Of a DNA stretch of 64,000 bases, positions 1-64,000 are shown piece after piece. Each line of letters begins with the position of its first letter. The first letter of the stretch is position 1. Origin of the DNA: an uncultured Clostridia bacterium. Lineage in GTDB: Bacteria; Bacillota; Clostridia; Christensenellales; Borkfalkiaceae. The DNA lies in assembly GCA_944336975.1 (NCBI GenBank), contig CALVLH010000004.1, positions 1 to 64,000 of the forward strand, written 5' to 3'. Under the pieces are notes generated by a model that was not told the DNA's origin, did no database searches, and worked only from the letters and a program-made list of their open reading frames with translations. The position numbers and the translations under genes are program-made.

Positions 1-127
1 GTTTTACATTACCATACACCACAAGATTTGTTTGATCAAAATCTTTCTAACTGTTGCACTTAAGTTGACAATTCACCTTTTCAAAGGAAATCGGGCGAGG
101 GGAAAAAGAAGCAGTATCGCATTGCGC

Positions 128-156
128 TTGACAATCGGGCGGGGGTCTGCTAAAAT
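128..156 (+). promoter_or_regulatory. Sigma-70-type promoter of tRNA-Leu
   Basis: A TTGACA -35 box (128-133) is separated by exactly 17 bases from a TAAAAT -10 box (151-156). The tRNA begins 18 bases downstream, which fits a primary tRNA transcript with a short 5' leader. Bases 1-127 hold a second TTGACA at 65-70 without a good partner and nothing else recognisable. Confidence 0.8.
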
Positions 157-173
157 AAGAAACAACCGAATAA

Positions 174-260
174 GCCGCTGTGGTGGAATTGGCAGACGCA
201 AGGGACTTAAAATCCCTCGGTAGTGATACCGTACCGGTTCGATCCCGGTCAGCGGCACCA
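174..260 (+). tRNA. tRNA-Leu (anticodon UAA)
   Basis: The 87-base sequence starts with GCCGCTG and ends with the pairing CAGCGGC, discriminator A and an encoded CCA. The anticodon loop CTTAAAA carries TAA and so reads UUA leucine codons. A long variable arm and the T loop GGTTCGATCCC are visible, as expected of a class II leucine tRNA. It marks the left edge of a region that looks accessory (about 0.4-26 kb), although no repeat of its 3' end was found further right. Confidence 0.97.
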
Positions 261-265
261 GGCAG

Positions 266-292
266 AAAGGGCGATTTTTTCGCCCTTTTTTA
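266..292 (+). terminator. Rho-independent terminator of tRNA-Leu
   Basis: AAAGGGCGA and TCGCCCTTTTTT pair across a short T loop and run into a T tract directly after the tRNA. Confidence 0.85.
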
Positions 293-364
293 CATGGAAA
301 AAGAGACGGGAAACGGAAATTCTCTGATCCCGCCCGAAAAGAAAATCCTTGAAAGCTGCATATA

Positions 365-396
365 AACCGAGCGGGCATTTGAATGCCCGCTCGGTT
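365..396 (-). terminator. Hairpin downstream of the XRE gene
   Basis: A perfect 15-base inverted repeat (365-379 with 382-396) lies four bases past the stop codon of the minus-strand XRE gene. The flanking T content is weak on both strands, so it is a probable terminator or mRNA-end hairpin rather than a textbook one. Confidence 0.55.
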
Positions 397-399
397 CCT

Positions 400-633
400 T
401 TAATCGGTTATATTATCAAAGATCGGATCGTCAAAGAACTCTTTGAGGGAGATCCCCATGGTTGATGTAATTTGAAACAGTGTATTAAGCTCAACCGTTT
501 TGAATTTCATGGCAATCAGTTTCCCGACGGTAGATCGGGGGACGCCGCTTTCTTTTTGTATTTTGTAACTTGTAAAGTGTTTTTCGGTTTGCAATCGTTT
601 CAATCGGGTCGAAACAGCTTCCATCAATGTCAT
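400..633 (-). CDS. Small XRE/Cro-type helix-turn-helix regulator
   Basis: A 77-residue protein that is essentially one DNA-binding domain. Residues about 20-45 (SYKIQKESGVPRSTVGKLI) form the two helices and turn of a Cro/XRE domain, and a second helical part follows with GISLKEFFDD near the C terminus. The start at 633 is fixed by a GGAGGGG ribosome site a few bases upstream. It is transcribed away from the SLOG-like gene at 753, and the gap between them holds an inverted repeat that could be its operator. There is no effector domain, so it is probably a simple repressor; its targets are unknown. Confidence 0.8.
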   Translation of the reverse strand: MTLMEAVSTRLKRLQTEKHFTSYKIQKESGVPRSTVGKLIAMKFKTVELNTLFQITSTMGISLKEFFDDPIFDNITD

Positions 634-698
634 AAATTCCCCTCCATCGGCTTGTAGCGCACGCGCTACTATCAGTATAGGGGGAAAATTCTAAAAAA

Positions 699-718
699 TA
701 GTAGAGCATAGTCTACTA
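699..718. promoter_or_regulatory. Inverted repeat, candidate operator between divergent genes
   Basis: TAGTAGA and TCTACTA face each other across six bases (699-705 and 712-718). A related CTACTAT half-site occurs at 665-671. The repeat sits in the 119-base gap between the minus-strand XRE gene and the plus-strand SLOG-like gene, the expected place for an autoregulatory operator. A plus-strand promoter TTTACT (723-728), 17 bases, TATACT (746-751) lies next to it. Binding by the XRE protein is inference. Confidence 0.45.
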
Positions 719-752
719 ATGCTTTACTTATGGAAGTCGTTTCGATATACTG

Positions 753-1245
753 ATGTTGATGAAAGTATGTTTTATTGGTCACAGAACGATAAAAGTGGCA
801 GAAAATCTGAAAAACAAAATTGAATTGACGGTGATTAAGCTGATCGAAGAGGGTGCGGATACTTTTTTGTTCGGGAGCAGAAGCGAATTTGACAGCCTGT
901 GCCGAGAAGCCGTGACGCAATTTCAACGGCAATATCCGAATTTGAAAAAGATCTATGTCCGCGCGGAGTATCCCGACATCTCACGCGCCTATGAAGAATA
1001 TCTGTCAAAGTCGTATGAGGAAACGTATTTCCCGCAAAGGGCAATCGGCGCGGGGAAAAGCGTATATGTGAAGCGCAATCAGGAGATGATCGACGTATCG
1101 GATCTCTGCGTGTTTTATTACGATCGGGAATACCGCGTGCCGTGCGGCAATCATTTGCCCGACGGGCGCAAAAGACGGAACGGCGATCGCTTACGGGTAT
1201 GCGATGCGGAAGGGCAAGCCGATCGTCAATCTCTTCGAAGAGTGA
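753..1245 (+). pseudogene. SLOG/YpsA-like (DUF1273-type) protein, frameshifted
   Basis: The N-terminal part (MKVCFIGHRTI, then GADTFLFGSRSEFD about residue 35) matches the Rossmann-like SLOG superfamily of YpsA/DUF1273 proteins, thought to bind nucleotide-derived ligands. The reading frame is good to about residue 125 and then turns basic and family-unlike. The +1 frame from about 1175 reads TAIAYGYAMRKGKPIVNLF and stops at 1243-1245, which is the normal C-terminal motif. One base has therefore been lost or gained at about 1140-1175, either a real mutation or a sequencing error. The first ATG is 753, but the family N terminus begins at the in-frame ATG at 759. The TATACT -10 box ends at 751, so the transcript would be leaderless if translated from 759. 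Confidence 0.65.
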
Positions 1246-1455
1246 CGTAGCGATAAAAGCGGCTCTGCGAAATCCGCTCCGGCGTGTTGCGTTCACTGCG
1301 GCAAGGGATTTTTCCGTATTGACAAAAGGAAAAAATGTTAAAATCACAAGGAACGGAATTTGTCGGCGCTTTGATCGCGGGTGCGGATGTGCGTTTTTCT
1401 GTAACCGCAATCGGCGCGACGGCGAACAGATCCGAAAGGAGGGGATTGGCTGGAA

Positions 1456-1851
1456 ATGGAATTATACGATTGGGTTTATTCGGCGGTATGCGTTTTTTTC
1501 TGCTTTTTGGTCGCACAAGTCGCGGCGAGCGGAAATATCGGAAACAGAGACTATTTTTCTTGGTATGAAACGCATTTTCTGGTCGGCAGGCGCGGGCTCT
1601 GTCGTCTTATTTACTTTTCCCCGAAACATGACGGTCGGTATACTTTATATGAGGCATGTTCCTTTTTTTGGTCGTTCATTCAGGTATTCGTCGTCGGACT
1701 GTTGATCTTATTGGTATGCGTGGAAATTCTGCCCGTAAGCTGCATCAGAATTTGCCTCCTGAGTATGTTTGTCTTAGTTATTGTGGCGGAAGTTGCTGTG
1801 ACGCTGATCAACGATATCGGCTCACATTTCGACAATAATAAGAAATTTTAG
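1456..1851 (+). CDS. Small membrane protein of unknown function
   Basis: A 131-residue protein with three likely membrane helices, at about residues 6-24, 68-90 and 95-117, separated by a basic, aromatic segment. The start is set by an AAAGGAGGGG ribosome site 11 bases upstream. I do not recognise a family. It lies between the broken SLOG-like gene and a strong terminator at 2013-2052, so it is transcribed apart from the operon that starts at 2349. Confidence 0.6.
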   Translation: MELYDWVYSAVCVFFCFLVAQVAASGNIGNRDYFSWYETHFLVGRRGLCRLIYFSPKHDGRYTLYEACSFFWSFIQVFVVGLLILLVCVEILPVSCIRICLLSMFVLVIVAEVAVTLINDIGSHFDNNKKF

Positions 1852-2012
1852 AAGATTGAGAGAAAGGGAGATTTTGAAACAAAAAGGCGATGAAATTGGT
1901 GCTTTTTTTGAGAGCTACGAATCGAACAGAAAACAATGCAAGGAAAGGATGCGGACGATTCGGGTTTTAGGGGACCTGTGCGCACCCTTCACGCATATAC
2001 GTGGGATGCCGA

Positions 2013-2052
2013 GGCGGCGCGTTGTACATTACAACGCGCCGCCTGCTTTTTT
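2013..2052 (+). terminator. Strong Rho-independent terminator
   Basis: A perfect 14-base stem (2013-2026 with 2030-2043), a three-base loop and a TGCTTTTTT tail. It isolates the following operon from upstream transcription. The 497-base gap 1852-2348 holds this terminator, then AT-rich DNA with the operon promoter; a short open frame at 1856-2086 crosses the terminator and is not credible. Confidence 0.85.
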
Positions 2053-2134
2053 GAAGGAGCGATCGAAAAAGGTTGGGACTCTTTAATAAAATTGTTTCGA
2101 TTTTATAATTTATTAAATTTTTTTTCATCTTCTA

Positions 2135-2163
2135 TTGCAAACAAATGACATTGGTGATATAAT
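2135..2163 (+). promoter_or_regulatory. Promoter of the ESCRT-like operon
   Basis: TTGCAA (2135-2140), 17 bases, TATAAT (2158-2163). Transcription would start near 2170 and give a leader of about 180 bases before the first gene at 2349. The leader is unusually AT-rich and no obvious stable fold was found in it. No other equally good promoter is seen before 19742, which supports one long transcript. Confidence 0.75.
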
Positions 2164-2348
2164 TTAATTTGTAATATTATGTAATAAATTGTCAAAATTC
2201 ACTCGAATGAAATGCAATAAATTTATAATTAAATACTGTAAATCAAAAATATAGTCTGCCGGTTAAAGAGGAAAAACGTTGCATGGTAATTAACCAATAA
2301 AATTTACCGTGTGATATATTAATATAAAGATGAAAGGAGAAAGTTGGA

Positions 2349-2984
2349 ATGGCAAATCAGACAAAGTTCATAACGTCGCACAGAAGCCGCGTAAAAAGAG
2401 CAAATGAGGCACGGGCGCGGAGTCCTGAAAAAATCAGTATATTTGATCGGGAGGCCTATGTCGAATTTTATTTGCTGGAAGACATTGTCCGCCTTTACAA
2501 GTACCGCCTCGAAAGGGAACAGAAAAAGGTAGTGGAAACGCGGCCGGGACGTATCGCCAAGGAGCGCAACATCAGGAAGTTCATGGCAATCATAAATGTG
2601 TTTACGGCGGCGGCGGAAATCGCGTGGGGCGAGATTGATTCCGGAAACTATTCTTTGGTATGGAAGAGCATCCCGGAGAGCGCGCTCATGCTTGCGGCAA
2701 ACAGCGTGAAACATTTGCCCAGATTGTGTTCTATCGGGACGGCTCTGTTGAAAGTGCTTTCGGACGAATCGTTGAGTGCAGAGCAAAGCGTTGTCGAGTT
2801 CGATGAGGCGATGGATAGGCTCGAAGATCACGAGGCCAATGTGCGCACGGTAAAAGGGTTGCCTTCGCCCGCCGAGGTGGAAGCGATCATTAGAGAGGCG
2901 AATTCGGTGATTGCCGAGGCAGAGGCCTTCGGTAAGTCAAAGACGCGGGTCGATCCGATTTCTAAAATCAGCGATAACGTTTAA
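2349..2984 (+). CDS. Helical protein, possible ESCRT-III-like subunit
   Basis: A 211-residue, predominantly helical protein with a basic N terminus (residues 8-28 hold eight Arg/Lys), no signal peptide and no membrane segment. It is the first gene of the operon, with an AAAGGAG ribosome site 8 bases before the ATG. Residues about 105-165 follow a hydrophobic spacing similar to the neighbouring ESCRT-III-like protein: compare LPRLCSIGTALLKVLSDES here with STLPGAITACKGLLAES there, each followed by an amphipathic helix. A basic first helix and a long helical hairpin are ESCRT-III traits, so it may be a diverged second subunit. That assignment is inference; a structure comparison would decide it. 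Confidence 0.5.
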   Translation: MANQTKFITSHRSRVKRANEARARSPEKISIFDREAYVEFYLLEDIVRLYKYRLEREQKKVVETRPGRIAKERNIRKFMAIINVFTAAAEIAWGEIDSGNYSLVWKSIPESALMLAANSVKHLPRLCSIGTALLKVLSDESLSAEQSVVEFDEAMDRLEDHEANVRTVKGLPSPAEVEAIIREANSVIAEAEAFGKSKTRVDPISKISDNV

Positions 2985-3017
2985 TCGTTCAAATATATTT
3001 GATAAGGAGAAAACAAA

Positions 3018-3641
3018 ATGGCTAAAAAAAGCAATGACGAAAAAATTTTAAACGCACTTGACGCATTAGACGCTTCTATGCGGCAACTTCGCAAGTTCGG
3101 AGCCACATACGATACGCATATAGACAATGCGGCGTTGCGCGGCGACGATGCACGCGCCAGGAAGCTGATCAAACAAAAAATAGGCGTATATGCGCTTGCC
3201 GATCAGCTTTCTACACTTAAAAGCAACATTGAACTTGGCGCCTATACCGCAAAAGTCATGTCCGATCTCAGTACGCTCCCCGGTGCGATAACCGCATGCA
3301 AAGGGTTGCTTGCCGAATCGCCCAACTTTAAAAAACTCGGCGACAGTATCAAACGTATCTTTAAGGATATGCAGAAGCCTGAAGCGGAAATTTCCAGACT
3401 CAACGATATTCTTGACGATGTTCTTTCGCCCGGGCAGGAAAGTACGCTTACAAGCAGACTCGACGGCGCGGATGCGATCGAGGATTCGGATCAGTTTAAG
3501 GCGGAATATGCGTCTATGGTCGAAAGGCTCAAGGGAAAAGTCGCTTCGGAGCCCGTGACAAAGCCTGCATCCGATGCGGTCGATGCGACCGGCGACATCG
3601 ATTACGGAACCTTAATCGAAGAGGAAAACAAGAAGAAGTAA
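3018..3641 (+). CDS. ESCRT-III/Snf7-like helical protein
   Basis: A 207-residue soluble helical protein. Residues 8-30 form a basic amphipathic helix, residues 38-100 a long helical hairpin (ALRGDDARARKLIKQK, then LSTLKSNIELGAYTAKVM) and residues 105-137 helices ending in acidic EISRLNDILDDVL. This order and spacing resemble CHMP/Vps2-class ESCRT-III proteins, which polymerise on membranes and are remodelled by Vps4. A disordered Ala/Asp/Pro linker leads to a C-terminal motif DIDYGTLIEE (193-202), placed where ESCRT-III proteins carry MIT-interacting motifs; a near copy lies in the protease two genes on. The next gene, 9 bases away, is a Vps4-type ATPase. The family call rests on pattern and context, not on a database match; a PspA/Vipp1-like or unrelated coiled-coil protein is the alternative. 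Confidence 0.6.
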   Translation: MAKKSNDEKILNALDALDASMRQLRKFGATYDTHIDNAALRGDDARARKLIKQKIGVYALADQLSTLKSNIELGAYTAKVMSDLSTLPGAITACKGLLAESPNFKKLGDSIKRIFKDMQKPEAEISRLNDILDDVLSPGQESTLTSRLDGADAIEDSDQFKAEYASMVERLKGKVASEPVTKPASDAVDATGDIDYGTLIEEENKKK

Positions 3642-3650
3642 AGGTTTATC

Positions 3651-4865
3651 ATGGCAGAAGCAAGTATGATAGGGGTATTTAATGCCAAAGCAAGCGCATT
3701 TAACAAGGCATTAAGCGAAAACGATGCGGAATCGATAAGTGAGATCGGGGCAGAAATGCTTCGTATCGTACTTGATGAATGCGCTAAGCCCAATGTTACT
3801 ACCTCGCTGAAAGAGATTTATCGCAAACAAGGCATGGCGGTTGTGGCGCACCTTGCCAGATTGGCAAAATGTGCTCCCGATCCCGTTCGTTCCGACGGTG
3901 AAACGGGGAACGGAAGCGGCGGAAACGATCCGTACTATGTAACGAAGCAATGGTTTTCCGATGAAGTGCCAAAGCTCGGTTTTTCCGACATCATCGGCGT
4001 GCAGGAAGTGAAGGACGCCTTCATGACCGACATCGTGGCGCCGTTGCGTCCGGAGTTCAGGGACATTTACAGGAAGTTCAGAGGCGATCAGATGGGCACG
4101 CAGATCCTTCTCTACGGGCCTCCCGGGACGGGGAAAACGCACATCGTCAAGTCTCTGGCGGGCGCTTTGGGCTGTAAAATAGCGGTCGTGCAGACCAGCG
4201 AAGTGCTGGCAAGCGTCGTCGGAGTTGCGGAGAAAAACATCAGAGATGTGTTCAAACAGGCGTCAGAACTGGATCGTTGCATTATCTTTCTCGATGAGAT
4301 CGACAGCATTTGCAGCGATCGCAGTTCGGACGATTCGCGCAACACCAAGTCGATCTTGACCACCATGCTTACCTGCATGGACGGATTCATGAAAACAACG
4401 GAGGAAGGGCAGCTGAGGATCATCGTCGCCGCGACCAATCTTCCCTGGAAGCTCGACGCCGCGCTCAAAAGGGGCGGCAGGTTCGAAACGCAGATCTATG
4501 TGCCGCTTCCCGACGGGAACGCCAGACGGAAATTTCTCGAACTGTATTTTTCGAAGCTGCCGCATAGCGGCGACGTCACCGTCGATTGGCTCGCGGATAA
4601 GCTTTCCGGCTATTCCGGCGCCGATATTAAAGCCGTCGTCAAGCAGATCGCAAACTATCCGTTGCGCCGCGAGATACGCAATGTGTTGAACAAGTCCGTC
4701 GGAAAACCCCTCGGCGAAGTCATCACCAAGGCGGATTGCGAGAAGGTGTTAAACGATTATATCAATCCCGTTACATCCGAAATGCTTTTGCGTTTTGAGG
4801 CGTATGATCGCGGGATTTCTTACGAGGAACTTGTCAGACTGATAAGGGACAGAGATGACAAATAA
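3651..4865 (+). CDS. Vps4/katanin-type (meiotic clade) AAA+ ATPase with N-terminal MIT-like domain
   Basis: A 404-residue protein. Residues 1-75 are three helices resembling the MIT domain that Vps4 uses to grip ESCRT-III tails. A Gly/Asp linker leads to a single AAA+ module: entry motif FSDIIGVQEVKD (111-122), Walker A GPPGTGKT (156-163), Walker B IIFLDEID (211-218), sensor 1 ATN (261-263), arginine fingers around R274/R277 and sensor 2 GYSGAD (320-325). The C-terminal helices (ITKADCEKVLNDY and following) resemble the closing helix of Vps4, spastin and katanin. All catalytic residues are present, so it should be an active hexameric ATPase. The stop overlaps the next gene by 11 bases, implying coupled translation. 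Its likely substrate is the ESCRT-III-like protein just upstream. Confidence 0.8.
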   Translation: MAEASMIGVFNAKASAFNKALSENDAESISEIGAEMLRIVLDECAKPNVTTSLKEIYRKQGMAVVAHLARLAKCAPDPVRSDGETGNGSGGNDPYYVTKQWFSDEVPKLGFSDIIGVQEVKDAFMTDIVAPLRPEFRDIYRKFRGDQMGTQILLYGPPGTGKTHIVKSLAGALGCKIAVVQTSEVLASVVGVAEKNIRDVFKQASELDRCIIFLDEIDSICSDRSSDDSRNTKSILTTMLTCMDGFMKTTEEGQLRIIVAATNLPWKLDAALKRGGRFETQIYVPLPDGNARRKFLELYFSKLPHSGDVTVDWLADKLSGYSGADIKAVVKQIANYPLRREIRNVLNKSVGKPLGEVITKADCEKVLNDYINPVTSEMLLRFEAYDRGISYEELVRLIRDRDDK

Positions 4866-5925
4866 AGAGCAAATAATTTCTTACTATGTCAATGCGCGCG
4901 AGCAGGTTAAACTGAAAAATCCCCGGCTTGCGCGCAAATACGTTCTCATGATTCTCAACAGCGCCGTCAAAACGTATTATTCCGATACAATAAGCATACT
5001 TGCGAAGGCGAAACTTGCGGCGTTTCTTGACAAATGGTTGGCCGTTTCGCGCGATCTGTATGATGTCGGCGTAACGGAATACGTCAAAGAATGTTTTGGC
5101 TTGGAAACCCCAAAAAGGAATGTGCGTCCTGCGGGAAAGGTTGCGGCGGGAGAAACAGGCGAGTCAAAGCCCGATCAATCGTCGGGTGCAAAGGGGCGCA
5201 AAAAATCCGCTTCGCAAGTTTCGCCTGTCGGCAAGGGAAGTTCTTCCGTGGGCGGCGGCGATATAGATATATCAGGTCTTATTGATGAAACGGAATCGCA
5301 ACAGGGGTGGGGAGCCGAAATATTCGATGCAAATATTACCGCAGTAGTCCAAATTTCTGCTACCGGGGCGGACAGCGTTTCAAGCGGGACCGGCTTTATT
5401 ATATCAGATAAGGGATATATCCTTACGAACGATCATGTGGTGTTCGATGAGCGCAACGGAGTATATAACGCCAAGCTGAAGATGTCGCTTGCGGGTGAAA
5501 AAACGGCACATAAAATAGACGTAATAATATCGGATAAAAGTGTCGATGTAGCGCTGTGCAGATTTGATCCTTCCGATGTGCAGGGATTTACCGTGGTAAA
5601 GCTTGTCGCTGACTATTCCAAAATAAAACAGGGAGCGGATTGTCTTGTAATCGGAAATGCTTTCGGCATGGGGCTGGCGCCTTGTATGGGCAATATCAGG
5701 TTTACCAAAAACGATAACGGCAATCTTGTTTACACCATACCGTCAAATCCGGGGGATTCCGGCGGTCCGGTATTCAATAGAGCGGGTGAATGTATCGGCA
5801 TAAACAAGTCTAAAACGGTTGCGGTGAACGGAACAGTCGCAGAAGGATACGCGAACGCTACGCCGATGGATACCGTACGGAAACTATTGCAGAAATGGTG
5901 CGAGGCGAACCATATCATTTTATAA
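4855..5925 (+). CDS. Trypsin-like (S1C/HtrA-type) serine protease with N-terminal MIT-like domain
   Basis: A 356-residue protein without signal peptide or membrane helix, so probably cytosolic, unlike most HtrA proteases. Residues 1-85 are a helical module that aligns with the N terminus of the RuvB-like protein that follows (both end in FGL after a KxKL...W/Y..A..R pattern). A low-complexity linker (88-135) holds the acidic motif DIDISGLIDE (136-145), nearly the same as the C terminus of the ESCRT-III-like protein. The protease domain (155-350) has His194 (TNDHVV), Asp231 (DVALCRF) and Ser302 (NPGDSGGPV), a complete triad. No PDZ domain follows. In conflict systems such soluble trypsins often act as effectors or maturases released by an NTPase; that role here is inference. 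Confidence 0.85.
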   Translation: MTNKEQIISYYVNAREQVKLKNPRLARKYVLMILNSAVKTYYSDTISILAKAKLAAFLDKWLAVSRDLYDVGVTEYVKECFGLETPKRNVRPAGKVAAGETGESKPDQSSGAKGRKKSASQVSPVGKGSSSVGGGDIDISGLIDETESQQGWGAEIFDANITAVVQISATGADSVSSGTGFIISDKGYILTNDHVVFDERNGVYNAKLKMSLAGEKTAHKIDVIISDKSVDVALCRFDPSDVQGFTVVKLVADYSKIKQGADCLVIGNAFGMGLAPCMGNIRFTKNDNGNLVYTIPSNPGDSGGPVFNRAGECIGINKSKTVAVNGTVAEGYANATPMDTVRKLLQKWCEANHIIL

Positions 5926-5937
5926 CAGGAGCAAAGC

Positions 5938-7479
5938 ATGGAATTCAAAGACAGATTTGTTGAAAAGTATCGGATCGCTCTTCACGCAGCGCGCGACGGG
6001 GACACGGAAGGCGTTATAAACGGATTGTATGGATTATATTCCCTGTTTGAGGAGCAATACAAAAAGAATAACGGCGACAGTATCGTGGTAAAAGTCAAAC
6101 TCAGTTACTGGCAGGACGTATTCGGAAAATACATCGCCATTGCCCGCAAGTACGGGTTGAGCGACCGCAGGTTGCAAAAGCTTTTCGGGTTGGTGACCGA
6201 CGACGACATCCCTTCGTTTTCGGACATCATGCGCGGGAAGGCGGCGGACGACGGCGCTCGCGGCGAAAAAGCCCCCGTCGGGGGCGCTACCGAAAGGGGC
6301 GTTCCCGCGTTTGACGGGCTGATGCCTCCTTCGGAAGCGCAGAGCCCTGACGCGGGGGAAGAAAAGGGTCCGCCCGATACGGAAAAAGGCGATCCTTCCC
6401 TTCCGAGCCCGATCATTCCTTCCGAGGACGGCGTTCCGGACGCGCCTGCGGGCGGCGTTGCCGAGGCGGGGAAGGAGGGCGGCGGGCGGGATGTCCCTGC
6501 GTTTACGCCGCAGTCGCTCGGAGATTTCATCGGTCAGCAACATATCGTCAGCGTGATCATGAAGGAGATCGCCATAGCAAAAAACGAAGGGCGCAAGCAT
6601 CTCGATAACATTTTGCTTTTCGGTGCGCCCGGACTGGGCAAAACGACGTTGATGGAACTGATCGCAAAGGAACTCGGCGTGAAGTTCGAATTGCTGGACT
6701 GTTCTCAGTTCAGGAACAGTCAGCAATCGCTCAAAGCGCTTCAGAATTTCTTCATGCGCGTTGCCCGCGACAATGAACCGGTCGTCATCGCGCTCGACGA
6801 AGTCCACATGCTCAACAACGAACTGCAATCCAGTCTTTTGACGCTTCTCAACAGCAGGGTATATGTGTCGCCCCTCGACGTGAACGGTCAATGCAAGCGC
6901 ATCCCCATCGAGGAATTCACGTTTATCGCGGCGACGACGGACGACGATAAAGTGCTCGACACGATCAAAAACCGTTGCCTGCGGCTCAAATTCCAGATGG
7001 TCGACTATACCGCGGAGGAGTTGAAACGCATTTACAGGAACAAGGTGGCGGCAAAGGGGCTCACGATAAGCGAGGAAGCGATCGACGCCTGCGTCCCCAG
7101 GAGCAGAGGCGCGATCCGCTATGTCAACTCGATCGTCGAAGGTCTGAATACCGCTCTGTACAATAACGACGGCGTGAGGATGTCGACTCACATCGATTTG
7201 CAGACCGCTCTCGGGTATTTTGAAGCGAAAGGGATCGATCCCATCGGGTTGGAAGCCAAGGATCTTGAAATATTAAGGACAATTCAGGAAGATACGAGCG
7301 GAGCGATCAGTGCGGACGTGCTTTCCGCGAGAGTGGGGTTGGATACGCGCAAGTATTTGTCGGAATACGAACGGTATCTCATCAAGATCGGCTTTATTTC
7401 TGTAAGCGGCAGAGGCAGAAGCCTTACGGAAAAAGCGATAAAATATCTTAACGGAAGCGGTGAGAAGAAAGTGAAATGA
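5938..7479 (+). CDS. RuvB-family AAA+ ATPase with N-terminal MIT-like domain
   Basis: A 513-residue protein. Residues 1-85 are the same kind of helical module found in the adjacent protease. Residues 86-190 are a disordered Gly/Pro/Asp/Glu linker with three short hydrophobic motifs (IPSFSDIM at 91, VPAFDGLM at 122, VPAFTPQSL at 186). Residues 193-505 are RuvB-like: GDFIGQQHIV, Walker A GAPGLGKTT (229-237), Walker B VVIALDEVH (282-290), sensor 1 AATT (331-334), and a C-terminal winged helix with the family motif GLEAKDLEIL and a GRGRSLT turn. It is not the housekeeping RuvB: no ruvA or ruvC is near, and the N-terminal extension is foreign to that family. The ATPase appears intact. It probably acts as a second remodelling motor in the system. 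Confidence 0.8.
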   Translation: MEFKDRFVEKYRIALHAARDGDTEGVINGLYGLYSLFEEQYKKNNGDSIVVKVKLSYWQDVFGKYIAIARKYGLSDRRLQKLFGLVTDDDIPSFSDIMRGKAADDGARGEKAPVGGATERGVPAFDGLMPPSEAQSPDAGEEKGPPDTEKGDPSLPSPIIPSEDGVPDAPAGGVAEAGKEGGGRDVPAFTPQSLGDFIGQQHIVSVIMKEIAIAKNEGRKHLDNILLFGAPGLGKTTLMELIAKELGVKFELLDCSQFRNSQQSLKALQNFFMRVARDNEPVVIALDEVHMLNNELQSSLLTLLNSRVYVSPLDVNGQCKRIPIEEFTFIAATTDDDKVLDTIKNRCLRLKFQMVDYTAEELKRIYRNKVAAKGLTISEEAIDACVPRSRGAIRYVNSIVEGLNTALYNNDGVRMSTHIDLQTALGYFEAKGIDPIGLEAKDLEILRTIQEDTSGAISADVLSARVGLDTRKYLSEYERYLIKIGFISVSGRGRSLTEKAIKYLNGSGEKKVK

Positions 7480-8150
7480 CAAAGAAAGATTTATTGAAGA
7501 TGATCGACAAAAGCACGCTCAAAGTCGACAGCGAAAAGGCGTCGGTTTACGAGCGCTATTATCCTCAGATCAAAGCGATCTTATCTTCGGTGGAGGATAA
7601 CGTCGCGATCAACGATCTGAGCAGCCTGGACGAGTTTGTCGACGCGGATGATTTTGAAAATTACATCAAAGAACATGACGTCGCCGAGTTGGAAATGCGC
7701 TTTGCTCAGATGTGTGCACAGCTCGAAGTCTGGATCAAATATTGCGGCGTCGGCAGACGGATCGCCGATAAATATGAAACCGTCGGAAAGAAGATCGTCG
7801 ATACCTATAAGGCCGTCAGCGATAAAAAACATAAGCGCTATCTCGTATTGGGGATCATTACCGTTCTCTTCGCGGCCGCCGCGGCGACGTTCGCCATCCT
7901 CGAGATCTTCGAGGTGGTCGATTTCGGCGGAGAGATCGCAAGCGTCTGCGGCGTGATCGATTTCTTCAACGGTCTGGTGTTCTTCGTTTATGAGCGGAAT
8001 GAAGACCTGCGCTCGGAGTTGCTCAGCAAGGAAGCGGGTTCTTCTATCAGTGAAGGCAGAGTTACGGAAGAGTTTGAGCGGTATTCACAGAAAAATATAT
8101 TGATCGGTGTTGTGAACAAATATTACGATTACAAACGGATGCGATTATGA
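7476..8150 (+). CDS. Two-helix membrane protein of unknown function
   Basis: A 224-residue protein starting in an ATGA overlap with the RuvB-like gene. Residues 1-118 are an acidic then basic helical cytosolic part, residues about 121-143 and 151-172 are membrane helices, and the 50-residue tail is again charged and probably cytosolic. No family is recognised. It is the first clearly membrane-bound product of the operon and is a plausible anchor that brings the ESCRT-like and AAA+ proteins to the inner face of the membrane; that is inference from position and topology. Confidence 0.7.
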   Translation: MTKKDLLKMIDKSTLKVDSEKASVYERYYPQIKAILSSVEDNVAINDLSSLDEFVDADDFENYIKEHDVAELEMRFAQMCAQLEVWIKYCGVGRRIADKYETVGKKIVDTYKAVSDKKHKRYLVLGIITVLFAAAAATFAILEIFEVVDFGGEIASVCGVIDFFNGLVFFVYERNEDLRSELLSKEAGSSISEGRVTEEFERYSQKNILIGVVNKYYDYKRMRL

Positions 8151-8224
8151 TAACAGACGGATGATTGCATAACTTCCGCGCAGAATGACGCCGTTGGCAT
8201 GATTTTCGAGGGGGACAGATCGGA

Positions 8225-11200
8225 ATGAAAGAAAAAATCAAAGAAAAAGCGGCAACGCCCGCAGAGGACGCCGAAAAAGACAAATCTCTTGCTCGGGAAA
8301 AGAGGAAGCCGCATACTGCGGACGAGGTATACGGTAAAACATCCAATTGGCTGATAGGATTGTTAAATTTCTTTATCAGAAAGACCTATATGATCGATCA
8401 TGCCAGCTTCATAAAGGAGGCGGTCGATCTCGGCGTCGGAGATGCTTTTGAGAAGTATTATAACGGAATCGATGAGGGAGAAGAAGAGAACAGACAGTCC
8501 GTCATACTTCAAAAGTTACAAGAAATCGACGTGCCCGATCAAGGCGAGCGGAAGGAAGAAGTCAAAGAGCCCGATCGAGGCAATCCGAAAGAAGAAGCCC
8601 GGCAGAAGAAAAAGCTGGCTAGTATGAAGTATGTGTTGGTAAAATTGTGGGAAGCTACCGAAACGGCGAGAGAAGTCGCCGAAGAGGCGAGGGCAAACGC
8701 CGAACAGGACAGGTCGGATGTCGAAGCGGAGCCTCGGAGAGAGAAGAAATCGCTTTTCGGACGGTGGGAGGAGAAATTGATCGCTCGCGCCTATTTCAGG
8801 AAAGGCGTGGAGGTCCTGATCTCCCGCGTTCTGACCGAATGCGCGATCCCCTATTCTTCCAACCCCTATACAAAGTGCATCGACGAGCTTTATTGGTTGG
8901 CCGAGAAGCTGAAGACAGACAGCACGGGAGAGCCGAAACGCGTATTGAATACTCCGAAAGCGGACAAGACCTTTCAGTCATTGATCGAGATCTTGTTCCC
9001 CAAACCCGGTGCGACGCTGAGAGCGAAAAGTCTTATGGCAAGCTGCGGAAGCTTCAAGGAAGAAAAAAAGCGGCTCATCGAGTTCAGCAAACGGGCAAAA
9101 AGAGAATTCGTTTTTTTCATATCGGCCATATCGAGAAAAGGCGACAAGGAATACAGCACCGAATACCATGTCGCGAAAAAGCTGACCGAAGCTTTCAGAG
9201 CGCGCGGGATAAAATATTTTTGGTGGGAAGACGCCGCCGAGACAAAATTGTCGAAAAAGGGAAAAACGATCGGGGAGAAATTGCGACCGTCCACCAAAAT
9301 AGCGGCGGGGTTGGCGTTTTCGTCGGCGTTTATCGGTCTGGCGTTCGACGGCGCAGAGGAAGTGCGCGAGGAGGCAGGGAAATATGAATTTCCCTGCTTC
9401 GACAATGAAAATTTCAAATACGAAGCGGATGTGTTTTTGTCTCTGATGGGAGGCGGGCTGGACGGGAACGAGATCGAAAAGACGAAACCGGCGAGGGAGT
9501 TTACGAGGGAAATAGTCAGCGAGCAGAATTTTAAAAAATATGTGCCGCAGACCAGATGGTTCACGTTTTTTACCTACGGAGCCCCGCTCCATTATGAAAA
9601 ATATGCCTGCTTCGACAACCAGAACGAGAACAGACTGAATCAGGTCGCTTTGAAGGAAGGAGAGGACGACGTCATCGTCTTGGCTCAGCAGGTATACGAC
9701 AAGATCGTTGACCTCATCGCAAATAACGAAAAGCTGAGAAAATTATGCGGGATAAAAATGCAGGTTCCCGCAAAAATAAGGGGATCTCTCCGATACGTTT
9801 TCAGCGAGCAGAGGGAAAGCGAAAAGGAAGACGCGGCCGTAAGGGAGTTGTATCTTCCCTATAAGCCCTGCAAGAGAGACGACAAAACGACTTTAGCGAC
9901 GAGGAAAATAGACGTCCCCGAAGATATTGACTCGATCCCGTCCGATTACTTTTTTGAGTATGCCGTTACGGACGAATACGGCAATTCTGCCAAAGAGCAT
10001 TTCACCTTTTTCCCCGAAAGCTATTACGATAAGAACGGCGAATTGAAATGGCGCGTAAAAGCGGTCATCAAAGACTGGAACTATGCTTTTGTTGAGTTAT
10101 ACAAATCGACAGAAGCCGTTGCTTCGGCAGCTCCTGTCGCTTTGGATGAGCAGAAACGGGCGGAACTTGAGAAGAAGTATCCCCTTATCGCGTTCAGAAG
10201 CGCTTTCTCTTATCTTCTGAACAGGGACGAAGCGGTCGACAGAGTCGATTACGAGGAATATACGTCAAAGTCCAACAACAATCACTGCGCAATATGTATC
10301 GGGAGCGAGTCGCTCTTCGGGAGTGCATGGAACGGGATCGTCGGCAGAATAGAGATGTCGACCGCCCCTTTGAATGACGGAGCCGATCCGCCCAAAGGAG
10401 ACAAGATCTACTATTTTAATGTAGTTTTTGCGCCCAAGAAAATAGTACATTATAGTATCGAAAAAAGCAGGGACGGCGCTCATTCCGTATTCAGGATAAA
10501 CAGCGACATAAGCAACATAAAAAACATCAGAGTCAGAGTAACTTCGCACGGCAAGCGCCTGGCGAGATTTTCCTCCGATTCCGGCGTATTCGTCGGTTCG
10601 GTGGGGCAGCTCATGGCAAAACAAAGAGAGGGACAATTTTCTTCCGGTCAGAATTACAGCTTGCGCCCCTGCGACGGTTTCGAAAAGTACTATATTTTTC
10701 TTGATGACACGATATATGCGGAGAGAACGGGGGCGGGCAGGCGTGACAGAGCGGAGAAGGCGGTGCCGGAACGGCTTAAGCGATGCCCCTTCTGCGGCAG
10801 ATATTTGACGAGCGACAAAAAGCTTTCCGAACATGCCGACTACTGTTATCCGATCGTGGCCAAAAAGATCGGGGGACGTTATTATTGTCAGCATAATTTC
10901 GTGCACCAATACTGGAATGCGTCCGAAAGCGAAGCAAGCAAACTCATCGGCGAGATCGAAGACCTTTCATCCGTTCAGCTCAAGGACGAGAACAGGTTAT
11001 TGTTGCCGAGCGCGATCAAGAAAAATAAGGTCGTGATCGTTTCCGTCGTGGGCGTTACCCAGTCCGGCAAATCCACGTTTCTTTCCAGTTTGTTCCGAAC
11101 GGGCGCGGAAATACCCGATCTTCAGCAAATCGGGAACAAGCTGTATCCTTATGTCGGAAACGCGACCTTCTTCGGATTAAAATCGAAGGTCGTGACCAGC

Positions 11201-12007
11201 AACTCGACGAATGAGGTGAACGGCGGTCTCAGCAAGAAAATGCTCGCTTCCTATTATAACGTGAGGCCGTATCGCGGATTCGTCTCCAAAACGTCGAACG
11301 ATCCGAAGAAAAACCCCATCATAGCGCAGATCCCGTATGTGGTGCAGCTCGATCGCATACAGGGAACGTCGAGCGGAGCGTACCTCTCCTTTTTCGACGC
11401 GCCGGGCGGCGTTTTCCTTGCCGGAGATGGAAGTCAAGTCATGCAAGGAAACAGCGATCCGACCATGATACTCCGCTCCGATTGCATCATACTGCTGATC
11501 AACGCGACTCCTCAAAACGGGGAAGACGGCGGGATCGGGCTCGGAGACGCCCAAAGCATTCTCAACGCGATCATCAAGAGGCGGGAAGACGCGGGAAATG
11601 CGAGGCGGAAAGACGCGGAAAATGCGTCGTCAGACATTCCTTTGGCGATCGTGCTTTGCAAATTCGACGAATTTGCGAGCAAATTCGACAGCAACAGTTA
11701 TGTGCGCATGCAATCGCCGATCGCAACGGGAAACAAGTACGGCGGTTCCCGCATGCAGACGTATATAGACAGATGTTCGGACGAAGTGGAGGCGTTTATC
11801 TGCACCGCGAAGGACAGCGGAGCTTTTATGGAGTGCTTGGAAGGGTTCCCTAACCGCAAATTCTTCGCCGTGTCGTCCATCGGAAGGAACGATTCCATCG
11901 TCTGCGATGATAACGGTCCGGAATACAGAACCGTTTATTACAGCGAGCCGAAACATGTGGAACACGTATTGCTTTGGCTCATGTATAAAACGGGGGCAAT
12001 AGTATAA
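8225..12007 (+). CDS. Large TIR-like + zinc finger + TRAFAC-type GTPase protein
   Basis: A 1260-residue protein. Residues 1-280 are charged and helical, with long Glu/Arg/Lys runs. Residues 294-410 resemble a TIR domain (EFVFFISAISRKGD, then KKLTEAFRARGIKYFWW and SSAFIGLAF), possible NAD-processing or signalling; the catalytic Glu is tentatively E400. The middle (450-840) is unassigned. A C2HC zinc finger spans C854, C857, H870 and C874. The C-terminal GTPase domain (935-1250) has a P loop GVTQSGKST (943-951), a G3-like DAPG (1058-1061) and a G4-like CKFD (1145-1148) lacking the usual leading Asn. No membrane segment. TIR plus GTPase plus a downstream GAP1-like partner is typical of regulated NTP-dependent conflict systems. 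The TIR call is moderate, the GTPase call strong. Confidence 0.7.
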   Translation: MKEKIKEKAATPAEDAEKDKSLAREKRKPHTADEVYGKTSNWLIGLLNFFIRKTYMIDHASFIKEAVDLGVGDAFEKYYNGIDEGEEENRQSVILQKLQEIDVPDQGERKEEVKEPDRGNPKEEARQKKKLASMKYVLVKLWEATETAREVAEEARANAEQDRSDVEAEPRREKKSLFGRWEEKLIARAYFRKGVEVLISRVLTECAIPYSSNPYTKCIDELYWLAEKLKTDSTGEPKRVLNTPKADKTFQSLIEILFPKPGATLRAKSLMASCGSFKEEKKRLIEFSKRAKREFVFFISAISRKGDKEYSTEYHVAKKLTEAFRARGIKYFWWEDAAETKLSKKGKTIGEKLRPSTKIAAGLAFSSAFIGLAFDGAEEVREEAGKYEFPCFDNENFKYEADVFLSLMGGGLDGNEIEKTKPAREFTREIVSEQNFKKYVPQTRWFTFFTYGAPLHYEKYACFDNQNENRLNQVALKEGEDDVIVLAQQVYDKIVDLIANNEKLRKLCGIKMQVPAKIRGSLRYVFSEQRESEKEDAAVRELYLPYKPCKRDDKTTLATRKIDVPEDIDSIPSDYFFEYAVTDEYGNSAKEHFTFFPESYYDKNGELKWRVKAVIKDWNYAFVELYKSTEAVASAAPVALDEQKRAELEKKYPLIAFRSAFSYLLNRDEAVDRVDYEEYTSKSNNNHCAICIGSESLFGSAWNGIVGRIEMSTAPLNDGADPPKGDKIYYFNVVFAPKKIVHYSIEKSRDGAHSVFRINSDISNIKNIRVRVTSHGKRLARFSSDSGVFVGSVGQLMAKQREGQFSSGQNYSLRPCDGFEKYYIFLDDTIYAERTGAGRRDRAEKAVPERLKRCPFCGRYLTSDKKLSEHADYCYPIVAKKIGGRYYCQHNFVHQYWNASESEASKLIGEIEDLSSVQLKDENRLLLPSAIKKNKVVIVSVVGVTQSGKSTFLSSLFRTGAEIPDLQQIGNKLYPYVGNATFFGLKSKVVTSNSTNEVNGGLSKKMLASYYNVRPYRGFVSKTSNDPKKNPIIAQIPYVVQLDRIQGTSSGAYLSFFDAPGGVFLAGDGSQVMQGNSDPTMILRSDCIILLINATPQNGEDGGIGLGDAQSILNAIIKRREDAGNARRKDAENASSDIPLAIVLCKFDEFASKFDSNSYVRMQSPIATGNKYGGSRMQTYIDRCSDEVEAFICTAKDSGAFMECLEGFPNRKFFAVSSIGRNDSIVCDDNGPEYRTVYYSEPKHVEHVLLWLMYKTGAIV

Positions 12008-12031
12008 CGACGCATCTCTTCAGGGGGTAAT

Positions 12032-13777
12032 ATGAAAACTGCGATACGCATTGCATTGTCGGATCCCGAATACGCCGGAGATCAAAAATCGTGCGAATAT
12101 GACTCGGTCACGGGCGAACTTACCGTAAACAACAACATAGAGGCTGCTTATCCGTACAGATCGGGCGTGAACGGGTACGGTCTGATCTACGATGCGTCTA
12201 AAACGGAAGGCGGGATTTTCGTCTATCGTTCGGACGAAAAGATCAACGGATATTCCGGATTCGACATCAGAACGGGCGCAAAAGAGTTGCTCGGCAATTC
12301 ACCCGACGCTCCCTTATATGCGGTACAATATATGGAAAGCAAGCCGGATTGGATCTCGGACGGCATATCCATGGCGAAGATCAAAGAAGGGCTTCGAGGA
12401 ACCTGCGCGTGGCTCAAAGTCAGTTCTGCCATGCCGCCGCGCCTTAAAAATCGCGGGGTGATCGCCATTATCGTGGATAAGCTGTTGCAGGCGACAGAAG
12501 AGGAGACGGCCGCCGCGATCGGACTTGTCGATACGGAAAAAAACGACCTTCAGGAGATCCGGAAGACGCTGTACCGCGTTCTGAAATTATGCTTGCCTGC
12601 GGCGATCGCCAACAAAATATCCTTCAATACCAATGCCAACGAAAATGTTGCGGGAATGGATATATTTTGCACGACCGTCGACGCGGAAAGATACGAGTCG
12701 CAAGGCTGTACCGTCATCGATGTGAACAAAGGGCTGCGGCGGGGAAAGGAATTTGTCAAAGAGTACGAATTCCGAAACCCCTATGCGGAGTATGTGGCAA
12801 AGACGACCGAAAATCCGTTGAGCCGCGAGTTGGCGGGGATAAGCGACGTCGGGGAACTCAATCGCGCGGGGGCCTTAAAACTGCTTGCCGTCGAGTGCGG
12901 AGCGATAAAAGACTGTGCCGACAACAGGGCCTTGGGGAGACTTGCAGAAAGGCTGAAAGCCTGTCAGGATTCGATGAAAGACGAAAAAATACGGACAGCG
13001 CTTTCCAAGATCGCCTACAAGATCTTTTTCTCCGAGTGCTATCTCTCCGTGAGCAAGGAAAACAAAGAATTTTTCCGTCCCTTCCTGGCGTTTTTAAAAA
13101 CGGACGAGGGATTCGCATCAAAGATCAATCGCGTTAAGATCACGGAAAAGTTCAAGCTCATCGCCGGAAGCGTATCGGGACGGGAATATATCGATTTTCT
13201 TACCGAGAGCAAGGAGGAATTGCCCGACGAACTTCAGGCCGCGATCCGGGCATTCCTGGATTCGGATCCCAGGTACAGGTGGGGTCGCGGCGAGGCCAAT
13301 GAATTTTTGCAAAAGATCGATCGTCATCACGATCTGTACTATGAGCAAATGCCCTGCAAAAAGCCCAAAGAGTGGATCAGGACCTGCCAGAAAGACAGAA
13401 CGAAGCGCTCCGACAGCGAGCCGACCGACGCATACAGCCCTAAGGCAAACGTTGCCGTCGGCGAAGCGCTTATGACGGCGGCCGCGCTCATCGTCGCGTT
13501 CTGTTTTATCCATTTTATCGTTTATCCCGTGTATATCGGGGAATGGCTTCCGTATCATCCTCTCAATCAGAACCGATTTATGATCGAGGGGATCTTAGCG
13601 GCGGTGCTGTTGGCCGTCGGCATCGGTAAAATCATCTATGATACGGTCAATTATCGCGAGAAAACGCCGTCTCTGTTCGTCGCGTGCGTCCGCTCTCTGC
13701 TCGAGGGGCTCGCGCTGAGTCTGGCGGTGATCGCTTTGGCGTCTGTGGTATGCTGCATATTGTTTTTTACACTTTAA
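12032..13777 (+). CDS. GTPase-associated (GAP1-like) protein with C-terminal membrane helices
   Basis: A 581-residue protein placed 24 bases after the GTPase gene, with an AGGGGG ribosome site. The N-terminal 150 residues are beta-rich. Residues 150-205 contain a helical stretch ending in LPAAIANKISFNTNA, a pattern reminiscent of the middle domain of GTPase-associated protein 1 (GAP1), which pairs with conflict-system GTPases. Residues 255-440 are helical. Three membrane helices close the protein (about 478-500, 517-537 and 555-580). It would tether the GTPase to the membrane. The GAP1 link is tentative; the membrane topology and operon position are clear. Confidence 0.55.
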   Translation: MKTAIRIALSDPEYAGDQKSCEYDSVTGELTVNNNIEAAYPYRSGVNGYGLIYDASKTEGGIFVYRSDEKINGYSGFDIRTGAKELLGNSPDAPLYAVQYMESKPDWISDGISMAKIKEGLRGTCAWLKVSSAMPPRLKNRGVIAIIVDKLLQATEEETAAAIGLVDTEKNDLQEIRKTLYRVLKLCLPAAIANKISFNTNANENVAGMDIFCTTVDAERYESQGCTVIDVNKGLRRGKEFVKEYEFRNPYAEYVAKTTENPLSRELAGISDVGELNRAGALKLLAVECGAIKDCADNRALGRLAERLKACQDSMKDEKIRTALSKIAYKIFFSECYLSVSKENKEFFRPFLAFLKTDEGFASKINRVKITEKFKLIAGSVSGREYIDFLTESKEELPDELQAAIRAFLDSDPRYRWGRGEANEFLQKIDRHHDLYYEQMPCKKPKEWIRTCQKDRTKRSDSEPTDAYSPKANVAVGEALMTAAALIVAFCFIHFIVYPVYIGEWLPYHPLNQNRFMIEGILAAVLLAVGIGKIIYDTVNYREKTPSLFVACVRSLLEGLALSLAVIALASVVCCILFFTL

Positions 13778-13795
13778 TCTGAGGAATGGGATACG

Positions 13796-14752
13796 GTGAA
13801 AAATATCTTCAACAAAAAAAGCAGCGGAGGGCGGTTTTATATCTGCCTTGCCGTCATATCCATGGCGATCGCGGTCATAAGCTGTTCGGTCGGCTGGTCG
13901 TTCGGCTACAAGACGGATTATGTGAACGAGGTCCGCATCACGGATGAGTCGGAGTTTATCGCCGCGCTGGAAAACAGTTCCGAGATCAAGAAACGGCGCG
14001 TATATTATCTCACCGAGAATATTACGCTGACGGTCTCTTCGCTGAAAAATAAGAAGTTCAGCTTTTACGGAAAATTGGACGGCGGGAAGGAAGGGCATTC
14101 CGTCACGATCGCGGCGGACGAGAGCGGGACGGAAGACCGCCTGACCGCGCCCATTTTCGAGACCGTGATGGCAGGCGCCGAGATCTGCGGGGTGCGCTTT
14201 ATCGTTCCCGACGGGACGGTCGTCGGCGGCGCGGACGGCAAAGACGGAACGGCGCTGATCGCAAAGACCAACAGCGGATACATCCACGATTGTTCGGTGG
14301 AAATATCGTGCGTCGAGATCGGCAAAGACGAAACGAAAGCCGCAGGGATGGTTGTGGAAAATTACGGAAAGATCGACGCCGTGGAGCTGTATATCGGAAA
14401 GGTGACCGAGGCGGAAGACTTTTCCGACGACACCGAAGAGTCTTCCCGCAGGGCGGAGAAGACCTGGAAATGTTATTTCGGCGGAGTCGCGACGATCAAT
14501 TGCGGGACGATAAGCAATGTGCGGGCAACGGTGGATTTCAGCGGATTGCAGATCTTGCACACGCAGATGGACGACGCAACGGTCGTAGACGCGTGGTTTG
14601 AAAACCGTTGGATCGGATTTATCTGCGGCATAAGCTCCGAGGCGGGATCGGCGGACGAGGCAGGCATATCGGAGATCGAACTGATAGCGGCGGAAGGCTA
14701 TTGGGACATTGCCGCCGATCACGATTGCTATTCGCCCGTATTGACGGATTGA
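13796..14752 (+). CDS. Membrane-anchored exported protein, right-handed beta-helix-like
   Basis: A 318-residue protein starting at GTG 13796, chosen because a TGAGGAATGGG ribosome site lies just upstream and the next residues form an uncleaved signal anchor (about 13-36). The rest is predicted outside the membrane and is rich in short beta strands with repeated Gly-Asn-hydrophobic turns (GKLDGGKEG, NSGYIHDCSVEI, NYGKIDAVELY, NCGTISNVRAT), the look of a pectate-lyase-type beta helix as in GLUG-like surface proteins. No catalytic motif is seen. It links the cytosolic part of the operon to the cell surface. Confidence 0.6.
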   Translation: MKNIFNKKSSGGRFYICLAVISMAIAVISCSVGWSFGYKTDYVNEVRITDESEFIAALENSSEIKKRRVYYLTENITLTVSSLKNKKFSFYGKLDGGKEGHSVTIAADESGTEDRLTAPIFETVMAGAEICGVRFIVPDGTVVGGADGKDGTALIAKTNSGYIHDCSVEISCVEIGKDETKAAGMVVENYGKIDAVELYIGKVTEAEDFSDDTEESSRRAEKTWKCYFGGVATINCGTISNVRATVDFSGLQILHTQMDDATVVDAWFENRWIGFICGISSEAGSADEAGISEIELIAAEGYWDIAADHDCYSPVLTD

Positions 14753-14828
14753 AACGGTCTGTCCGTCGGATCCCGTTGAGAAAAGACGTCTTATTTTACG
14801 GCGAAGATAATTAGGTCAGGTACGCAAG

Positions 14829-17800
14829 ATGAGTAAAAGCAAAAGAACAAATATCGGTTCCCAATGGTGCTTTTTTATATTCGTGTTAGTCGCAATCTCA
14901 TGTGCGACTGTTTTTGGTATCATCCGTTTGTTCCGGTTGCAGGATCATCTCACAAGCGTCCCCTCGATCGAGCTTACGTCCACGGATTATCAGATCCGTG
15001 AGGGCGACGAGGGCGAGATCTTTGCGACCTTGCTTTATTCCGACGGGCATACGGAGGAAGGGCGCTTCGAATTTGAAATTTTAGGCGAGAAGGAAGGCGC
15101 CGTGTCCATCGCCGACGGCGGGCAGGAGAGCGGCAGTTCGCACATCCGTTTTACGGCGGCCCCGCTCGCGGAAACTTCGGCCGACGGATGCGACGTAAGC
15201 ATACGGGTGAGTTGCATAAGCGTTCCCGAAGTACAGCCCGCGGTGATCAATATTCAGGTCATACCGAGAGAATCCGCATTCATCGATTTTGAATATTACA
15301 GATACAATGCGGAGACGGGCGACGTCGAGCGATGCGTCGCCGAAGACGTCGCGATCCGAAACGGACAGCAACTGCAGAGCGCGATCGACTTCGACGCGGA
15401 TGAAATGGGCCCGTATCGTTTTTCGGGGTGGTATGTGGCGGACGGCGCCGACGGCGTGACGGATATAAAATTCGACCTCGACGCGGTTTATTACAGCGAA
15501 AACTGGGCAGAAAAGCTGACGCTTCGGGCAAGGTATGAGGCGGACGTCGTATTCGATTACGATAAACTCACCCCGGATGAGGTCAAGCGCGAAAGGGAGA
15601 CCGTCCGATTGGCGTACGGTGACGACATCGGGGATTTTGTCCCCGCTCCGGAAGGAGCGGCGGGATGGGATTTCGCAGGCTGGGTAAATCCCGAAGGGGT
15701 TGCGATCGATTTCGGGAACGATCTGTTTGAGGAGGGCTATGCGGACGCCGAAGAAGCGGTCGTATATTCCTCGTGGAGCACCCGAGTCAGCATCGATACC
15801 GTACTCGACGCGGAAGAACGGATAGAAGTCAGATACGGCTATCCCATAGGATATTCGCACGATTATTCCGACGGCGCACGGTTCGAAGGGCTGTGGTATT
15901 CGGAAGAAGACGGTTCCGAAAAACAGGTCATCGCTTCGGACGCGATCTATACGTTCGGCGCAAACATGTCTTTTACTGCGGAATTCAGCTATCCCGTAAG
16001 GCTCTATGATTGGGCGGCGGAAAGCGAGGTGGAAACCGATCTGCGCATCGTTTACGGAGAAAGCCTGTCGTATTCGGGAAGAAATCTGCCTTTGTTGCAA
16101 GAACAAAACGGTTGGACGTTTGTCGGCTGGAATACGGCGGCGGACGGCGGCGGAACAGAATTCGATGAATATACTTCATATACCGAGACGAAGGCGCTTG
16201 CGCTGTATTCGGTCAGGAAGGGAGAGCTGGATTTATACCAAGAATTGGACGGAAACGGAAACGCGAGCGCGTCGTCGCAGAAACTCGGCGTCGTTTACGG
16301 TTCCGCGCTGAATTTGCCGCGGGATCTCACGGCAGGAAGCTGGACGTTTTTCGGTTGGTTCACCGAAGAGGGCGGTCAGGGCGAGCGGGCGTCTGACGAG
16401 CAGAGCTATAAAGGGGAGGGAAGCGGCTCCCTGTATGCGGCGTGGCAGACGGAACTTGCGTTCGATTATATCTTCCCCGTCGCGTCCGAAACGGACGACA
16501 CGCTCACCGTGTTTTATAAAGGACAAGTAGAGTATCCTCAACCGATATTTGTCAACGGAGCCCGTTTTGCAGGGTGGTATTATCTCGATAACGGCGAGCA
16601 AATCTATATCGACACGCACGCGGCATATACTTTGCAAGCGGACTTAGCGCTTACGGCAGAAATAGAATTTACCATTGATCTGTACGATATGAGCGAGTCG
16701 ACAGGCAGTTCCGATGAGATAGAAGACCTGTATGATTTTTATGGCACGACGAACGTTTTGTATAACAAGACGCTCAGCGCATCGGGAAATACGCTCGACG
16801 TGCTTCCCGATAAGGCGGGCTGGGAGTTTGCGGGTTGGTATACTCGCACTTCGTCCGACGAAATAGAATTGTTCGACGAGCAGACGGTATTCTCGGACAA
16901 ATATGTCGCCATGACGGAAAACGGCACGTTAAGTCTGTATTCGGGCAGGACGACGTCGATGACGCTGTTCCGCGAACTCGACGAGTCGGGCAATTCGGAC
17001 GCAGGGAATACGGATACGCTGAGCGTTGTCTATGGGTTTGAATTGGAATTGCCGGACGGGATCTCGGCAGGAGAATGGACGTTCGGCGGGTGGTATACTC
17101 AGGCGGGCGGCGCAGGCGAGAAGATGGAGAACACGTCCTGCTATGTCGGCGCGGCCGATGTCGTTTTGTATGCGAAATGGAGTGCGGACGCGCGGATCTG
17201 TCTTACGTTCGCGGACCGAACGACGGGCGCGTTCGACGGGCAAAAGATCGCCGTCACCTACAACGCTCCGATCTACGGTTTGCCCGCGGAGCTGGTATAT
17301 ACGGCGAACGGCGGGAAATTCTTCGGCTGGTATACGGAGAAAAGCGCGTACGGATCGGAACTCGTCAACGGGCAGACGGTCTATAACGTGTCGTCTCTCA
17401 GCATTTACGATGCGGTGCGGTTTACTCTTACCTTCGTCTACACCGACGGCGCGCAGGGAAACAATCCCAACGCGATGGATTTTGTCTACGGCCGCGTGAT
17501 CGGCGAGGACGGCGGTTTGCCCGTGCCTCAGATGGACGGATGGAATTTCGAGGGTTGGTATACTCAGTCCGGCGTGAGTTTCGGCGACGGAGATATTTAT
17601 GCGCTCAGCGGAAATTACACCGTCTATGACCGTTGGAACAAGAAGGTCTCTTACGTCGATATTACCGGCGCGATGACCGATGAAATGTCGGAACAGACGA
17701 TATATTACGGCAACGAAACGGAGCCTTTGCTCGGATTGAGTTACGGGTCGTGGACGTTCGGCGGCTGGTATACCGAAGAATACGGGAACGGCGAACGGTT

Positions 17801-19619
17801 GACCGATACTTCGCAACTGACGGAGGCGGATACCGCTCTGTATGCGTACTGGTATATCGAAAGCGTGCCGCTCATATTCCACAACGACGACGTCAGCGAT
17901 ACCGAGATCGGACCGATCGTTTTCGGGAAGACGATCGAAGAGTCTACGGAGAAATCTTTGCCCGATCTGGATACGGGCGTCGGGAAAGCGCCCCCCGGCT
18001 TCATCGATGCCGTGGGCTGGTTCGTCAACGGCACTTTCGAAATGGATTGGCGGATAACCGATCTCGATCGGATATACCCCGCAGAGATGACCAGCATCGA
18101 ACTCAAGTGGAATCCCAATACCTTTAACGTCACATTTGATTTCGGATTCGGCAGCGAGACGTATCAGATCGCGTTCGACTCAAAAGTGATAACCGATGCG
18201 AACACGGGGGGCAGCATCGTATCTGTTCCCGTGCCCGAAAAGGAGGGGCACTTCCTCTACGGATATTATTGCGAAAGCGAAGGCGGAAAAGTGTTTTACT
18301 TTTTGCGCGGCGACGACGGCAAAATCGAGTGCGTCAAGGGATGGGACATGGACCATGACGCAACGCTTACGGCAGAGTGGCGGAAGGAGAGCTACCGCGT
18401 AACGTTCGACAGCAACGGCGGATCGGCGGCAGATAGCCTGGAAGTGGAATTCGGACAAGAATGCCCCACGCTTCCCGTTCCCCAAAGAACGGGGTATGTC
18501 TTCGGCGGTTGGTATATGTCCGAAGCAAACGATAACGGGACGGGCACGAAGGTAAGCGTCGGCGATATGATAGGCGATTGGAGCGATATTTCGCATACCG
18601 ATGAGAACGGCGATGTCATTGTGACGCTCTATGCCAAGTGGGAAATCATCGCCATCAGCGAAGTCGTCGCGTCTCCCGGGAGCCTCAATGGTCTGGGTGG
18701 AACGCAGAATGTTACGATCAGCGTAACGAGTTCCGTTTCCGGCTATGTCGGGAACTATGAATATCGGAATACCGGCAGTTCGACGCCCGGCGTAAGCGTC
18801 GGAGGGGGCGGGAACTCAAACGTTTTCAGCGTTCGGAAAACGGAGAACAGCAAAAACGGTACCATTTATATCACCGTTACGGACAGAAATAATGGGGCGC
18901 AGAAGGTCGTGGGAATACCATATTCGACCACAGGCAGCCATTGTTTCGTGAAAGGCAGTTTGATTACCCTTGCAGACGGAAGTTCGGAAAAAGTGGAAAA
19001 TTTGCATTGCGGCGATGAGATCATGGTATTCAACCATTATACCGGCGAACTGGACAGCGCTCCCGTATCTTATATCTTCTATGGCGGATACGCTCATTGG
19101 GAAATCCTTAACCTGAATTTCTCCGACGGAACGGTTTTGCAGGTGATCGAGGGGCATGGCTTATTCGATAAACAGCTTAACGAATATGTAGTCATTACAA
19201 AGGAGAATGTAGAAAACCATATAGGGCATCTGTTCAGCAAAATAGATACCGGCGGCGACGCGTCGGCCGTGGAATGGGTGGAATTGGTTTCCTATTCGCT
19301 GACGGAAGAATATACCGAAAGCTATAGCATTCTTTCCGCCGTACATATCAACCACATCGTAAACGGATTGCTCGCCGTGACCGATGATATTGAAGGACTG
19401 TACAACATTTTCGAATTGGACGACGACATGACGTATGACAAGGAGAAAATGCAGGCGGATATTGAAAAATACGGCACGTTCACGTACGAGGAGTGGTCGG
19501 ATAAGGTCACATACGAGCAGTTCGTTGCGTTTGGCGGCGAGTATCTGAAAGTGTCCGTCGGAAAAGGTCTGACGACCATGGAAAGACTCATGGAGCTCAT
19601 CGACGTATTCCTGTCGTGA
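14829..19619 (+). CDS. Giant InlB B-repeat surface protein with C-terminal Hint domain
   Basis: A 1596-residue protein with an N-terminal membrane anchor (about 13-35). Residues about 190-1290 carry about a dozen Listeria-Bacteroides (InlB B-type) repeats, each with a core such as WTFGGWYT, WEFAGWYT or GKFFGWYT; these are extracellular adhesive beta folds. A Bacteroidetes-like Ig segment follows. At Cys1372 a Hint (hedgehog/intein) domain begins (CFVKGSLITL, then EGHGLFD near 1441, ending HINHIVNGLLA near 1506-1516), which could self-cleave before Cys1372. A conserved 75-residue tail (to 1596) follows, with no toxin domain. No sorting motif or second anchor is present, so Hint chemistry might release or attach the repeat region. 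It ends the structural part of the operon. Confidence 0.8.
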   Translation: MSKSKRTNIGSQWCFFIFVLVAISCATVFGIIRLFRLQDHLTSVPSIELTSTDYQIREGDEGEIFATLLYSDGHTEEGRFEFEILGEKEGAVSIADGGQESGSSHIRFTAAPLAETSADGCDVSIRVSCISVPEVQPAVINIQVIPRESAFIDFEYYRYNAETGDVERCVAEDVAIRNGQQLQSAIDFDADEMGPYRFSGWYVADGADGVTDIKFDLDAVYYSENWAEKLTLRARYEADVVFDYDKLTPDEVKRERETVRLAYGDDIGDFVPAPEGAAGWDFAGWVNPEGVAIDFGNDLFEEGYADAEEAVVYSSWSTRVSIDTVLDAEERIEVRYGYPIGYSHDYSDGARFEGLWYSEEDGSEKQVIASDAIYTFGANMSFTAEFSYPVRLYDWAAESEVETDLRIVYGESLSYSGRNLPLLQEQNGWTFVGWNTAADGGGTEFDEYTSYTETKALALYSVRKGELDLYQELDGNGNASASSQKLGVVYGSALNLPRDLTAGSWTFFGWFTEEGGQGERASDEQSYKGEGSGSLYAAWQTELAFDYIFPVASETDDTLTVFYKGQVEYPQPIFVNGARFAGWYYLDNGEQIYIDTHAAYTLQADLALTAEIEFTIDLYDMSESTGSSDEIEDLYDFYGTTNVLYNKTLSASGNTLDVLPDKAGWEFAGWYTRTSSDEIELFDEQTVFSDKYVAMTENGTLSLYSGRTTSMTLFRELDESGNSDAGNTDTLSVVYGFELELPDGISAGEWTFGGWYTQAGGAGEKMENTSCYVGAADVVLYAKWSADARICLTFADRTTGAFDGQKIAVTYNAPIYGLPAELVYTANGGKFFGWYTEKSAYGSELVNGQTVYNVSSLSIYDAVRFTLTFVYTDGAQGNNPNAMDFVYGRVIGEDGGLPVPQMDGWNFEGWYTQSGVSFGDGDIYALSGNYTVYDRWNKKVSYVDITGAMTDEMSEQTIYYGNETEPLLGLSYGSWTFGGWYTEEYGNGERLTDTSQLTEADTALYAYWYIESVPLIFHNDDVSDTEIGPIVFGKTIEESTEKSLPDLDTGVGKAPPGFIDAVGWFVNGTFEMDWRITDLDRIYPAEMTSIELKWNPNTFNVTFDFGFGSETYQIAFDSKVITDANTGGSIVSVPVPEKEGHFLYGYYCESEGGKVFYFLRGDDGKIECVKGWDMDHDATLTAEWRKESYRVTFDSNGGSAADSLEVEFGQECPTLPVPQRTGYVFGGWYMSEANDNGTGTKVSVGDMIGDWSDISHTDENGDVIVTLYAKWEIIAISEVVASPGSLNGLGGTQNVTISVTSSVSGYVGNYEYRNTGSSTPGVSVGGGGNSNVFSVRKTENSKNGTIYITVTDRNNGAQKVVGIPYSTTGSHCFVKGSLITLADGSSEKVENLHCGDEIMVFNHYTGELDSAPVSYIFYGGYAHWEILNLNFSDGTVLQVIEGHGLFDKQLNEYVVITKENVENHIGHLFSKIDTGGDASAVEWVELVSYSLTEEYTESYSILSAVHINHIVNGLLAVTDDIEGLYNIFELDDDMTYDKEKMQADIEKYGTFTYEEWSDKVTYEQFVAFGGEYLKVSVGKGLTTMERLMELIDVFLS

Positions 19620-19635
19620 GGATGAGCCCGAAAGG

Positions 19636-19677
19636 GCGGGACGTCTTATCCGTCGTCGTACGGATAAGACGTCCCGC
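19636..19677. promoter_or_regulatory. Perfect 17-bp inverted repeat before the XRE-type gene
   Basis: GCGGGACGTCTTATCCG (19636-19652) is exactly complementary to 19661-19677 across an eight-base loop. There is no T tract after it, so it is not a standard terminator. It lies between the Hint protein and the regulator gene and could be an operator, an mRNA stabiliser or a transcript-processing site. Confidence 0.5.
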
Positions 19678-19741
19678 TCGGGATCGGGGCGAATGGAGCG
19701 CGGAAAGACAGCTGTTCGGATCGCCCGAAAGAGGATCGGTT

Positions 19742-20563
19742 ATGAAAGAAATTTTACTTACGAACAGACATTCTGTCCCGCAGGACGCTTGTGCGCTTGA
19801 CAGAGCGGCTTGCGGTATCATCGCATGGTTGGACGGCGAGCACGGAGAAGAAGCGGTCCTGCGCCGCGCGATCGGCGCGGCGCTCGGCAGGTGTGCGGAA
19901 GCGGGAAAGAACATCGCATTCGACGTGCGGGAATTCGGGGAATTGGGGTATAATTTCTCTTATCTTGAAAGCGTATTGACGGATGTCGCCTGTGAGGAAG
20001 GAAGGACAAGCGCAGATATGATTCATCGCGCGGTGTTTTACAACGTCATGGTAGATATGGACAAAGCTGAAGCTTTCGAAATGAAGGTTTCTCGTCCATA
20101 CAAAGAAGAAGCCAATCTTTCTTTTATTGCAAGGGGAGATATGCTTTCCGCTAAACTCAAATCTTACCTTTCGGCGCATGAGCCCATACCGTTCGGAACC
20201 TATTTGATGTCGCTTTCCGAGAAAAAGGGCATACAAACCCGCAGTCAAATTTGTATGGTTTCAGGAATTTCAAGATATACTATGTCCAAGGTGGTAAACG
20301 GGATTTCAAGGCCTTCAAAAGATTCCCTTGCCGCGCTTGCCATAGGGTTGAAACTTACTTTACAAGAGGCGGAAGAGCTGTGCAATCAAGTTGGATACCA
20401 TCTTGGCGATATGGATTTGGTCGACAGGGCGGTCCGATTCTTTATCGGTGAAAAAATTTATGATATTGATATGGTAAATTACTGTTTATATAGTCTTGGG
20501 ATTGAACCGCTTGGAGAAAAGCCTCGAGATATTGCAATTGATCGATATGTCGATATTGAATAA
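19742..20563 (+). CDS. XRE-family regulator closing the ESCRT-like operon
   Basis: A 273-residue protein. The ATG at 19742 is preferred over the longer open frame from 19616 because the upstream stretch covers the inverted repeat, and AAAGAGG precedes this ATG. Residues 1-140 are of unknown fold. Residues about 155-225 form a helix-turn-helix (SQICMVSGISRYTMSKVVNG) of the XRE type, followed by the tail seen in a common Clostridia XRE subgroup (LTLQEAEELCNQVGYHLG, then a long helix and a closing YDIDMVNYCLYSLGIEPLG). It is followed by a strong terminator. It may control the operon, but a toxin- or sensor-like role for the N-terminal half is possible. Confidence 0.7.
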   Translation: MKEILLTNRHSVPQDACALDRAACGIIAWLDGEHGEEAVLRRAIGAALGRCAEAGKNIAFDVREFGELGYNFSYLESVLTDVACEEGRTSADMIHRAVFYNVMVDMDKAEAFEMKVSRPYKEEANLSFIARGDMLSAKLKSYLSAHEPIPFGTYLMSLSEKKGIQTRSQICMVSGISRYTMSKVVNGISRPSKDSLAALAIGLKLTLQEAEELCNQVGYHLGDMDLVDRAVRFFIGEKIYDIDMVNYCLYSLGIEPLGEKPRDIAIDRYVDIE

Positions 20564-20580
20564 ATCAAGAATATAATTTT

Positions 20581-20624
20581 AAGGTTGCTTTGCAGCGTTA
20601 ACTGTAAAGCAACCTTTTTTTTTT
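20581..20624 (+). terminator. Rho-independent terminator ending the ESCRT-like operon
   Basis: AAGGTTGCTTT pairs with AAAGCAACCTT and runs into ten T residues. It marks the end of the 18 kb operon. The gap from here to 20980 is AT-rich, with only a weak 60-codon open frame (20714-20896) that has no ribosome site and no family resemblance; apart from the promoter at 20936 nothing else is recognised. Confidence 0.9.
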
Positions 20625-20932
20625 CGTTTGCTATATAATCGTTTTAGTGAGAAAGAGAGATAAATTGCGTTAAAGCCAATGGATTATATTCGGACGGAAG
20701 GGCTACGGAAATTATGCTGATTATTACTGATCGTTCATCAACAGAACGCGAACAGATGGCGATAGCGCCTTTGACTTCACAGATGCGTCGACGCGTACGT
20801 CGGGTTTTAAGGGCGATTGATCAGAGTGATATTGCCGATGGAGAACGATCGTTTTGCGCGATCGAAAGAAATGCGGAACTGTCTTATTCCGTATAGCCAA
20901 CGATTGTGGCAGATCTGTTTTCAATCGGAGTT

Positions 20933-20941
20933 TGATATACT
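20933..20941 (+). promoter_or_regulatory. Extended -10 promoter of the FtsH-fusion cluster
   Basis: TGA followed by TATACT (20936-20941) forms an extended -10 element about 40 bases before the first start codon. The -35 region is poor, as is usual for this promoter type. Confidence 0.5.
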
Positions 20942-20980
20942 GAAAACAAGACAAGAATTAAAACACATATGGAGTTTAAT

Positions 20981-21283
20981 ATGAACGGAAAAGAAAAAAG
21001 CAACATAAGAGACATTTTGTTTGATAAAAACAACACATCAGAAATTGTTCTGGTAAATGAAAACGGACAGGAACTTGTCTTCAGACAAGTATATGCGGCT
21101 AAGGTCGAAGGCAGAATGTATTGCATTTTGGCTCCTTTCAGAGATAATACTTCACAAGGAGAACGAGTTTCGTTTCTTTTTGAGGTTTCGGAGGAAGGGA
21201 CATTGTCCGTTGTTAAAGATCATGCTTTTTCAAAGTACTTATTTTCGGAATATTACAAATCATTAAAAACGAAGGAGGAATAA
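20981..21283 (+). CDS. DUF1292-like small protein
   Basis: A 100-residue protein. The ATG at 20981 is preferred over the one at 20969 because GGAG lies six bases before it. The sequence follows the DUF1292 pattern: IVLVNENGQELVFRQVYAAK, then EGRMYCILAPF, then an acidic helix before KSL. The biochemical role of DUF1292 proteins is unknown. It ends one base before the AAA+/protease fusion and is surely cotranscribed with it, perhaps as an adaptor; that is inference. Confidence 0.6.
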   Translation: MNGKEKSNIRDILFDKNNTSEIVLVNENGQELVFRQVYAAKVEGRMYCILAPFRDNTSQGERVSFLFEVSEEGTLSVVKDHAFSKYLFSEYYKSLKTKEE

Positions 21284-21284
21284 G

Positions 21285-24146
21285 ATGGAGACGATACAAT
21301 TTTCCAAGACCGCAATGCTTTATAAAAATGCCCTTGCCGGTGAGCAGCCCGAATTTACCGATGCAAAACTGAATGACGATATAGAGATGCTGTCCAGATT
21401 GGACAAGTGTTTTGCAGAAGTCGAGGGGCAAGGGTATGCCTGTCATGCGGTCAAAGAACAGCTTTTTGGAATGTTGCACAGAACGAACAAAAGCGGTCCG
21501 GCGGCCATCTTCTTTTTTGCAGGACCTCCCGCATCAGGAAAAACATTTCTCGCCCAAAAAATCGGCGAGGCGCTCGGGATGCCGTTTGAACGATTCGATA
21601 TGTCCGGATATTCCGATAAGGAAGCGCCGATCAGCCTATTCGGGCTGAACAGAAGCTATAAATCTGCCGCTCCAGGCAGGTTTACCACTTATATTAAAGA
21701 ACATCCGGTTTCGATCATTTTGTTTGATGGCATAGAAAAAGCGCATGTAACCGTCAGGAATAATATGTTGCAGATGCTTGATAAAGGCGCGGTTCGCGAC
21801 TTGTTTTATGAGCGCGATTTTTCCGTGCGGGACTGTATTCTTATCTTCACCTCGAATGTCGGTACGGACGCTTATGATACCGGTGATCCATATAATCTTT
21901 CCGCCGTGCCTATGATGACAGTCGTAAGCGCATTGGAAAATGAAAAAGATCCTTCTACCAATGAGTGTTATTTTTCGCGTGAGATGGTGTCGCGGTTCGC
22001 TTCCGGCAGGATAATAGTATTTAACAGGCTTCGGCCCGAGATTCTGCATCGCATAGCCGTCAAGCATATCGCCGAACATCGGGAGTATTATCACCGTGAG
22101 TACAATATAGATTGGACAATGGATAATAATGCCTTGGCGGAGCTTATTCTGTTTTCCCAGGGGGGAAACGCCGATATAAGATCGGTCATTCGCGCGGTGA
22201 AAGACTTCTTTACAGGTAATTTTGAGAGAGCGGTCGAACTGGTAAGCGGTAAGCGATGTGGAGGACGGATCTGCCGCGTATGCTGCAATATCGATATGTC
22301 AGATATATCTAAGGAAGCGGAGAAAGTTATGTTGGACGCCGAGCCGTTGCGCATCCTTGTTTTCGGTGCCGACGAATATGGTTTTCTGCAAGGCGCGCAG
22401 TCGGGTGTGGAAGCGATCGCCTCCTCTGTGACGGCTCTCAGCGAAATAAACGCTTTAGCTCCGCAAGCTGCTGTTTTGGGCATAACCGATAAGAACGAAC
22501 TTGCGGTAAAAAAAATATTCGACGATCTCGTTGCCGTCGGAGTGCCCGTTTATGTTTGCGCCAAGGATAAAAACATCTCTCTGCGCTATTACGAAGAAAA
22601 CGGCGCGGTAAGCTGTTGTTTGTTTGTAACGGAAACGGCGCGAGAAGCTTGGAAAGAAAGCATTTTGCGCGGTATTCGATTGAACAAAGCGGCAAAAAAG
22701 CTGTTTCGTGCAAACAAGGTGGTTTCTTTTTCAACGTCTTATCAATATTCTCCGCGCGATTGTAGGGTGGATCTTACATTGTCGAGGTTTATTACACAAA
22801 TAGCGTACGAATGCGGCGAAAGCGTCATTTTTACCGGTAAGGCGGCAATCCCGGATGTGGGTTTTGATGACATAATAGGCGCGGAAGAGGCAAAACGCGA
22901 GTTGGAACCTATTATGCGGCAACTGAAAGATTATGAAGTTTATAAGAAAAAGGGCATTCGCATCCCGCGCGGAATCATATTAGACGGCCCTCCGGGGAGC
23001 GGAAAGACCATGCTTGCCAAGGCGGTGGCCAATGCGGCTGGTTTACCGTTTATCTCCATGAACGCTACGGAATTTCTTTCCAAGTGGGTAGGGGAAGGCG
23101 AACGAAACATACGCAAAATTTTTGCAACTGCACGCAGATATGCGCCGTCGGTCATCTTTATCGATGAAATAGATTGTATAGCAAAAGATCGTTTGGGAAA
23201 TGCGGCATGGAGATCGCATACCGAAGGGCTTACCAACATATTCCTCTCGGAATTGGACGGATTCGATTCCGCAAATGCCGCGCCCGTATTCATGATCGCG
23301 GCGACGAACTTTGATACACACGGTCAGGATTCCAAACTGGACAAAGCATTTCTTCGGCGGTTTGATAAAAAAGTGCATATAAATTTACCTAAAGCCGCTG
23401 AACGCGAGCAATTTATCCTGCGCGAACTCGCTCGGTATGATTTCAGCGAGGTCAGCAAGAATACCGTCCAAAGCATTGCTGAGCGCTCGGTGGGATGGTC
23501 GCTGTCCGATCTCAATTTGGTCATTCAGAATGCCGTAAGACACAGTGAAACGAACGGACAATTCCTGCTTACCGATAAAATTTTCGAAGAAGCGTTCGGA
23601 GGGTTCAACGACGGCGAAAGAAAGCCGTGGGACAGTCAGATGAAGCAAAAGACGGCATATCATGAAGCGGGGCATGCCGTGAGCGCAGCGCTCATGGGGT
23701 TAAAGCTTGCCTATGTAACGATAGTTTCCCGTAGCGGCTATGGCGGATATATACAGTATTCCGATGAAAACAAATTTGATTTCTCGCGCAAGGAATGTCT
23801 TGACAGGATATGCACCGATATGGCGGGACGGGCGGCAGAAGTGTGTTTTTATGGCGACGACGGGATCACTACAGGTGCGTCTGAAGATATTCGTTCTGCG
23901 ACGGAGAGCGCTATGCGCATGGTCGGTGTATACGGAATGGAGGAGGATATGCTTTGTTGCTTGGGAAAAGAAAAGATTGCGGAAAACGGTGAAGTTTTAA
24001 AGCGAGTGCAGAATCTTCTCGCAGAGCAGTATAAACGAGCGGTTGAGCTCATTTGTGACAACAGGCGTAAAGTCGAGGCTGTAGCGAAGGCGCTTGTCGA
24101 ACGCGAAAGCCTTACCGAAAAAGAAATATTACATATCATTTGCTGA
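21285..24146 (+). CDS. ClpB-like AAA+ module fused to a soluble FtsH-like AAA+/M41 metalloprotease
   Basis: A 953-residue protein with two different AAA+ modules. Residues 70-320 are ClpA/B D2-like: Walker A GPPASGKT (80-87), a Walker B region ILFDGIEKAH (145-154) where the catalytic Glu is replaced by Gly149, and sensor 1 TSN (189-191). Residues 345-500 are an unassigned connector. Residues 525-775 are FtsH-like AAA+: Walker A GPPGSGKT (568-575), Walker B VIFIDEID (623-630), IAATN (671-675). Residues 780-953 are the M41 zinc protease with HEAGH (793-797) and a likely third ligand in TTGASED (862-868). No membrane helix is present, unlike normal FtsH. The first module is probably a non-hydrolysing scaffold or substrate-recognition ring, the second the unfoldase. 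It sits in a four-gene cluster with an AAGGAGG ribosome site. Confidence 0.85.
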   Translation: METIQFSKTAMLYKNALAGEQPEFTDAKLNDDIEMLSRLDKCFAEVEGQGYACHAVKEQLFGMLHRTNKSGPAAIFFFAGPPASGKTFLAQKIGEALGMPFERFDMSGYSDKEAPISLFGLNRSYKSAAPGRFTTYIKEHPVSIILFDGIEKAHVTVRNNMLQMLDKGAVRDLFYERDFSVRDCILIFTSNVGTDAYDTGDPYNLSAVPMMTVVSALENEKDPSTNECYFSREMVSRFASGRIIVFNRLRPEILHRIAVKHIAEHREYYHREYNIDWTMDNNALAELILFSQGGNADIRSVIRAVKDFFTGNFERAVELVSGKRCGGRICRVCCNIDMSDISKEAEKVMLDAEPLRILVFGADEYGFLQGAQSGVEAIASSVTALSEINALAPQAAVLGITDKNELAVKKIFDDLVAVGVPVYVCAKDKNISLRYYEENGAVSCCLFVTETAREAWKESILRGIRLNKAAKKLFRANKVVSFSTSYQYSPRDCRVDLTLSRFITQIAYECGESVIFTGKAAIPDVGFDDIIGAEEAKRELEPIMRQLKDYEVYKKKGIRIPRGIILDGPPGSGKTMLAKAVANAAGLPFISMNATEFLSKWVGEGERNIRKIFATARRYAPSVIFIDEIDCIAKDRLGNAAWRSHTEGLTNIFLSELDGFDSANAAPVFMIAATNFDTHGQDSKLDKAFLRRFDKKVHINLPKAAEREQFILRELARYDFSEVSKNTVQSIAERSVGWSLSDLNLVIQNAVRHSETNGQFLLTDKIFEEAFGGFNDGERKPWDSQMKQKTAYHEAGHAVSAALMGLKLAYVTIVSRSGYGGYIQYSDENKFDFSRKECLDRICTDMAGRAAEVCFYGDDGITTGASEDIRSATESAMRMVGVYGMEEDMLCCLGKEKIAENGEVLKRVQNLLAEQYKRAVELICDNRRKVEAVAKALVERESLTEKEILHIIC

Positions 24147-24163
24147 CGATAGAGAGATTGGTT

Positions 24164-25306
24164 ATGAATAATGCAATTATAAGAGTATTATTGGAAAAAC
24201 TTAATATGGGCATCACCCGATTTGAATTTCCCTCACAGAATGATACCGACGAAGATCCTGATTTCGAGGAATTGGTTGAAGTCAAAGAGCTTGTTTCAAA
24301 GGGATTTATTCGAGAGGAAGAGGAAAAGAAATATCGAATCACCGCTGACATCCGCACCTTGCGCAAATATGCTCTTGAGAAAGACAGGGGCGATATGGCG
24401 GGCGATGCCGGAATACCGTCATGTGAGCCGGACGAGCGCGAGATCGCGCAATCCGCTTGGCGGCTGAAAAACATGATCGGGCAGACGGACGCGCCGCAAA
24501 ACGCCGCCGACGAAAGCGGAGCTTCTGAGGACGAAAGCGAAGGGGAAAAAGAGCGGTTCCGCAGGGAATATCTTGAGGCGCGGCGGCGGAAACTTATTGA
24601 ACTTATTACAAGGGACAATGGCGACGAGGAAAGAGAAGATCGTGACGATTCGAAAGATTTTGATTACGAGATAGAAGAGCCCTCGGAAGAAGAAAATCCG
24701 ACGGAACGCAACCTGCATGACCGTTTGGTCAATATACTGTCGGATACGGGCGAGGCGGCGGGATATGTCGCTAAGGCGCTTCAATTATGCGTCAACGAGG
24801 GCTTTGTTTCGATTCGGCTGTTGTGCAGGGATCTTCAGATCAGCGAAAACAGGGCTTCCGCAATTTGCCGATGGCTGTATTTATCTGATTTTACCGAGCG
24901 AGATGAAAGCGATGCCGAAAAATATCGCCTTGCGTTCTCTGAGAAATTTTTCAGGTCTTGCGATGAAGAGGCGAAAGCGCGCAGGGATGAGGTATCACGT
25001 CTTGCGTCGGATCTCGGGGAAGCGGGCGGCGAGGAAGAGTCCGTTGAAGGGAAAATGCTTTTTTCCGAAAAAAGCGTGTGCCGTTATAAATTTTTAAAAT
25101 CGGTAAGGGAAAGACTCCTCGGTCTCATCGGCGACGATAAGACCATAACAAGAACAAAGGCAATCACCAAGGCGGAAGGATGTTTATATGCCGTTCGCGA
25201 ATTGTCAAACGATACGACTCGGAAAGTTTACGAAGAGGTTCTCTATGAGCTTGAAAATATGAGCGACTATATTTTCAATCGCCTTAAAAATCAGCTTAAA
25301 GCTTGA
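24164..25306 (+). CDS. Acidic protein with an FtsK-gamma-like winged helix
   Basis: A 380-residue protein. The start is ATG 24164, behind a GAGAG site; an upstream TTG at 24140 is less likely. Residues 1-75 look like a small winged-helix or helical module, residues 110-190 are highly acidic and probably disordered, and residues about 195-255 match the gamma domain of FtsK (SIRLLCRDLQISENRASAI), the winged helix that binds KOPS DNA sites in DNA translocases. The motor of FtsK is absent. A helical C terminus follows. It could be the DNA- or protein-recognition partner of the FtsH-like fusion encoded just upstream. Confidence 0.6.
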   Translation: MNNAIIRVLLEKLNMGITRFEFPSQNDTDEDPDFEELVEVKELVSKGFIREEEEKKYRITADIRTLRKYALEKDRGDMAGDAGIPSCEPDEREIAQSAWRLKNMIGQTDAPQNAADESGASEDESEGEKERFRREYLEARRRKLIELITRDNGDEEREDRDDSKDFDYEIEEPSEEENPTERNLHDRLVNILSDTGEAAGYVAKALQLCVNEGFVSIRLLCRDLQISENRASAICRWLYLSDFTERDESDAEKYRLAFSEKFFRSCDEEAKARRDEVSRLASDLGEAGGEEESVEGKMLFSEKSVCRYKFLKSVRERLLGLIGDDKTITRTKAITKAEGCLYAVRELSNDTTRKVYEEVLYELENMSDYIFNRLKNQLKA

Positions 25307-25815
25307 CAAAAACAACAAAGAAATATATCATTATACGGAGAGGGAAACGAGAGGAAAAGATAGTTGATGATCGGATGACAGAAGAATCGGAAATGAGCTA
25401 TGAACTGTGGGCAGTTTTGAGGGCGATCGAAGAGGAATACAGTGACTGTAAAATATCCGATGACGATAAAGAGGCAATCGCGGTCAAACTCTATAATCAT
25501 ATTTTCGTAAACGACGGCGACATTAACGACATATTATGGGCCGTTTACGCTTTTGAAAAGAGGATGCGGACAAAAGGCATCACGATTGAAGTCGGCAGAC
25601 AATGTTCCGTATACAGTTCTCTTATAAATTTTCTTGAAATCAACGAAAAGAACGCGCAGCGCATGTTTACAAGCTTTATGGGCTATCACGATGTACAGGC
25701 ATTCAACTATTTGATGAATGAGTATAGGGAGTATCTTTCCGCAGAACAGATAGAAGATATTTTGGAAGTGGCAAAAGAAGCGTTTGTAGAGGATGTTTGT
25801 GAAAGTTATATCTGA
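25303..25815 (+). CDS. Helical protein of unknown function
   Basis: Up to 170 residues. A TTG at 25303 overlaps the stop of the previous gene (TTGA), consistent with coupled translation. The alternative start is ATG 25375 (146 residues), with GAGG about 20 bases upstream. The C-terminal 100 residues are amphipathic helices rich in acidic and aromatic residues (FLEINEKNAQRMFTSFMGY). No family is recognised. It is the last gene of the FtsH-fusion cluster. Confidence 0.5.
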   Translation: MTKTTKKYIIIRRGKREEKIVDDRMTEESEMSYELWAVLRAIEEEYSDCKISDDDKEAIAVKLYNHIFVNDGDINDILWAVYAFEKRMRTKGITIEVGRQCSVYSSLINFLEINEKNAQRMFTSFMGYHDVQAFNYLMNEYREYLSAEQIEDILEVAKEAFVEDVCESYI

Positions 25816-25896
25816 TCATTGAAATAACGGACGAAGGCGAGCGATATGTTGAGATTGTAACGTCTCGTTTCGGTATGAATAAGGAACGGGATTTTG

Positions 25897-25937
25897 GGCG
25901 GATTTGAGCGATCGCTTTGCTCGGATCCGCCTCGTTT
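25897..25937 (+). terminator. Probable terminator of the FtsH-fusion cluster
   Basis: GGCGGAT...GAGC pairs with GCTC...ATCCGCC around a nine-base loop, followed by TCGTTTTA. The 342-base gap 25816-26157 holds this hairpin, unassigned AT-rich DNA and then the lgt promoter. Confidence 0.5.
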
Positions 25938-26079
25938 TATCGATCCGTGGTTTCGCGATGCAAAGATTTGAGTGAGAGAGTAAAAAGTTCGCGCAGAAGA
26001 TCCGCGTCGGTGCGTTTGTTTTCATATTTGATCGAATGGACGAAAAATTTTGTTTTTTTGTCGCGATCGTAAACACGGG

Positions 26080-26108
26080 TGGACATTTTGCAAAAGACAT
26101 GGTATAAT
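26080..26108 (+). promoter_or_regulatory. Promoter of lgt
   Basis: TGGACA (26080-26085), 17 bases, TATAAT (26103-26108), 50 bases before the lgt start codon. Confidence 0.8.
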
Positions 26109-26157
26109 CGGTTGCGAAGGCGGCGAATTGCGAACGCGCAGGGCAAAAGGAGAAGAT

Positions 26158-26946
26158 ATGTTTCCCGAAGTCAGATTTTTACAACTCGATCTGTATGCAT
26201 GGCTATCCGTCGTCGGGATCGTGGCGGCGCTCGTCGTTTTCCGCATATATTCGGATAAAAAGCAGATCTCTGCCAAATTGCAGAATATCTGTCTTGCCCT
26301 GATCCTCGTTTCCGTTGCGGTCGGATATGGGTTCGCCGTGTTGTTCCAGGCGGTCTATGATTTTACCAAGAGCGGAGAATTCGTCATAAACACGCAGACG
26401 GGCATGACGTTTTACGGCGGCTTGATCGGCGGAGGGGCGGTTTTTCTGGCGCTGTATTTCACCGTTGCCAAAAAAATGTGCGGGGAAGAGGTCTTTCGCC
26501 GTTTCAACGAAATTTCGGGGGTGGCGGCGTGCGCGATCTCGCTCGGGCACTCCATCGGCAGGATCGGGTGCCTGATGGCGGGGTGCTGTTACGGCAGGGA
26601 GACCGATTCCTGGATCGGGATATATTTACCCTCCGTGGGAGCGAAAGTCATTCCTACGCAACTGATCGAAAGCATCTTTTTGTTTCTCCTTTTTCTCGCG
26701 CTTTCCGCATTGCTCTTCCGCACCCGCGTCAACGGCTGCGCGGTCTATTTGACCGCTTACGGCGCGTTCCGCTTCGCGATCGAATTTTTCCGCGCGGACG
26801 ACCGAGGGGAATCCGTCATCCCTTGGCTGAGCCCTTCTCAGGTCTGGTCTGTGTTGCTGTTTTTCGGGGGGCTTGCGATCCTGGCGGCGATGTGGGTATC
26901 GCGCAGGCGCCGCAAGACCGAAGGGGAATCGCTTGACGAACAATAA
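26158..26946 (+). CDS. lgt: Prolipoprotein diacylglyceryl transferase family protein
   Basis: A 262-residue polytopic membrane protein. The start at 26158 follows AAAGGAGAAGAT; an in-frame extension back to 26050 covers the promoter and is not real. About seven membrane helices are visible. The Lgt signature region reads HSIGRIGCLMAGCCYG (the usual form is GRxGNFxNxExxG), and FRADDRGE and SPSQVWS match the later conserved blocks. Lgt transfers a diacylglyceryl group from phosphatidylglycerol to the lipobox cysteine of lipoproteins, of which at least six are encoded in this window. The CCYG variant is common in Clostridia paralogues, so a second canonical Lgt may exist elsewhere. Confidence 0.8.
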   Translation: MFPEVRFLQLDLYAWLSVVGIVAALVVFRIYSDKKQISAKLQNICLALILVSVAVGYGFAVLFQAVYDFTKSGEFVINTQTGMTFYGGLIGGGAVFLALYFTVAKKMCGEEVFRRFNEISGVAACAISLGHSIGRIGCLMAGCCYGRETDSWIGIYLPSVGAKVIPTQLIESIFLFLLFLALSALLFRTRVNGCAVYLTAYGAFRFAIEFFRADDRGESVIPWLSPSQVWSVLLFFGGLAILAAMWVSRRRRKTEGESLDEQ

Positions 26947-26982
26947 AAATGCAGAGAACGGCGTACCGAAGGGATGCCGCGT

Positions 26983-27009
26983 AAAAAGCCTCGCAATGCG
27001 AGGCTTTTT
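26983..27009. terminator. Terminator after lgt
   Basis: AAAAAGCCTCGC pairs with GCGAGGCTTTTT, with A and T tracts on the two sides, so it can act in both directions. The 355-base gap to 27301 holds this terminator and the promoter and leader of the sugar transporter. Confidence 0.85.
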
Positions 27010-27127
27010 CCTTTTTCTCGGGCGGTTACGGATATACGTTCCGCATTTGGAAATAATGCTCAAAAGTGTTTATATATGTTTGTTTATGGCGACGCGAAAG
27101 ATTATTTTTCAATATTACGAACAAATA

Positions 27128-27156
27128 TAGACAAAAATCTGTCATTATGATATAAT
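27128..27156 (+). promoter_or_regulatory. Promoter of the sugar transport operon
   Basis: TAGACA (27128-27133), 17 bases, TATAAT (27151-27156). The transcript would have a leader of about 140 bases. Confidence 0.75.
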
Positions 27157-27188
27157 TTGAGAGCAAAGGGGAGATTTTTGCCGTTTCG

Positions 27189-27199
27189 GAAAGCGCTTC
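27189..27199. promoter_or_regulatory. Possible LacI/CcpA-family operator
   Basis: GAAAGCGCTTC, with an AAGCGCTT core palindrome, lies about 30 bases past the expected transcription start of the sugar operon. It resembles cre-like and LacI-family half-palindromes. It is short, so chance is possible. Confidence 0.3.
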
Positions 27200-27301
27200 A
27201 GGGCATTGCCGTACGGTGCAATCTTCAGGTCTCGGGCGGATCGGGCGCGGCGGAAAAGCGCGCGTGCCGACGGAAAAAAATCACACGAAGGAGATTTCAG
27301 C

Positions 27302-28957
27302 ATGAAACATCTGGCGAAAACACTCAGTCTGATCCTGGCGGGCGTGATGTGCGTGAGTCTGTGCGCGTGCAATATCGCGACGGGCGACAAGGATCCCGAT
27401 AAGGACGTCAATGAGGTGGAAAAGGGCGATTATACGCAATATACCAAACTCGTGATCGACGGCGGCGGACAAAACGCGGCGTATAACACGACTTCGTCGC
27501 TCATCTATGACAAATACACCAATCCGTATCCTTATAATACGCTCGAAGCGCTCGTCGAAGAGTGGAACAAGGAGAACGCGGAAAAATACGGATATTACTT
27601 TACGGTGGCGACTTCTTCGATCAACAACGACCGCGAGACGATGGTCCCCATGCTCAACAACGGGACGGCGCCCGAGATCATCTATTATCTGCAGACGACC
27701 ATTGCCGAAGATCAGAACAAGGGCTGGTTCTACGATCTCAAAGAGGTCATGGAGACGCCGAATAAATACAGCAAAGAAGGGGAAGACGGGAGCGTGCGTT
27801 GGCGCGATATTTATCCCGACGACCTGTATCAGTCCTTCTTCTCTCCCAACGGACAGATCTTTGCCGTGACGATGGAGCAAAATCCTATCGGGATCCTGTA
27901 CAACAAGACGCTGTTCGAGGCGGCGGGCATAACGGAAGAACCCGAAACGTATAAGGAGTTCATGGAAGCGCAGGACGCGATCTATGCGTATGCGCAGGGC
28001 GTCGGCCGCGCCGATCCTTCGGACGACTCTACCTATATCTGCCCGTTCAACTCTATCTATCCTTGGTATGATTCCTATCTCGAAACGTCGCTGATGGGCG
28101 ACATCATAGAATATCTGGACGTCATCGAAGTGGACGGATACGTCAATGCGGAAGAATATGTGCGCGCGTTCATGACCAAGGACGAGAACGGAAACCGCCT
28201 TTACAGTCCCGACGACGACAGGATGGTGGAACTGTATCGGCTCATCAAACAGATGTGCAAATACTATCCGACCAATTACGAGAGCTACTACTGCACGCAG
28301 CAGTTTACGGTGGGGAACCTTGCCATGCTCGAAGTGACGGGCGGCGACATCCGCGAGATCATCGATACGGTCGACGGCGCATTCGAGGTGGGCGTGTTTG
28401 CATATCCCGTGCTCGAAACGCAGCCTGCGGTTGAAGAGCCGAATCCCTATTATACGACTTACAATACGTCCGAGAGTTTCGTGCAGCGCGGCCTGAGCGG
28501 TTATTCCACGGGCTGGGCGATCACCAATTCTGCGATGAACAAGGATGAGGCGAGCGGGAACGACAACTGCGTGAACGCCTGCATCGATATGTTGATGTAT
28601 CTGAGCTGCTTTGAAAACAACGACAGGATGGTGAACGATCTCGGATTTGCCATTCCTCTTTCGGGGAATACGACTTACGAGTATTTCAAACCCCTGGCGG
28701 AGATATTCAAGGAGGACAGAGAGAACGAGAAGGCGCTTGCATGGTCGGCAGCGACCGCGGGCAACGCGATGAACAAAGATTATTACGACGCGGTCTATCT
28801 TTTCCGAAAGACGGCGCTCACGCTCGATCAGTCCCAGATCAAGAGCGGGCTGTCGACGCTGGTGAGTTCGTTCAGTTCTTCCGCGAATATCTTATATCAG
28901 CAAAATCTCTGGGATAAAGATTCCTGGCCCGCATACGGGACATCCAATCGGGATTGA
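27302..28957 (+). CDS. ABC transporter sugar-binding lipoprotein
   Basis: A 551-residue protein. The ATG at 27302 follows GGAGATTTCAGC and opens a lipoprotein signal with lipobox LCAC (lipidated Cys23); the in-frame extension from 27206 is leader DNA. The mature part has the layout of carbohydrate-binding proteins of the extracellular solute-binding family 1: MVPMLNNGTAPEIIYY, then MEQNPIGILYNKTLFEAAGI and a late ALAWSAATAGNAMNK region. It is larger than usual (about 420-450). It delivers a sugar, probably an oligosaccharide, to the two permeases encoded next. Confidence 0.85.
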   Translation: MKHLAKTLSLILAGVMCVSLCACNIATGDKDPDKDVNEVEKGDYTQYTKLVIDGGGQNAAYNTTSSLIYDKYTNPYPYNTLEALVEEWNKENAEKYGYYFTVATSSINNDRETMVPMLNNGTAPEIIYYLQTTIAEDQNKGWFYDLKEVMETPNKYSKEGEDGSVRWRDIYPDDLYQSFFSPNGQIFAVTMEQNPIGILYNKTLFEAAGITEEPETYKEFMEAQDAIYAYAQGVGRADPSDDSTYICPFNSIYPWYDSYLETSLMGDIIEYLDVIEVDGYVNAEEYVRAFMTKDENGNRLYSPDDDRMVELYRLIKQMCKYYPTNYESYYCTQQFTVGNLAMLEVTGGDIREIIDTVDGAFEVGVFAYPVLETQPAVEEPNPYYTTYNTSESFVQRGLSGYSTGWAITNSAMNKDEASGNDNCVNACIDMLMYLSCFENNDRMVNDLGFAIPLSGNTTYEYFKPLAEIFKEDRENEKALAWSAATAGNAMNKDYYDAVYLFRKTALTLDQSQIKSGLSTLVSSFSSSANILYQQNLWDKDSWPAYGTSNRD

Positions 28958-28983
28958 GCGTGCATACAGACGAAGGAGCGATC

Positions 28984-29937
28984 ATGCAGAAAGAAGCGAA
29001 TGAAAAAAAGAATTGGAAAAAGATCTTGCTTTCCAAAGAAAACGTCGGGCTGATCTGGATCTTACCCGCCCTCGCTTTGCTCTGCGTTTTCTGTCTCTAC
29101 CCGGTCATCAGTGCGTTTTATCATTCTTTTACCGATTGGGACGGGGGAATGCATGCGGATATAGTCTGGTTTGCCAACTATGCCGAGATCTTTCAGGACC
29201 GTCTGTTCTGGATCTCTCTTCTGAACGTTGTCATTCTGACCGTCGTGGGGATGATCATCGGTAACGCGGCGTCCATTTTCCTCGCGGAGCTCATGTATAA
29301 CCTGCGGTCCAAGCTGTCGGGAGTATACCGCTTCCTGTTTGTCCTGCCCGCCATGGTGCCCAGCATCGTCGTTTTGCTCCTGTGGCAGAAGCTCATTTTG
29401 TCCGGTTCTTCGACGGGCGTGATGAATACCATCCTCCGATGGTTCGGGCTTCCTTCTTCCGAGTGGTTTGCAAGCAAGAATACGTTCGTCGTGTTTTTGT
29501 CTATCTTCCTCTACGGGTTTCCGTGGATGGGGGGTACGTCTTTCCTCATCTATCTCGCGGGGCTCAACGGAATCGATCCTTCCATCATCGAGGCGACCAA
29601 GCTGGACGGGCTCGGGACCTTCAAGAGGGTGTTCCTGATCGACCTTCCCATGATCACGGGGCAATTGAAATATTTCCTCGTCATGGGATTTATCGGCGGC
29701 TTGCAGAATTATACCATGCAATACACCATCACCTCGGGCGGACCCGGCGAAGTGATCGGCAGTATGCAATCGGGGACCATGGTACCCGGGTACTATATCT
29801 ATTTGCTCATCAGCGGCGCTTCGCGGGAAGACGCATACGGCTATGCCTGTGCGATGGGGATGGTCATGTTCCTCATTATCCTGGCGATCACCGTCATCAA
29901 TAACAAGCTCGTCAAATCGCAGAATGAGGTTGACTGA
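28984..29937 (+). CDS. ABC sugar transporter permease (MalF/UgpA type)
   Basis: A 317-residue permease. The start at ATG 28984 is set by CGAAGGAG just upstream; an earlier GTG-region start is less likely. Six membrane helices are visible, and the EAA loop that docks the ATPase reads EATKLDGLGTFKRVFLIDLP (about 208-227). It forms a heterodimer with the next gene product. No ATPase gene is present in the operon, so the pair likely uses a shared MsmK-type ATPase encoded elsewhere. Confidence 0.9.
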   Translation: MQKEANEKKNWKKILLSKENVGLIWILPALALLCVFCLYPVISAFYHSFTDWDGGMHADIVWFANYAEIFQDRLFWISLLNVVILTVVGMIIGNAASIFLAELMYNLRSKLSGVYRFLFVLPAMVPSIVVLLLWQKLILSGSSTGVMNTILRWFGLPSSEWFASKNTFVVFLSIFLYGFPWMGGTSFLIYLAGLNGIDPSIIEATKLDGLGTFKRVFLIDLPMITGQLKYFLVMGFIGGLQNYTMQYTITSGGPGEVIGSMQSGTMVPGYYIYLLISGASREDAYGYACAMGMVMFLIILAITVINNKLVKSQNEVD

Positions 29938-29961
29938 GCGGACAGGGAAACGGAGAGGCTT

Positions 29962-30828
29962 ATGGCGACACAGAAGAGAAAACGTACTATCGATCTGAAA
30001 CAGTTCGCGGTACACGTCGTTATCGTCGTGTTGCTTCTGCTTGTGCTGTTTCCCTTTTATATTCTCATCATCAACAGTTTCAAACTGCCCAAGGACATCC
30101 TCATCAACCCGTTTTCCATTCCCGGGACGGCGGAAGTGCCCATGGTATTGGGCGCATACGGAACGGCATGGGGATATATTCGCAACTATCTCTGGAACAG
30201 CGTTGTCGTGGCGTTTTTGGAGATCGTGGGCGTGCTGTTTATCGCCAGCATCGCCGCTTACGGGTTTGCGAGGTTCCGTTTTGTCGGAAAAAACTTCCTC
30301 TTCACCGTGTTTCTTTCCTTTATGATGATCCCGGGCATTCTGACGCTTGCGCCGCAATATGCGCTCGTTTACAGTACGCTTCATTTGGGACAGACGTACA
30401 TGGGCGTGGTACTTCCCGCAGTAGCGGGCGGATTGCCCGTCGGAATCTTCCTTATTCGCACCTTTTTTGCGGGGGTCCCCGACAGCATTTTCGAGGCGGC
30501 GGAACTGGACGGAGCGAGTCATTTCCGTCGGTATCTCATGATGGCAGTCCCGCTCAGTCTTCCCATTCTGTTCACGATCGGGCTTTCCACGCTCCTCGGA
30601 GCCTGGAACGACATCATTTGGGCTCGGCTCATCCTGTACGGAAAGGAAAATCTTTATACCATCAGCGTTGGCGTGTTCGTCGTTTTCAATTCGGACGCGA
30701 ACAAGTCTATCACCGATACGGTCATCTATGCGGGGTACTGTATCGCGAGCCTGCCCCTCGTCGTGGCGTTCTGTCTCACTTCGAAACAGTTCATCAAAGG
30801 CCTTACGACGGGCGCGATCAAGATGTAA
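29962..30828 (+). CDS. ABC sugar transporter permease (MalG/UgpE type)
   Basis: A 288-residue permease with six membrane helices and an EAA motif EAAELDGASHFRRYLMMAVP (about 178-197). The C terminus TTGAIKM matches the usual GLTxGAVKG-type ending of this family. It is separated by 24 bases from the MalF-type gene and is followed by three lipoprotein genes and surface proteins that appear to belong to the same uptake locus. Confidence 0.9.
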   Translation: MATQKRKRTIDLKQFAVHVVIVVLLLLVLFPFYILIINSFKLPKDILINPFSIPGTAEVPMVLGAYGTAWGYIRNYLWNSVVVAFLEIVGVLFIASIAAYGFARFRFVGKNFLFTVFLSFMMIPGILTLAPQYALVYSTLHLGQTYMGVVLPAVAGGLPVGIFLIRTFFAGVPDSIFEAAELDGASHFRRYLMMAVPLSLPILFTIGLSTLLGAWNDIIWARLILYGKENLYTISVGVFVVFNSDANKSITDTVIYAGYCIASLPLVVAFCLTSKQFIKGLTTGAIKM

Positions 30829-30838
30829 AGGAGGTATC

Positions 30839-31888
30839 ATGAAGAGAGCCGCACTTATTCTGAGCGCATTGTTTCTTCTTGTCGGATTGAGCGGTTGCGG
30901 ACCGGATCCCGACACGGACGATCCGGATACGCCGAACACCGATCCGACGGAACCCGTGCGCACGCAACTTTTGTTCGACGAAAAGCTCGCGCAGGGCATC
31001 GCCGTTTCCGGGCTGGAATCCCAACAGGTCGCGTACACCTGGTGGAAATACGGCGACGCGGACGCTGGGAGCGAGCCGTTCTGGTCGCTGGGGCAGTATT
31101 GCAATCTCTCTAACACGCGGGAAAATTACGATTCGTCCGTCAACGATCTCTCTTTGGGGACGATCTTCGACGATCCGAAAGGGATCGAAGGTCAGGAAGG
31201 TTCCTACTATACTTTGACCAACCGTTCGGGAAGCAAGACGATCAAGGTCGATCCCGAAGCGGGAGCGGTCACGCTGAATGTGGATACGACGAAAGAATAT
31301 GTCGATCAGGAGACGGGCGAGATCGTTCCGAGAAAAGACGGAGAGGATTGGGTGCACATGATCCTCGAACAGAGCCCCGGCACGGTATATCTCGATCAGG
31401 TGGAATCCTTCGTGATGAGTCTGGATTTCACGCTCGATCAGTGCGAGGTGGCGGACGATTCCATCGGCGCGGCACAGTTTCAGTGGATCTTCGGCGTGCA
31501 CGATAAGACCAGTCCCATCGGGGATTATTTCTGGTTCAACGTGACGTTGTTCGACGACCGTTACGAGATTTTTCCGGGTACGCAGATGTACGACGGGGGC
31601 AAGGCGGACGCCACGGGCAAGTTTATCTATGCGCCGACGGGCGAAGAGTTGTTCGGCGAAAGCGGCGGGAAGGTGGAGGTCGGAGTCACCTATCATGTGG
31701 AGCTCGATCTTAAAAAATACATGAAAGAAGCATTTGACATCGCGCAGTCCATGGGCGCCATGGAACAATCGTCGTGGGAGGATCTTTCGGTGAGCGGGTT
31801 CAATCTCGGCTGGGAAGTCTCCAACGTTTGCGCGGTGGGTGTGACGATAGAAAACCTTTCCCTCGTCACGGAAACGATTGCTTCGTGA
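30839..31888 (+). CDS. Lipoprotein, first of a three-member paralogous family
   Basis: A 349-residue protein. ATG 30839 follows AAAGGAGG and opens a signal peptide with lipobox LSGC (Cys20), then a Asp/Pro/Thr-rich linker. The mature domain is beta-rich and contains GAAQFQWIFGV, MYDGGKADATGKFIY and a closing SGFNLGWEVSN block. The same blocks recur in the lipoproteins at 31900 and 37437. The function is unknown; tight linkage to the sugar transporter suggests a polysaccharide- or glycan-binding role. The longer open frame from 30668 overlaps the permease and is not used. Confidence 0.75.
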   Translation: MKRAALILSALFLLVGLSGCGPDPDTDDPDTPNTDPTEPVRTQLLFDEKLAQGIAVSGLESQQVAYTWWKYGDADAGSEPFWSLGQYCNLSNTRENYDSSVNDLSLGTIFDDPKGIEGQEGSYYTLTNRSGSKTIKVDPEAGAVTLNVDTTKEYVDQETGEIVPRKDGEDWVHMILEQSPGTVYLDQVESFVMSLDFTLDQCEVADDSIGAAQFQWIFGVHDKTSPIGDYFWFNVTLFDDRYEIFPGTQMYDGGKADATGKFIYAPTGEELFGESGGKVEVGVTYHVELDLKKYMKEAFDIAQSMGAMEQSSWEDLSVSGFNLGWEVSNVCAVGVTIENLSLVTETIAS

Positions 31889-31899
31889 CGGAGAAAAAC

Positions 31900-33033
31900 A
31901 TGAAGACATCGGCAAAATGGAAAAAAATCGTCTGCGTGGCGCTGGGACTGTGTATTGCGGGGCTTTGCGCGGCCTGCGGACAGGGAGAAACAGATATGGA
32001 CAAGGACGAACAGGACAAGACGGAACAGGAAACGGCGACGTGGGATACACAGACGGAAGGCACGGTGATCACGCGCCCGCAGATCGCGGACGCGTCCGTG
32101 AAAGAGCTGTTAGGAGATCTGAATTTTTCGCAGGGCTTCAAAGTGACGCTCTTCCATTCCAATTCTTCCAACGGGCAGATCGCGGGCACGCTCGATCACG
32201 GCGGCGACGCGGCGAGCGGCGATCCGGTCTGGACGCTCGCGCAATGGGGATGTACGCATAACATGGCGGAAGCGACGTTCACCAGGGACGGCAGCGTTCT
32301 TACGTATGAGGACGGTGGCAAAAAACTGTCTTTCGACGTCACCGAGACGGGGAGCGTCACGCTCGGGATCAAGGGCAGTACGGAATATACCCTCGACGAG
32401 GACGGAAACATCCGCGAGCGTACGGACGCGACGGAAAACTGGCCGCACATCCTCATCGAGCAGAGCATCGGGCATGACATCTCCGCGGAAGCGGAACATC
32501 TGTACATGGAAGTGGAATATCGGGTTACGGCGTGCGAGAGCCTTGTCGACCGCGAGATCTATCCCGAAGATCCCGAACTCAACGCGGCGCAGTTCCAGTG
32601 GTTCATCACGCTGACGGATACCGACGAATCGAGCGAAAGCTTCGGGCAGTCGATGTGGTTCGGGTTTTCCATGTTCGATACGCGCGCCCTCGGCGGCACG
32701 CCTTCGGGGCTGGCGTCTTACGACGGCGGAAAAGAGGATTCCACGGGGTTGTTCATCTATATGCCTTCGCTCACGCAGGTTGCTGCCAATGCGGAAGTGA
32801 CGGACAGCGAAGTGACCGTCCCGACCGCGGTCATCGGCGAGAACAGAAAGGTGAAAATAGACATCCTGCCGTGGCTGAGCCAGGCATTGAAGACGGCAAG
32901 ACAATACGGTGCGCTGACAGGTGCGAGCGTAGAACATCTCCGCATCGGTTCGACCAACATCGGATGGGAGCTTCCCGGAAATTACGACGCGGAAGTCGTC
33001 ATCTCCTATCTGAACATTTACGAAGTATTTTAA
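31900..33033 (+). CDS. Lipoprotein, second of the paralogous family
   Basis: A 377-residue protein starting at ATG 31900, 11 bases after the previous stop. The lipobox is CAAC (Cys26), followed by an acidic linker. The conserved blocks are NAAQFQWFITL, SYDGGKEDSTGLFIY and STNIGWELPGNYDAEV. It is closely related in layout to the upstream lipoprotein and to the one at 37437. Unknown function; likely a surface binding protein of the uptake locus. A small hairpin-forming sequence lies between it and the next gene. Confidence 0.75.
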   Translation: MKTSAKWKKIVCVALGLCIAGLCAACGQGETDMDKDEQDKTEQETATWDTQTEGTVITRPQIADASVKELLGDLNFSQGFKVTLFHSNSSNGQIAGTLDHGGDAASGDPVWTLAQWGCTHNMAEATFTRDGSVLTYEDGGKKLSFDVTETGSVTLGIKGSTEYTLDEDGNIRERTDATENWPHILIEQSIGHDISAEAEHLYMEVEYRVTACESLVDREIYPEDPELNAAQFQWFITLTDTDESSESFGQSMWFGFSMFDTRALGGTPSGLASYDGGKEDSTGLFIYMPSLTQVAANAEVTDSEVTVPTAVIGENRKVKIDILPWLSQALKTARQYGALTGASVEHLRIGSTNIGWELPGNYDAEVVISYLNIYEVF

Positions 33034-33113
33034 TTCCGCGGCGGGCAGTCTGCGAAGAAGGGGGCAGATTGCGGAATGCGGAAGAAAAATAAAAACACAA
33101 CAGGAGGAAAATT

Positions 33114-35879
33114 ATGAAAAAGACCAGAAGGGTTACGGCAACGGCGCTGAGCGCCGCAATGGCGCTTTCGTTCAGCGCCGCAGGCATAGCGCTGGTTGCG
33201 AACGGATCGCCTGTGTTTACCGCCGCCGCGGAAGGAGAAACCGCGACAACGGTATTTACGGACAAGGAGTGGGAAGTTTACAGCGGCTCGTTCAGTTCGA
33301 TCGAATTTGATTCGGAAACGGGGCTCACCACGCAGAACGCGACGCCTTCCTACGGCGTGCGTGCGACCACGGTCGACAAAGTCAAGCTCGACGGGCTCAA
33401 ACTTACCATGATCAGCAACGATTTCGACAACAAGGGAAGCCTGACGTTCGGATTTACGCTTGCGAAAGACAAGGGCGATTACGCCGTAGGATCCACTTCG
33501 ACGGGCGCGCCCGCTTACGATACCTATGTCGGTACGTTCCGTCATAACAACGACGATCCGAACAGCACGCAGATGCGTTACAGCAGCAGCAACAGTCATA
33601 ACCATGTCTTGCAGTACCAGATCGGCTGCACCACGCCCGAGGCGGCTTTGACGAATACCACGACTTCCACGTTCTATTCCTCGTATGTCTTCGACGACAC
33701 CACGAGCGAGCGTACCGAAGAGGAAACGGGGAAATATTACCTACATCAGTCCATCGGCGTTACGTTGGAGTTCTCCTATGTCGCCGATCCCGGTTGTTGG
33801 CAAGTGATCGTTTCGATCGCGGCAGGCGAAAAGCACTCTCAGCAGACCGATCCCCAGACGATCTATTTCAACAGCCAGTATGCGGACAGCGTGCTCGACG
33901 AGAACGGGGAATGCTATCTTTCCAGCGTTCTGATGAGCGGGTGCAATTCGCTCAGCTTCTACATCGAGGACGACGCGAAGCGCGAAGCGCGCACGGCTGC
34001 CGAAAGCGCGCTCGATGCGTATGAAGCGGCGGTCCGCGCCGTCGTCGACGCAGAGACATATGCGGCGTCGGCAGAGGCGCGCGCGCAGGCTGTGGCGGCG
34101 GTCGAAGCGGCGGTCGGCAACGATCAGACGCTCTATTCTCTTCGCCTTGCGGAGATCGACGCGCTCTATACCGAAGACGCGACCATTCAGGCAAACGTAA
34201 AGGCGGCGTTGCAGGAATCTTATACTCCCGCACAGACCGCAGTCGAAACGCTTGCAACGGAAGCGAACATCAGCGCGGACGCCATCAATGCGGCGCATGA
34301 AGCGCTCCGCTCGGCAAATGCGGCTTACAGCGATATGGAGAATATGCTCACGGACGAAAACAAGACTTATTTTACGGGACTTTCCGATGAGTATGAATAT
34401 GCCATCACGCTGGCAGAGACAAAACTTTGGGTTATCACCTACGAAAAAGCGGCGGCGGATCTGGAAACGTCCGAAACGGTCACCGAAGATCTTGTCAGCA
34501 TCAAGCAGTTCCGCGCGGAATTCGCAGGCAGCGCGCACGAATACAACATCGAAAACGTGCTGACGGAAGAGGACGCGGCGGCGCTCAACGCACGCATCGA
34601 AGCAACGGACGCGGCGGTCGCGGCGATCGAGGAAGCAAATTCGGGCGAGGTCAAGGACAGCTATCTCACCGCTTTGGAAAATGCGTTGAATGAGGACATG
34701 ACCATCAAGTTCAACATCGACGACGCGAAGGCGGCGTATGCGGACCTGATCGCAAAAGTCACCATCACGGAAGAAGACGGCGAGCTTTATACCCGCCTGA
34801 ACAACGCCTATGCGGCGTTGAAAGCGGCTTGCGAGGATTACGAACAGGCAGAGATCGACGCAGTCGCGGCGCTTCTCGAACAGCGTTACGAAAATTACAG
34901 CGCATTCAAGGACGTTCGCACCAGATATAAGGCGATCGACCTTTCTTACCTGATGGAGGAGAACGCAGATCTCGAAGCGGCTTATGAAGCCCTCACTCAA
35001 ACGATCACGGCGAACGCGTTCTATTACGTTACCGCTACCGATATTGCGGAAGTCACGCAGAACACGTCGGGACTGTACTTCGAGCAGACGCCGGTCTTCC
35101 CTTCAAGGCTCAATTACAATCAGATGCTCGACCTGACCAAAGGGAGTAAGGTCGTCATCGAACTCACCGAAGCGGCGTTCTATAACGACGGCTCGCACGC
35201 GAACAACCTTTGTTTCAACTTCCTGCTCGCGCCCGATTCTTATAAGAGCATCGACGACGGTATCTCCATCGTGATCTGGCTGTATCCGACGGAAAGCAAC
35301 GTGCAGATCTTCAACAACAACGATACGCCGCTCGCTTCCGCATCCATCTCCACGCCGATCGACGGCGCGACGATCACCATTGAGATCAAGTACGGCTCTT
35401 ACTATGATTTCATTCAGGATACGACGTACGACGCTTATCAGATCAAAGTCAACGAGGCGTCCTTTGTTCTTACCGAAGCACAGCTTACGCAGTACGGTTA
35501 TACGGTCGGTACGGAAGTTTACTTCTCGATGGGCTCCTTTGCCGATATGACGGAAAATCCCAACTGCATGACTCTCGTCAGCGTGAACGACATTGCGCTG
35601 GGTTATACGGCACCCGAAGATCCTGAAGATCCTGAAGATCCTGAAGATCCCGAAGATCCCGAAGATCCTGAAGATCCCGAAGATCCCGAAGATCCTGAAG
35701 ATCCCGAAGATCCAGAAGATCCCGAAGATCCGGAAGATCCCGATAAGACGGGCAGCGGTTGTGCGGGTTGCGGTACCATCGGCTTCGGCGGAGGCTGGGG
35801 AGGCGGCATCGCGCTCGGCATCATCGCGGGAGCGGCAGTGCTCGTTGTGGCGCTCAGAAAAAAGAATGCGACCAAATGA
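33114..35879 (+). CDS. Large surface protein with Glu-Asp-Pro spacer and Gly/Cys-rich C-terminal membrane tail
   Basis: A 921-residue exported protein with an AGGAGG ribosome site and a signal peptide (about 1-39). Residues 40-290 and 655-840 are beta-rich, jelly-roll-like segments; residues about 290-640 are Ala/Glu-rich helices resembling repeats of bacterial surface stalks. A run of about 14 Glu-Asp-Pro units (about 834-877) spans the wall. The C terminus is TGSGCAGCG, then GFGGGWGGG, a hydrophobic helix and RKKNATK, a tripartite arrangement like LPXTG tails but without LPXTG. The same tail occurs at 38640-41066. Its role is probably glycan binding at the surface. Confidence 0.75.
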   Translation: MKKTRRVTATALSAAMALSFSAAGIALVANGSPVFTAAAEGETATTVFTDKEWEVYSGSFSSIEFDSETGLTTQNATPSYGVRATTVDKVKLDGLKLTMISNDFDNKGSLTFGFTLAKDKGDYAVGSTSTGAPAYDTYVGTFRHNNDDPNSTQMRYSSSNSHNHVLQYQIGCTTPEAALTNTTTSTFYSSYVFDDTTSERTEEETGKYYLHQSIGVTLEFSYVADPGCWQVIVSIAAGEKHSQQTDPQTIYFNSQYADSVLDENGECYLSSVLMSGCNSLSFYIEDDAKREARTAAESALDAYEAAVRAVVDAETYAASAEARAQAVAAVEAAVGNDQTLYSLRLAEIDALYTEDATIQANVKAALQESYTPAQTAVETLATEANISADAINAAHEALRSANAAYSDMENMLTDENKTYFTGLSDEYEYAITLAETKLWVITYEKAAADLETSETVTEDLVSIKQFRAEFAGSAHEYNIENVLTEEDAAALNARIEATDAAVAAIEEANSGEVKDSYLTALENALNEDMTIKFNIDDAKAAYADLIAKVTITEEDGELYTRLNNAYAALKAACEDYEQAEIDAVAALLEQRYENYSAFKDVRTRYKAIDLSYLMEENADLEAAYEALTQTITANAFYYVTATDIAEVTQNTSGLYFEQTPVFPSRLNYNQMLDLTKGSKVVIELTEAAFYNDGSHANNLCFNFLLAPDSYKSIDDGISIVIWLYPTESNVQIFNNNDTPLASASISTPIDGATITIEIKYGSYYDFIQDTTYDAYQIKVNEASFVLTEAQLTQYGYTVGTEVYFSMGSFADMTENPNCMTLVSVNDIALGYTAPEDPEDPEDPEDPEDPEDPEDPEDPEDPEDPEDPEDPEDPEDPDKTGSGCAGCGTIGFGGGWGGGIALGIIAGAAVLVVALRKKNATK
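35614..35742 (+). repeat. Tandem 9-bp repeat encoding Glu-Asp-Pro
   Basis: About 14 direct copies of GAAGATCCY lie inside the 921-residue surface protein. Copies differ only at the third base of the Pro codon (T, C, A or G). Such arrays can change length by slippage in steps of three residues without shifting frame. A shorter array of about eight units is at 40855-40930. Confidence 0.9.
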
Positions 35880-35904
35880 TCGTCGCTGAGAAATGGTAGT
35901 ATAA

Positions 35905-35947
35905 ACATCGGGGGCGGCTTATCATAAGTTCTCCCCCGAATGTTTTT
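35905..35947 (+). terminator. Terminator after the 921-residue surface protein
   Basis: CATCGGGGGCGGCTTA pairs imperfectly with TAAGTTCTCCCCCGAATG around a three-base loop, followed by TTTTTT. It lies 24 bases before the start of the esterase lipoprotein, so that gene depends on read-through or its own weak promoter. Confidence 0.7.
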
Positions 35948-35970
35948 TCGGACCAAACGGAGGAAGACAA

Positions 35971-37308
35971 ATGAAAAAATTTTTGGCAATCCTGCTTTCC
36001 GCGGCAATGATGCTGTGTTTTGCGGCTTGCGGCGACGGAGGCAAAGACACGGAAAATCCCGACGAAACGCCCGAGGAACCGCCCGTGGAGCAGACAGAGG
36101 AGGGGACGGTGGAGGACCTTGTAAAAAACTTCTGGAAAACGGATACCATGTACGACGAAACGGTATTGTTTATCGCCGAAACGGACGAGCAGGGCAACGT
36201 GATCGCCGCGCCTCGCGCGAAATTGCTTTTCGACGCCGAAGAGATCGTCTCTGTTAAGCAATATTTTCACGAAAACAACGGCGGAAAGATCGTGACATTC
36301 GAAGAGGGGACCGACTTTGTCTATGAGGACGGGTATCTCGTCGCGGTAGGGACGATCACCGACAACATCATCACTGAAAAGAAGGAATTTTCGGGCGCGG
36401 TGCCCTATGTGACGGACAAAGCGCTCACGGGCGAGGCGGCGTTCCCGGGGCTTGCGCCGAGTACGAGCATTCCGTCCAAAGAGGAGGGATTGTATCTTCC
36501 GTTTACCGAAGGGTATCAGATCGTACAGATGCAGCTTAGCGTGACTTATACGCACCAAACGGAGGATGGCGTTTCCCTTTCTTATTTCGGCGACGGGGCG
36601 CTTTCGGGCACGCTCGCCAAGTTGCAGGCAAAGGAAAAGGTCGAACTTTTCGTCTATGGCGATTCTATTTCCACGGGCGCCAATTCGTCGGGATATTTGA
36701 ACATCGAGCCGTATCTCGATACCTGGCCCGAACTCGTGGCGAACAATCTTGCCCGTTATTTCGGTACGGAAGTCGAGCTGACGAACCGTGCGGTCGGCGG
36801 CTGGACGAGCGCGAACGGAGTGAGCGGCGGCAGCGGATATGTGGACGGCAATCTCATCCGTCAGGAAGGGCTGAGCGCCTTGCTTGCGACCGATCTGGAA
36901 GGGTATGTTCCCGATCTCGTCTTTATCGGGTTCGGCATGAACGACGCGTCGATGGGAACGCCCGACATTTCCTCCTATTGCAACAACATGATCTCCATGA
37001 TCGATACGCTTCGTTCCGTCAACCCCGATTGCGAGATCGTCCTTATCGGGACCATGCTCGCCAATCCCATGGCGCGCGATCAGTCAAAAAATCAGGCCGA
37101 ATACACGCAATATCTTTCTCGGGTGGCGGAACGCTATGAAGGAGTCTGCGTCGTCGACGTCGGCGCGATCCACCAAAGCATTCTCGACGCGGGGAAGTGT
37201 TATACGGAGATTTCCAGCAACAATGTAAATCATCCCAATGATTTTATGGCGCGCGTCTATGCCATTGCTCTGCTTTCGGCTTTGATCGAGGCGGGAAACG
37301 CAGAATAA
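35971..37308 (+). CDS. SGNH/GDSL hydrolase lipoprotein, probable carbohydrate esterase
   Basis: A 445-residue lipoprotein (lipobox FAAC, Cys20) with an acidic Pro/Glu linker. Residues about 60-215 are a beta-rich accessory domain. The SGNH hydrolase domain has block I GDSIS (G230, catalytic Ser232), a Gly in block II (AVGGWTSANG), block III GFGMND and block V NVNHPNDFM with the catalytic His. All four family residues are present. Such enzymes remove acetyl groups from polysaccharides outside the cell, which fits the neighbouring sugar uptake genes. RBS is GGAGGAAG. Confidence 0.85.
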   Translation: MKKFLAILLSAAMMLCFAACGDGGKDTENPDETPEEPPVEQTEEGTVEDLVKNFWKTDTMYDETVLFIAETDEQGNVIAAPRAKLLFDAEEIVSVKQYFHENNGGKIVTFEEGTDFVYEDGYLVAVGTITDNIITEKKEFSGAVPYVTDKALTGEAAFPGLAPSTSIPSKEEGLYLPFTEGYQIVQMQLSVTYTHQTEDGVSLSYFGDGALSGTLAKLQAKEKVELFVYGDSISTGANSSGYLNIEPYLDTWPELVANNLARYFGTEVELTNRAVGGWTSANGVSGGSGYVDGNLIRQEGLSALLATDLEGYVPDLVFIGFGMNDASMGTPDISSYCNNMISMIDTLRSVNPDCEIVLIGTMLANPMARDQSKNQAEYTQYLSRVAERYEGVCVVDVGAIHQSILDAGKCYTEISSNNVNHPNDFMARVYAIALLSALIEAGNAE

Positions 37309-37436
37309 AAGCTGAAACGGTTTGCTCGGCTGTTTTTTGCGGCGGCATGCGGAGGACTCGGTCATCGGGGCGGCTCCGATCGTCGCACTCGTGCGAAAAA
37401 GACGCGCTTCCCGTGGAACCGAATGAAGGAGTCTTT

Positions 37437-38612
37437 ATGAAAAAGAAACTATTATGCCTGTTGCTTTCGGGCGTGTTATGCCTGTCCTGCGCGGGGTGTG
37501 CGTTTACGCCTCCGTCCTCGGGGGAAACGGACGATCCTTTGGAAAACGAAACGCCTTCGGGCGAGGATCCCGAGGGAGGAAAGCCTTCGGACGACGAAGA
37601 AACGCAGGATCCGTCCGATCCTTCGGGCGATGAGCCCGGAGAAGAAACGCCTTCGGGCGGAGATGAGGGAACGGAAATGGAAAAGAACAAAACGATCGAA
37701 GCCTTTTTGGCTGACGGATATTCGGCGCTGTTCGCGGATTCTTATCTGACGAACGGAATCTCCCTGACGGACGCAACGGGGAACCGTAACGGCTCGCTCA
37801 CGTTCACGCAATCGTTGGGAGAGCCCTCGTGGACGTTCGCGCAGTGGTATACCAAATACGACATATCCGATTATTACTCCCGAAGCTATACCAAGGGCGG
37901 CGCAGCGTTCCGCTATACGTCCAAGGGCGAGACGATCGACGGGGTATTCGTCCCCGCGAAGGTTTTGTCCGTGGACAGTACGACCGCGGAGATCTACATG
38001 GAGCTCAATGCCGAGGTGGAATACGACGCGCCCCGCAAGGAAGGAGAGGGTTGGCCTCACACATTGCTTTCGCAGGATTTTTCCGATCGGCTCGTGCACG
38101 TGTCCGAGTTGGACGAGCTGGTGATGAGCATGGATTATACCGTCACCAAGTTCGAAGACAAGATGGGCGACGAAGCCGATCCGAATATGCATTGCGCGCA
38201 GTTCGTGTGGTATATCACCCTGCAAAACCGCACCAAAGGCAGCGCGGGATACGGGCAGTATATCTGGTTCGGACTTAACCTGTGGGATAACCGCAATGCG
38301 GGAAAGGCGAGCGCCGAATATGCGGCGCAGGACCTCGGCAAAGAGGACGCGACGTTGGCGTTCATCTATCAGCCGTCGAGCGAAAAATTCACCCGATCGG
38401 GGTTGATCCCGCAAGTCGGAGAAGAGGAGAGCATCCGCTTCGACATCATGGAAACGGCGAAATATGCCTTTGCGCTCGCCAAGGATCGCGGGTATCTCAC
38501 CGATACGCTTTGGGAGGATATTTACATCGGAAGCATGAATTTCGGCTTTGAAGTTACGGGTACTTACAATGCCGCCGTACAGATCGATACGGTCGGCGTA
38601 TATTACAAATGA
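37437..38612 (+). CDS. Lipoprotein, third of the paralogous family
   Basis: A 391-residue protein. ATG 37437 follows AAGGAGTCTTT; the open frame upstream from 37347 is noncoding. Lipobox CAGC (Cys21), then a long Asp/Pro/Ser/Gly linker. Conserved blocks HCAQFVWYITL, AQDLGKEDATLAFIY and GSMNFGFEVTGTYNA match those of the lipoproteins at 30839 and 31900. All three begin the mature domain with a motif around SWTFAQW or VWTLAQW. Function unknown. Confidence 0.75.
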   Translation: MKKKLLCLLLSGVLCLSCAGCAFTPPSSGETDDPLENETPSGEDPEGGKPSDDEETQDPSDPSGDEPGEETPSGGDEGTEMEKNKTIEAFLADGYSALFADSYLTNGISLTDATGNRNGSLTFTQSLGEPSWTFAQWYTKYDISDYYSRSYTKGGAAFRYTSKGETIDGVFVPAKVLSVDSTTAEIYMELNAEVEYDAPRKEGEGWPHTLLSQDFSDRLVHVSELDELVMSMDYTVTKFEDKMGDEADPNMHCAQFVWYITLQNRTKGSAGYGQYIWFGLNLWDNRNAGKASAEYAAQDLGKEDATLAFIYQPSSEKFTRSGLIPQVGEEESIRFDIMETAKYAFALAKDRGYLTDTLWEDIYIGSMNFGFEVTGTYNAAVQIDTVGVYYK

Positions 38613-38639
38613 TTTTTTTCAAGAAAGGCGGGAACGACT

Positions 38640-41066
38640 ATGAAAAAGAACAAAATATTAACTTACTTATTGAGCGGGGTGTTTGCCATGGGTCTTATTT
38701 GCGGCGGCGCTGCCTTTGCGGCGCCTCGGACCTCCGCGCGGGCGGAGGAAGCGTTTGACGAAAACGACATTGTCTTGACTTTTACCAATATGTCGGATAC
38801 GCACATCGGATTCGGAAGTTCCGACGCGATGTTGCGCAACGCGCTGACCGTGGCGAAATCTTTTGCGCCCGACGGGATCGACGCGCTTCTTTTCTGCGGC
38901 GATCAGACGCAGGACGGAAAGGAAGAGCAGGCAAAGCTGTTCGTATCTATCCTGGAAGAACAGTTCGACCTGACCGAGACGGCGGCGATCATCACGCACG
39001 GGAATCACGATACCTACTGGACCGGGTGCATGACGACGGCGCAATTTGCCGAGGCATACGGAGAGACGGTCTATACGTTCGACGCGGACGATACCGATTA
39101 TACGACGGGAAACCGCCATGTCGAAGTCAACGGCTACCATTTCCTTTCGGTACAGATCATGAGCTATACGGGACAGAATTTCACCAATCCCGTTTCTGCC
39201 GCGACGGAGTCGTGGCTCAAGGGGATGCTGGATAAGCTCACGCAGGAAAATCCGAACCAATATGTCTTCGTTTCCTGCCATTGCCCAGCGCCCGATACCG
39301 TTTACGGCAGTATGTCCGATCAGGACTCCGGACCGTGGGGGGCTTCCAAAGAGCTGAACGCCATTTTGAAAGATTATCCTCAGGTCGTCCTCTTTTCGGG
39401 ACATACCCATTACGCGATCAATGACGAGCGCACGATCAACCAGTCGACTTACACGCAGGTTCAGTCGGGGAGCGTTTCCGATCTGGACGTGGAGAAGGGG
39501 TATCTGGAATCGGGCAACGTTCCGCTTTCGGGCGGCATCGCCAACCGCCGCGCGCAGTCGCAGGGCGAACTCGTCGAAGTGGACGGAGCAGGGCGTATCC
39601 GCATTACGAGGATCGATTTCGCGCGTGCGAAACAGATCAAGGATTATTGGTATCTCGACGCCTGCTCGGCAGACGGTTCGCATCTCGGCCGCTATACGAC
39701 GGAGACGCGGGTCGCCGCGAATACCGCGCCCGCCTTTGCGGAAGACGCTGAGGCGGAAGTGATCGAGCTCTCCCAATCTTCCGTCAAGATCACCTATCCT
39801 GTCGCGCAGGACGACGACATGGTCTATTCGTATACCGTCGCGATATTGGACGCGAACGGCTCGGAACTGACTTCGGTGAAGACGCTTTCGCCGTGGTATC
39901 TCTATCCCGACCTGTCCGATCTTCCGCGTACGCGTACGCTGGAACTGGATTTTCCCATTGCCTATCCTTACACCGTGAAGATCACGGCATACGACAGTTT
40001 CGGCGGCGAAAGCGCTCCGCTGACGGTGACGGTAGAGGACAGGACGGAAGAGGAAAAGGCGGCGGCGGAAGCGCTGGACGAGCGGATCAGGGCGCTGTCG
40101 GCGGCGTCGCTTACGGAAGAGGACGGCGAGGAGATCGCGTCCATCCGCGCCGCGGTCAACGCGTTGTCTTACAAAGGGAAAGGATTCCTGACGGAATACG
40201 ACGCGTTCACCGTGATCGAGGCGACCTATTACAATCAGTTCCGTCTGACGGCGGACGCGGCGTCTTACGCGCCGAGCGCGGAGGATACTTACAGCATCGC
40301 GGCGACGTCCTCCAAGGGGTGGACGGAGGAAAGCGACTATACGGGCGTTTCCTTCCACTGGGATTCCACCACGAAGAACAACTCGCTCGGGTTTACTCAA
40401 GCGTATTCTTTGGACGGACTGCATATCAGTTTCGCCAATCTCAACATCACTTCCGACAATCGCGTTCTCGCGCTGATCATATCCAATGAGATGAAGGATA
40501 AATGGCTGTCGGGAGAAACTCTGCTCATCTACATCGACTTCTCTTCGGGCGAGATCTACGTCAACGACGGCGTATATGTCGGCAAGAGCGGCGCGCTCGT
40601 ATATTCCGATCTCGGCGCTACGCCGTTCGATCTTTGCTTTACGCTCGGGGAAGACGGCGGCATGACCATGACGGTCCATACCGTTTTCGGAGAAGAGACG
40701 TTTGCCGTTGCGGCGGATCAGTTGAGCGGGATCCCGCATCTGACCGATCTTACGCAGTGCTATGTCTCGTTTACGCCTTGGGAGAGCCGTACGACGGCAT
40801 CCTTCGATGTCGTCGCCATCCATGACGGGACGGACGAATGTCTGGAATATGTCTCGGAAGATCCCGAGGATCCCGAAGATCCCGAAGATCCCGAAGAACC
40901 CGAAGATCCCGAAGATCCTGACGATCCCAAAGAGACGGGCAGCGGCTGTGCGGGATGCGGCACCGTCGGCTTCGGCGGCGGCTGGGGCGGCGGTATGGCA
41001 TTGGCGATCGTAGCGGCGACCGCGGCGGCGATCTGTCTGCTTCGCGGCAAGCGCAGAGAAGAATAA
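38640..41066 (+). CDS. Surface metallophosphoesterase with Glu-Asp-Pro spacer and Gly/Cys-rich tail
   Basis: An 808-residue exported protein with a signal peptide (about 1-37). Residues 45-330 are a calcineurin-like metallophosphoesterase: D53-x-H55 in SDTHIGFG, D88 in CGDQTQDG, N122-H123 in HGNHD, a later CHCPAP and SGHTHY. All metal ligands are present. Residues 370-470 look like an Ig-like domain, about 475-520 a helical linker, about 530-770 a beta-rich domain similar in style to that of the 921-residue protein. A Glu-Asp-Pro spacer and the TGSGCAGCG plus GFGGGWGGG membrane tail end the protein. Likely a surface phosphatase or phosphodiesterase. Confidence 0.85.
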   Translation: MKKNKILTYLLSGVFAMGLICGGAAFAAPRTSARAEEAFDENDIVLTFTNMSDTHIGFGSSDAMLRNALTVAKSFAPDGIDALLFCGDQTQDGKEEQAKLFVSILEEQFDLTETAAIITHGNHDTYWTGCMTTAQFAEAYGETVYTFDADDTDYTTGNRHVEVNGYHFLSVQIMSYTGQNFTNPVSAATESWLKGMLDKLTQENPNQYVFVSCHCPAPDTVYGSMSDQDSGPWGASKELNAILKDYPQVVLFSGHTHYAINDERTINQSTYTQVQSGSVSDLDVEKGYLESGNVPLSGGIANRRAQSQGELVEVDGAGRIRITRIDFARAKQIKDYWYLDACSADGSHLGRYTTETRVAANTAPAFAEDAEAEVIELSQSSVKITYPVAQDDDMVYSYTVAILDANGSELTSVKTLSPWYLYPDLSDLPRTRTLELDFPIAYPYTVKITAYDSFGGESAPLTVTVEDRTEEEKAAAEALDERIRALSAASLTEEDGEEIASIRAAVNALSYKGKGFLTEYDAFTVIEATYYNQFRLTADAASYAPSAEDTYSIAATSSKGWTEESDYTGVSFHWDSTTKNNSLGFTQAYSLDGLHISFANLNITSDNRVLALIISNEMKDKWLSGETLLIYIDFSSGEIYVNDGVYVGKSGALVYSDLGATPFDLCFTLGEDGGMTMTVHTVFGEETFAVAADQLSGIPHLTDLTQCYVSFTPWESRTTASFDVVAIHDGTDECLEYVSEDPEDPEDPEDPEEPEDPEDPDDPKETGSGCAGCGTVGFGGGWGGGMALAIVAATAAAICLLRGKRREE

Positions 41067-41072
41067 CACGAG

Positions 41073-41096
41073 GGGCGGCGCGTTTCCGCGCCGCCC
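41073..41096 (+). other. GC-rich hairpin without T tract
   Basis: GGGCGGCGCG pairs perfectly with CGCGCCGCCC around TTTC in the 46-base gap before the GH65 gene. It may attenuate or stabilise the transcript rather than end it. Confidence 0.5.
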
Positions 41097-41112
41097 GATA
41101 AAAGAGGACGCT

Positions 41113-43380
41113 ATGTACGGATTGAATCAAAAGGGAATTCCCTGCGAGCAGGGATACGAAATATCCGACGAGCCGATCCTGGCGACGTTGTTTACGACGG
41201 GGAACGGCTATATGGGCGTGCGCGGGAGCTTCGAGGAATATGCCTCACAGCGGGTGCAGGGCGCATTCGTGCGCGGATATATCGACGAGATCGTCGAGGT
41301 CTGCGAGCCGTTTGCGGACAACGAATACATGAAAAAATACTACCTCGACGAAGAGGGGCTCAAACGCTTCGAGAGGCAGGAAAGCTGCGTGAATATGCCT
41401 GATTTCCTGATGGTGCGCGTGACGATCGGGCAAAAGACCTTTTTCCCGTGGGAAGGGAAGGTGGAAAAGTGGGAGCGCCGTCTCGATCCGCGCACGGCGG
41501 AACTCGTCCGCAAGGTCGTCTGGAACGACGGTGAGGGCAACCGCACGCAATTGGTGTTCCGCCGTTTCGCTTCGTTTGCCGATCAGAACGTCTACTGTCA
41601 GCAGGTGAGGGTGCGGCCGCTCAACCATCGTCTGCCCGTGCGCATCGTATCCGGAGCGGATACCGCCGTAAAGACGGGCGGGCAGTTCATCACAAAAACG
41701 GAGCTTGCCGAGGAAACGGACGGAGATGTCTTTCTTTCCTTCCGTGCAGTCAACAAATTTCGTTTCGGTGCGGCGTACTGCATCCGCAATCGCTTCCCGA
41801 ACGGCTCCGCGGAGGAGACGTACCGCGAAAACGGTCGCATCGGCGCGAGTGTTTTGTGCGATGAAAGCGACGAATATGTATTGGACAAGATCGTATTCGT
41901 CGGTACGGAACGGGATACGGAAGAGCCCGTCGCCGATTGGGTAAAAGCGCGCGGCGCGGCTTTGGAGTGCGGATACGAGGCGCAATTTGCGGCACATCTC
42001 GGCGTTTACCGCCGCTACTTTGCGCCTATGGACGTCCGCATCGAAGGCGATCGCGAAGCGGACGGCTGGCTTCGGTTTGCCAGCTATCACACGGCGATTT
42101 CCGCGCCCATGCACGACAGCGTGCACGGCATTTCCGCCAAGGGACTCACGGGAGAGCGCTACAATCAGTTCGTCTGGTGGGATGCCGAGATCCATCAGCT
42201 TCCGTTCTTTATCCATACCGCGCCGCAAACGGCAAAGCAGCAGCTCCTTTATCGCTATCGTTGCCTGCCTCAGGCAAAGGAAAACGCCCGCAAAGAGGGA
42301 TACGACGGCGCAAAGTTCGCCTTTTGTTCTTCGGTGACGGGCGAGGAGCGGGTATGGGGGTATGTGCGTCATCCCTTTATGCAGGTGCATATCAATTCAG
42401 ACATTCCGTACGGGATCTTTCATTACTATCTGTGCACGGGAGACGAAGCGTTCATGCGGGAATACGGCATGGAGATCGTGCACGAATGCGTAAAATATTG
42501 GCTGAGCCGCGTGACGGAGCGCAACGGAAGATATGAGATCCTGCGCGTGACGGGAACGGACGAACATCATCCCTATGTGGACAACGACGCTTATACCAAC
42601 TATTGCGTCGCATATGTTCTGCGTCGCTTCCTGGCGCTTTGCGCTCCGCTCGGTCATGCTTTGTCCGAGGAGGAACGCCGCCGCATTGCCGATGTCGCAG
42701 AACGGCTGTATCTGCCCCGCGAAGAAAACGGCATGATCCCTCAGTTCGACGGATACTTTTCTCTTTCGCGCGGGCTGGAAGAGGCGGGAAAGGGGACGCT
42801 CAAACAGTTTCAGATGAAAAAAAGCGGGCTCTATCACAAGAGCCAGATCATCAAACAGCCTGACGTGACGTTGTTGTACACCTTCGTCAACGTCGGAGCG
42901 GATCGTTCGCATTATGCCGCGAACTGGGATTATTACGAAAAAATGTGCGAGACGAGTTCTTCGCTCACCTTCCCGGTACACGCGGTCGCGAGCGCGCAAA
43001 ACGGCAGGATGCTCTCGTTTTACGATTATTTCATGGACGCGCTGACCATCGACGCGCGCGATCTTCACGGCGTTGCGTGGCAGGGCGTGCACAGCGGATG
43101 TCTGGCGGGCGGGTATCTTTCCGTTCTTTACGGGCTTTTCGGCTATGAAGCGGAAGAAAACGGAATCGTGCTGACGCCCAGTCCCATTCCGTTTTTCGAA
43201 AAGGTCACGGCGCACGTCGTCTATCGCGGCAGTACCGTGCGCCTGCAACTGGAAGGGGAAAAACTCAGCCTGTCGTTGGAAAGCGGCTCCCCCGTGCAGG
43301 CGCGTGTCGTCGCCCGCGGCGGAGAACGCGCGGTCAGACTGTCCCGAGGCAAGAGCGTATGCGTGGAGGATCTGAGATGA
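41113..43380 (+). CDS. Glycoside hydrolase family 65 phosphorylase
   Basis: A 755-residue cytosolic enzyme, the usual GH65 length. Family blocks are present: GNGYMGVRGSFEE (about 34-46), VWWDAEIHQLPFF (about 354-366), the catalytic acid Glu484 in GTDEHHPYVDNDAYTN, KQPDVTLLYTF and HSGCLAGGYLS. GH65 members are inverting phosphorylases of maltose, trehalose, kojibiose, nigerose or related sugars, producing beta-glucose-1-phosphate; the exact substrate cannot be set from sequence alone. The stop codon overlaps the start of a beta-phosphoglucomutase gene, which consumes exactly that product. Confidence 0.9.
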   Translation: MYGLNQKGIPCEQGYEISDEPILATLFTTGNGYMGVRGSFEEYASQRVQGAFVRGYIDEIVEVCEPFADNEYMKKYYLDEEGLKRFERQESCVNMPDFLMVRVTIGQKTFFPWEGKVEKWERRLDPRTAELVRKVVWNDGEGNRTQLVFRRFASFADQNVYCQQVRVRPLNHRLPVRIVSGADTAVKTGGQFITKTELAEETDGDVFLSFRAVNKFRFGAAYCIRNRFPNGSAEETYRENGRIGASVLCDESDEYVLDKIVFVGTERDTEEPVADWVKARGAALECGYEAQFAAHLGVYRRYFAPMDVRIEGDREADGWLRFASYHTAISAPMHDSVHGISAKGLTGERYNQFVWWDAEIHQLPFFIHTAPQTAKQQLLYRYRCLPQAKENARKEGYDGAKFAFCSSVTGEERVWGYVRHPFMQVHINSDIPYGIFHYYLCTGDEAFMREYGMEIVHECVKYWLSRVTERNGRYEILRVTGTDEHHPYVDNDAYTNYCVAYVLRRFLALCAPLGHALSEEERRRIADVAERLYLPREENGMIPQFDGYFSLSRGLEEAGKGTLKQFQMKKSGLYHKSQIIKQPDVTLLYTFVNVGADRSHYAANWDYYEKMCETSSSLTFPVHAVASAQNGRMLSFYDYFMDALTIDARDLHGVAWQGVHSGCLAGGYLSVLYGLFGYEAEENGIVLTPSPIPFFEKVTAHVVYRGSTVRLQLEGEKLSLSLESGSPVQARVVARGGERAVRLSRGKSVCVEDLR

Positions 43381-44009
43381 TCAAGGGCGTGATATTCGAT
43401 TTGGACGGCGTGCTGTGTTCGACGGACGAGTATCACTATCTCGCGTGGAAATCGCTCGCGGATGAGCTGGACATCCCTTTCGACCGCGAGGCGAATAACC
43501 GCCTTCGCGGCGTTTCGCGCGAAAAAAGCCTCGAGATCATCCTGGAACGCAGTACAAAGACATACGGCGAAAAAGAAAAAAAGGAGTTTGCCGACCGCAA
43601 AAACAGGCGGTATCGGGAACTCCTGGAAGGATTGACTCCGCGCGACGTGGCGGAGGGCGTTTTAGGCGTGTTGTTTTGCCTGAAAAAGGCGGGGATCCGT
43701 CTTGCCGTCGGTTCGTCGAGCAAAAACACGCCGCTCATCCTCGAGCGGCTGGATCTTGCGCAGCATTTCGACGCCGTTGCCGACGGGAATGACATCACGC
43801 ATTCCAAGCCCGATCCCGAAGTGTTCCTCAAAGCCGCGGAACGGCTGGAACTTCGTCCTTCGGAATGCCTCGTCGTGGAGGATGCGGAAAGCGGCGCAGC
43901 CGCAGGAAAAGCGGGCGGGTTCCGTACCGCCACGGTGGGCGAGGCGGCGAGACTCGGGCTGGGCGATTTCCCTTTGCGTCGCCTGAGCGATCTCGTTTCG
44001 ATCGTCTGA
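43377..44009 (+). CDS. pgmB: Beta-phosphoglucomutase (HAD family)
   Basis: A 210-residue HAD-family enzyme starting in an ATGA overlap with the GH65 gene. Motif 1 is FDLDGVLCSTDEYH (nucleophile Asp8, acid Asp10), motif 2 VGSSSKN, motif 3 Lys in HSKPDPEVFL, motif 4 VVEDAESG. The cap region LRGVSREKSLEIIL matches beta-PGM. It converts beta-glucose-1-phosphate to glucose-6-phosphate and completes phosphorolytic disaccharide use. It ends directly against the stop of the convergent DeoR gene, with no spacer. Confidence 0.9.
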   Translation: MIKGVIFDLDGVLCSTDEYHYLAWKSLADELDIPFDREANNRLRGVSREKSLEIILERSTKTYGEKEKKEFADRKNRRYRELLEGLTPRDVAEGVLGVLFCLKKAGIRLAVGSSSKNTPLILERLDLAQHFDAVADGNDITHSKPDPEVFLKAAERLELRPSECLVVEDAESGAAAGKAGGFRTATVGEAARLGLGDFPLRRLSDLVSIV

Positions 44010-44756
44010 TCAGTCGGCGAAGACGGGCAATCCCTCCAAAGTGGCGCGTTCGCTTTCGGTGAGCGTGTCAAAGACGATCTGATCGAATTGCGACAGCGCC
44101 TGAAAGGCGTAAGTTTCGCTCCTCGGAAACTTCGTATGATCGGCGATGAGGATGCGCCGGGTCGAGCGATCGAAAGCGGTGCGTTTGACGTCGCGTTGGT
44201 CGATCGAGGTTTCGTAGGCGAACTGCGTGTCCAGAGCGGCGCAGGAAGCGAGCATGAGGTCGAAACGGAACTCGGAGAGCAGGGCGTTCGTCCAGCTCCC
44301 CGTGATGGACGCGCCCGTGCGCATGATCACTCCGCCGGGGATCAGCAGGTTGATTCCCTTGATCTTGGAGAGCTGCTGAGCGGTCTGCAGGTTATTCGTC
44401 ATTACCGTTTTGTCCGTGAGGTTCATTCTTTGGGCGAGCGCCAGGACGGTGGAAGAACTGTCCAAAAACACGCTTTTGAAGTCGGTGGGAATGTATTTGA
44501 GCGCGTTGGTGGCGGCGATCTCTTTTTCCTTTGCATTTTTGGTCATTCGCACGAAAATGGAGATCTCGTCGGCGGGTTCCAACAGGATGGCGCCGCCGTG
44601 ACTGCGCTTCAAAAGTCCGAGGTTCTGCATCTCGGTCAGATCGCGGCGTATGGTCGCGTCACTGACATAGAGGGCGGCGGCAAGCTCTTTGACCGTCGCG
44701 GATACGCTGTTTTTCAGATAAGACAAAATCTTGTCCTGACGTGCGCTGTCCAACAT
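44010..44756 (-). CDS. DeoR-family sugar-responsive transcriptional regulator
   Basis: A 248-residue protein. The N-terminal DeoR winged helix reads VKELAAALYVSDATIRRDLTEM followed by the family signature LLKRSHGGA. The C-terminal sensor domain (about 75-245) has VFLDSSSTVLALAQ and MTNNLQTAQQL, the usual phosphosugar-binding fold. It is transcribed divergently from rhamnulose-1-phosphate aldolase and convergently to pgmB, so it may control either or both. Its own promoter is perfect (44790-44818). Confidence 0.9.
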   Translation of the reverse strand: MLDSARQDKILSYLKNSVSATVKELAAALYVSDATIRRDLTEMQNLGLLKRSHGGAILLEPADEISIFVRMTKNAKEKEIAATNALKYIPTDFKSVFLDSSSTVLALAQRMNLTDKTVMTNNLQTAQQLSKIKGINLLIPGGVIMRTGASITGSWTNALLSEFRFDLMLASCAALDTQFAYETSIDQRDVKRTAFDRSTRRILIADHTKFPRSETYAFQALSQFDQIVFDTLTESERATLEGLPVFAD

Positions 44757-44789
44757 AATATTTGCTCACTTTTGTTTATTTCTGATTAT

Positions 44790-44818
44790 ATTATAATAGA
44801 AAAAAGATTGATTGTCAA
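44790..44818 (-). promoter_or_regulatory. Consensus promoter of the DeoR gene
   Basis: On the minus strand TTGACA (44818-44813), 17 bases, TATAAT (44795-44790). Only 15 bases separate it from the divergent plus-strand promoter at 44834, so one bound regulator could affect both. Confidence 0.9.
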
Positions 44819-44833
44819 CGTTATAAAATGATA

Positions 44834-44862
44834 TAGACAAAGAATTTTTTTAGTGGTATAAT
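44834..44862 (+). promoter_or_regulatory. Promoter of rhaD
   Basis: TAGACA (44834-44839), 17 bases, TATAAT (44857-44862). The leader to the rhaD start codon would be about 265 bases. Confidence 0.8.
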
Positions 44863-44879
44863 ATTTGCGAGGAAAACGA

Positions 44880-45055
44880 AGAACGTCTTTTTCGGCGGCA
44901 GAGGTCTGCCGCGCCCGAAAAGCGCAACACCCCGAGGCTTTTCGGACGTCGTCAACGGCGGGAATCGTTTTCCGCTTTCTCCCCCCTAGCAAATGGCCGC
45001 CCGGTTAGCGGATCGAGCGGCTGTTTGCCCGATTTTTCAAAGGGGGAAGCGGCAC
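44880..45055 (+). ncRNA. Structured leader RNA, candidate cis-regulatory element
   Basis: The rhaD leader can form several helices. CGGCAGAGGTCTGCCG is a hairpin near 44905. CCGAAAAGC (about 44922-44931) can pair either with the upstream TTTTTCGG or with the downstream GCTTTTCGG, a mutually exclusive arrangement. A second domain has an outer stem (CCGCTT and CCCCCT at 44972-44987 with 45041-45052) enclosing a 12-base stem (44989-45000 with 45017-45028). No known riboswitch class is recognised. It fills most of the 379-base gap between the DeoR and rhaD genes. Confidence 0.45.
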
Positions 45056-45135
45056 GGCGGGAATGTCGCCGCAGGAACATAGCGAGAGAAACCGTCGGCG
45101 TGTAAAGGAGAACGCACTGACAGGGAGAAAAAGAT

Positions 45136-46026
45136 ATGTTATATCAAGAAACGAAAAAATACGATGAAATAAGCCGCAAAGCATTTCGTTCCGGACCGGA
45201 GATCGTCGGAAAAAGCGGCATCGAAACGGCGCCTTTTTTGGCGGAATTTGTGCGCATGACTTCCAATATGTATCGGCTTGGCTGGGATGAGCGTAACGGC
45301 GGAAATCTTTCCTATCTTCTGGAGGAAGCGGAGGTAAGGGATTATCCGGAACTTTCGCATCCGAAACGCCGCATTTCGCTGGGCTTCTGCGTACCCGAAC
45401 TCAAGGGAAGGATGCTTTTGGTCACGGGCACGCAAAAGTATTTCAAAAACATGGAGCGCGATCCCGAAACGAATACGGGGATCATCCGCATTTGCGAAAA
45501 CGGAGAAGAGGCGGATGTGCTCTGGGGATTTCGCGACGGCGGCAGACCGACGAGCGAATTGCCTTCGCATCTCATGAGCCATGTCGCGCGTCTTTCGGTC
45601 AACCCCGCCAACAAAGTGGTCCTGCATTCGCATCCGACCAATTTGCTCGCGATGAATTACGTTCATCCTCTGGACGAAAATCAATTGACGCACACGTTGT
45701 GGCAGATGTGTACGGAATGTATCGTCGTATTTCCTGAGGGGATCGGCGTTCTGCCGTGGATGCTCTGCGGCACGTCGGAGATCGGACGGGCGACCGCGGA
45801 AAAAATGAAGGAATTCCGCGTCGTTGTTTGGGGGATGCACGGCGTATACGGCGCCGGCAATACCTTCGACGAGGCGTTCGGTTTGGTGGAGACCATCGAA
45901 AAGGCGGCGCAGATCTATATGCTCACGGCGCACCTGAAACAGATCAACACCATCCGCGACGATCAGATGCGCGAACTTGCCGAGTTTTTCGGCGTAACGT
46001 ATCGAAAGGGTATCCTCAAAGAATAA
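45136..46026 (+). CDS. rhaD: Rhamnulose-1-phosphate aldolase (class II)
   Basis: A 296-residue class II, zinc-dependent aldolase. The N-terminal motif GWDERNGGNLSYLL (about 49-62) is typical of RhaD. Zinc ligands are in HSHPTN (about 163-168) and WGMHG; the catalytic Glu is in the preceding SELPSH region. The enzyme splits L-rhamnulose-1-phosphate into DHAP and lactaldehyde. The other rhamnose genes (rhaA, rhaB) are not in the window. The ATG is preceded by GGGAGAAAAAGAT. Confidence 0.88.
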   Translation: MLYQETKKYDEISRKAFRSGPEIVGKSGIETAPFLAEFVRMTSNMYRLGWDERNGGNLSYLLEEAEVRDYPELSHPKRRISLGFCVPELKGRMLLVTGTQKYFKNMERDPETNTGIIRICENGEEADVLWGFRDGGRPTSELPSHLMSHVARLSVNPANKVVLHSHPTNLLAMNYVHPLDENQLTHTLWQMCTECIVVFPEGIGVLPWMLCGTSEIGRATAEKMKEFRVVVWGMHGVYGAGNTFDEAFGLVETIEKAAQIYMLTAHLKQINTIRDDQMRELAEFFGVTYRKGILKE

Positions 46027-46101
46027 AGAATAGGGAATACAGACTGTCGCGGCGGTCAAGGGCGCCGCGACGGGAATTCACTCCTCCATAATATTGATTC
46101 G

Positions 46102-46140
46102 GCAGAACGCCGCGGAGACGATCCGCGGCGTTCTGCTTTG
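46102..46140 (+). terminator. Strong hairpin terminator after rhaD
   Basis: A perfect 15-base stem (46102-46116 with 46122-46136) is followed by TTTG. A smaller GTCGCGGCG hairpin precedes it at about 46046-46071. Confidence 0.65.
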
Positions 46141-46167
46141 GAGCGGGGGGGGCTTCGCGTCGGGGGC

Positions 46168-46196
46168 TTGAATCGCGCGAGAAAGTGTGCTATAAT
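46168..46196 (+). promoter_or_regulatory. Promoter of the acyltransferase-like gene
   Basis: TTGAAT (46168-46173), 17 bases, TATAAT (46191-46196). Confidence 0.8.
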
Positions 46197-46248
46197 GGCG
46201 TTACGAGGCGGACGGGAGGTCCGTAAACGTCGGAGAAGGAGAAACGGC

Positions 46249-47058
46249 ATGACGGTATGCGAACTTTGCGATCGGCTTGCGGTCGCGGAAGAAGTCAAAG
46301 AAAAAGTGGCGGCGATCGATCGGACGTATCGGCACGAGGCGCTGTCGGCGCAATGGGAGAAGCTCTATTTCCCCGAGACATGGGACGAGGGCGTGAAAGA
46401 GCTGCAGGCGGCGTTCGGGGAGGATCCCGACGGCATGAAGATCCTCACCTGCATGCTGCATTGCTGTCTGAAAACGCGTGAAATGTACGCAGAAAAGGGG
46501 ATTTCGGAAGAGGTCTTCTATGCGACCATGCGGTTTATTCCCCGTTTTCTCGAATGGCAGAAGAAATATTACGGGGAATACGCCTTTTCCTGGGCGTGGT
46601 GGTTTCCCCGTCAACTCGCCATGCGCGAATTTCGCATCGGAGAGCTGGAATTTGAAATGACGCAGGAGAACGGGGCGCCCGTCGTATCCCTGCACATCCC
46701 CGCAGGGGTGTCTCTGCGAAGGGAAAACCTGCGCGCGACGTATGCGGCGTGGAAGGCGTTTGCTGCCGAGTTTTATCCCGACTATGCGGACGTGCCCGCG
46801 GTGTGCGATTCGTGGCTGCTTTCGCCCGCGCTCAAAGAGCTTCTGCCGCCCGACTCGCCTATCCTCTATTTTCAGAGCTGTTTCGAGATCCTTCATTCCG
46901 ATCGGAACGACGCGGTCGTCGATTGGGTTTTCCCCGGCAAGCGCGTGCCGTATGCGGAGCTGGCGGAAGGCACATCGTTGCAACGCGCGATGAAGCGGTA
47001 TCTTCTCGCAGGCGGGACGATCGGCTGGACGACGGGACGGCTGAGATCGTTTGACTGA
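46249..47058 (+). CDS. Acyltransferase-like protein (GNAT_C/NAT_N type)
   Basis: A 269-residue cytosolic protein. ATG 46249 follows GAAGGAGAAACGGC; the open frame extends upstream over the promoter but that part is noncoding. The N-terminal 120 residues are helical; the C-terminal half contains VSLHIPAGVSL and CDSWLLSPALKELLPPDSPI followed by FQSCFEIL, the pattern of proteins annotated as acyltransferases with a GNAT-like C-terminal domain. The substrate is unknown. It is a single-gene unit between a promoter and a terminator. Confidence 0.6.
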   Translation: MTVCELCDRLAVAEEVKEKVAAIDRTYRHEALSAQWEKLYFPETWDEGVKELQAAFGEDPDGMKILTCMLHCCLKTREMYAEKGISEEVFYATMRFIPRFLEWQKKYYGEYAFSWAWWFPRQLAMREFRIGELEFEMTQENGAPVVSLHIPAGVSLRRENLRATYAAWKAFAAEFYPDYADVPAVCDSWLLSPALKELLPPDSPILYFQSCFEILHSDRNDAVVDWVFPGKRVPYAELAEGTSLQRAMKRYLLAGGTIGWTTGRLRSFD

Positions 47059-47111
47059 TTGCCCGGGCGGCGAAGCGCGTTTGCGCGCACAGAGAAAAAA
47101 GCATGAAGGGG

Positions 47112-47134
47112 AAAAGGCGCGGAGGCGCTTTTTT
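47112..47134 (+). terminator. Terminator after the acyltransferase-like gene
   Basis: AAAAGGCGC pairs with GCGCTTTT (one G-T pair) and continues into a T run. Confidence 0.65.
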
Positions 47135-47136
47135 CT

Positions 47137-47165
47137 TTGCATTTTACGGGATTGTGTGATATAAT
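47137..47165 (+). promoter_or_regulatory. Promoter of the ZIP transporter gene
   Basis: TTGCAT (47137-47142), 17 bases, TATAAT (47160-47165). Confidence 0.8.
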
Positions 47166-47227
47166 GTCTGCCGTATGCGCGGGGGAGCCCGCGCCCGTTC
47201 CGCCGATCGGGCGGGAAGGATGTCAGG

Positions 47228-48019
47228 ATGCTGGAACAACAGATCATTTATGCGCTCATCGGCACGGGCGCGACCTGCCTTGCGACCGTTCTCGGCGCGG
47301 CTATGGTTTTTGTCTTCAAAAAGGATATGGGCGAGAAGATGCAGAAGATGTTCCTCGGCTTTGCGGCGGGGATCATGATCGCGGCGTCCGTATGGTCTCT
47401 GCTTATCCCCGCCATGGATATGGCGACGGAACAGGGACAGATTCCCGCGTTGCCCGTCGGGATCGGGTTTGTCGCGGGCGGCGCGTTTCTGTGGGCGCTC
47501 GACCGCCTGCTTCCGCACATGCACATCGGGAGCGGAGAGCAGGAGGGTTTGCCCTGTCATTGGCGGCGTTCGACGATGGTCGTGTTCGCGGTGACGCTGC
47601 ACAATATCCCCGAAGGGATGGCGGTCGGCTTGGCGCTTGCGGCGGCGGCGATGGGGGAGACGGCTTCCCTTTCGGCGGCGATCGGGCTTGCGGTCGGCAT
47701 GGCGTTGCAGAATTATCCCGAAGGCGCTTCCGTCTCCCTGCCTCTGCGTTCGTGCGGCGTGGGGAAGTGGAAGGCGTTCCTGTACGGTTCGCTGTCGGGC
47801 GTGGTAGAGCCGATCTTCGGTCTGCTCGCCGTGCTCGTTTCCTCGGCAGTGGTGGGCATCATGCCCTGGGTGCTGTCCTTTGCGGCGGGCGCGATGATCT
47901 ACGTCGTCGTCGAAGAACTCATCCCCGAAGCGCATCTCGGAGAGCATTCCCATGCGGGAACGATCAGCGTGATGGTGGGATTTCTCGTGATGATGCTCCT
48001 CGACGTCATGTTCGCGTAA
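47228..48019 (+). CDS. ZIP-family divalent metal transporter
   Basis: A 263-residue protein with eight membrane helices. The two metal-binding signatures of the family are present: HNIPEG (about 125-130, helix 4) and QNYPEG (about 161-166, helix 5). A His-containing loop (LPHMHIG) precedes them. ZIP proteins such as ZupT import zinc and other divalent ions. The start follows GGAAGGATGTCAGG. The gene forms its own unit with promoter and terminator. Confidence 0.9.
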   Translation: MLEQQIIYALIGTGATCLATVLGAAMVFVFKKDMGEKMQKMFLGFAAGIMIAASVWSLLIPAMDMATEQGQIPALPVGIGFVAGGAFLWALDRLLPHMHIGSGEQEGLPCHWRRSTMVVFAVTLHNIPEGMAVGLALAAAAMGETASLSAAIGLAVGMALQNYPEGASVSLPLRSCGVGKWKAFLYGSLSGVVEPIFGLLAVLVSSAVVGIMPWVLSFAAGAMIYVVVEELIPEAHLGEHSHAGTISVMVGFLVMMLLDVMFA

Positions 48020-48046
48020 CGCGGGCATGGTGGTGCGATTCTGTGT

Positions 48047-48075
48047 AAAGGGACGGGCATGACCGTTCCTTTTTT
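48047..48075 (+). terminator. Terminator after the ZIP transporter gene
   Basis: AAAGGGACGG pairs with CCGTTCCTTT (one G-T pair) and runs into TTTTTT. Confidence 0.8.
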
Positions 48076-48121
48076 GTTCAAAAAAATGCGATTGTCATAT
48101 AAAATTGTTATATTTTATATC

Positions 48122-48150
48122 TTGTAGTTTTCACAGAGGCATGGTATAAT
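48122..48150 (+). promoter_or_regulatory. Promoter of the ABC exporter genes
   Basis: TTGTAG (48122-48127), 17 bases, TATAAT (48145-48150). Confidence 0.7.
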
Positions 48151-48213
48151 GATAACGAATAAACAATAAGACATGGTATAGGGGGAAGTCCCCGATGCCG
48201 AAGGAGGTCCGTC

Positions 48214-48909
48214 ATGAGCGGAATTCGCATCAGCAATCTGAGGAAAAGTTACGGAAGCGGAAGAAATCGCGTCGTCGCGCTTGCGGACGTGAATTTTGAG
48301 ATCGCGGAAGGGGAATTTACCGTGATCCTCGGGCCGAGCGGCTCGGGCAAGAGCACGCTTTTGAACGTCCTGGGCGGCATGGACCGCGCCGATTCAGGGA
48401 AAGCGGTGATCTTCGGTTCGGACATCACCAAATTCAGTTCCCGTCAGCTCGTGCAGTACCGCAGGAAGTCTATCGGCTTTGTCTTTCAGTTTTACAATCT
48501 CATGCCAAATCTCACCGCGCTGGAAAACGTGGCGATCGCGCGCTGCAAAGGCAGCATGGACGAACGCGTCGCGCTCAAAAGTGTGGGCTTGAGCAAGCGT
48601 CGCAGCAATTTCCCCTCGCAGCTTTCGGGCGGCGAGCAGCAGCGCGTGGCGATCGCGCGTGCGATCGTGAAAAAGCCGCACCTGCTCTTGTGCGACGAGC
48701 CGACGGGCGCGCTCGATTCCAAGACGGGACAGCGCGTCCTCGTTCTGTTGCAACAACTGAAAAAACGGTACGGGACGACGGTCGTCGTCGTGACGCACAA
48801 CGCGAAGCTCGCGCTCGTCGCGGATCGCGTCGTCACCCTGTCGGACGGACGGGTGACGGAAAACCGCGTCAACGAAAATCCTCTTTGGGCGGGTGATATA
48901 GAGTGGTAA
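48214..48909 (+). CDS. ABC transporter ATPase (MacB/LolD type)
   Basis: A 231-residue ATPase. Walker A is GPSGSGKST (about 40-48), the Q loop VFQFYNLMP, the signature LSGGEQQR, Walker B LLLCDEPTGALD and the switch His in VVTHN. GALD and the RSIGFVFQ-type Q loop are hallmarks of the LolD/MacB group that drives FtsX-like permeases. The gene overlaps the permease gene by seven bases. An AAGGAGG ribosome site precedes it. Likely role: extrusion of, or signalling about, envelope-active compounds. Confidence 0.92.
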   Translation: MSGIRISNLRKSYGSGRNRVVALADVNFEIAEGEFTVILGPSGSGKSTLLNVLGGMDRADSGKAVIFGSDITKFSSRQLVQYRRKSIGFVFQFYNLMPNLTALENVAIARCKGSMDERVALKSVGLSKRRSNFPSQLSGGEQQRVAIARAIVKKPHLLLCDEPTGALDSKTGQRVLVLLQQLKKRYGTTVVVVTHNAKLALVADRVVTLSDGRVTENRVNENPLWAGDIEW

Positions 48910-51218
48910 ACGCATTGATGTTAAAACTCATGCTCCGTGAGCTGAGGAAGAACTGGAAGCAGTATCTCTCCATGTTCGTCATCACCTTGCTCGCGGTGAC
49001 GCTGTTTCTCGGGTTCATTTCCAATACGCTCACTCTCCGCGCCCGTTCGGAGGAGTATCTGAAAGAATCCAACCTGGCGAGCCTCGTTTTGCAGACGAGC
49101 GGCATGGACGATTCCGACCGCGAATATCTGGAAGAACTCGATCTGAATTCGGACGTGGAGTACCGCATCTATTCGGACGGCAGCTTCGCGCTGGAAAAGG
49201 ACGGCGAAGGGGCGGAGCCGTTTGCGGCGAAGATCTACATCGGCAACAACAACATCAATAAGCCCTATCTCGTCGAAGGGGAGAAGGGCTTCCTCGTCGA
49301 CAAGACGATCGCGGACATGAACGGGATCAAAGTGGGAGACAAGGTCTCGGTGGAGATCACATCGTACGGGCTGTCGCTCGATTTCGAGATCACCGGCCTC
49401 ATGTATTCGGTGGAGGGCGTCAACATTTATTCCAATTCGCCCGTGGCGATCTCCGAGGACGCATTCCTCGACGCGCTCGCGGTGAGCATGAACCTTCCCG
49501 ATTCGATGCGCGATTTCGTTTCCTCTTACATGAAGATGATGCGCAATCAGGCGCTCCTTCTCTGCGACGACGCGGCGGCGATGAAGGAAGCGATCCAGGC
49601 GCGGTTCAACGAAAAGGAGACAAACAACCTCATCTTCGTGTTTGACCGCGCGAGCATGGAATCGGTGGTCATCCTCGACAACGAAGTGGAGCAGTCCAAG
49701 ACCATGCTCTACATCTTCCCCGTCATCTTCTTCCTCGTGTCCATCCTCGTCATCATGACGTCGATCAGCCGCCTCATCCTGCGGGAGCGCATCAACATCG
49801 GCACGTTCAAGGCGCTCGGGATGTCGGACGGGAAAATCACTTTCCACTATGCCTTCATGAGCGCGGTCATCACCTTTTTCGGGTGCGTGGTCGGCGCGAT
49901 CATCGGGCCACCCATCGTGAGCTCGGTCATGACGGTCAAATACGGACTCACGTTCTCCATGCCTACGCTTACGGGGCTCGTATATAGCTGGCCCTGGATG
50001 TGCGGCACGACGGCGGTCGTATGTTTCATCGCGTTGCTCATCGGCGTGTGGGCGTCCCGTTCGGTCATGAAGGAAAATCCCGCCGAATGCATGCGCCCCA
50101 AGCAGATCACCTATCATCCGCGCGCGGGAGAGACCAACCGCGGCGGCGGAAATCAGGCATTGCTTTCTTTCCGCATGGCGTTCCGCAACATCCGCATCAA
50201 TCGCGGGCGCTCGGTCATGACGGTCGTCGGCATTCTCGGCTGCACCGCGCTGCTCGTCACCAGTTTCGGCATCGGCGATACCATGAACAGTTCGGTGGCG
50301 AACGACTACGGGTATCTGCTCACTTACGACGTGACGAGCACTTACACCGCCGAAGCGGCGACCATGGAGAAGCTGGAAGAACTGAAAGAGGACGGGGAGA
50401 TCGAGTTTTACGAAAAGATGCGCAGTTATGCGGTGACGGCTTCGGGAACGACGAATAAGGATATTTCCGTCTACATCATCCCCGAAAATTCCGTGATGTG
50501 CAAAGCCGCCGACGGCGGGAATACCATTTCCGAGATCACGGCGTCCGTGGTCGGCGTCGGCGTCGGCGATACGATCACGTTCACGCTCGGCTCGTGCAAG
50601 GTGGAATACGAGATCGAGGCGATCATCCCGACGGCGACGTGGAACGGGTTCTTCACCACGGAGGATAAGTTTACCGATTGCTATTCGACCGAATCCGTCT
50701 GGGTAAAGACGGATTCGCCCCAAGAGGTGCGCGACGCGCTCAACGAGGTCAACGGTACGGCTGCGGCGCAGACGATGGAGGACAGGATCGCCGAGGTGAA
50801 CAACCTCATCTCCACCTCCGATTCCATGAAATACACGCTGATGGTATTTGCCATCCTGCTCTCGGTGGTCGTACTGTACAATCTCTCGTTGCTCAACGTC
50901 AAGGAGCGCACGCGAGACATGGCGACGCTCAAAGTGCTCGGGTTCGACAATTTCCGCATCGCGCTGGCGCTCATCGTGGAGATCCTGACGCTGACGCTCA
51001 TCGGCACGGCGATCGGATGTCTGTTCGGGTATCCGCTCATGTATCTCGTCATGAAGCTCAACGAAGTCGCGGCGATGGCGTTCATCTATTCGATCACGGC
51101 GGCTTCCTATTTCAAGGCGATCGCGGTGTCGCTCGGCACGAGCGCGTTCATCAACATCCTGTTCGGATTCCTCATTTCCAAGATCAGTATGACGGAATCG
51201 CTCAAGAGCGTGGAATAA
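48903..51218 (+). CDS. FtsX-like ABC transporter permease
   Basis: A 771-residue permease starting at GTG 48903, inside the ATPase gene; ATG 48918 is an alternative. One membrane helix is near residues 20-40, a large extracytoplasmic domain follows to about 255, then three helices (about 260-385) containing the first FtsX fold (INIGTFKALGMSDGKI), a second helix near 430-450, a second outer domain, and a last three-helix FtsX fold (RTRDMATLKVLGFDNFRI, about 675-692). Duplicated FtsX folds mark the large MacB-like permeases of Firmicutes. It pairs with the ATPase encoded upstream. Confidence 0.9.
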   Translation: MVNALMLKLMLRELRKNWKQYLSMFVITLLAVTLFLGFISNTLTLRARSEEYLKESNLASLVLQTSGMDDSDREYLEELDLNSDVEYRIYSDGSFALEKDGEGAEPFAAKIYIGNNNINKPYLVEGEKGFLVDKTIADMNGIKVGDKVSVEITSYGLSLDFEITGLMYSVEGVNIYSNSPVAISEDAFLDALAVSMNLPDSMRDFVSSYMKMMRNQALLLCDDAAAMKEAIQARFNEKETNNLIFVFDRASMESVVILDNEVEQSKTMLYIFPVIFFLVSILVIMTSISRLILRERINIGTFKALGMSDGKITFHYAFMSAVITFFGCVVGAIIGPPIVSSVMTVKYGLTFSMPTLTGLVYSWPWMCGTTAVVCFIALLIGVWASRSVMKENPAECMRPKQITYHPRAGETNRGGGNQALLSFRMAFRNIRINRGRSVMTVVGILGCTALLVTSFGIGDTMNSSVANDYGYLLTYDVTSTYTAEAATMEKLEELKEDGEIEFYEKMRSYAVTASGTTNKDISVYIIPENSVMCKAADGGNTISEITASVVGVGVGDTITFTLGSCKVEYEIEAIIPTATWNGFFTTEDKFTDCYSTESVWVKTDSPQEVRDALNEVNGTAAAQTMEDRIAEVNNLISTSDSMKYTLMVFAILLSVVVLYNLSLLNVKERTRDMATLKVLGFDNFRIALALIVEILTLTLIGTAIGCLFGYPLMYLVMKLNEVAAMAFIYSITAASYFKAIAVSLGTSAFINILFGFLISKISMTESLKSVE

Positions 51219-51234
51219 AATTTGGGTTTTGCCC

Positions 51235-51264
51235 GAACGCCCCGTCCGCACGGACGGGGCGTTC
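51235..51264 (+). other. Perfect 14-bp hairpin without T tract
   Basis: GAACGCCCCGTCCG pairs with CGGACGGGGCGTTC around two bases, between the permease gene and the methyltransferase gene. Same style as the hairpins at 41073 and 53194. Confidence 0.55.
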
Positions 51265-51284
51265 AGCAAAAGCAGAGAGAATTT

Positions 51285-52439
51285 ATGAAGGAAATATTCG
51301 AAGATCTGACGAAAAAGCGGGATACGCTCGTCAAAGCGACCTTCTCTTCCCCCCGAGAAGGGGCGGAGTTTTCGCGCACGGTGCTTCGTCCCGTACAATT
51401 GAAAAGCGGCGCTCGCTGGCAGGCGGAACGCTTTGCGGGGACGAAGGTGTTTCATCTCAATCTGACGGATGAAGCGCTCGGCGGCTGGCTGGACGGCGAG
51501 GGGAGCGCATACCGACAGATCGCGCTTTTTTCGGCGGGGAAGACGGTCACCTATCTTCGCCGCGGGGCGGGATGGAAGAGAAGCGAGGCGGGGAACGCTC
51601 TTTCCGCGCCCGCAGTACGCGGGAACAACCGCGAGAAGGAGTACCTGCTCAAGGAGGGGGAGGCGATCCCCGCGTTCGTCGATCTGGGCGTGTTTACCGC
51701 CGATTATAGGATCAAGGCGGACAAATACGACAAGTATAAACAGATCAATCGCTTTTTGGAGATCGTGGACGACGCGCTCAGGGGGGTGAACAAAAAATCG
51801 TTCACCCTGCTCGATTTCGGGTGCGGAAAATCCTACCTCACCTTTTTCCTCTATCACTACCTCGTGAAGATGCGCGGAATGAACGCGAAGATCGTAGGGT
51901 ACGATCTGAAAGCGGACGTCGTCGCGCAGTGCAACGAGATCGCGGAAAAATACGGCTATGACGGACTGCGCTTTTACGTCAACGACGTGACCAAGGGCGG
52001 GCTGTACGAAGGGGAGATCGACGCAGTCGTCACCTTGCACGCCTGCGACGTCGCGACCGATTACGCGCTCGCGTTCGCCGTGGAGCGCGGCGCGGAGTAT
52101 ATCTTCTCCGTTCCCTGCTGTCAGCACGAGGTGAACGGGAGCATCCGTGCGGGCGGGGATTTCGATCTGCTCCTTCGGCACGGACTGTTCAAGGAGCGCT
52201 TTTCTGCGCTCCTCACCGACGCCGTGCGAGCCGAACTCCTGCGCGCGACGGGATATTCCGTGGACGTGCTCGAATTCGTCGATTTTTCGCATTCGCCCAA
52301 GAACGTCATGCTCCGCGCCCGCAGGACTCGTTCCGTGCCGCTAGCTTCCCGCGATTTTTCCCGCGTGGAAGGGATCATGGAGAAATACGGATTCCGACAG
52401 TCGCTGTATCGGCTGCTGTCGGGAAGGGAGGGCGTATGA
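51285..52439 (+). CDS. Class I SAM-dependent methyltransferase (Methyltransf_32 type)
   Basis: A 384-residue protein starting at ATG 51285 after AGAGAGAATTT. The C-terminal two-thirds is a Rossmann methyltransferase: motif I LLDFGCGKSYLTFFLY, an acidic end of strand 2 (VGYDLKADVV), then the group-specific LHACDVATDYAL and VPCCQHEV motifs. The N-terminal 130 residues are the companion domain of this group. Members are annotated as possible RNA or small-molecule methyltransferases; the substrate is not known. The stop overlaps the next gene (ATGA). Confidence 0.8.
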   Translation: MKEIFEDLTKKRDTLVKATFSSPREGAEFSRTVLRPVQLKSGARWQAERFAGTKVFHLNLTDEALGGWLDGEGSAYRQIALFSAGKTVTYLRRGAGWKRSEAGNALSAPAVRGNNREKEYLLKEGEAIPAFVDLGVFTADYRIKADKYDKYKQINRFLEIVDDALRGVNKKSFTLLDFGCGKSYLTFFLYHYLVKMRGMNAKIVGYDLKADVVAQCNEIAEKYGYDGLRFYVNDVTKGGLYEGEIDAVVTLHACDVATDYALAFAVERGAEYIFSVPCCQHEVNGSIRAGGDFDLLLRHGLFKERFSALLTDAVRAELLRATGYSVDVLEFVDFSHSPKNVMLRARRTRSVPLASRDFSRVEGIMEKYGFRQSLYRLLSGREGV

Positions 52440-53161
52440 ACAGATTGCGTCGTTTTTCGGCGTTTGCTTTTTCGGTTGTCGTTCTATTCGGCTTTCTCGT
52501 CGCGGCGGCGTCTTGCGCGAAGTCCGATTATTCGGGCGTCTATTGTCTCACGCGCCTGCAATACGTCGAGGACGGCGAACTCGTCACCGTCAATACGGGC
52601 GATCTGCTGGACGGGAAAGTGCTCGAAGAGGATTTCGTCGTTCTGGAACTCAGACAGGACGGGACCGCCGTTCTCACCGTGACCGATCTCGTCGAGGATG
52701 TCTCCGCCGGGACATGGAAGGCGCTTTCGGGCAACAGTGCGCTGATCTCGGTCGGGACCATGGAACAGACGGTGGAAATGAAGTGGGACGGATTCGTCTT
52801 TCAGATGGGCGAATGGACGGTCACCTTCACCTTGCGCGGAAGCTATAACGGCGTGTATAAACTCGTCCGCCTGCAATATGCGTTCGGCGGGGCGGTGATC
52901 ACCGTCAACGCGGGCGAGAGTTTTCAAGGCAGGACGCTCGAAGAGGATTTCATGGTCGTCGAACTCTTCGAGGACGGAACGCTGAAACTCACCATTACCG
53001 ATCTCGTTACCGACACGACGTACGGAACCTGGCGCGCGGACGGGGAGTCGGACGATCTCGTGCGGCTGTATTTTGCGGGCTCGGAGCAGATCGTGAAGAT
53101 GGAGCGCGACGCCTTCGTGCTGAGCGTGGACGAGTGGACGATCACCTTCCATAAGCAATGA
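52436..53161 (+). CDS. Lipoprotein with two tandem domains
   Basis: A 241-residue protein starting in an ATGA overlap with the methyltransferase gene. Signal peptide with lipobox AASC (Cys27). The mature part is two repeats of about 100 residues, each opening with SGVYCLTRLQY or NGVYKLVRLQY, then TVNxGxxxxGxxLEEDF and a closing WTVTF or WTITF. The repeats are beta-rich, in the style of lipocalin-like META/DUF domains. Function unknown. Confidence 0.75.
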   Translation: MNRLRRFSAFAFSVVVLFGFLVAAASCAKSDYSGVYCLTRLQYVEDGELVTVNTGDLLDGKVLEEDFVVLELRQDGTAVLTVTDLVEDVSAGTWKALSGNSALISVGTMEQTVEMKWDGFVFQMGEWTVTFTLRGSYNGVYKLVRLQYAFGGAVITVNAGESFQGRTLEEDFMVVELFEDGTLKLTITDLVTDTTYGTWRADGESDDLVRLYFAGSEQIVKMERDAFVLSVDEWTITFHKQ

Positions 53162-53193
53162 TCTCTGCGGGCGGGGAAACCCGATTGCGGAAC

Positions 53194-53235
53194 AAAGCGG
53201 CGCCGCCGACGTGAAAACGTCGGCGGCGCCGCTTT
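53194..53235. terminator. Very stable hairpin, probable terminator
   Basis: A perfect 19-base stem (53194-53212 with 53217-53235) capped by a GAAA tetraloop, with AAA and TTT at its feet. Stable enough to end transcription or protect the 3' end of the lipoprotein mRNA. Confidence 0.6.
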
Positions 53236-53282
53236 CCGATGTTTGCGGACGCTTGTCTTTTTCTTGCCTATCTTCCGCATAG

Positions 53283-53404
53283 GGCATGTCCGAAGAACAT
53301 ACCGTTTACCCGCCACGTGTCTGCGGGAAAGGGCAAACGCGTAGGCATGTCCGAAGCGTGCACCGTTTTTCCGTACCGTGTCTGCGGCTTTGCCGCGGGA
53401 TTCC
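53283..53404. repeat. Two imperfect 61-bp direct repeats
   Basis: GGCATGTCCGAAG begins at 53283 and again at 53344. Each copy continues with an ACCGTTT block, then CGTGTCTGCGG. The pair lies between the convergent lipoprotein and esterase genes. No function is evident. Confidence 0.6.
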
Positions 53405-53425
53405 TTTGCTGCGGCAGGGACGGCG

Positions 53426-54331
53426 TCAGCCGTCTGTCTTGGTGAGGTAGGCGAGGATCCTGCCGAGCGCCTCCTTTCCTTCGGACAGCCAATATTGGCA
53501 TTCGGGGAAGGAATGCCACAGCTCGGGATAAACGGCGAGCGTCGCCTTCACGCCCGCCTTTTTCATGCGCTTGAAGAGAATGACGCTGTCTTCGAGCAGG
53601 CATTCTTCGCTCCCGCAGACGATATAAGAGGGAGGGAATCCTCTGAAATCCCCGTCCGCGGCGGCGATGTATTTGTCGTCCGCCGTGCCGCTGCGGATGC
53701 TCTCGTAGCAGAAAGTATCGTCGAACAGGTGCAGGATGATGTCGTAATCGTGCAGGCAGTCATAGCAGTCTTTGCCGCCCGGCGCGAGGTAGGTGACGGG
53801 GGAAAAGAGTCCGAGCCCTTTGGGCATGGGCAGGCCTTCGTCCTTCGCTTTGAGCAGGGTGGCGAGCGCGAGATGCCCGCCCGCGGAACTGCCGAACACG
53901 AGCAGGTTGCCTTCCGTTTCTTCCATGGCGGCGCGGTATGCCGCGAGGCAGTCGGCGAGCTGTGCGTCGAACTTATGCTCGGGCGCGAGTCGGTATTCGG
54001 GCAGATACGCCTTCATGCCGTGCTCTTCGGAGAAGAACGCGCCCACTTCCCGTGCGCGGAGTGCGCTCCCTGTCGTCCAGCCGCCGCCGTGGATATAAAA
54101 GGCGGAAAGGGGAGAGGAGGGAGCCGCGGGGTACATCACGTCCATATTCGCCTTTTCCGAACGCCGCTCTTCTACGCGGGAGGTCGGGTAGACGAACGCG
54201 CGGGCGCGGAATTCCGCTTCTTCGGCGGCGCGGATGTCGCCGAGGGAGGGGAAAGGCGAGGCTTCCTCCTGTGCGCGGCGATAATTTTCTTTCATGTCGC
54301 GGATAAACTGTCTTGCCTGTTCGCTGAGCAT
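53426..54331 (-). CDS. Alpha/beta hydrolase (HSL-type esterase)
   Basis: A 301-residue cytosolic esterase or lipase-like enzyme. The oxyanion motif is HGGGW (81-85), the nucleophile Ser149 in GSSAGG (147-152), the acid likely Asp248 and the base His273 in WHSF. This is the hormone-sensitive-lipase group, acting on short acyl esters. The start at 54331 follows AAAAGGAGAAATCAG. It lies downstream of the EF-G-like gene on the same strand but is separated from it by a terminator. Confidence 0.88.
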   Translation of the reverse strand: MLSEQARQFIRDMKENYRRAQEEASPFPSLGDIRAAEEAEFRARAFVYPTSRVEERRSEKANMDVMYPAAPSSPLSAFYIHGGGWTTGSALRAREVGAFFSEEHGMKAYLPEYRLAPEHKFDAQLADCLAAYRAAMEETEGNLLVFGSSAGGHLALATLLKAKDEGLPMPKGLGLFSPVTYLAPGGKDCYDCLHDYDIILHLFDDTFCYESIRSGTADDKYIAAADGDFRGFPPSYIVCGSEECLLEDSVILFKRMKKAGVKATLAVYPELWHSFPECQYWLSEGKEALGRILAYLTKTDG

Positions 54332-54345
54332 CTGATTTCTCCTTT

Positions 54346-54380
54346 TCGAAAAATCCCCCTTCCCGTGAGGAAAGGGGGAA
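54346..54380 (-). terminator. Terminator after the EF-G-like gene
   Basis: On the minus strand a stem CCCCCTTTCC/GGAAGGGGG is followed by ATTTTTCG, directly after the EF-G-like gene and before the esterase start. Confidence 0.65.
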
Positions 54381-54385
54381 GGCGT

Positions 54386-56434
54386 TTACTGTTGCGCCTT
54401 GATGGATTGCAGGACGGAGTCGGGCGCCTGTTCGTACTGCGCGAACGTCTCCGAGAACTTTCCGCGGCCCTGCGTCATGGAGCGGAGCGCCGTCGCATAG
54501 GTCAGCAGTTCCGCATGGGGCGCTTCCGCGGTGACGACCTGCAGATCGTCCTGCGTGTCCATGCCGATGATCCTGCCGCGCCGCTTGTTGAGATCGCCCA
54601 GAACGTCGCCGAGGTACTGATCGGGAACGGCGATCTTGAGCTTGGAATAGGGTTCGAGCAGGACGGGGTTGGCGTTCTTCATGCCCTCGCGGAAGGCGAG
54701 CTCCGCCGCCGCCTTGAACGCCGCTTCCGAAGAGTCGACGTCGTGATAGCTTCCGTCGTAGAGAACCGCTTTCATGCGGATGACGGGGTATCCCGCCAGC
54801 ACCCCGTGCGGCAGGCATTCGATGATGCCCTTTTCGACCGCGGGGATATACTGCTTGGGAACGGCGCCGCCGACCACTTCTTCCGCGAACTCGAAGTCCG
54901 CTTCGCACGGCTCGAAGCGCATCTTGCAGTGACCGTACTGCCCGTGTCCGCCCGTCTGTTTCTTGTATTTTCCTTCCGCCGTGGAAGTGCCGAGGATGGT
55001 CTCCTTATAGGCGACGGCGGGGGTACGCAGGTCGGCTTCCGCGCCGAACTTGGATTTGAGCTTTTTGCAGATGACGTCGAGATGGATCTCGCCCTGTCCG
55101 CCGATGAGCATTTCTCCCGTTTCCGCGTTCTTGACGACGGTGAAGCTCTTGTCCTCTTCCGCGAGACGGGAAAGCCCCGAGAAGATCTTGTCTTCCGTGC
55201 CGCGCGTGCGGGCATAGACTGCCATAAAGAGCACGGGCTTGGGGAAGAGGATGGGATCGAATTTAACGGGCGCGGACTCATCGCAAAGGGTGTCGCCCGT
55301 ATTGGTGTCCGTAAGTTTGGAGACGGCGCCGATGTCGCCCGCGTTGAGTTCGGTCACGGCTTCCTGCTTTTTCCCGCGCACGAGATAGATCGCGTTGATG
55401 CGCTCCTGCACGCCCGTGTTGGGGTTGAGTACGGTCATGCCCGCTTTCAGGGTGCCGCGGCAGACGCGGAGATAGTTCATCTTTCCGACGAACGGATCGA
55501 CCGCCGTCTTGAAGACCTGCGCCGCAAACGGCTTGTCCTCTTCGCACGCGATGCCGATGACTTCGTCTTTGGCGAGATCGGTCGCGAGGATCTCCTTGCG
55601 TTCCGCCGCCTGGGGCATGTATTTGACGATCTCGTTCATGAGATTGATGACGCCGCGGTTCTGCAACGCGCTGCCCGCCATGACGGGGATGGTGTTCATG
55701 GAGGAGATTCCCTTGCGGATGCCGTGGATCGCCTCTTCGCGGGTAAGGTATCCCGTTTCGAAGTATTTTTCGAGAAGCACGTCGTCGTTTTCCGCCGCCG
55801 TCTCCATGAGGGAGAACTGCATCGCTTCCAGCTCTTCCTTGCGGTCTTCGGGGATGGGGATCTCCTGAGGGCCCTGATTGGTGAAATGATACGCCTTGTC
55901 GGTCAGGGCGTTGATCATGCCCGTCATCTTGTTCCCTTCCATGATGGGGAGCTGGATGGGCGCGATCTTGCCGTGATATTTTTCCTGCAACGCCGTCACG
56001 GTGCCGTGATAATCGGCGTTTTCCTTATCCATGCCGTTGATGAAGATGACGAGCGGCTTTTTCGCCCTGAGGCATTGCGCGATCGCCTTTTCCGCACCGA
56101 CCGTCACCGTTCCGTTCGCTCCCATGACGACGAGCGCCGCGCCGCACGCGCGCATCGCTTCGTTGAATTCGCCCTCGAAATCGTAAAACCCGGGAACGTC
56201 CAGAAGGTTGAGTTTGGTCTCCTTCCAGATCGTGTAGGAAACGGAGAGGGAGACGGACATCTTTCTCGCGATCTCCTGTTCGTCGAAGTCGCTGACGGTC
56301 GTGCCCGCGTCCACCTTTCCCATGCGCTCGACGGAGCCGCCGTTGAAGAGGATGGCTTCGCAAAGCGTGGTCTTTCCTTCGCCGCTGTGTCCGACGATGG
56401 CAATGTTGCGGATGTCTTCTGCAGATATACTCAT
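54386..56434 (-). CDS. EF-G-like translational GTPase paralogue with altered G motifs
   Basis: A 682-residue protein. The start at 56434 is set by AAGGGGAATTACGAT; an upstream in-frame ATG at 56476 lacks a ribosome site. All five EF-G domains can be followed: GTPase (1-270), domain II, and domains III-V with GGQGEIHLDV and the closing EXXPHAELLTYATALRSMTQGRG. G1 is GHSGEGKT (15-22). G3 is DVPGF (79-83) where EF-G has DTPGH, so the catalytic His is a Phe. G4 is NGMD (133-136) instead of NKMD. Such paralogues (EF-G2-like) are common in Firmicutes; this one is probably a slow or atypical GTPase with a regulatory role. Confidence 0.88.
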   Translation of the reverse strand: MSISAEDIRNIAIVGHSGEGKTTLCEAILFNGGSVERMGKVDAGTTVSDFDEQEIARKMSVSLSVSYTIWKETKLNLLDVPGFYDFEGEFNEAMRACGAALVVMGANGTVTVGAEKAIAQCLRAKKPLVIFINGMDKENADYHGTVTALQEKYHGKIAPIQLPIMEGNKMTGMINALTDKAYHFTNQGPQEIPIPEDRKEELEAMQFSLMETAAENDDVLLEKYFETGYLTREEAIHGIRKGISSMNTIPVMAGSALQNRGVINLMNEIVKYMPQAAERKEILATDLAKDEVIGIACEEDKPFAAQVFKTAVDPFVGKMNYLRVCRGTLKAGMTVLNPNTGVQERINAIYLVRGKKQEAVTELNAGDIGAVSKLTDTNTGDTLCDESAPVKFDPILFPKPVLFMAVYARTRGTEDKIFSGLSRLAEEDKSFTVVKNAETGEMLIGGQGEIHLDVICKKLKSKFGAEADLRTPAVAYKETILGTSTAEGKYKKQTGGHGQYGHCKMRFEPCEADFEFAEEVVGGAVPKQYIPAVEKGIIECLPHGVLAGYPVIRMKAVLYDGSYHDVDSSEAAFKAAAELAFREGMKNANPVLLEPYSKLKIAVPDQYLGDVLGDLNKRRGRIIGMDTQDDLQVVTAEAPHAELLTYATALRSMTQGRGKFSETFAQYEQAPDSVLQSIKAQQ

Positions 56435-56610
56435 ATCGTAATTCCCCTTATCGTGATATGTTCCATTATACCGCATTCAGGGAAAAAATCAAGAGCAATC
56501 GGAAAAATACTTTCTTATTTTGTTTGTTTTTTTCCGAAAAAGTCACAAAAAAGTTTTGTTTGCAACAAATTTTGCTTTTATGCGCGGGGAAAAGAGAGAG
56601 AAAAGTGCGC

Positions 56611-56638
56611 AAAAAAACTCCCGCCGTTGCGGCGGGAG
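56611..56638 (-). terminator. Terminator after the transporter/GNAT open frame
   Basis: On the minus strand CTCCCGCCG pairs with CGGCGGGAG around CAA and is followed by TTTTTTT. Confidence 0.9.
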
Positions 56639-56659
56639 ACGGGAAAATTCACTTTTTGT

Positions 56660-58156
56660 TCAGAAACGGTATTCCATGACAAAATCGTCCATGTAAAAGC
56701 CGCCGCCGATGTCCGTCTTTTCTTCGCGGACGGTCGAAAAGCCGAAGCGCTTATAAGCGAGGACGGCGCGGTCGTTGCCCTTGTTGACGGTAAGCGTCAC
56801 GCGGTCGCAGCCCGCTTCTTTTGCGAGCGCGGCGACGGCGGCGAGTCCCGCCTGTCCGTATCCTTTGCCCTGCGCCGAAGGGTCGAGATACAGTTTGGAG
56901 AGGAAAAATTCCCCGCCTTCGCGCGGGCAGACGCCCGTATAGCCGAGGATCTCCCCGCCGTCCGTGACGTAATAGTAGCGGTATCCGCCCGCGATCTGTT
57001 CGCGGAACGCTTTTTCGTTCTGAAATCTGTCCAGCATATAGGCGATCTGCTCCTCGCCGAGCAGTTGCCCGTAAGCGGTGCGCCAGAGCCTTGCCGACAA
57101 AACGGCAAGCTCCCCGAGTTCGTTTTCCTGTACCTGCCGTAAAGTGAGAGACATATCCTTATCCTCCTGCGGCGGAAATGCGTTCGTGCATTCCGCATAT
57201 CCTTTATTATAATCGATTTCGGCGCGATTGTCAATCGCGTGTTCCGCGCCGTCGGAAACAGGCGCTCTTTTTTTGCGGAAAAGCGGTTTGTCGTCTGCGC
57301 ACAGCCACGCGCCGACCGCCATCAGCGCGAACGCCGCGAAGTAGGTATAGGGCGGCATTTCGCGGAAGACGGCGAGGGAGAGCAGGGTGCCGAGAAAGGG
57401 CGCGACGGCGTAGTAGGCGCTCGTGCGCGCCGCGCCCAGCAGGCGTTGAGCATAGACGTAAAAGAAGATGCTCAGCCCGTAAGCGACCAGCCCGACGGCG
57501 AGCACGGCGAGCACGCTCCACCACACTTCCGCGCGCTCCCCCGCGCACAGCCCGATGACGACGGAGCCGCTTCCCGAAAAAATGCCTTTCAGCAGGACGA
57601 TCTCCATCGGATCTTTGGAAGAGATCTTGCGCGTGCAGTTGTTTTCCAGCCCCCAGCATACGCAGGCGAGCAGGATGAGCAGGGAACCGTAGGAAAATTG
57701 CAGGGACGAGAGGTCCTCAAAGGAGAGGAGCAGGCAGGCGAGCGTGACGAAGGCGATACCCGTCCAGAGCCGCGGACTGATCGCTTCGCGGAACGCCGCA
57801 AAGGCGATCACCGCCGTCGCGACGATCTCGAAATTGTTGAGGAGGGACGCGTTCGCCGCCGTGGTGGAGCGCAGTCCGAATAAGAGGCAGACGGGCGCGG
57901 CGATGTCGAGCACGATCATGGCGATGGTGTAAGGCAGTTCCGCTTTCGTCAGCCGCGCTTCTGTGCGCGGCTTGCCGTTGAGTTTGCGAATGAGCGCGAT
58001 AAACGCCATGCCGAGCCCCGCGCCGAGGTATAAAAAGCCCGCCGTGAGCGTAGGGGGCAGATAATCGAGCAGGAGCTTGGAGCAGGGCGCGTTGATCGCA
58101 TACAGCGCCGCGGCGAGCACGGCGAGAAAGATCCCTGTGCGGACGGGATTTTTCAT
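56660..58156 (-). CDS. DMT/EamA-family transporter continuous in frame with a GNAT acetyltransferase
   Basis: One open frame of 498 codons from ATG 58156. Residues 1 to about 300 are an EamA-type drug/metabolite transporter with ten membrane helices. After a 30-residue linker, residues 334-498 are a GNAT N-acetyltransferase (LYLDPSAQGKGYGQAGLAAV acetyl-CoA loop, then NKGNDRAVLAYKRFGF). No stop codon lies between them, yet the linker DNA contains a perfect promoter (57206-57234), and AGGAGGATAAGGAT precedes an internal ATG at 57154 giving a separate 164-residue GNAT. So the GNAT is probably also made alone, and the fusion may be an accident of a lost stop codon. The transporter start overlaps the CsoR gene by four bases. 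Confidence 0.75.
   Translation of the reverse strand: MKNPVRTGIFLAVLAAALYAINAPCSKLLLDYLPPTLTAGFLYLGAGLGMAFIALIRKLNGKPRTEARLTKAELPYTIAMIVLDIAAPVCLLFGLRSTTAANASLLNNFEIVATAVIAFAAFREAISPRLWTGIAFVTLACLLLSFEDLSSLQFSYGSLLILLACVCWGLENNCTRKISSKDPMEIVLLKGIFSGSGSVVIGLCAGERAEVWWSVLAVLAVGLVAYGLSIFFYVYAQRLLGAARTSAYYAVAPFLGTLLSLAVFREMPPYTYFAAFALMAVGAWLCADDKPLFRKKRAPVSDGAEHAIDNRAEIDYNKGYAECTNAFPPQEDKDMSLTLRQVQENELGELAVLSARLWRTAYGQLLGEEQIAYMLDRFQNEKAFREQIAGGYRYYYVTDGGEILGYTGVCPREGGEFFLSKLYLDPSAQGKGYGQAGLAAVAALAKEAGCDRVTLTVNKGNDRAVLAYKRFGFSTVREEKTDIGGGFYMDDFVMEYRF
57206..57234 (-). promoter_or_regulatory. Consensus promoter inside the transporter/GNAT open frame
   Basis: Minus strand TTGACA (57234-57229), 17 bases, TATAAT (57211-57206), 52 bases before the internal GNAT start at 57154. 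Confidence 0.8.
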
Positions 58157-58416
58157 AACAGCCGATCGACGGCGGACAGCAGCCGCTCCACCGCGCCGTC
58201 GTCGCCCTCCCGCACCGCGTCCGCGACGCAGTGCGACAGATGATCTTTCAGGATCACTTTGCTCACGCCCGCGAGCTCCCCGCGTACCGCGGAAAGCTGA
58301 ACGAGAACTTCGCTGCAATCTCTGCCGTCCTGTATCATGCCTTTGACGGCGTTCAGATGCCCGATCGCGCGGGAGAGCCGATCGATCGCGGCTTTGGTAT
58401 GTTCATGACGTTGCAT
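58153..58416 (-). CDS. CsoR/FrmR-family metal-sensing repressor
   Basis: An 87-residue all-helical protein of the CsoR/FrmR (DUF156) family. It keeps the ligand pattern of copper sensors: Cys in GRDCSEVLVQL, then His and Cys spaced by four in DHLSHC. Apo-CsoR binds G-tract operators and releases DNA on binding Cu(I). A matching palindrome lies 15 bases upstream of its start. The start codon 58416 follows ACGGAGAAAGACACA. It is coupled to the DMT transporter gene; no copper ATPase is seen, so the regulated export function would be the transporter or lies elsewhere. Confidence 0.88.
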   Translation of the reverse strand: MQRHEHTKAAIDRLSRAIGHLNAVKGMIQDGRDCSEVLVQLSAVRGELAGVSKVILKDHLSHCVADAVREGDDGAVERLLSAVDRLL

Positions 58417-58430
58417 TGTGTCTTTCTCCG

Positions 58431-58449
58431 TATCCCCCCTGGGGGGATA
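58431..58449. promoter_or_regulatory. CsoR-type operator palindrome
   Basis: TATCCCCCC, one base, GGGGGGATA: a perfect 19-base G-tract palindrome of the kind bound by CsoR/RcnR proteins. It sits just downstream of the -10 box of the CsoR gene promoter, ideal for autorepression. Confidence 0.8.
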
Positions 58450-58454
58450 TTTCC

Positions 58455-58483
58455 ATTGTAGGACGTCGGGGCGGAAAAGTCAA
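58455..58483 (-). promoter_or_regulatory. Promoter of the CsoR-transporter unit
   Basis: Minus strand TTGACT (58483-58478), 17 bases, TACAAT (58460-58455), followed at once by the CsoR operator. Confidence 0.8.
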
Positions 58484-58577
58484 GCGGAAAACGGCGGGCG
58501 GAAGGGAAAGTTCCGCCGTTTTCGGGGACGGGCGAGGAATGCGGAAAAAAGTTTTTTCGGAAATGTTTTGCAAACGG

Positions 58578-58606
58578 TTGAATTGAGTTGCCGCAGATGC
58601 TATAAT
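58578..58606 (+). promoter_or_regulatory. Promoter of the small membrane protein pair
   Basis: TTGAAT (58578-58583), 17 bases, TATAAT (58601-58606), giving a leader of about 105 bases before 58717. Confidence 0.8.
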
Positions 58607-58716
58607 GATATCGGTGAGACGAACTGAAAGGCCGTCGGAGCGATACGGCGCGGGAGACAGGGTGCCGGGGAAGGAAGCTCCGAGGTTTTTTCATAACTGC
58701 GTGAGGAAATGCAACG

Positions 58717-59274
58717 ATGAAAAAAGAGAAAAAAAAGCTGTATCACATTGTCTGCGGGATATTGATGCTCGTCTATGGCGCTTTGTTGTTTTTCGCGCCG
58801 TTATTCTTCTTTGACGTCAAGGTCGGCGCAAAGGATTTCGACTATATGGTGAGCTATATACAGGCCATTTTCACGCCCGTAAAAACGATCGTATCTTATC
58901 GCTTTATCGTGGATCTGTCGCTATGGTCCATATTGGGCGTGGCGCTGACGGTGCTCTCTCTTTGGCTGATCGCCTATCGTCGGGAAGGCGGAAGGCTATT
59001 TCTCATCATAGGGTGCATCATCTTTTTTGTCACGGTATTTATGGCGAGAGGCTCCGTCAAGGCGGCAGGATGGAGTCGGCTCGAGGCGGATGCGTTTTAC
59101 AGCTTCGGCATCTGGCTGTTTGCCGCATTCTATGTTCTGGTATTCGTATATACGTTTGTCATTGCCGCCGTTGAGAAAAAGATTGCCGCCCGCCGTTGGT
59201 ATCTGGAACACATCGATCAGATGTATCAGACCGACAGCGCCGCAACTTCGCCCACAGAGGAGAAAGGGCAGTAA
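58717..59274 (+). CDS. Four-helix membrane protein of unknown function
   Basis: A 185-residue protein with membrane helices at about residues 9-31, 66-87, 93-109 and 128-151 and a basic start and tail. No family is recognised. It is followed, 101 bases later, by another small membrane protein, and both lie before a strong terminator, so they are likely cotranscribed. Ribosome site GAGGAAATGCAACG. Confidence 0.65.
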   Translation: MKKEKKKLYHIVCGILMLVYGALLFFAPLFFFDVKVGAKDFDYMVSYIQAIFTPVKTIVSYRFIVDLSLWSILGVALTVLSLWLIAYRREGGRLFLIIGCIIFFVTVFMARGSVKAAGWSRLEADAFYSFGIWLFAAFYVLVFVYTFVIAAVEKKIAARRWYLEHIDQMYQTDSAATSPTEEKGQ

Positions 59275-59375
59275 AATTCGCCCTGCGCCTCGGGGAAGCC
59301 GCTCAGGCGCGGGATGACAAAACGAAGGCGTTTTTGCGGAAAGATCAGAAAAAGCAGCAACGGAAAGGGGATTTC

Positions 59376-59714
59376 ATGAAAACTCAAAGAAAGCATAAAA
59401 TCATTGCGCTGGTCGTGTCTCTGATTCTGGTTGCCGTTCTCGTGTTGCTGTTCTTTTTGGATACATCGTCGGCATGGGATGCTTATAAAATTTTTTCCTG
59501 CGTCGTATGCAGTATCTGGACTGTCTTTCTGCCGCCCGCCGTTTTATATTTCGCTTATAAAATGAAAAATTCCGCTCCGGAATACAGCGTAAGGCTGGGG
59601 GTCTGTATCGGTGCAGGCTGTTTTATCGGGCTCCTGATCGCGCCCTATTACGGCGTGAAATCGTATTTGTCAGACCTGAACGCAGTGCGGTATCAGGGCG
59701 AAATCATCTGGTAG
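59376..59714 (+). CDS. Small three-helix membrane protein
   Basis: A 112-residue protein starting at ATG 59376 after GGAAAGGGG. The longer open frame from 59196 overlaps the previous gene and is not used. Membrane helices lie at about 9-28, 37-60 and 74-94. Not recognised. Confidence 0.65.
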   Translation: MKTQRKHKIIALVVSLILVAVLVLLFFLDTSSAWDAYKIFSCVVCSIWTVFLPPAVLYFAYKMKNSAPEYSVRLGVCIGAGCFIGLLIAPYYGVKSYLSDLNAVRYQGEIIW

Positions 59715-59743
59715 AAAGATCTGTAAACCGCAGATCGGGCGAT

Positions 59744-59786
59744 AAAAAGAGCGAAGACGTTAAAATCTTCGCTCTTTTTGTTTTTT
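59744..59786. terminator. Bidirectional terminator
   Basis: AAAAAGAGCGAAGA pairs with TCTTCGCTCTTTTT over an eight-base loop, then GTTTTTT. It ends the small membrane protein unit and, on the minus strand, follows a fragment of the tRNA-Arg 3' end. Confidence 0.9.
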
Positions 59787-59810
59787 CTTTGGTGCACCCG
59801 GCGGAAATCG
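59781..59810. repeat. Copy of the tRNA-Arg 3' end (attachment-site-like direct repeat)
   Basis: These 30 bases match 60112-60141, the 3' end of tRNA-Arg plus its T-rich tail, with one mismatch (GGCGGAAATCG against GGCGGGAATCG). The intervening 300 bases (59811-60111) hold a 10-base inverted repeat (59833-59855) and the tRNA terminator but no gene. Either a remnant of site-specific integration at tRNA-Arg or the relic of a second tRNA copy. Confidence 0.6.
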
Positions 59811-60086
59811 CCCCCGTGGCGGTGCGCTCCGGCGAACAGTCCGCAGGACTGTTCGGACTTCGGAAAACACAAACGCGAAAACAAACTTTTACGTCCTTCG
59901 TCCGTTTGCTCCCGCAAACGCCTCCGCGTCGCGGCAGGGCAAAAAAGGCGGGCGTGCGGAGAACGCGCCCGCCGCGCCGCCTGTGCCCGCCGCTCCTTTT
60001 CCCGAAAAAATCCGTGTCGGCTTTTTTCGGGAGAGAGATGAATGTCTTAAAAAACTTCCCTCCGACGTTCGGGAAATCGACCAAAG

Positions 60087-60117
60087 AAAAAAAGGCAGCC
60101 GTAAAACTGCCTTTTTT
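60087..60117 (-). terminator. Terminator of tRNA-Arg
   Basis: AAAAAAAGGCAG and CTGCCTTTTTT pair across eight bases directly beyond the CCA of the minus-strand tRNA. Confidence 0.85.
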
Positions 60118-60120
60118 CTT

Positions 60121-60197
60121 TGGTGCACCCGGCGGGAATCGAACCCACAACCTTCGCCGTCGGAGGGCGACACTCTATCCAATTGCGCTACGGATGC
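60121..60197 (-). tRNA. tRNA-Arg (anticodon CCG)
   Basis: A 77-base tRNA on the minus strand: acceptor GCATCCG with CGGGTGC, discriminator A and encoded CCA. The anticodon loop CTCCGAC carries CCG and reads CGG arginine codons. The T arm GGTTCGATTCC is intact. Its 3' end is repeated at 59781. Confidence 0.96.
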
Positions 60198-60240
60198 GTC
60201 CGTTACAACGCTTATTATACCACAACCCGCGCAAAAATGC

Positions 60241-60269
60241 TTTATATTTTTATGCGAATATGGTATAAT
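60241..60269 (+). promoter_or_regulatory. Promoter of mnmA
   Basis: A good TATAAT (60264-60269) with a weak TTTATA -35 (60241-60246) at 17 bases. Confidence 0.6.
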
Positions 60270-60298
60270 TTTAGAAAATTTTTCAAAAGGAATGCGTT

Positions 60299-61396
60299 AT
60301 GCCGCAAAAAACCGTCGTCGTGGGCATGAGCGGGGGAGTGGACAGCTCCGTCGCCGCCCTTCTATTGAAACAACAGGGATACCGCGTCGTCGGGCTGTTC
60401 ATGGTCAACTGGGAGGAATCGGACGAGAACGGCTGCTGTACCGCCGAAGAGGATTTCGAGGACGTCCGCCGCGTATGCGGACTTCTGGACATTCCTTATT
60501 TTACCGTCAATTTCGCCAAAGAATATATGGACCGCGTCTTTTCCTATTTTCTCTCCGAATACCGCGCGGGCAGAACGCCCAATCCCGATGTTTTATGCAA
60601 CCGCGAGATCAAGTTCGGCCCCTTCAAGCAGTATGCGAAGGAGCTGGGCGCGGATTATATCGCGACGGGGCATTATTGCGGCATTTCTCACGAAAACGGC
60701 GTTCATCGCCTCCTCAAAGCGCGCGATCGGGGAAAAGATCAGACGTATTTTCTCAATCAACTCTCACAAGAACAGCTTTCCGACGTGCTCTTTCCGCTCG
60801 CCGACCTTGAAAAGCCGCAGGTGCGGGCAATCGCGGACGAATACTCGCTCGCGACGGCGCGGAAAAAGGATTCGACGGGCATCTGCTTCATCGGCGAGCG
60901 CAATTTCCGCAAATTTTTGCAGACCTATCTCCCCGCGCGGCCGGGGAAGATCCTCACTCTGGACGGGGAAGAGGTGGGGGAACATCTCGGGCTCATGTAT
61001 TATACGCTCGGTCAGCGCCGCGGGCTTGATCTCGGCGGGAAAAAGGGCGAGGACGGCAGGTGGTTTGTCGTGAAAAAGGACTTGTCCTCGAACACGCTCT
61101 TTGTCTCGCACGGGGACGAATCGCCCCTCTATTCGGACGGCTGTGACGTGGAAGGCATGAATTTCATTCCCTTCCCGCCCGAAGAAAAGGAGTTTTCCTG
61201 CAAGGCGAAATTCCGCTACCGTCAGGGCGAACAGGGCGTAACGGTGATAAGGACGGGGAAGGATACCCTGCGCATCTTTTTCGACGAACCGCAGCGCGCC
61301 GTGACGGAAGGGCAGTACGCCGTATTGTACGACGAGCGGCAGTGCCTGGGCGGCGGCGTGATCGTCTCTTCCTTCCGCAAGGGCGAGTTGCTCTGA
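60299..61396 (+). CDS. mnmA: tRNA-specific 2-thiouridylase MnmA
   Basis: A 365-residue enzyme of normal length that puts the 2-thio group on U34 of tRNA-Lys, -Glu and -Gln. The PP-loop is SGGVDSS (11-17); the two catalytic cysteines are Cys100 in DVLCNREIKFG and Cys196 in STGICFIGE. DQTYFL, the TARKKDS block and the C-terminal beta-barrel are present. The sulfur donor desulfurase gene is not in the window. It lies between tRNA-Arg on the opposite strand and spoIIR. Confidence 0.95.
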   Translation: MPQKTVVVGMSGGVDSSVAALLLKQQGYRVVGLFMVNWEESDENGCCTAEEDFEDVRRVCGLLDIPYFTVNFAKEYMDRVFSYFLSEYRAGRTPNPDVLCNREIKFGPFKQYAKELGADYIATGHYCGISHENGVHRLLKARDRGKDQTYFLNQLSQEQLSDVLFPLADLEKPQVRAIADEYSLATARKKDSTGICFIGERNFRKFLQTYLPARPGKILTLDGEEVGEHLGLMYYTLGQRRGLDLGGKKGEDGRWFVVKKDLSSNTLFVSHGDESPLYSDGCDVEGMNFIPFPPEEKEFSCKAKFRYRQGEQGVTVIRTGKDTLRIFFDEPQRAVTEGQYAVLYDERQCLGGGVIVSSFRKGELL

Positions 61397-61425
61397 TCGT
61401 TTCGCGCCGCGACGGCGCGGGATAA

Positions 61426-61478
61426 GTATAAATATTTTATAATGCGTCAATAACCCTTCGCGAAGAAAAGCGGAGGGT
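61426..61478 (+). promoter_or_regulatory. Possible sigma-F promoter and ribosome-site-covering hairpin of spoIIR
   Basis: GTATA (61426-61430), 15 bases, GTCAATAACC is a partial match to the forespore sigma-F consensus expected for spoIIR; a TATAAT also lies at 61438-61443. Just after it TAACCCTTCGC (61451-61461) can pair with GCGGAGGGTTA (61470-61480), which contains the ribosome site. Confidence 0.35.
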
Positions 61479-61485
61479 TAATTTT

Positions 61486-62013
61486 ATGAAAAAAATAGCG
61501 GTATGCGCCCTGCTAGCAGTCGCATTGATCGCGGCGGTGTTTGCATTCGGGACGGCGGAAACAGGCGCGGTCGGGCAGGGGGAGTATCTGCGTATCCACA
61601 TCCGCGCCAATTCCAACGGCAAAGAGGATCAGGCGGTCAAATATCTCGTGCGGGACGCGGTGGTGGAATATCTCACGCCCGTCGTCGCGGAATGCGGGAC
61701 GAAGGAAGCGGCGATGGCGGCGCTGAACGGCGCGCTGGACGGCGCGGCGCTCGCGGCGGAGCGGGTGCTGGAAGCGAACGGATTTTCGTACGGCGCGCGG
61801 GCGAGCGTGCGGCGGGAGGAATTCCCGACGCGCGTCTACGACGGCGTGACCTTGTCGGCGGGCGTCTACGACGCGCTCATCGTGGAACTGGGTACGGGCG
61901 AGGGGGATAACTGGTGGTGCGTGGTGTATCCGCCCCTGTGCTTTACGAGCGGCGGCGGGAACGTCGTCTATCGCTCCAAGATCGCCGAGATCATAAGAAA
62001 CTTTTTCGCATAG
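61486..62013 (+). CDS. spoIIR: Stage II sporulation protein R
   Basis: A 175-residue exported protein with an N-terminal signal sequence (about 1-25). Family motifs YLRIHIRANSN (about 33-43), QAVKYLVRDAVVEYL and GEGDNWWCVVYPPLCF are all present. SpoIIR is made in the forespore under sigma-F, secreted, and triggers SpoIIGA to process pro-sigma-E in the mother cell. Its presence shows that the organism carries an endospore programme. The ribosome site GGAGGG is inside a hairpin. Confidence 0.93.
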   Translation: MKKIAVCALLAVALIAAVFAFGTAETGAVGQGEYLRIHIRANSNGKEDQAVKYLVRDAVVEYLTPVVAECGTKEAAMAALNGALDGAALAAERVLEANGFSYGARASVRREEFPTRVYDGVTLSAGVYDALIVELGTGEGDNWWCVVYPPLCFTSGGGNVVYRSKIAEIIRNFFA

Positions 62014-62053
62014 TCCGCAAAAAACTGCAAACAATACGGACAGGAGGAAAAGT

Positions 62054-62785
62054 ATGAGAAAAATCATGGCAATCGGCGTGCTTTCGCTCGTCCTCGCGGC
62101 GTCCGCCGCGGCGGCAACGGTCGGCATCGCGCATTCCGCACCCGTCGCGGAGACGGCGCAGACGGCGATCGTCGAGGCGGCCGTGCTCCGTCAGGGAAGT
62201 ACGGGCGGAGAAGTGAAAGAGGTACAGCGCAGGCTGAAACAGTGGGGATATTATTCGGGAGCGGTCGACGGCATTTTCGGCTCGGGAACGCGTGCGGCGG
62301 TCGTATCCTTTCAGAAGAAAAACGGACTGACCGCGGACGGAGTCGTCGGGAAGGCGACTTACGCCGCGCTCGGCATGAACGATTCGTATAACGCGCTCAA
62401 TCAGGGCGGCTCTTCGGGGACGGCGGGGTATTCCTCGTCCGATCTTTACCTCATGGCAAAGGCGATCTATGCCGAAGGCAGGGGGGAGAGTTATACAGGG
62501 CAGGTCGCCATCGGCGCGGTCATCATGAACCGCGTCAAAAGTCCTTCCTTTCCCAATACCATCGCGGGCGTCATCTATCAGAAGGGCGCGTTCACCGCGG
62601 TGGACGACGGGCAGATCAATCTCGAACCCAACGAGACGGCGTACAGCGCGGCGCGCGACGCCATGAACGGATGGGATCCGACGTACGGATGCCTATATTA
62701 CTACAATCCCGCCGTGGCGACGAGTTCGTGGATCTTCACGCGGGAAACGGTGACGGTGATCGGCAAGCACGTCTTTGCCATTTAA
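62054..62785 (+). CDS. sleB: Spore cortex-lytic enzyme SleB
   Basis: A 243-residue exported protein: signal peptide (about 1-29), a peptidoglycan-binding domain (about 45-105; VKEVQRRLKQWGYYSGAVDG) and a SleB-type lytic transglycosylase domain (about 128-243) with the catalytic Glu in IYAEGRGE. It degrades cortex peptidoglycan containing muramic-delta-lactam during germination. AGGAGG precedes the ATG. It is followed after nine bases by ypeB, the usual arrangement. Confidence 0.93.
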   Translation: MRKIMAIGVLSLVLAASAAAATVGIAHSAPVAETAQTAIVEAAVLRQGSTGGEVKEVQRRLKQWGYYSGAVDGIFGSGTRAAVVSFQKKNGLTADGVVGKATYAALGMNDSYNALNQGGSSGTAGYSSSDLYLMAKAIYAEGRGESYTGQVAIGAVIMNRVKSPSFPNTIAGVIYQKGAFTAVDDGQINLEPNETAYSAARDAMNGWDPTYGCLYYYNPAVATSSWIFTRETVTVIGKHVFAI

Positions 62786-62794
62786 GGAGGGGAT

Positions 62795-64000
62795 ATGGAA
62801 GAGAAAAACATCGGCAAGAACACATCGAGCGGCGCGGAAAAGGTGGAAGCGATCGCCCGCGGAGCGAATGAAGCGGAGAAGAAGATCGCGCGGACGGAAA
62901 AACAGGCCGTTCGCGCTTCGAAGAAGGCGGAAAAGAAAGCCGCGGAAGCGAAAAAGCGCGCGGAAAAAGCGGCAAAAAAGGCGGAAAAACAGGCGGAGAA
63001 GATCGTCCGCAGCGAGATGACCGCCGCGGACGCTGCAGGAGAAGAGCGCCGCATCGCGGAGCGCGAGAAGCGGGAAAAACTCGCCCTCAAAGCACAGCGC
63101 CGCGAAGCGGAGGAAAAGGCACGGGAAGAAAAGATGAAACAGCGCGAGGAAGACCGCAAACAGCGGGAAAAGGAACGCGAAAAAAAGCAGCGGGAAAAGC
63201 GGCGCGAACACGCGCCCGGGTTCGGCGGCTGGCTGGCGGCGACGATCGCGCTCGGAACGGCGTGTCTCGCCCTGACCACGGTCGTGACGGTCGGCTCCAT
63301 GCGCATGAACGATATGCTGGCGGGAGAGACGGACGATTACCGTTCCGCACTCTATGAAATGGCGTCCGTTTCCGAACAGATGGAGGACAATCTGGAAAAA
63401 CTGAGCGTATCCGACGGCGCGGACGAACAGCGCCGTCTGCTGACCGAGGTATTGGTGGACAGTGCGCTCATGGAGGGCATCCTCGAGCGCTTCCCCGTCG
63501 ATCAGGCGACGGCGACGGACATCTCCGCCTTTCTGAACAGGACGAACTCTTACGCCCGCACCCTGCTCAACCGCCTTGCGGGCGGCGGGGCGCTCGCGTC
63601 GTCCGAACGCGCGGCGCTCCAATACCTGCATACCGTCAACAGCGGGCTTTACCGCGAGCTTTCTCAGCTCTCGTCGCAGATGACGGATGCCGAGCTCCGC
63701 GCTTTCCTCGACGGCGAAGAGGGGACGGTGAGCGACTCTTTCGGCAAGATGGGCAAGGGGACGCAGGTCAAGCCCGCCGACGGCTCGGACGCGCCCTTCG
63801 CGCAGGAGGGTAACGTGGGCAAAAACCGCCTCACCGACCTGGAAGAGATCTCCTCTTCCCGCGCGGAGGAATTGCTCGGAGAGTACTTCTCTTCTTCCCG
63901 CGTGCGCGACGTGAAATACACGGGCGACGCGGTGAACGGGGAAGCGGCGTGCTACAATTTCACCTTCGTGCAACAGGACGGCGCGGAGGCGTTCGCGCAG
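62795..64000 (+). CDS. ypeB: Germination protein YpeB, partial (runs off the window)
   Basis: 402 codons are present and the frame is open at the window edge. The start at 62795 follows AAGGAGGGGAT. Residues 1-140 are an extraordinary Lys/Arg/Glu/Ala coiled coil, absent from ordinary YpeB. One membrane helix (about 145-168) follows, then the outer domain with helices (about 175-330) and the beginning of the PepSY-like C-terminal repeats (EELLGEYFSSSRVRDVKYTG near 370). YpeB is needed to localise or stabilise SleB in spores. The basic coiled coil lies on the inner side of the membrane; its role is unknown. Identity rests mostly on position after sleB and on overall layout. Confidence 0.75.
   Translation, partial: MEEKNIGKNTSSGAEKVEAIARGANEAEKKIARTEKQAVRASKKAEKKAAEAKKRAEKAAKKAEKQAEKIVRSEMTAADAAGEERRIAEREKREKLALKAQRREAEEKAREEKMKQREEDRKQREKEREKKQREKRREHAPGFGGWLAATIALGTACLALTTVVTVGSMRMNDMLAGETDDYRSALYEMASVSEQMEDNLEKLSVSDGADEQRRLLTEVLVDSALMEGILERFPVDQATATDISAFLNRTNSYARTLLNRLAGGGALASSERAALQYLHTVNSGLYRELSQLSSQMTDAELRAFLDGEEGTVSDSFGKMGKGTQVKPADGSDAPFAQEGNVGKNRLTDLEEISSSRAEELLGEYFSSSRVRDVKYTGDAVNGEAACYNFTFVQQDGAEAFAQ

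Follow-up and report, generated by a model that had tools for sequence, protein, structure and literature searches.

ESCRT-III proteins and the MIT cofactors that they recruit are regarded as part of archaeal and eukaryotic cell biology, and to our knowledge the code by which MIT domains dock on tail motifs has so far been known from archaea and eukaryotes. In archaea, the ESCRT-III-like and AAA+ genes of the CdvB/CdvC pair are adjacent and have a role in division, and we know of no protease or RuvB-like partner for them. In humans, the MIT protease calpain-7 is described as being recruited by IST1, and its proteolysis can be activated through this interaction (PMC10586806). In bacteria, a survey of PSP neighbourhoods describes Snf7 or PspA adjoining classical AAA+ genes, for which ATP-dependent membrane remodelling is suggested, as well as Vps4-like genes beside which another gene displaces snf7 (PMC11237479). 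Two further descriptions concern biological conflict, namely the NTP-dependent conflict systems, in which modules such as DO-GTPase, GAP1, trypsin, TIR and SLATT occur and a constant core is combined with variable parts (PMC7159879), and DynA of B. subtilis, a membrane-remodelling protein reported to be phage-protective (PMC8844932).

Here, we have analyzed 64,000 nucleotides of a contig from an uncultured Clostridia bacterium (this whole stretch is referred to as the window), in which a putative operon of eleven genes (g1 to g11) resembles each of these systems in part. Like the IST1-calpain-7-VPS4 assembly, it encodes an ESCRT-III-type protein with a conserved C-terminal motif, a protease with an N-terminal MIT-like adaptor and an AAA+ ATPase. 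However, it is bacterial and contained in a single operon, its protease is of the trypsin serine type instead of the calpain cysteine type, its docking is only proposed, and it possesses a RuvB-like ATPase joined to a second adaptor, an AAA+ protein outside the Vps4 clade and interchangeable cargo. The adjacency of a Snf7-like and a classical AAA+ gene is shared with the PSP survey, whereas the main text of PMC11237479 never mentions RuvB, protease, peptidase, trypsin, 'TIR domain' or leucine-rich. With the NTP-dependent conflict systems it has in common a family weakly related to DO-GTPase2 (that of g7), trypsin domains, TIR domains in the cargo of some loci, membrane proteins and a constant core with variable parts, but the core is a different one, no GAP1 was found, and ESCRT, Vps4 and RuvB never occur in PMC7159879. 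DynA, in contrast, belongs to the dynamin superfamily and acts as a single protein. Searches of the open-licence literature revealed no description of such a gene set.

Operon Layout and Conserved Core

Eleven same-strand ORFs span positions 2349-20563 of the + strand, to which all window coordinates below refer, with intergenic gaps of -11 to +76 bases. The operon is flanked by two strong terminator-like hairpins, one 5′ of it at 2012-2044 (15-pair stem, 10 G-C, T run) and one 3′ of g11 at 20581-20616 (15-pair stem, T8), which have the longest stems among the terminator-like sites listed (36 observed versus 24.8 in shuffles). A promoter-like site, TTGCAA-17-TATAAT with an extended -10 (TG), lies at 2135-2163 as a consensus match only. 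The first-pass annotation had described an eleven-gene operon behind a strong promoter; its same-strand genes and terminator stand, while the promoter taken alone is weak evidence because 23 promoter-like sites were observed versus 18.3 in shuffles.

The core comprises the helical g1, the ESCRT-III-like g2, the classical AAA+ ATPase g3, and g4 and g5, in which an adaptor is joined to trypsin and to a RuvB-like ATPase, respectively. By BLAST and gene calls, g2-g3-g4-g5 occur in the same order and on the same strand in 24 further loci as far as the contigs reach (one lacks g3, and three are cut off by the contig end ahead of g5), which together with the window operon make up the 25 loci used for counts. 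Since this arrangement is repeated so often, the core order is not a matter of chance, and the conservation of gene order in other genomes on which the first-pass annotation depended holds for the core. The order g1-g8, on the other hand, is shared by BLAST among the 24 further loci only with L018 (an Anaeroplasma record), and the genes after g5 are therefore considered interchangeable cargo, not all of them part of the conserved unit. The first core gene, g1 (2349-2984, 211 aa), encodes a helical-looking protein with relatives in 23 of the 25 loci; its residues 134-200 match DUF3857 (26.3 bits, cut-off 24.6), and profile comparison revealed no significant link between g1 and g2.

The ESCRT-III-Like Protein and Its AAA+ Partner

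The product of g2 (3018-3641, 207 aa) is predicted to have an ESCRT-III fold, in agreement with the first reading of this gene. Of 52 aligned g2 members, 47, including that of the window, match the Snf7 profile (E <= 0.01, best 5e-8); the window protein itself (E 2.5e-4, 21.2 bits) is below the cut-off of 27.3. The AF2 model (pLDDT 72.5, pTM 0.48) places helices at residues 6-40, 44-84, 87-98, 105-136, 158-175 and 196-206, an order that fits the ESCRT-III hallmark given in PMC8281802 (α1 and an α2/α3 hairpin, elbow, α4, α5), plus an extra tail helix. In Foldseek, ESCRT-III structures occupy all of ranks 1-9 (prob 0.82-1.00, E 4.3e-3 to 5.3e-2), with low TM-scores in these nine best rows (0.28-0.41 by query). 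These low values, the low pTM and the sub-cut-off Snf7 score of the window copy would also suit an unrelated helical bundle with a coincidental resemblance to ESCRT, as would the VIA result, where other long helical proteins tie with g2, and a PDB profile search that returned no ESCRT-III chain; but the two other families listed match just one of the 52 members each, and no other fold intrudes among the nine leading Foldseek ranks, which makes such a coincidence highly improbable. A PspA/Vipp1 identity was considered and rejected, as the PspA_IM30 profile is missing from the matches listed for the window g2 (E up to 1) and from those of the 52 members (E up to 0.01). The predicted ESCRT-III-like protein ends in a conserved C-terminal tail, TGDIDYGTLIEEENKKK (3588-3638), which has a mean identity of 0.80 versus 0.52 in the linker preceding it, includes the predicted helix 196-206 and is a candidate MIT-interacting motif.

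The adjoining g3 (3651-4865, 404 aa) encodes a classical AAA+ ATPase (AAA, PF00004, E 6.4e-37; AAA_lid_3, E 1e-8) with an N-domain at 3651-3926, for which no MIT profile match was found, and an AAA domain at 4104-4508; Walker motifs are present in both g3 and g5 of the window. The Vps4-type identity once assigned to g3 was not sustained. In a tree with long branches, whose Vps4 references all came from one search with yeast Vps4, the g3 rows form their own clade (100/100) outside the Vps4 and CDC48 rows, eight Vps4 rows form another (99/99), and in the alignment g3 lacks the Vps4 beta domain insert and the pore-loop aromatic. The archaeal CdvC model scores 153.6 bits on g3, but the CDC48 (174.5) and FtsH (167.4) models score higher, all of them far under their cut-offs.

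Adaptor, Protease, RuvB-Like ATPase and Shared Motif

The next gene, g4 (4855-5925, 356 aa), combines an MIT-like adaptor with a trypsin-like (HtrA-type) serine protease (Trypsin_2, E 1.2e-20, residues 178-316). The window copy carries TNDHV, DVAL and GDSGG as His, Asp and Ser motifs, which bears out the S1C-type protease proposed earlier, and the His and Ser motifs are found in all 25 g4 copies. The adaptor (4855-5094; residues 1-85 in the MIT comparison) yields a model (pLDDT 90.8) in which three helices form an MIT-like bundle, and MIT or MIT-like structures account for 24 of the 50 Foldseek rows listed. Sequence comparison of residues 1-85 with MIT gave an hhalign value of 0.8%, and MIT appeared neither in Pfam (E up to 10) nor among PDB sequences; because the likeness is structural and similarity to MIT was not detected by sequence, the adaptor is termed only "MIT-like". 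Profile comparison matches it over 87 columns to the N-terminus of g5 (hhalign 95%, E 3.9e-8).

In g5 (5938-7479, 513 aa), this adaptor precedes a RuvB-like AAA+ ATPase with a winged helix (RuvB_N, E 4.9e-18; RuvB_C, E 3.8e-13). With the curated RuvB model (cut-off 299 bits), g5 scores only 136, so that it was rejected as a genuine RuvB, while the genome's own RuvB (C6) reaches 459; the RuvB-like gene reported earlier is thus confirmed as a distinct protein. The two adaptor proteins and g2 are also linked by a short motif, represented in the g4 linker by DIDISGLIDE (5260-5289), whose pattern is the same as that of the g2 tail. The corresponding regex occurs in 22/25 g4 proteins (0.28 expected), 24/25 g2 proteins and 10/22 g5 proteins, and elsewhere in 0/27 g1, 2/24 g3 and 4/202 other proteins (4.16 expected).

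Variable Cargo

The cargo around the core differs by locus and includes LRR, TIR, zinc-ribbon, double-GTPase and two-TM proteins. In the window, it begins with g6 (7476-8150, 224 aa), a membrane protein with two hydrophobic segments that is weakly SLATT-like (SLATT_1, E 0.0053, 16.7 bits, cut-off 41). The large g7 protein (8225-12007) combines a CxxC motif of the zinc-binding type with a GTPase region at its C-terminus, which has sub-cut-off matches to MMR_HSR1 (E 0.0029) and DO-GTPase2 (E 0.0043, 17.2 bits, cut-off 27); its relative in L018 reaches 28.9 bits with the latter model. A TIR-like stretch was seen by eye alone at approximately 9092-9394. Of the TIR-GTPase proposed in the first-pass annotation, the GTPase region is retained, with a weak relationship to DO-GTPase2, and the TIR part is not, since no TIR model matched g7 in Pfam profile searches; among the 26 large cargo proteins from the loci, TIR_2 occurs in five and LRR_5 in 20. 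Similarly, the first-pass annotation had named GAP1-like modules in connection with conflict systems, but GAP1 models are absent from the matches listed for g8 up to E 1, and from those of the g8 halves, L018:13280-14700 and L021:17886-19643 up to E 10. The g8 gene (12032-13777, 581 aa, three C-terminal TM segments) is related to an L018 gene and has no useful Pfam match. It is followed by g9 (13796-14752, 318 aa), with an N-terminal TM segment, and by g10 (14829-19619, 1596 aa), a surface-type protein with an N-terminal TM segment, eight Flg_new stretches (E 3.6e-44) and a Hint-like C-terminal stretch (Hint only E 0.075). The last gene, g11 (19616-20563), encodes a Cro/C1-type HTH protein and probable regulator (HTH_26, E 0.0077, under cut-off), relatives of which lie near the core in L014, L028, L029, L030 and L036; its GTG start at 19616 is doubtful, and in-frame ATGs follow 2 and 42 codons after it.

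Membrane and repeat surface proteins are thus present as described earlier, but the giant surface protein belongs to the cargo of the window copy and is not a conserved part: apart from a short repeat match in L023, BLAST finds nothing corresponding to g10 in the other loci. This bears on the possibility that a bacterial ESCRT buds or cuts membrane for fission or vesicle release, with the giant surface protein as its cargo. The predicted ESCRT-III fold and the adjoining AAA+ gene would be expected of such a machine, but the position of g3 outside the Vps4 clade, the isolation of g10 and a patchy distribution, in which g2 was found in 9 genomes of the genus and 92/101 show none, render it very unlikely.

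Mobility and Horizontal Transfer

Integrase or conjugation-type genes adjoin the core in 9 of the 25 loci, including an integrase gene just 5′ of g1 in L018, L019, L020, L023 and L031, and a cluster of the TraG/TraD coupling-protein type close to the core in L022, L028, L030 and L036 (with matches to FtsK-gamma and ClpP in L036, the locus tested). In the tree, the window operon groups (100/100) with a Clostridia locus and four loci of Acholeplasmatales type, and a single clade for the window's genus is rejected (p-AU 1.6e-46). The cassette has been passed horizontally between different classes of bacteria. Mobility, the adaptor common to the protease and the RuvB-like protein, and the shared short motif were all absent from the earlier description of this DNA.

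The operon might serve the mobile element that carries it, for instance in the control of DNA transfer, in entry exclusion or in partition at the membrane, and its RuvB-like ATPase would then act on the element's own DNA. The integrase genes in five loci, the coupling clusters and the RuvB winged helix retained by g5 are compatible with this role, which we nevertheless consider unlikely: the clusters are confined to 4/25 loci, the window shows no integrase signature and none of the ten downstream proteins scanned is a transfer protein, and the cargo is more variable than transfer would seem to require. Alternatively, the operon might be an envelope-stress or membrane-repair machine without any immune role, in which the polymer patches the membrane like PspA/Vipp1 and ESCRT-III, and the protease and ATPases clear damaged proteins. 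The membrane role described for the superfamily (PMC8281802, PMC11237479), the HtrA/DegP-type protease g4 and the two-TM partner proteins agree with repair, but the patchy distribution and horizontal exchange, and TIR and LRR cargo that differs among related loci, do not. Moreover, no repair system known to us includes a RuvB-like ATPase, and repair appears rather unlikely overall.

Proposed Function

Starting from the observed gene order, protein families, motif conservation, patchy distribution and transfer, together with the predicted folds, we infer a defence role and give an even chance to the proposal that the transferred operon is a defence system that surveys the membrane, with the ESCRT-III-like polymer as a scaffold that would recruit and activate the protease. 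A variable sensor (two-TM anchors and LRR, TIR or zinc-ribbon proteins; in the window copy, the GTPase with surface proteins) would detect an intruder or a membrane insult. Polymerization of g2 on the inner face of the membrane is proposed because of its predicted ESCRT-III fold. Since motif and adaptor are shared, the g2 tail may dock the MIT-like adaptors of g4 and g5, and the linker motif of g4 and many g5 proteins may keep these adaptors idle until the many tails of the polymer outcompete it. Crowded g4 would then cleave substrates, and g5 would work on DNA or protein at the membrane, such that the cell or the intruder is arrested. Finally, by analogy with VPS4, g3 may take the polymer apart and reset the system.

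In its most unusual form, which we advance tentatively and at somewhat less than even confidence, the operon would be a mobile immune system of bacteria with ESCRT-III as its basis; the filament would serve as a signalling scaffold (a counterpart of the inflammasome), to which MIT-to-tail docking would recruit a protease together with a DNA-type motor, commanded by swappable LRR, TIR and GTPase sensors. If so, a filament-activated protease would represent a new defence principle. The occurrence of an ESCRT-III-type protein with an AAA+ partner and two enzymes bearing MIT-like adaptors, traded with changing cargo, makes the origin of ESCRT-style docking testable. If the proposal is true, the recruitment logic of ESCRT would exist in bacteria as a horizontally traded immunity cassette, employed in conflict rather than in division.

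Conservation and Organization of the Operon

The observation of a run of eleven same-strand genes was confirmed: eleven open reading frames (g1-g11) occupy the + strand from 2349 to 20563 and overlap or lie at most 76 bases apart. Terminator-like hairpins, each with a 15-pair stem, are located at 2012-2044 and 20581-20616, a promoter-like site at 2135-2163, and a tRNA-Leu gene 2 kb upstream. The genome comprises 1.72 Mb in 29 contigs (93.7% complete; the window belongs to contig C4).

One scan of named genomes yielded 24 loci, with record titles of Clostridia, Acholeplasmatales, Anaeroplasma, Anaeroplasmataceae, Mollicutes, and Bacilli. Twenty-five loci were compared (the window, those of genomes G009 and G029, and 22 named ones); G016, in which the same core was seen, was left out of the count. 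Within this set, the ATPase gene g3 is present in 24 loci, the protease gene g4 in all 25, the RuvB-like gene g5 in 22, and g1 relatives in 23, and each of the three loci without g5 stops at a contig end. Ten of the 22 g5-bearing loci have one to three additional genes separating g4 from g5; in the window the two genes are adjacent. A class-wide search gave hits in 3 of 391 genomes. One was the window's own; the other two hits spanned 40-41 residues, scored 19.7 bits, and were counted as noise.

Genome G499 has two versions of the operon, type I (L051, its contig C4) and a divergent type II (L050, its contig C8). In the latter, another kind of helical gene precedes g2, and the core is followed by a gene that matches DO-GTPase1 weakly (E 0.015). 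In type II loci, the helical gene upstream of g2 had no detectable likeness to g2.

Several genes flank the operon in the window. Upstream, a small protein (753-1250; N-terminal start MLMKVCFIGHRT) appears SLOG-like by eye. Downstream, a 104-aa protein (20969-21283) precedes a chimeric 953-aa protein (21285-24146) that has AAA_2 at its N-terminus together with an FtsH-type AAA domain and an M41 peptidase domain. At E 1e-60, this chimera was matched in 3 of 25 genomes, and in G009 (L014) it likewise adjoins the ESCRT operon.

Proteins of the Core

The first gene, g1 (2349-2984, +), matches DUF3857 on residues 134-200 with 26.3 bits against a cut-off of 24.6, a match that may be spurious. Comparison of g1 with g2, the ESCRT-III/Snf7-like protein (3018-3641), gave no support for a second ESCRT-III protein, and the similarity to JetB that PADLOC reported for g1 (E about 1e-3) was discounted as generic. 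Four loci (L020, L022, L025, and L038) each have two g1 relatives upstream of g2. Sequence searches of the PDB with g2 found no ESCRT-III chain.

The gene g3 (3651-4865, +) encodes an AAA+ ATPase of the classical type (PF00004, E 6.4e-37). Its phmmer scores against domains of CDC48 type were 115-132 bits per domain in the alignments listed. An earlier, smaller tree gave no firm placement. A tree of 23 rows separates the g3 sequences as a clade of their own (100/100) from a clade of the eight Vps4 rows (99/99), and the CDC48-type rows group together (92/89). Moreover, g3 has no Vps4 beta domain, and its pore loop 1 reads VVG instead of the WMG of Vps4. The Vps4-type assignment of the first-pass annotation is thus rejected as a claim of membership, and g3 is better named an AAA+ partner. 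A stretch ATNLPWxLD is Vps4-like by eye, but the adjoining GG is not. A resemblance by eye between the g3 C-terminus and the Vps4 C-terminal helix found no support in hhalign (2.8%, 18 columns), and PADLOC IetA matches, confined to the AAA domain, were discounted as generic. In a plasmid search with g3, all matches were below 60% identity and, among the matches listed, mostly FtsH-type. In L030 (and L052, G428), g1, g2, g4, and g5 are present, g3 is absent, and a coupling-protein gene cluster lies nearby.

Each of the next two proteins joins an MIT-like adaptor to an enzyme. The protease g4 (4855-5925, +) is Trypsin_2/HtrA-like (E 1.2e-20; DegP/HtrA models also match), and all 25 copies carry both GDSG[GA] and the histidine motif; a regular expression located the aspartate motif D[VL]AL in 17 of the 25, including the window copy. 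The ATPase g5 (5938-7479, +) contains RuvB_N and RuvB_C; since the genome's own RuvB lies elsewhere (459 bits versus 136 bits for g5), g5 is an extra, diverged relative. PDB profile searches with three N-domain alignments were all negative for MIT, as was hhalign with the yeast Vps4 MIT and with a 117-sequence MIT profile, and the g3 N-domain had no significant relation to those of g4 and g5.

A Short Motif Shared by Three Core Proteins

The g2 tail, TGDIDYxGIIxEENKKK, has a mean identity of 0.80, compared with 0.52 in the variable linker before it, and its pattern recurs in g4, in the linker that joins the adaptor to the protease, and in many g5 linkers. Using a single regular expression composed after these occurrences had been seen, and among related loci whose occurrences are therefore not independent events, the motif was found in g2 in 24/25 (0.29 expected from residue shuffles), g4 in 22/25 (0.28), g5 in 10/22 (0.91), g3 in 2/24 (0.47), g1 in 0/27 (0.35), and other proteins in 4/202 (4.16). 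The weight of these counts is that three different proteins have the motif in common. It is absent from the window g5. In the divergent operons of type II (L015 in G029 and L050 in G499), g2 retains a related tail and g4 lacks the motif.

Variable Cargo

Around the core lie interchangeable cargo genes. In the window, g6 (a two-TM membrane protein, 7476-8150), g7, and g8 have same-order counterparts, by BLAST among the compared loci, only in L018, an Anaeroplasma record. The C-terminal GTPase region of g7 scored 17.2 bits against DO-GTPase2, and its L018 relative 28.9 bits, above the cut-off. Two further domains had been suggested here: profile searches did not detect TIR in g7, where a TIR-like stretch is visible by eye only and an iterative TIR search gathered six proteins without it, nor did they find a GAP1 match in g8. 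The giant repeat protein g10 ends in a Hint-like autoprocessing sequence (about 18933-19172; CFVKGSLITLADGSSEKVENLHCGD...) with a weak profile match.

In 26 large cargo proteins, hand-chosen from the compared loci, a domain scan detected BspA-type LRR_5 in 20, TIR_2 in 5, Flg_new in 4, and zinc ribbons in a few; small two-TM proteins recurrently adjoin such proteins. In large proteins from five loci (L020 6500-9754; L022 17719-20574; L028 13422-16187; L014 4519-7587; L035 11075-13812), BspA-type LRR repeats come after a common TIR-type region that retains TPWVxNE, and some of these proteins also have zinc ribbons. A simple scan gave no TM segments in them except a marginal one in L020, and they look like cytosolic sensor-effectors.

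Distribution and Mobility

Within the window's genus, g2 occurs in 9 of 101 genomes, the window's own included. A tree built from the joined g2-g5 sequences (25 rows) places L016, a Clostridia record, nearest to the window; the two group with four Acholeplasmatales-type loci (100/100), apart from seven other operons of the window's genus, and the test of a single clade for that genus rejects it (p-AU 1.6e-46). Five loci (L018, L019, L020, L023, and L031) have a gene for a tyrosine recombinase immediately upstream of g1, the last in the order tRNA-Arg, integrase, g1; a recombinase signature scan of 34 sequences recovered the same five loci and none in the window. T4SS coupling-protein clusters are found near the core in L022, L028, L030, and L036. 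A recurrent block near the core, with domain tests from L036, consists of a ClpP-like gene, an unknown 540-aa gene, a TraG/TraD-type coupling protein, and an FtsK-gamma protein, with parts at L036 5694-11010, L028 3142-8687, L030 13889-17207, and L022 1792-8277. Attachment-site repeats beside tRNA genes were found in none of the window, L030, L031, and L036, and of 18 pattern matches in viral contigs none was confirmed.

Proposed Function

Among the open-licence PMC papers listed by the searches, no prior description of this gene set was found. The gene neighbourhoods of bacterial Snf7/PspA have been surveyed (PMC11237479); excerpts of that paper report Snf7 with AAA+ genes but not this gene set. 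The nearest working analogy comes from excerpts of PMC10586806: the ESCRT-III protein IST1 recruits the MIT protease calpain-7, and their interaction can activate its proteolysis. We propose that the tails of a g2 polymer would dock and crowd g4 and g5, that docking would displace linker motifs otherwise keeping both idle, and that g3 would reset the polymer. The constant core, swappable cargo, patchy distribution, and mobility, together with the TIR and protease domains, are in keeping with a conflict (defence) system of the kind in excerpts of PMC7159879, but with an ESCRT-III-like protein at its centre.
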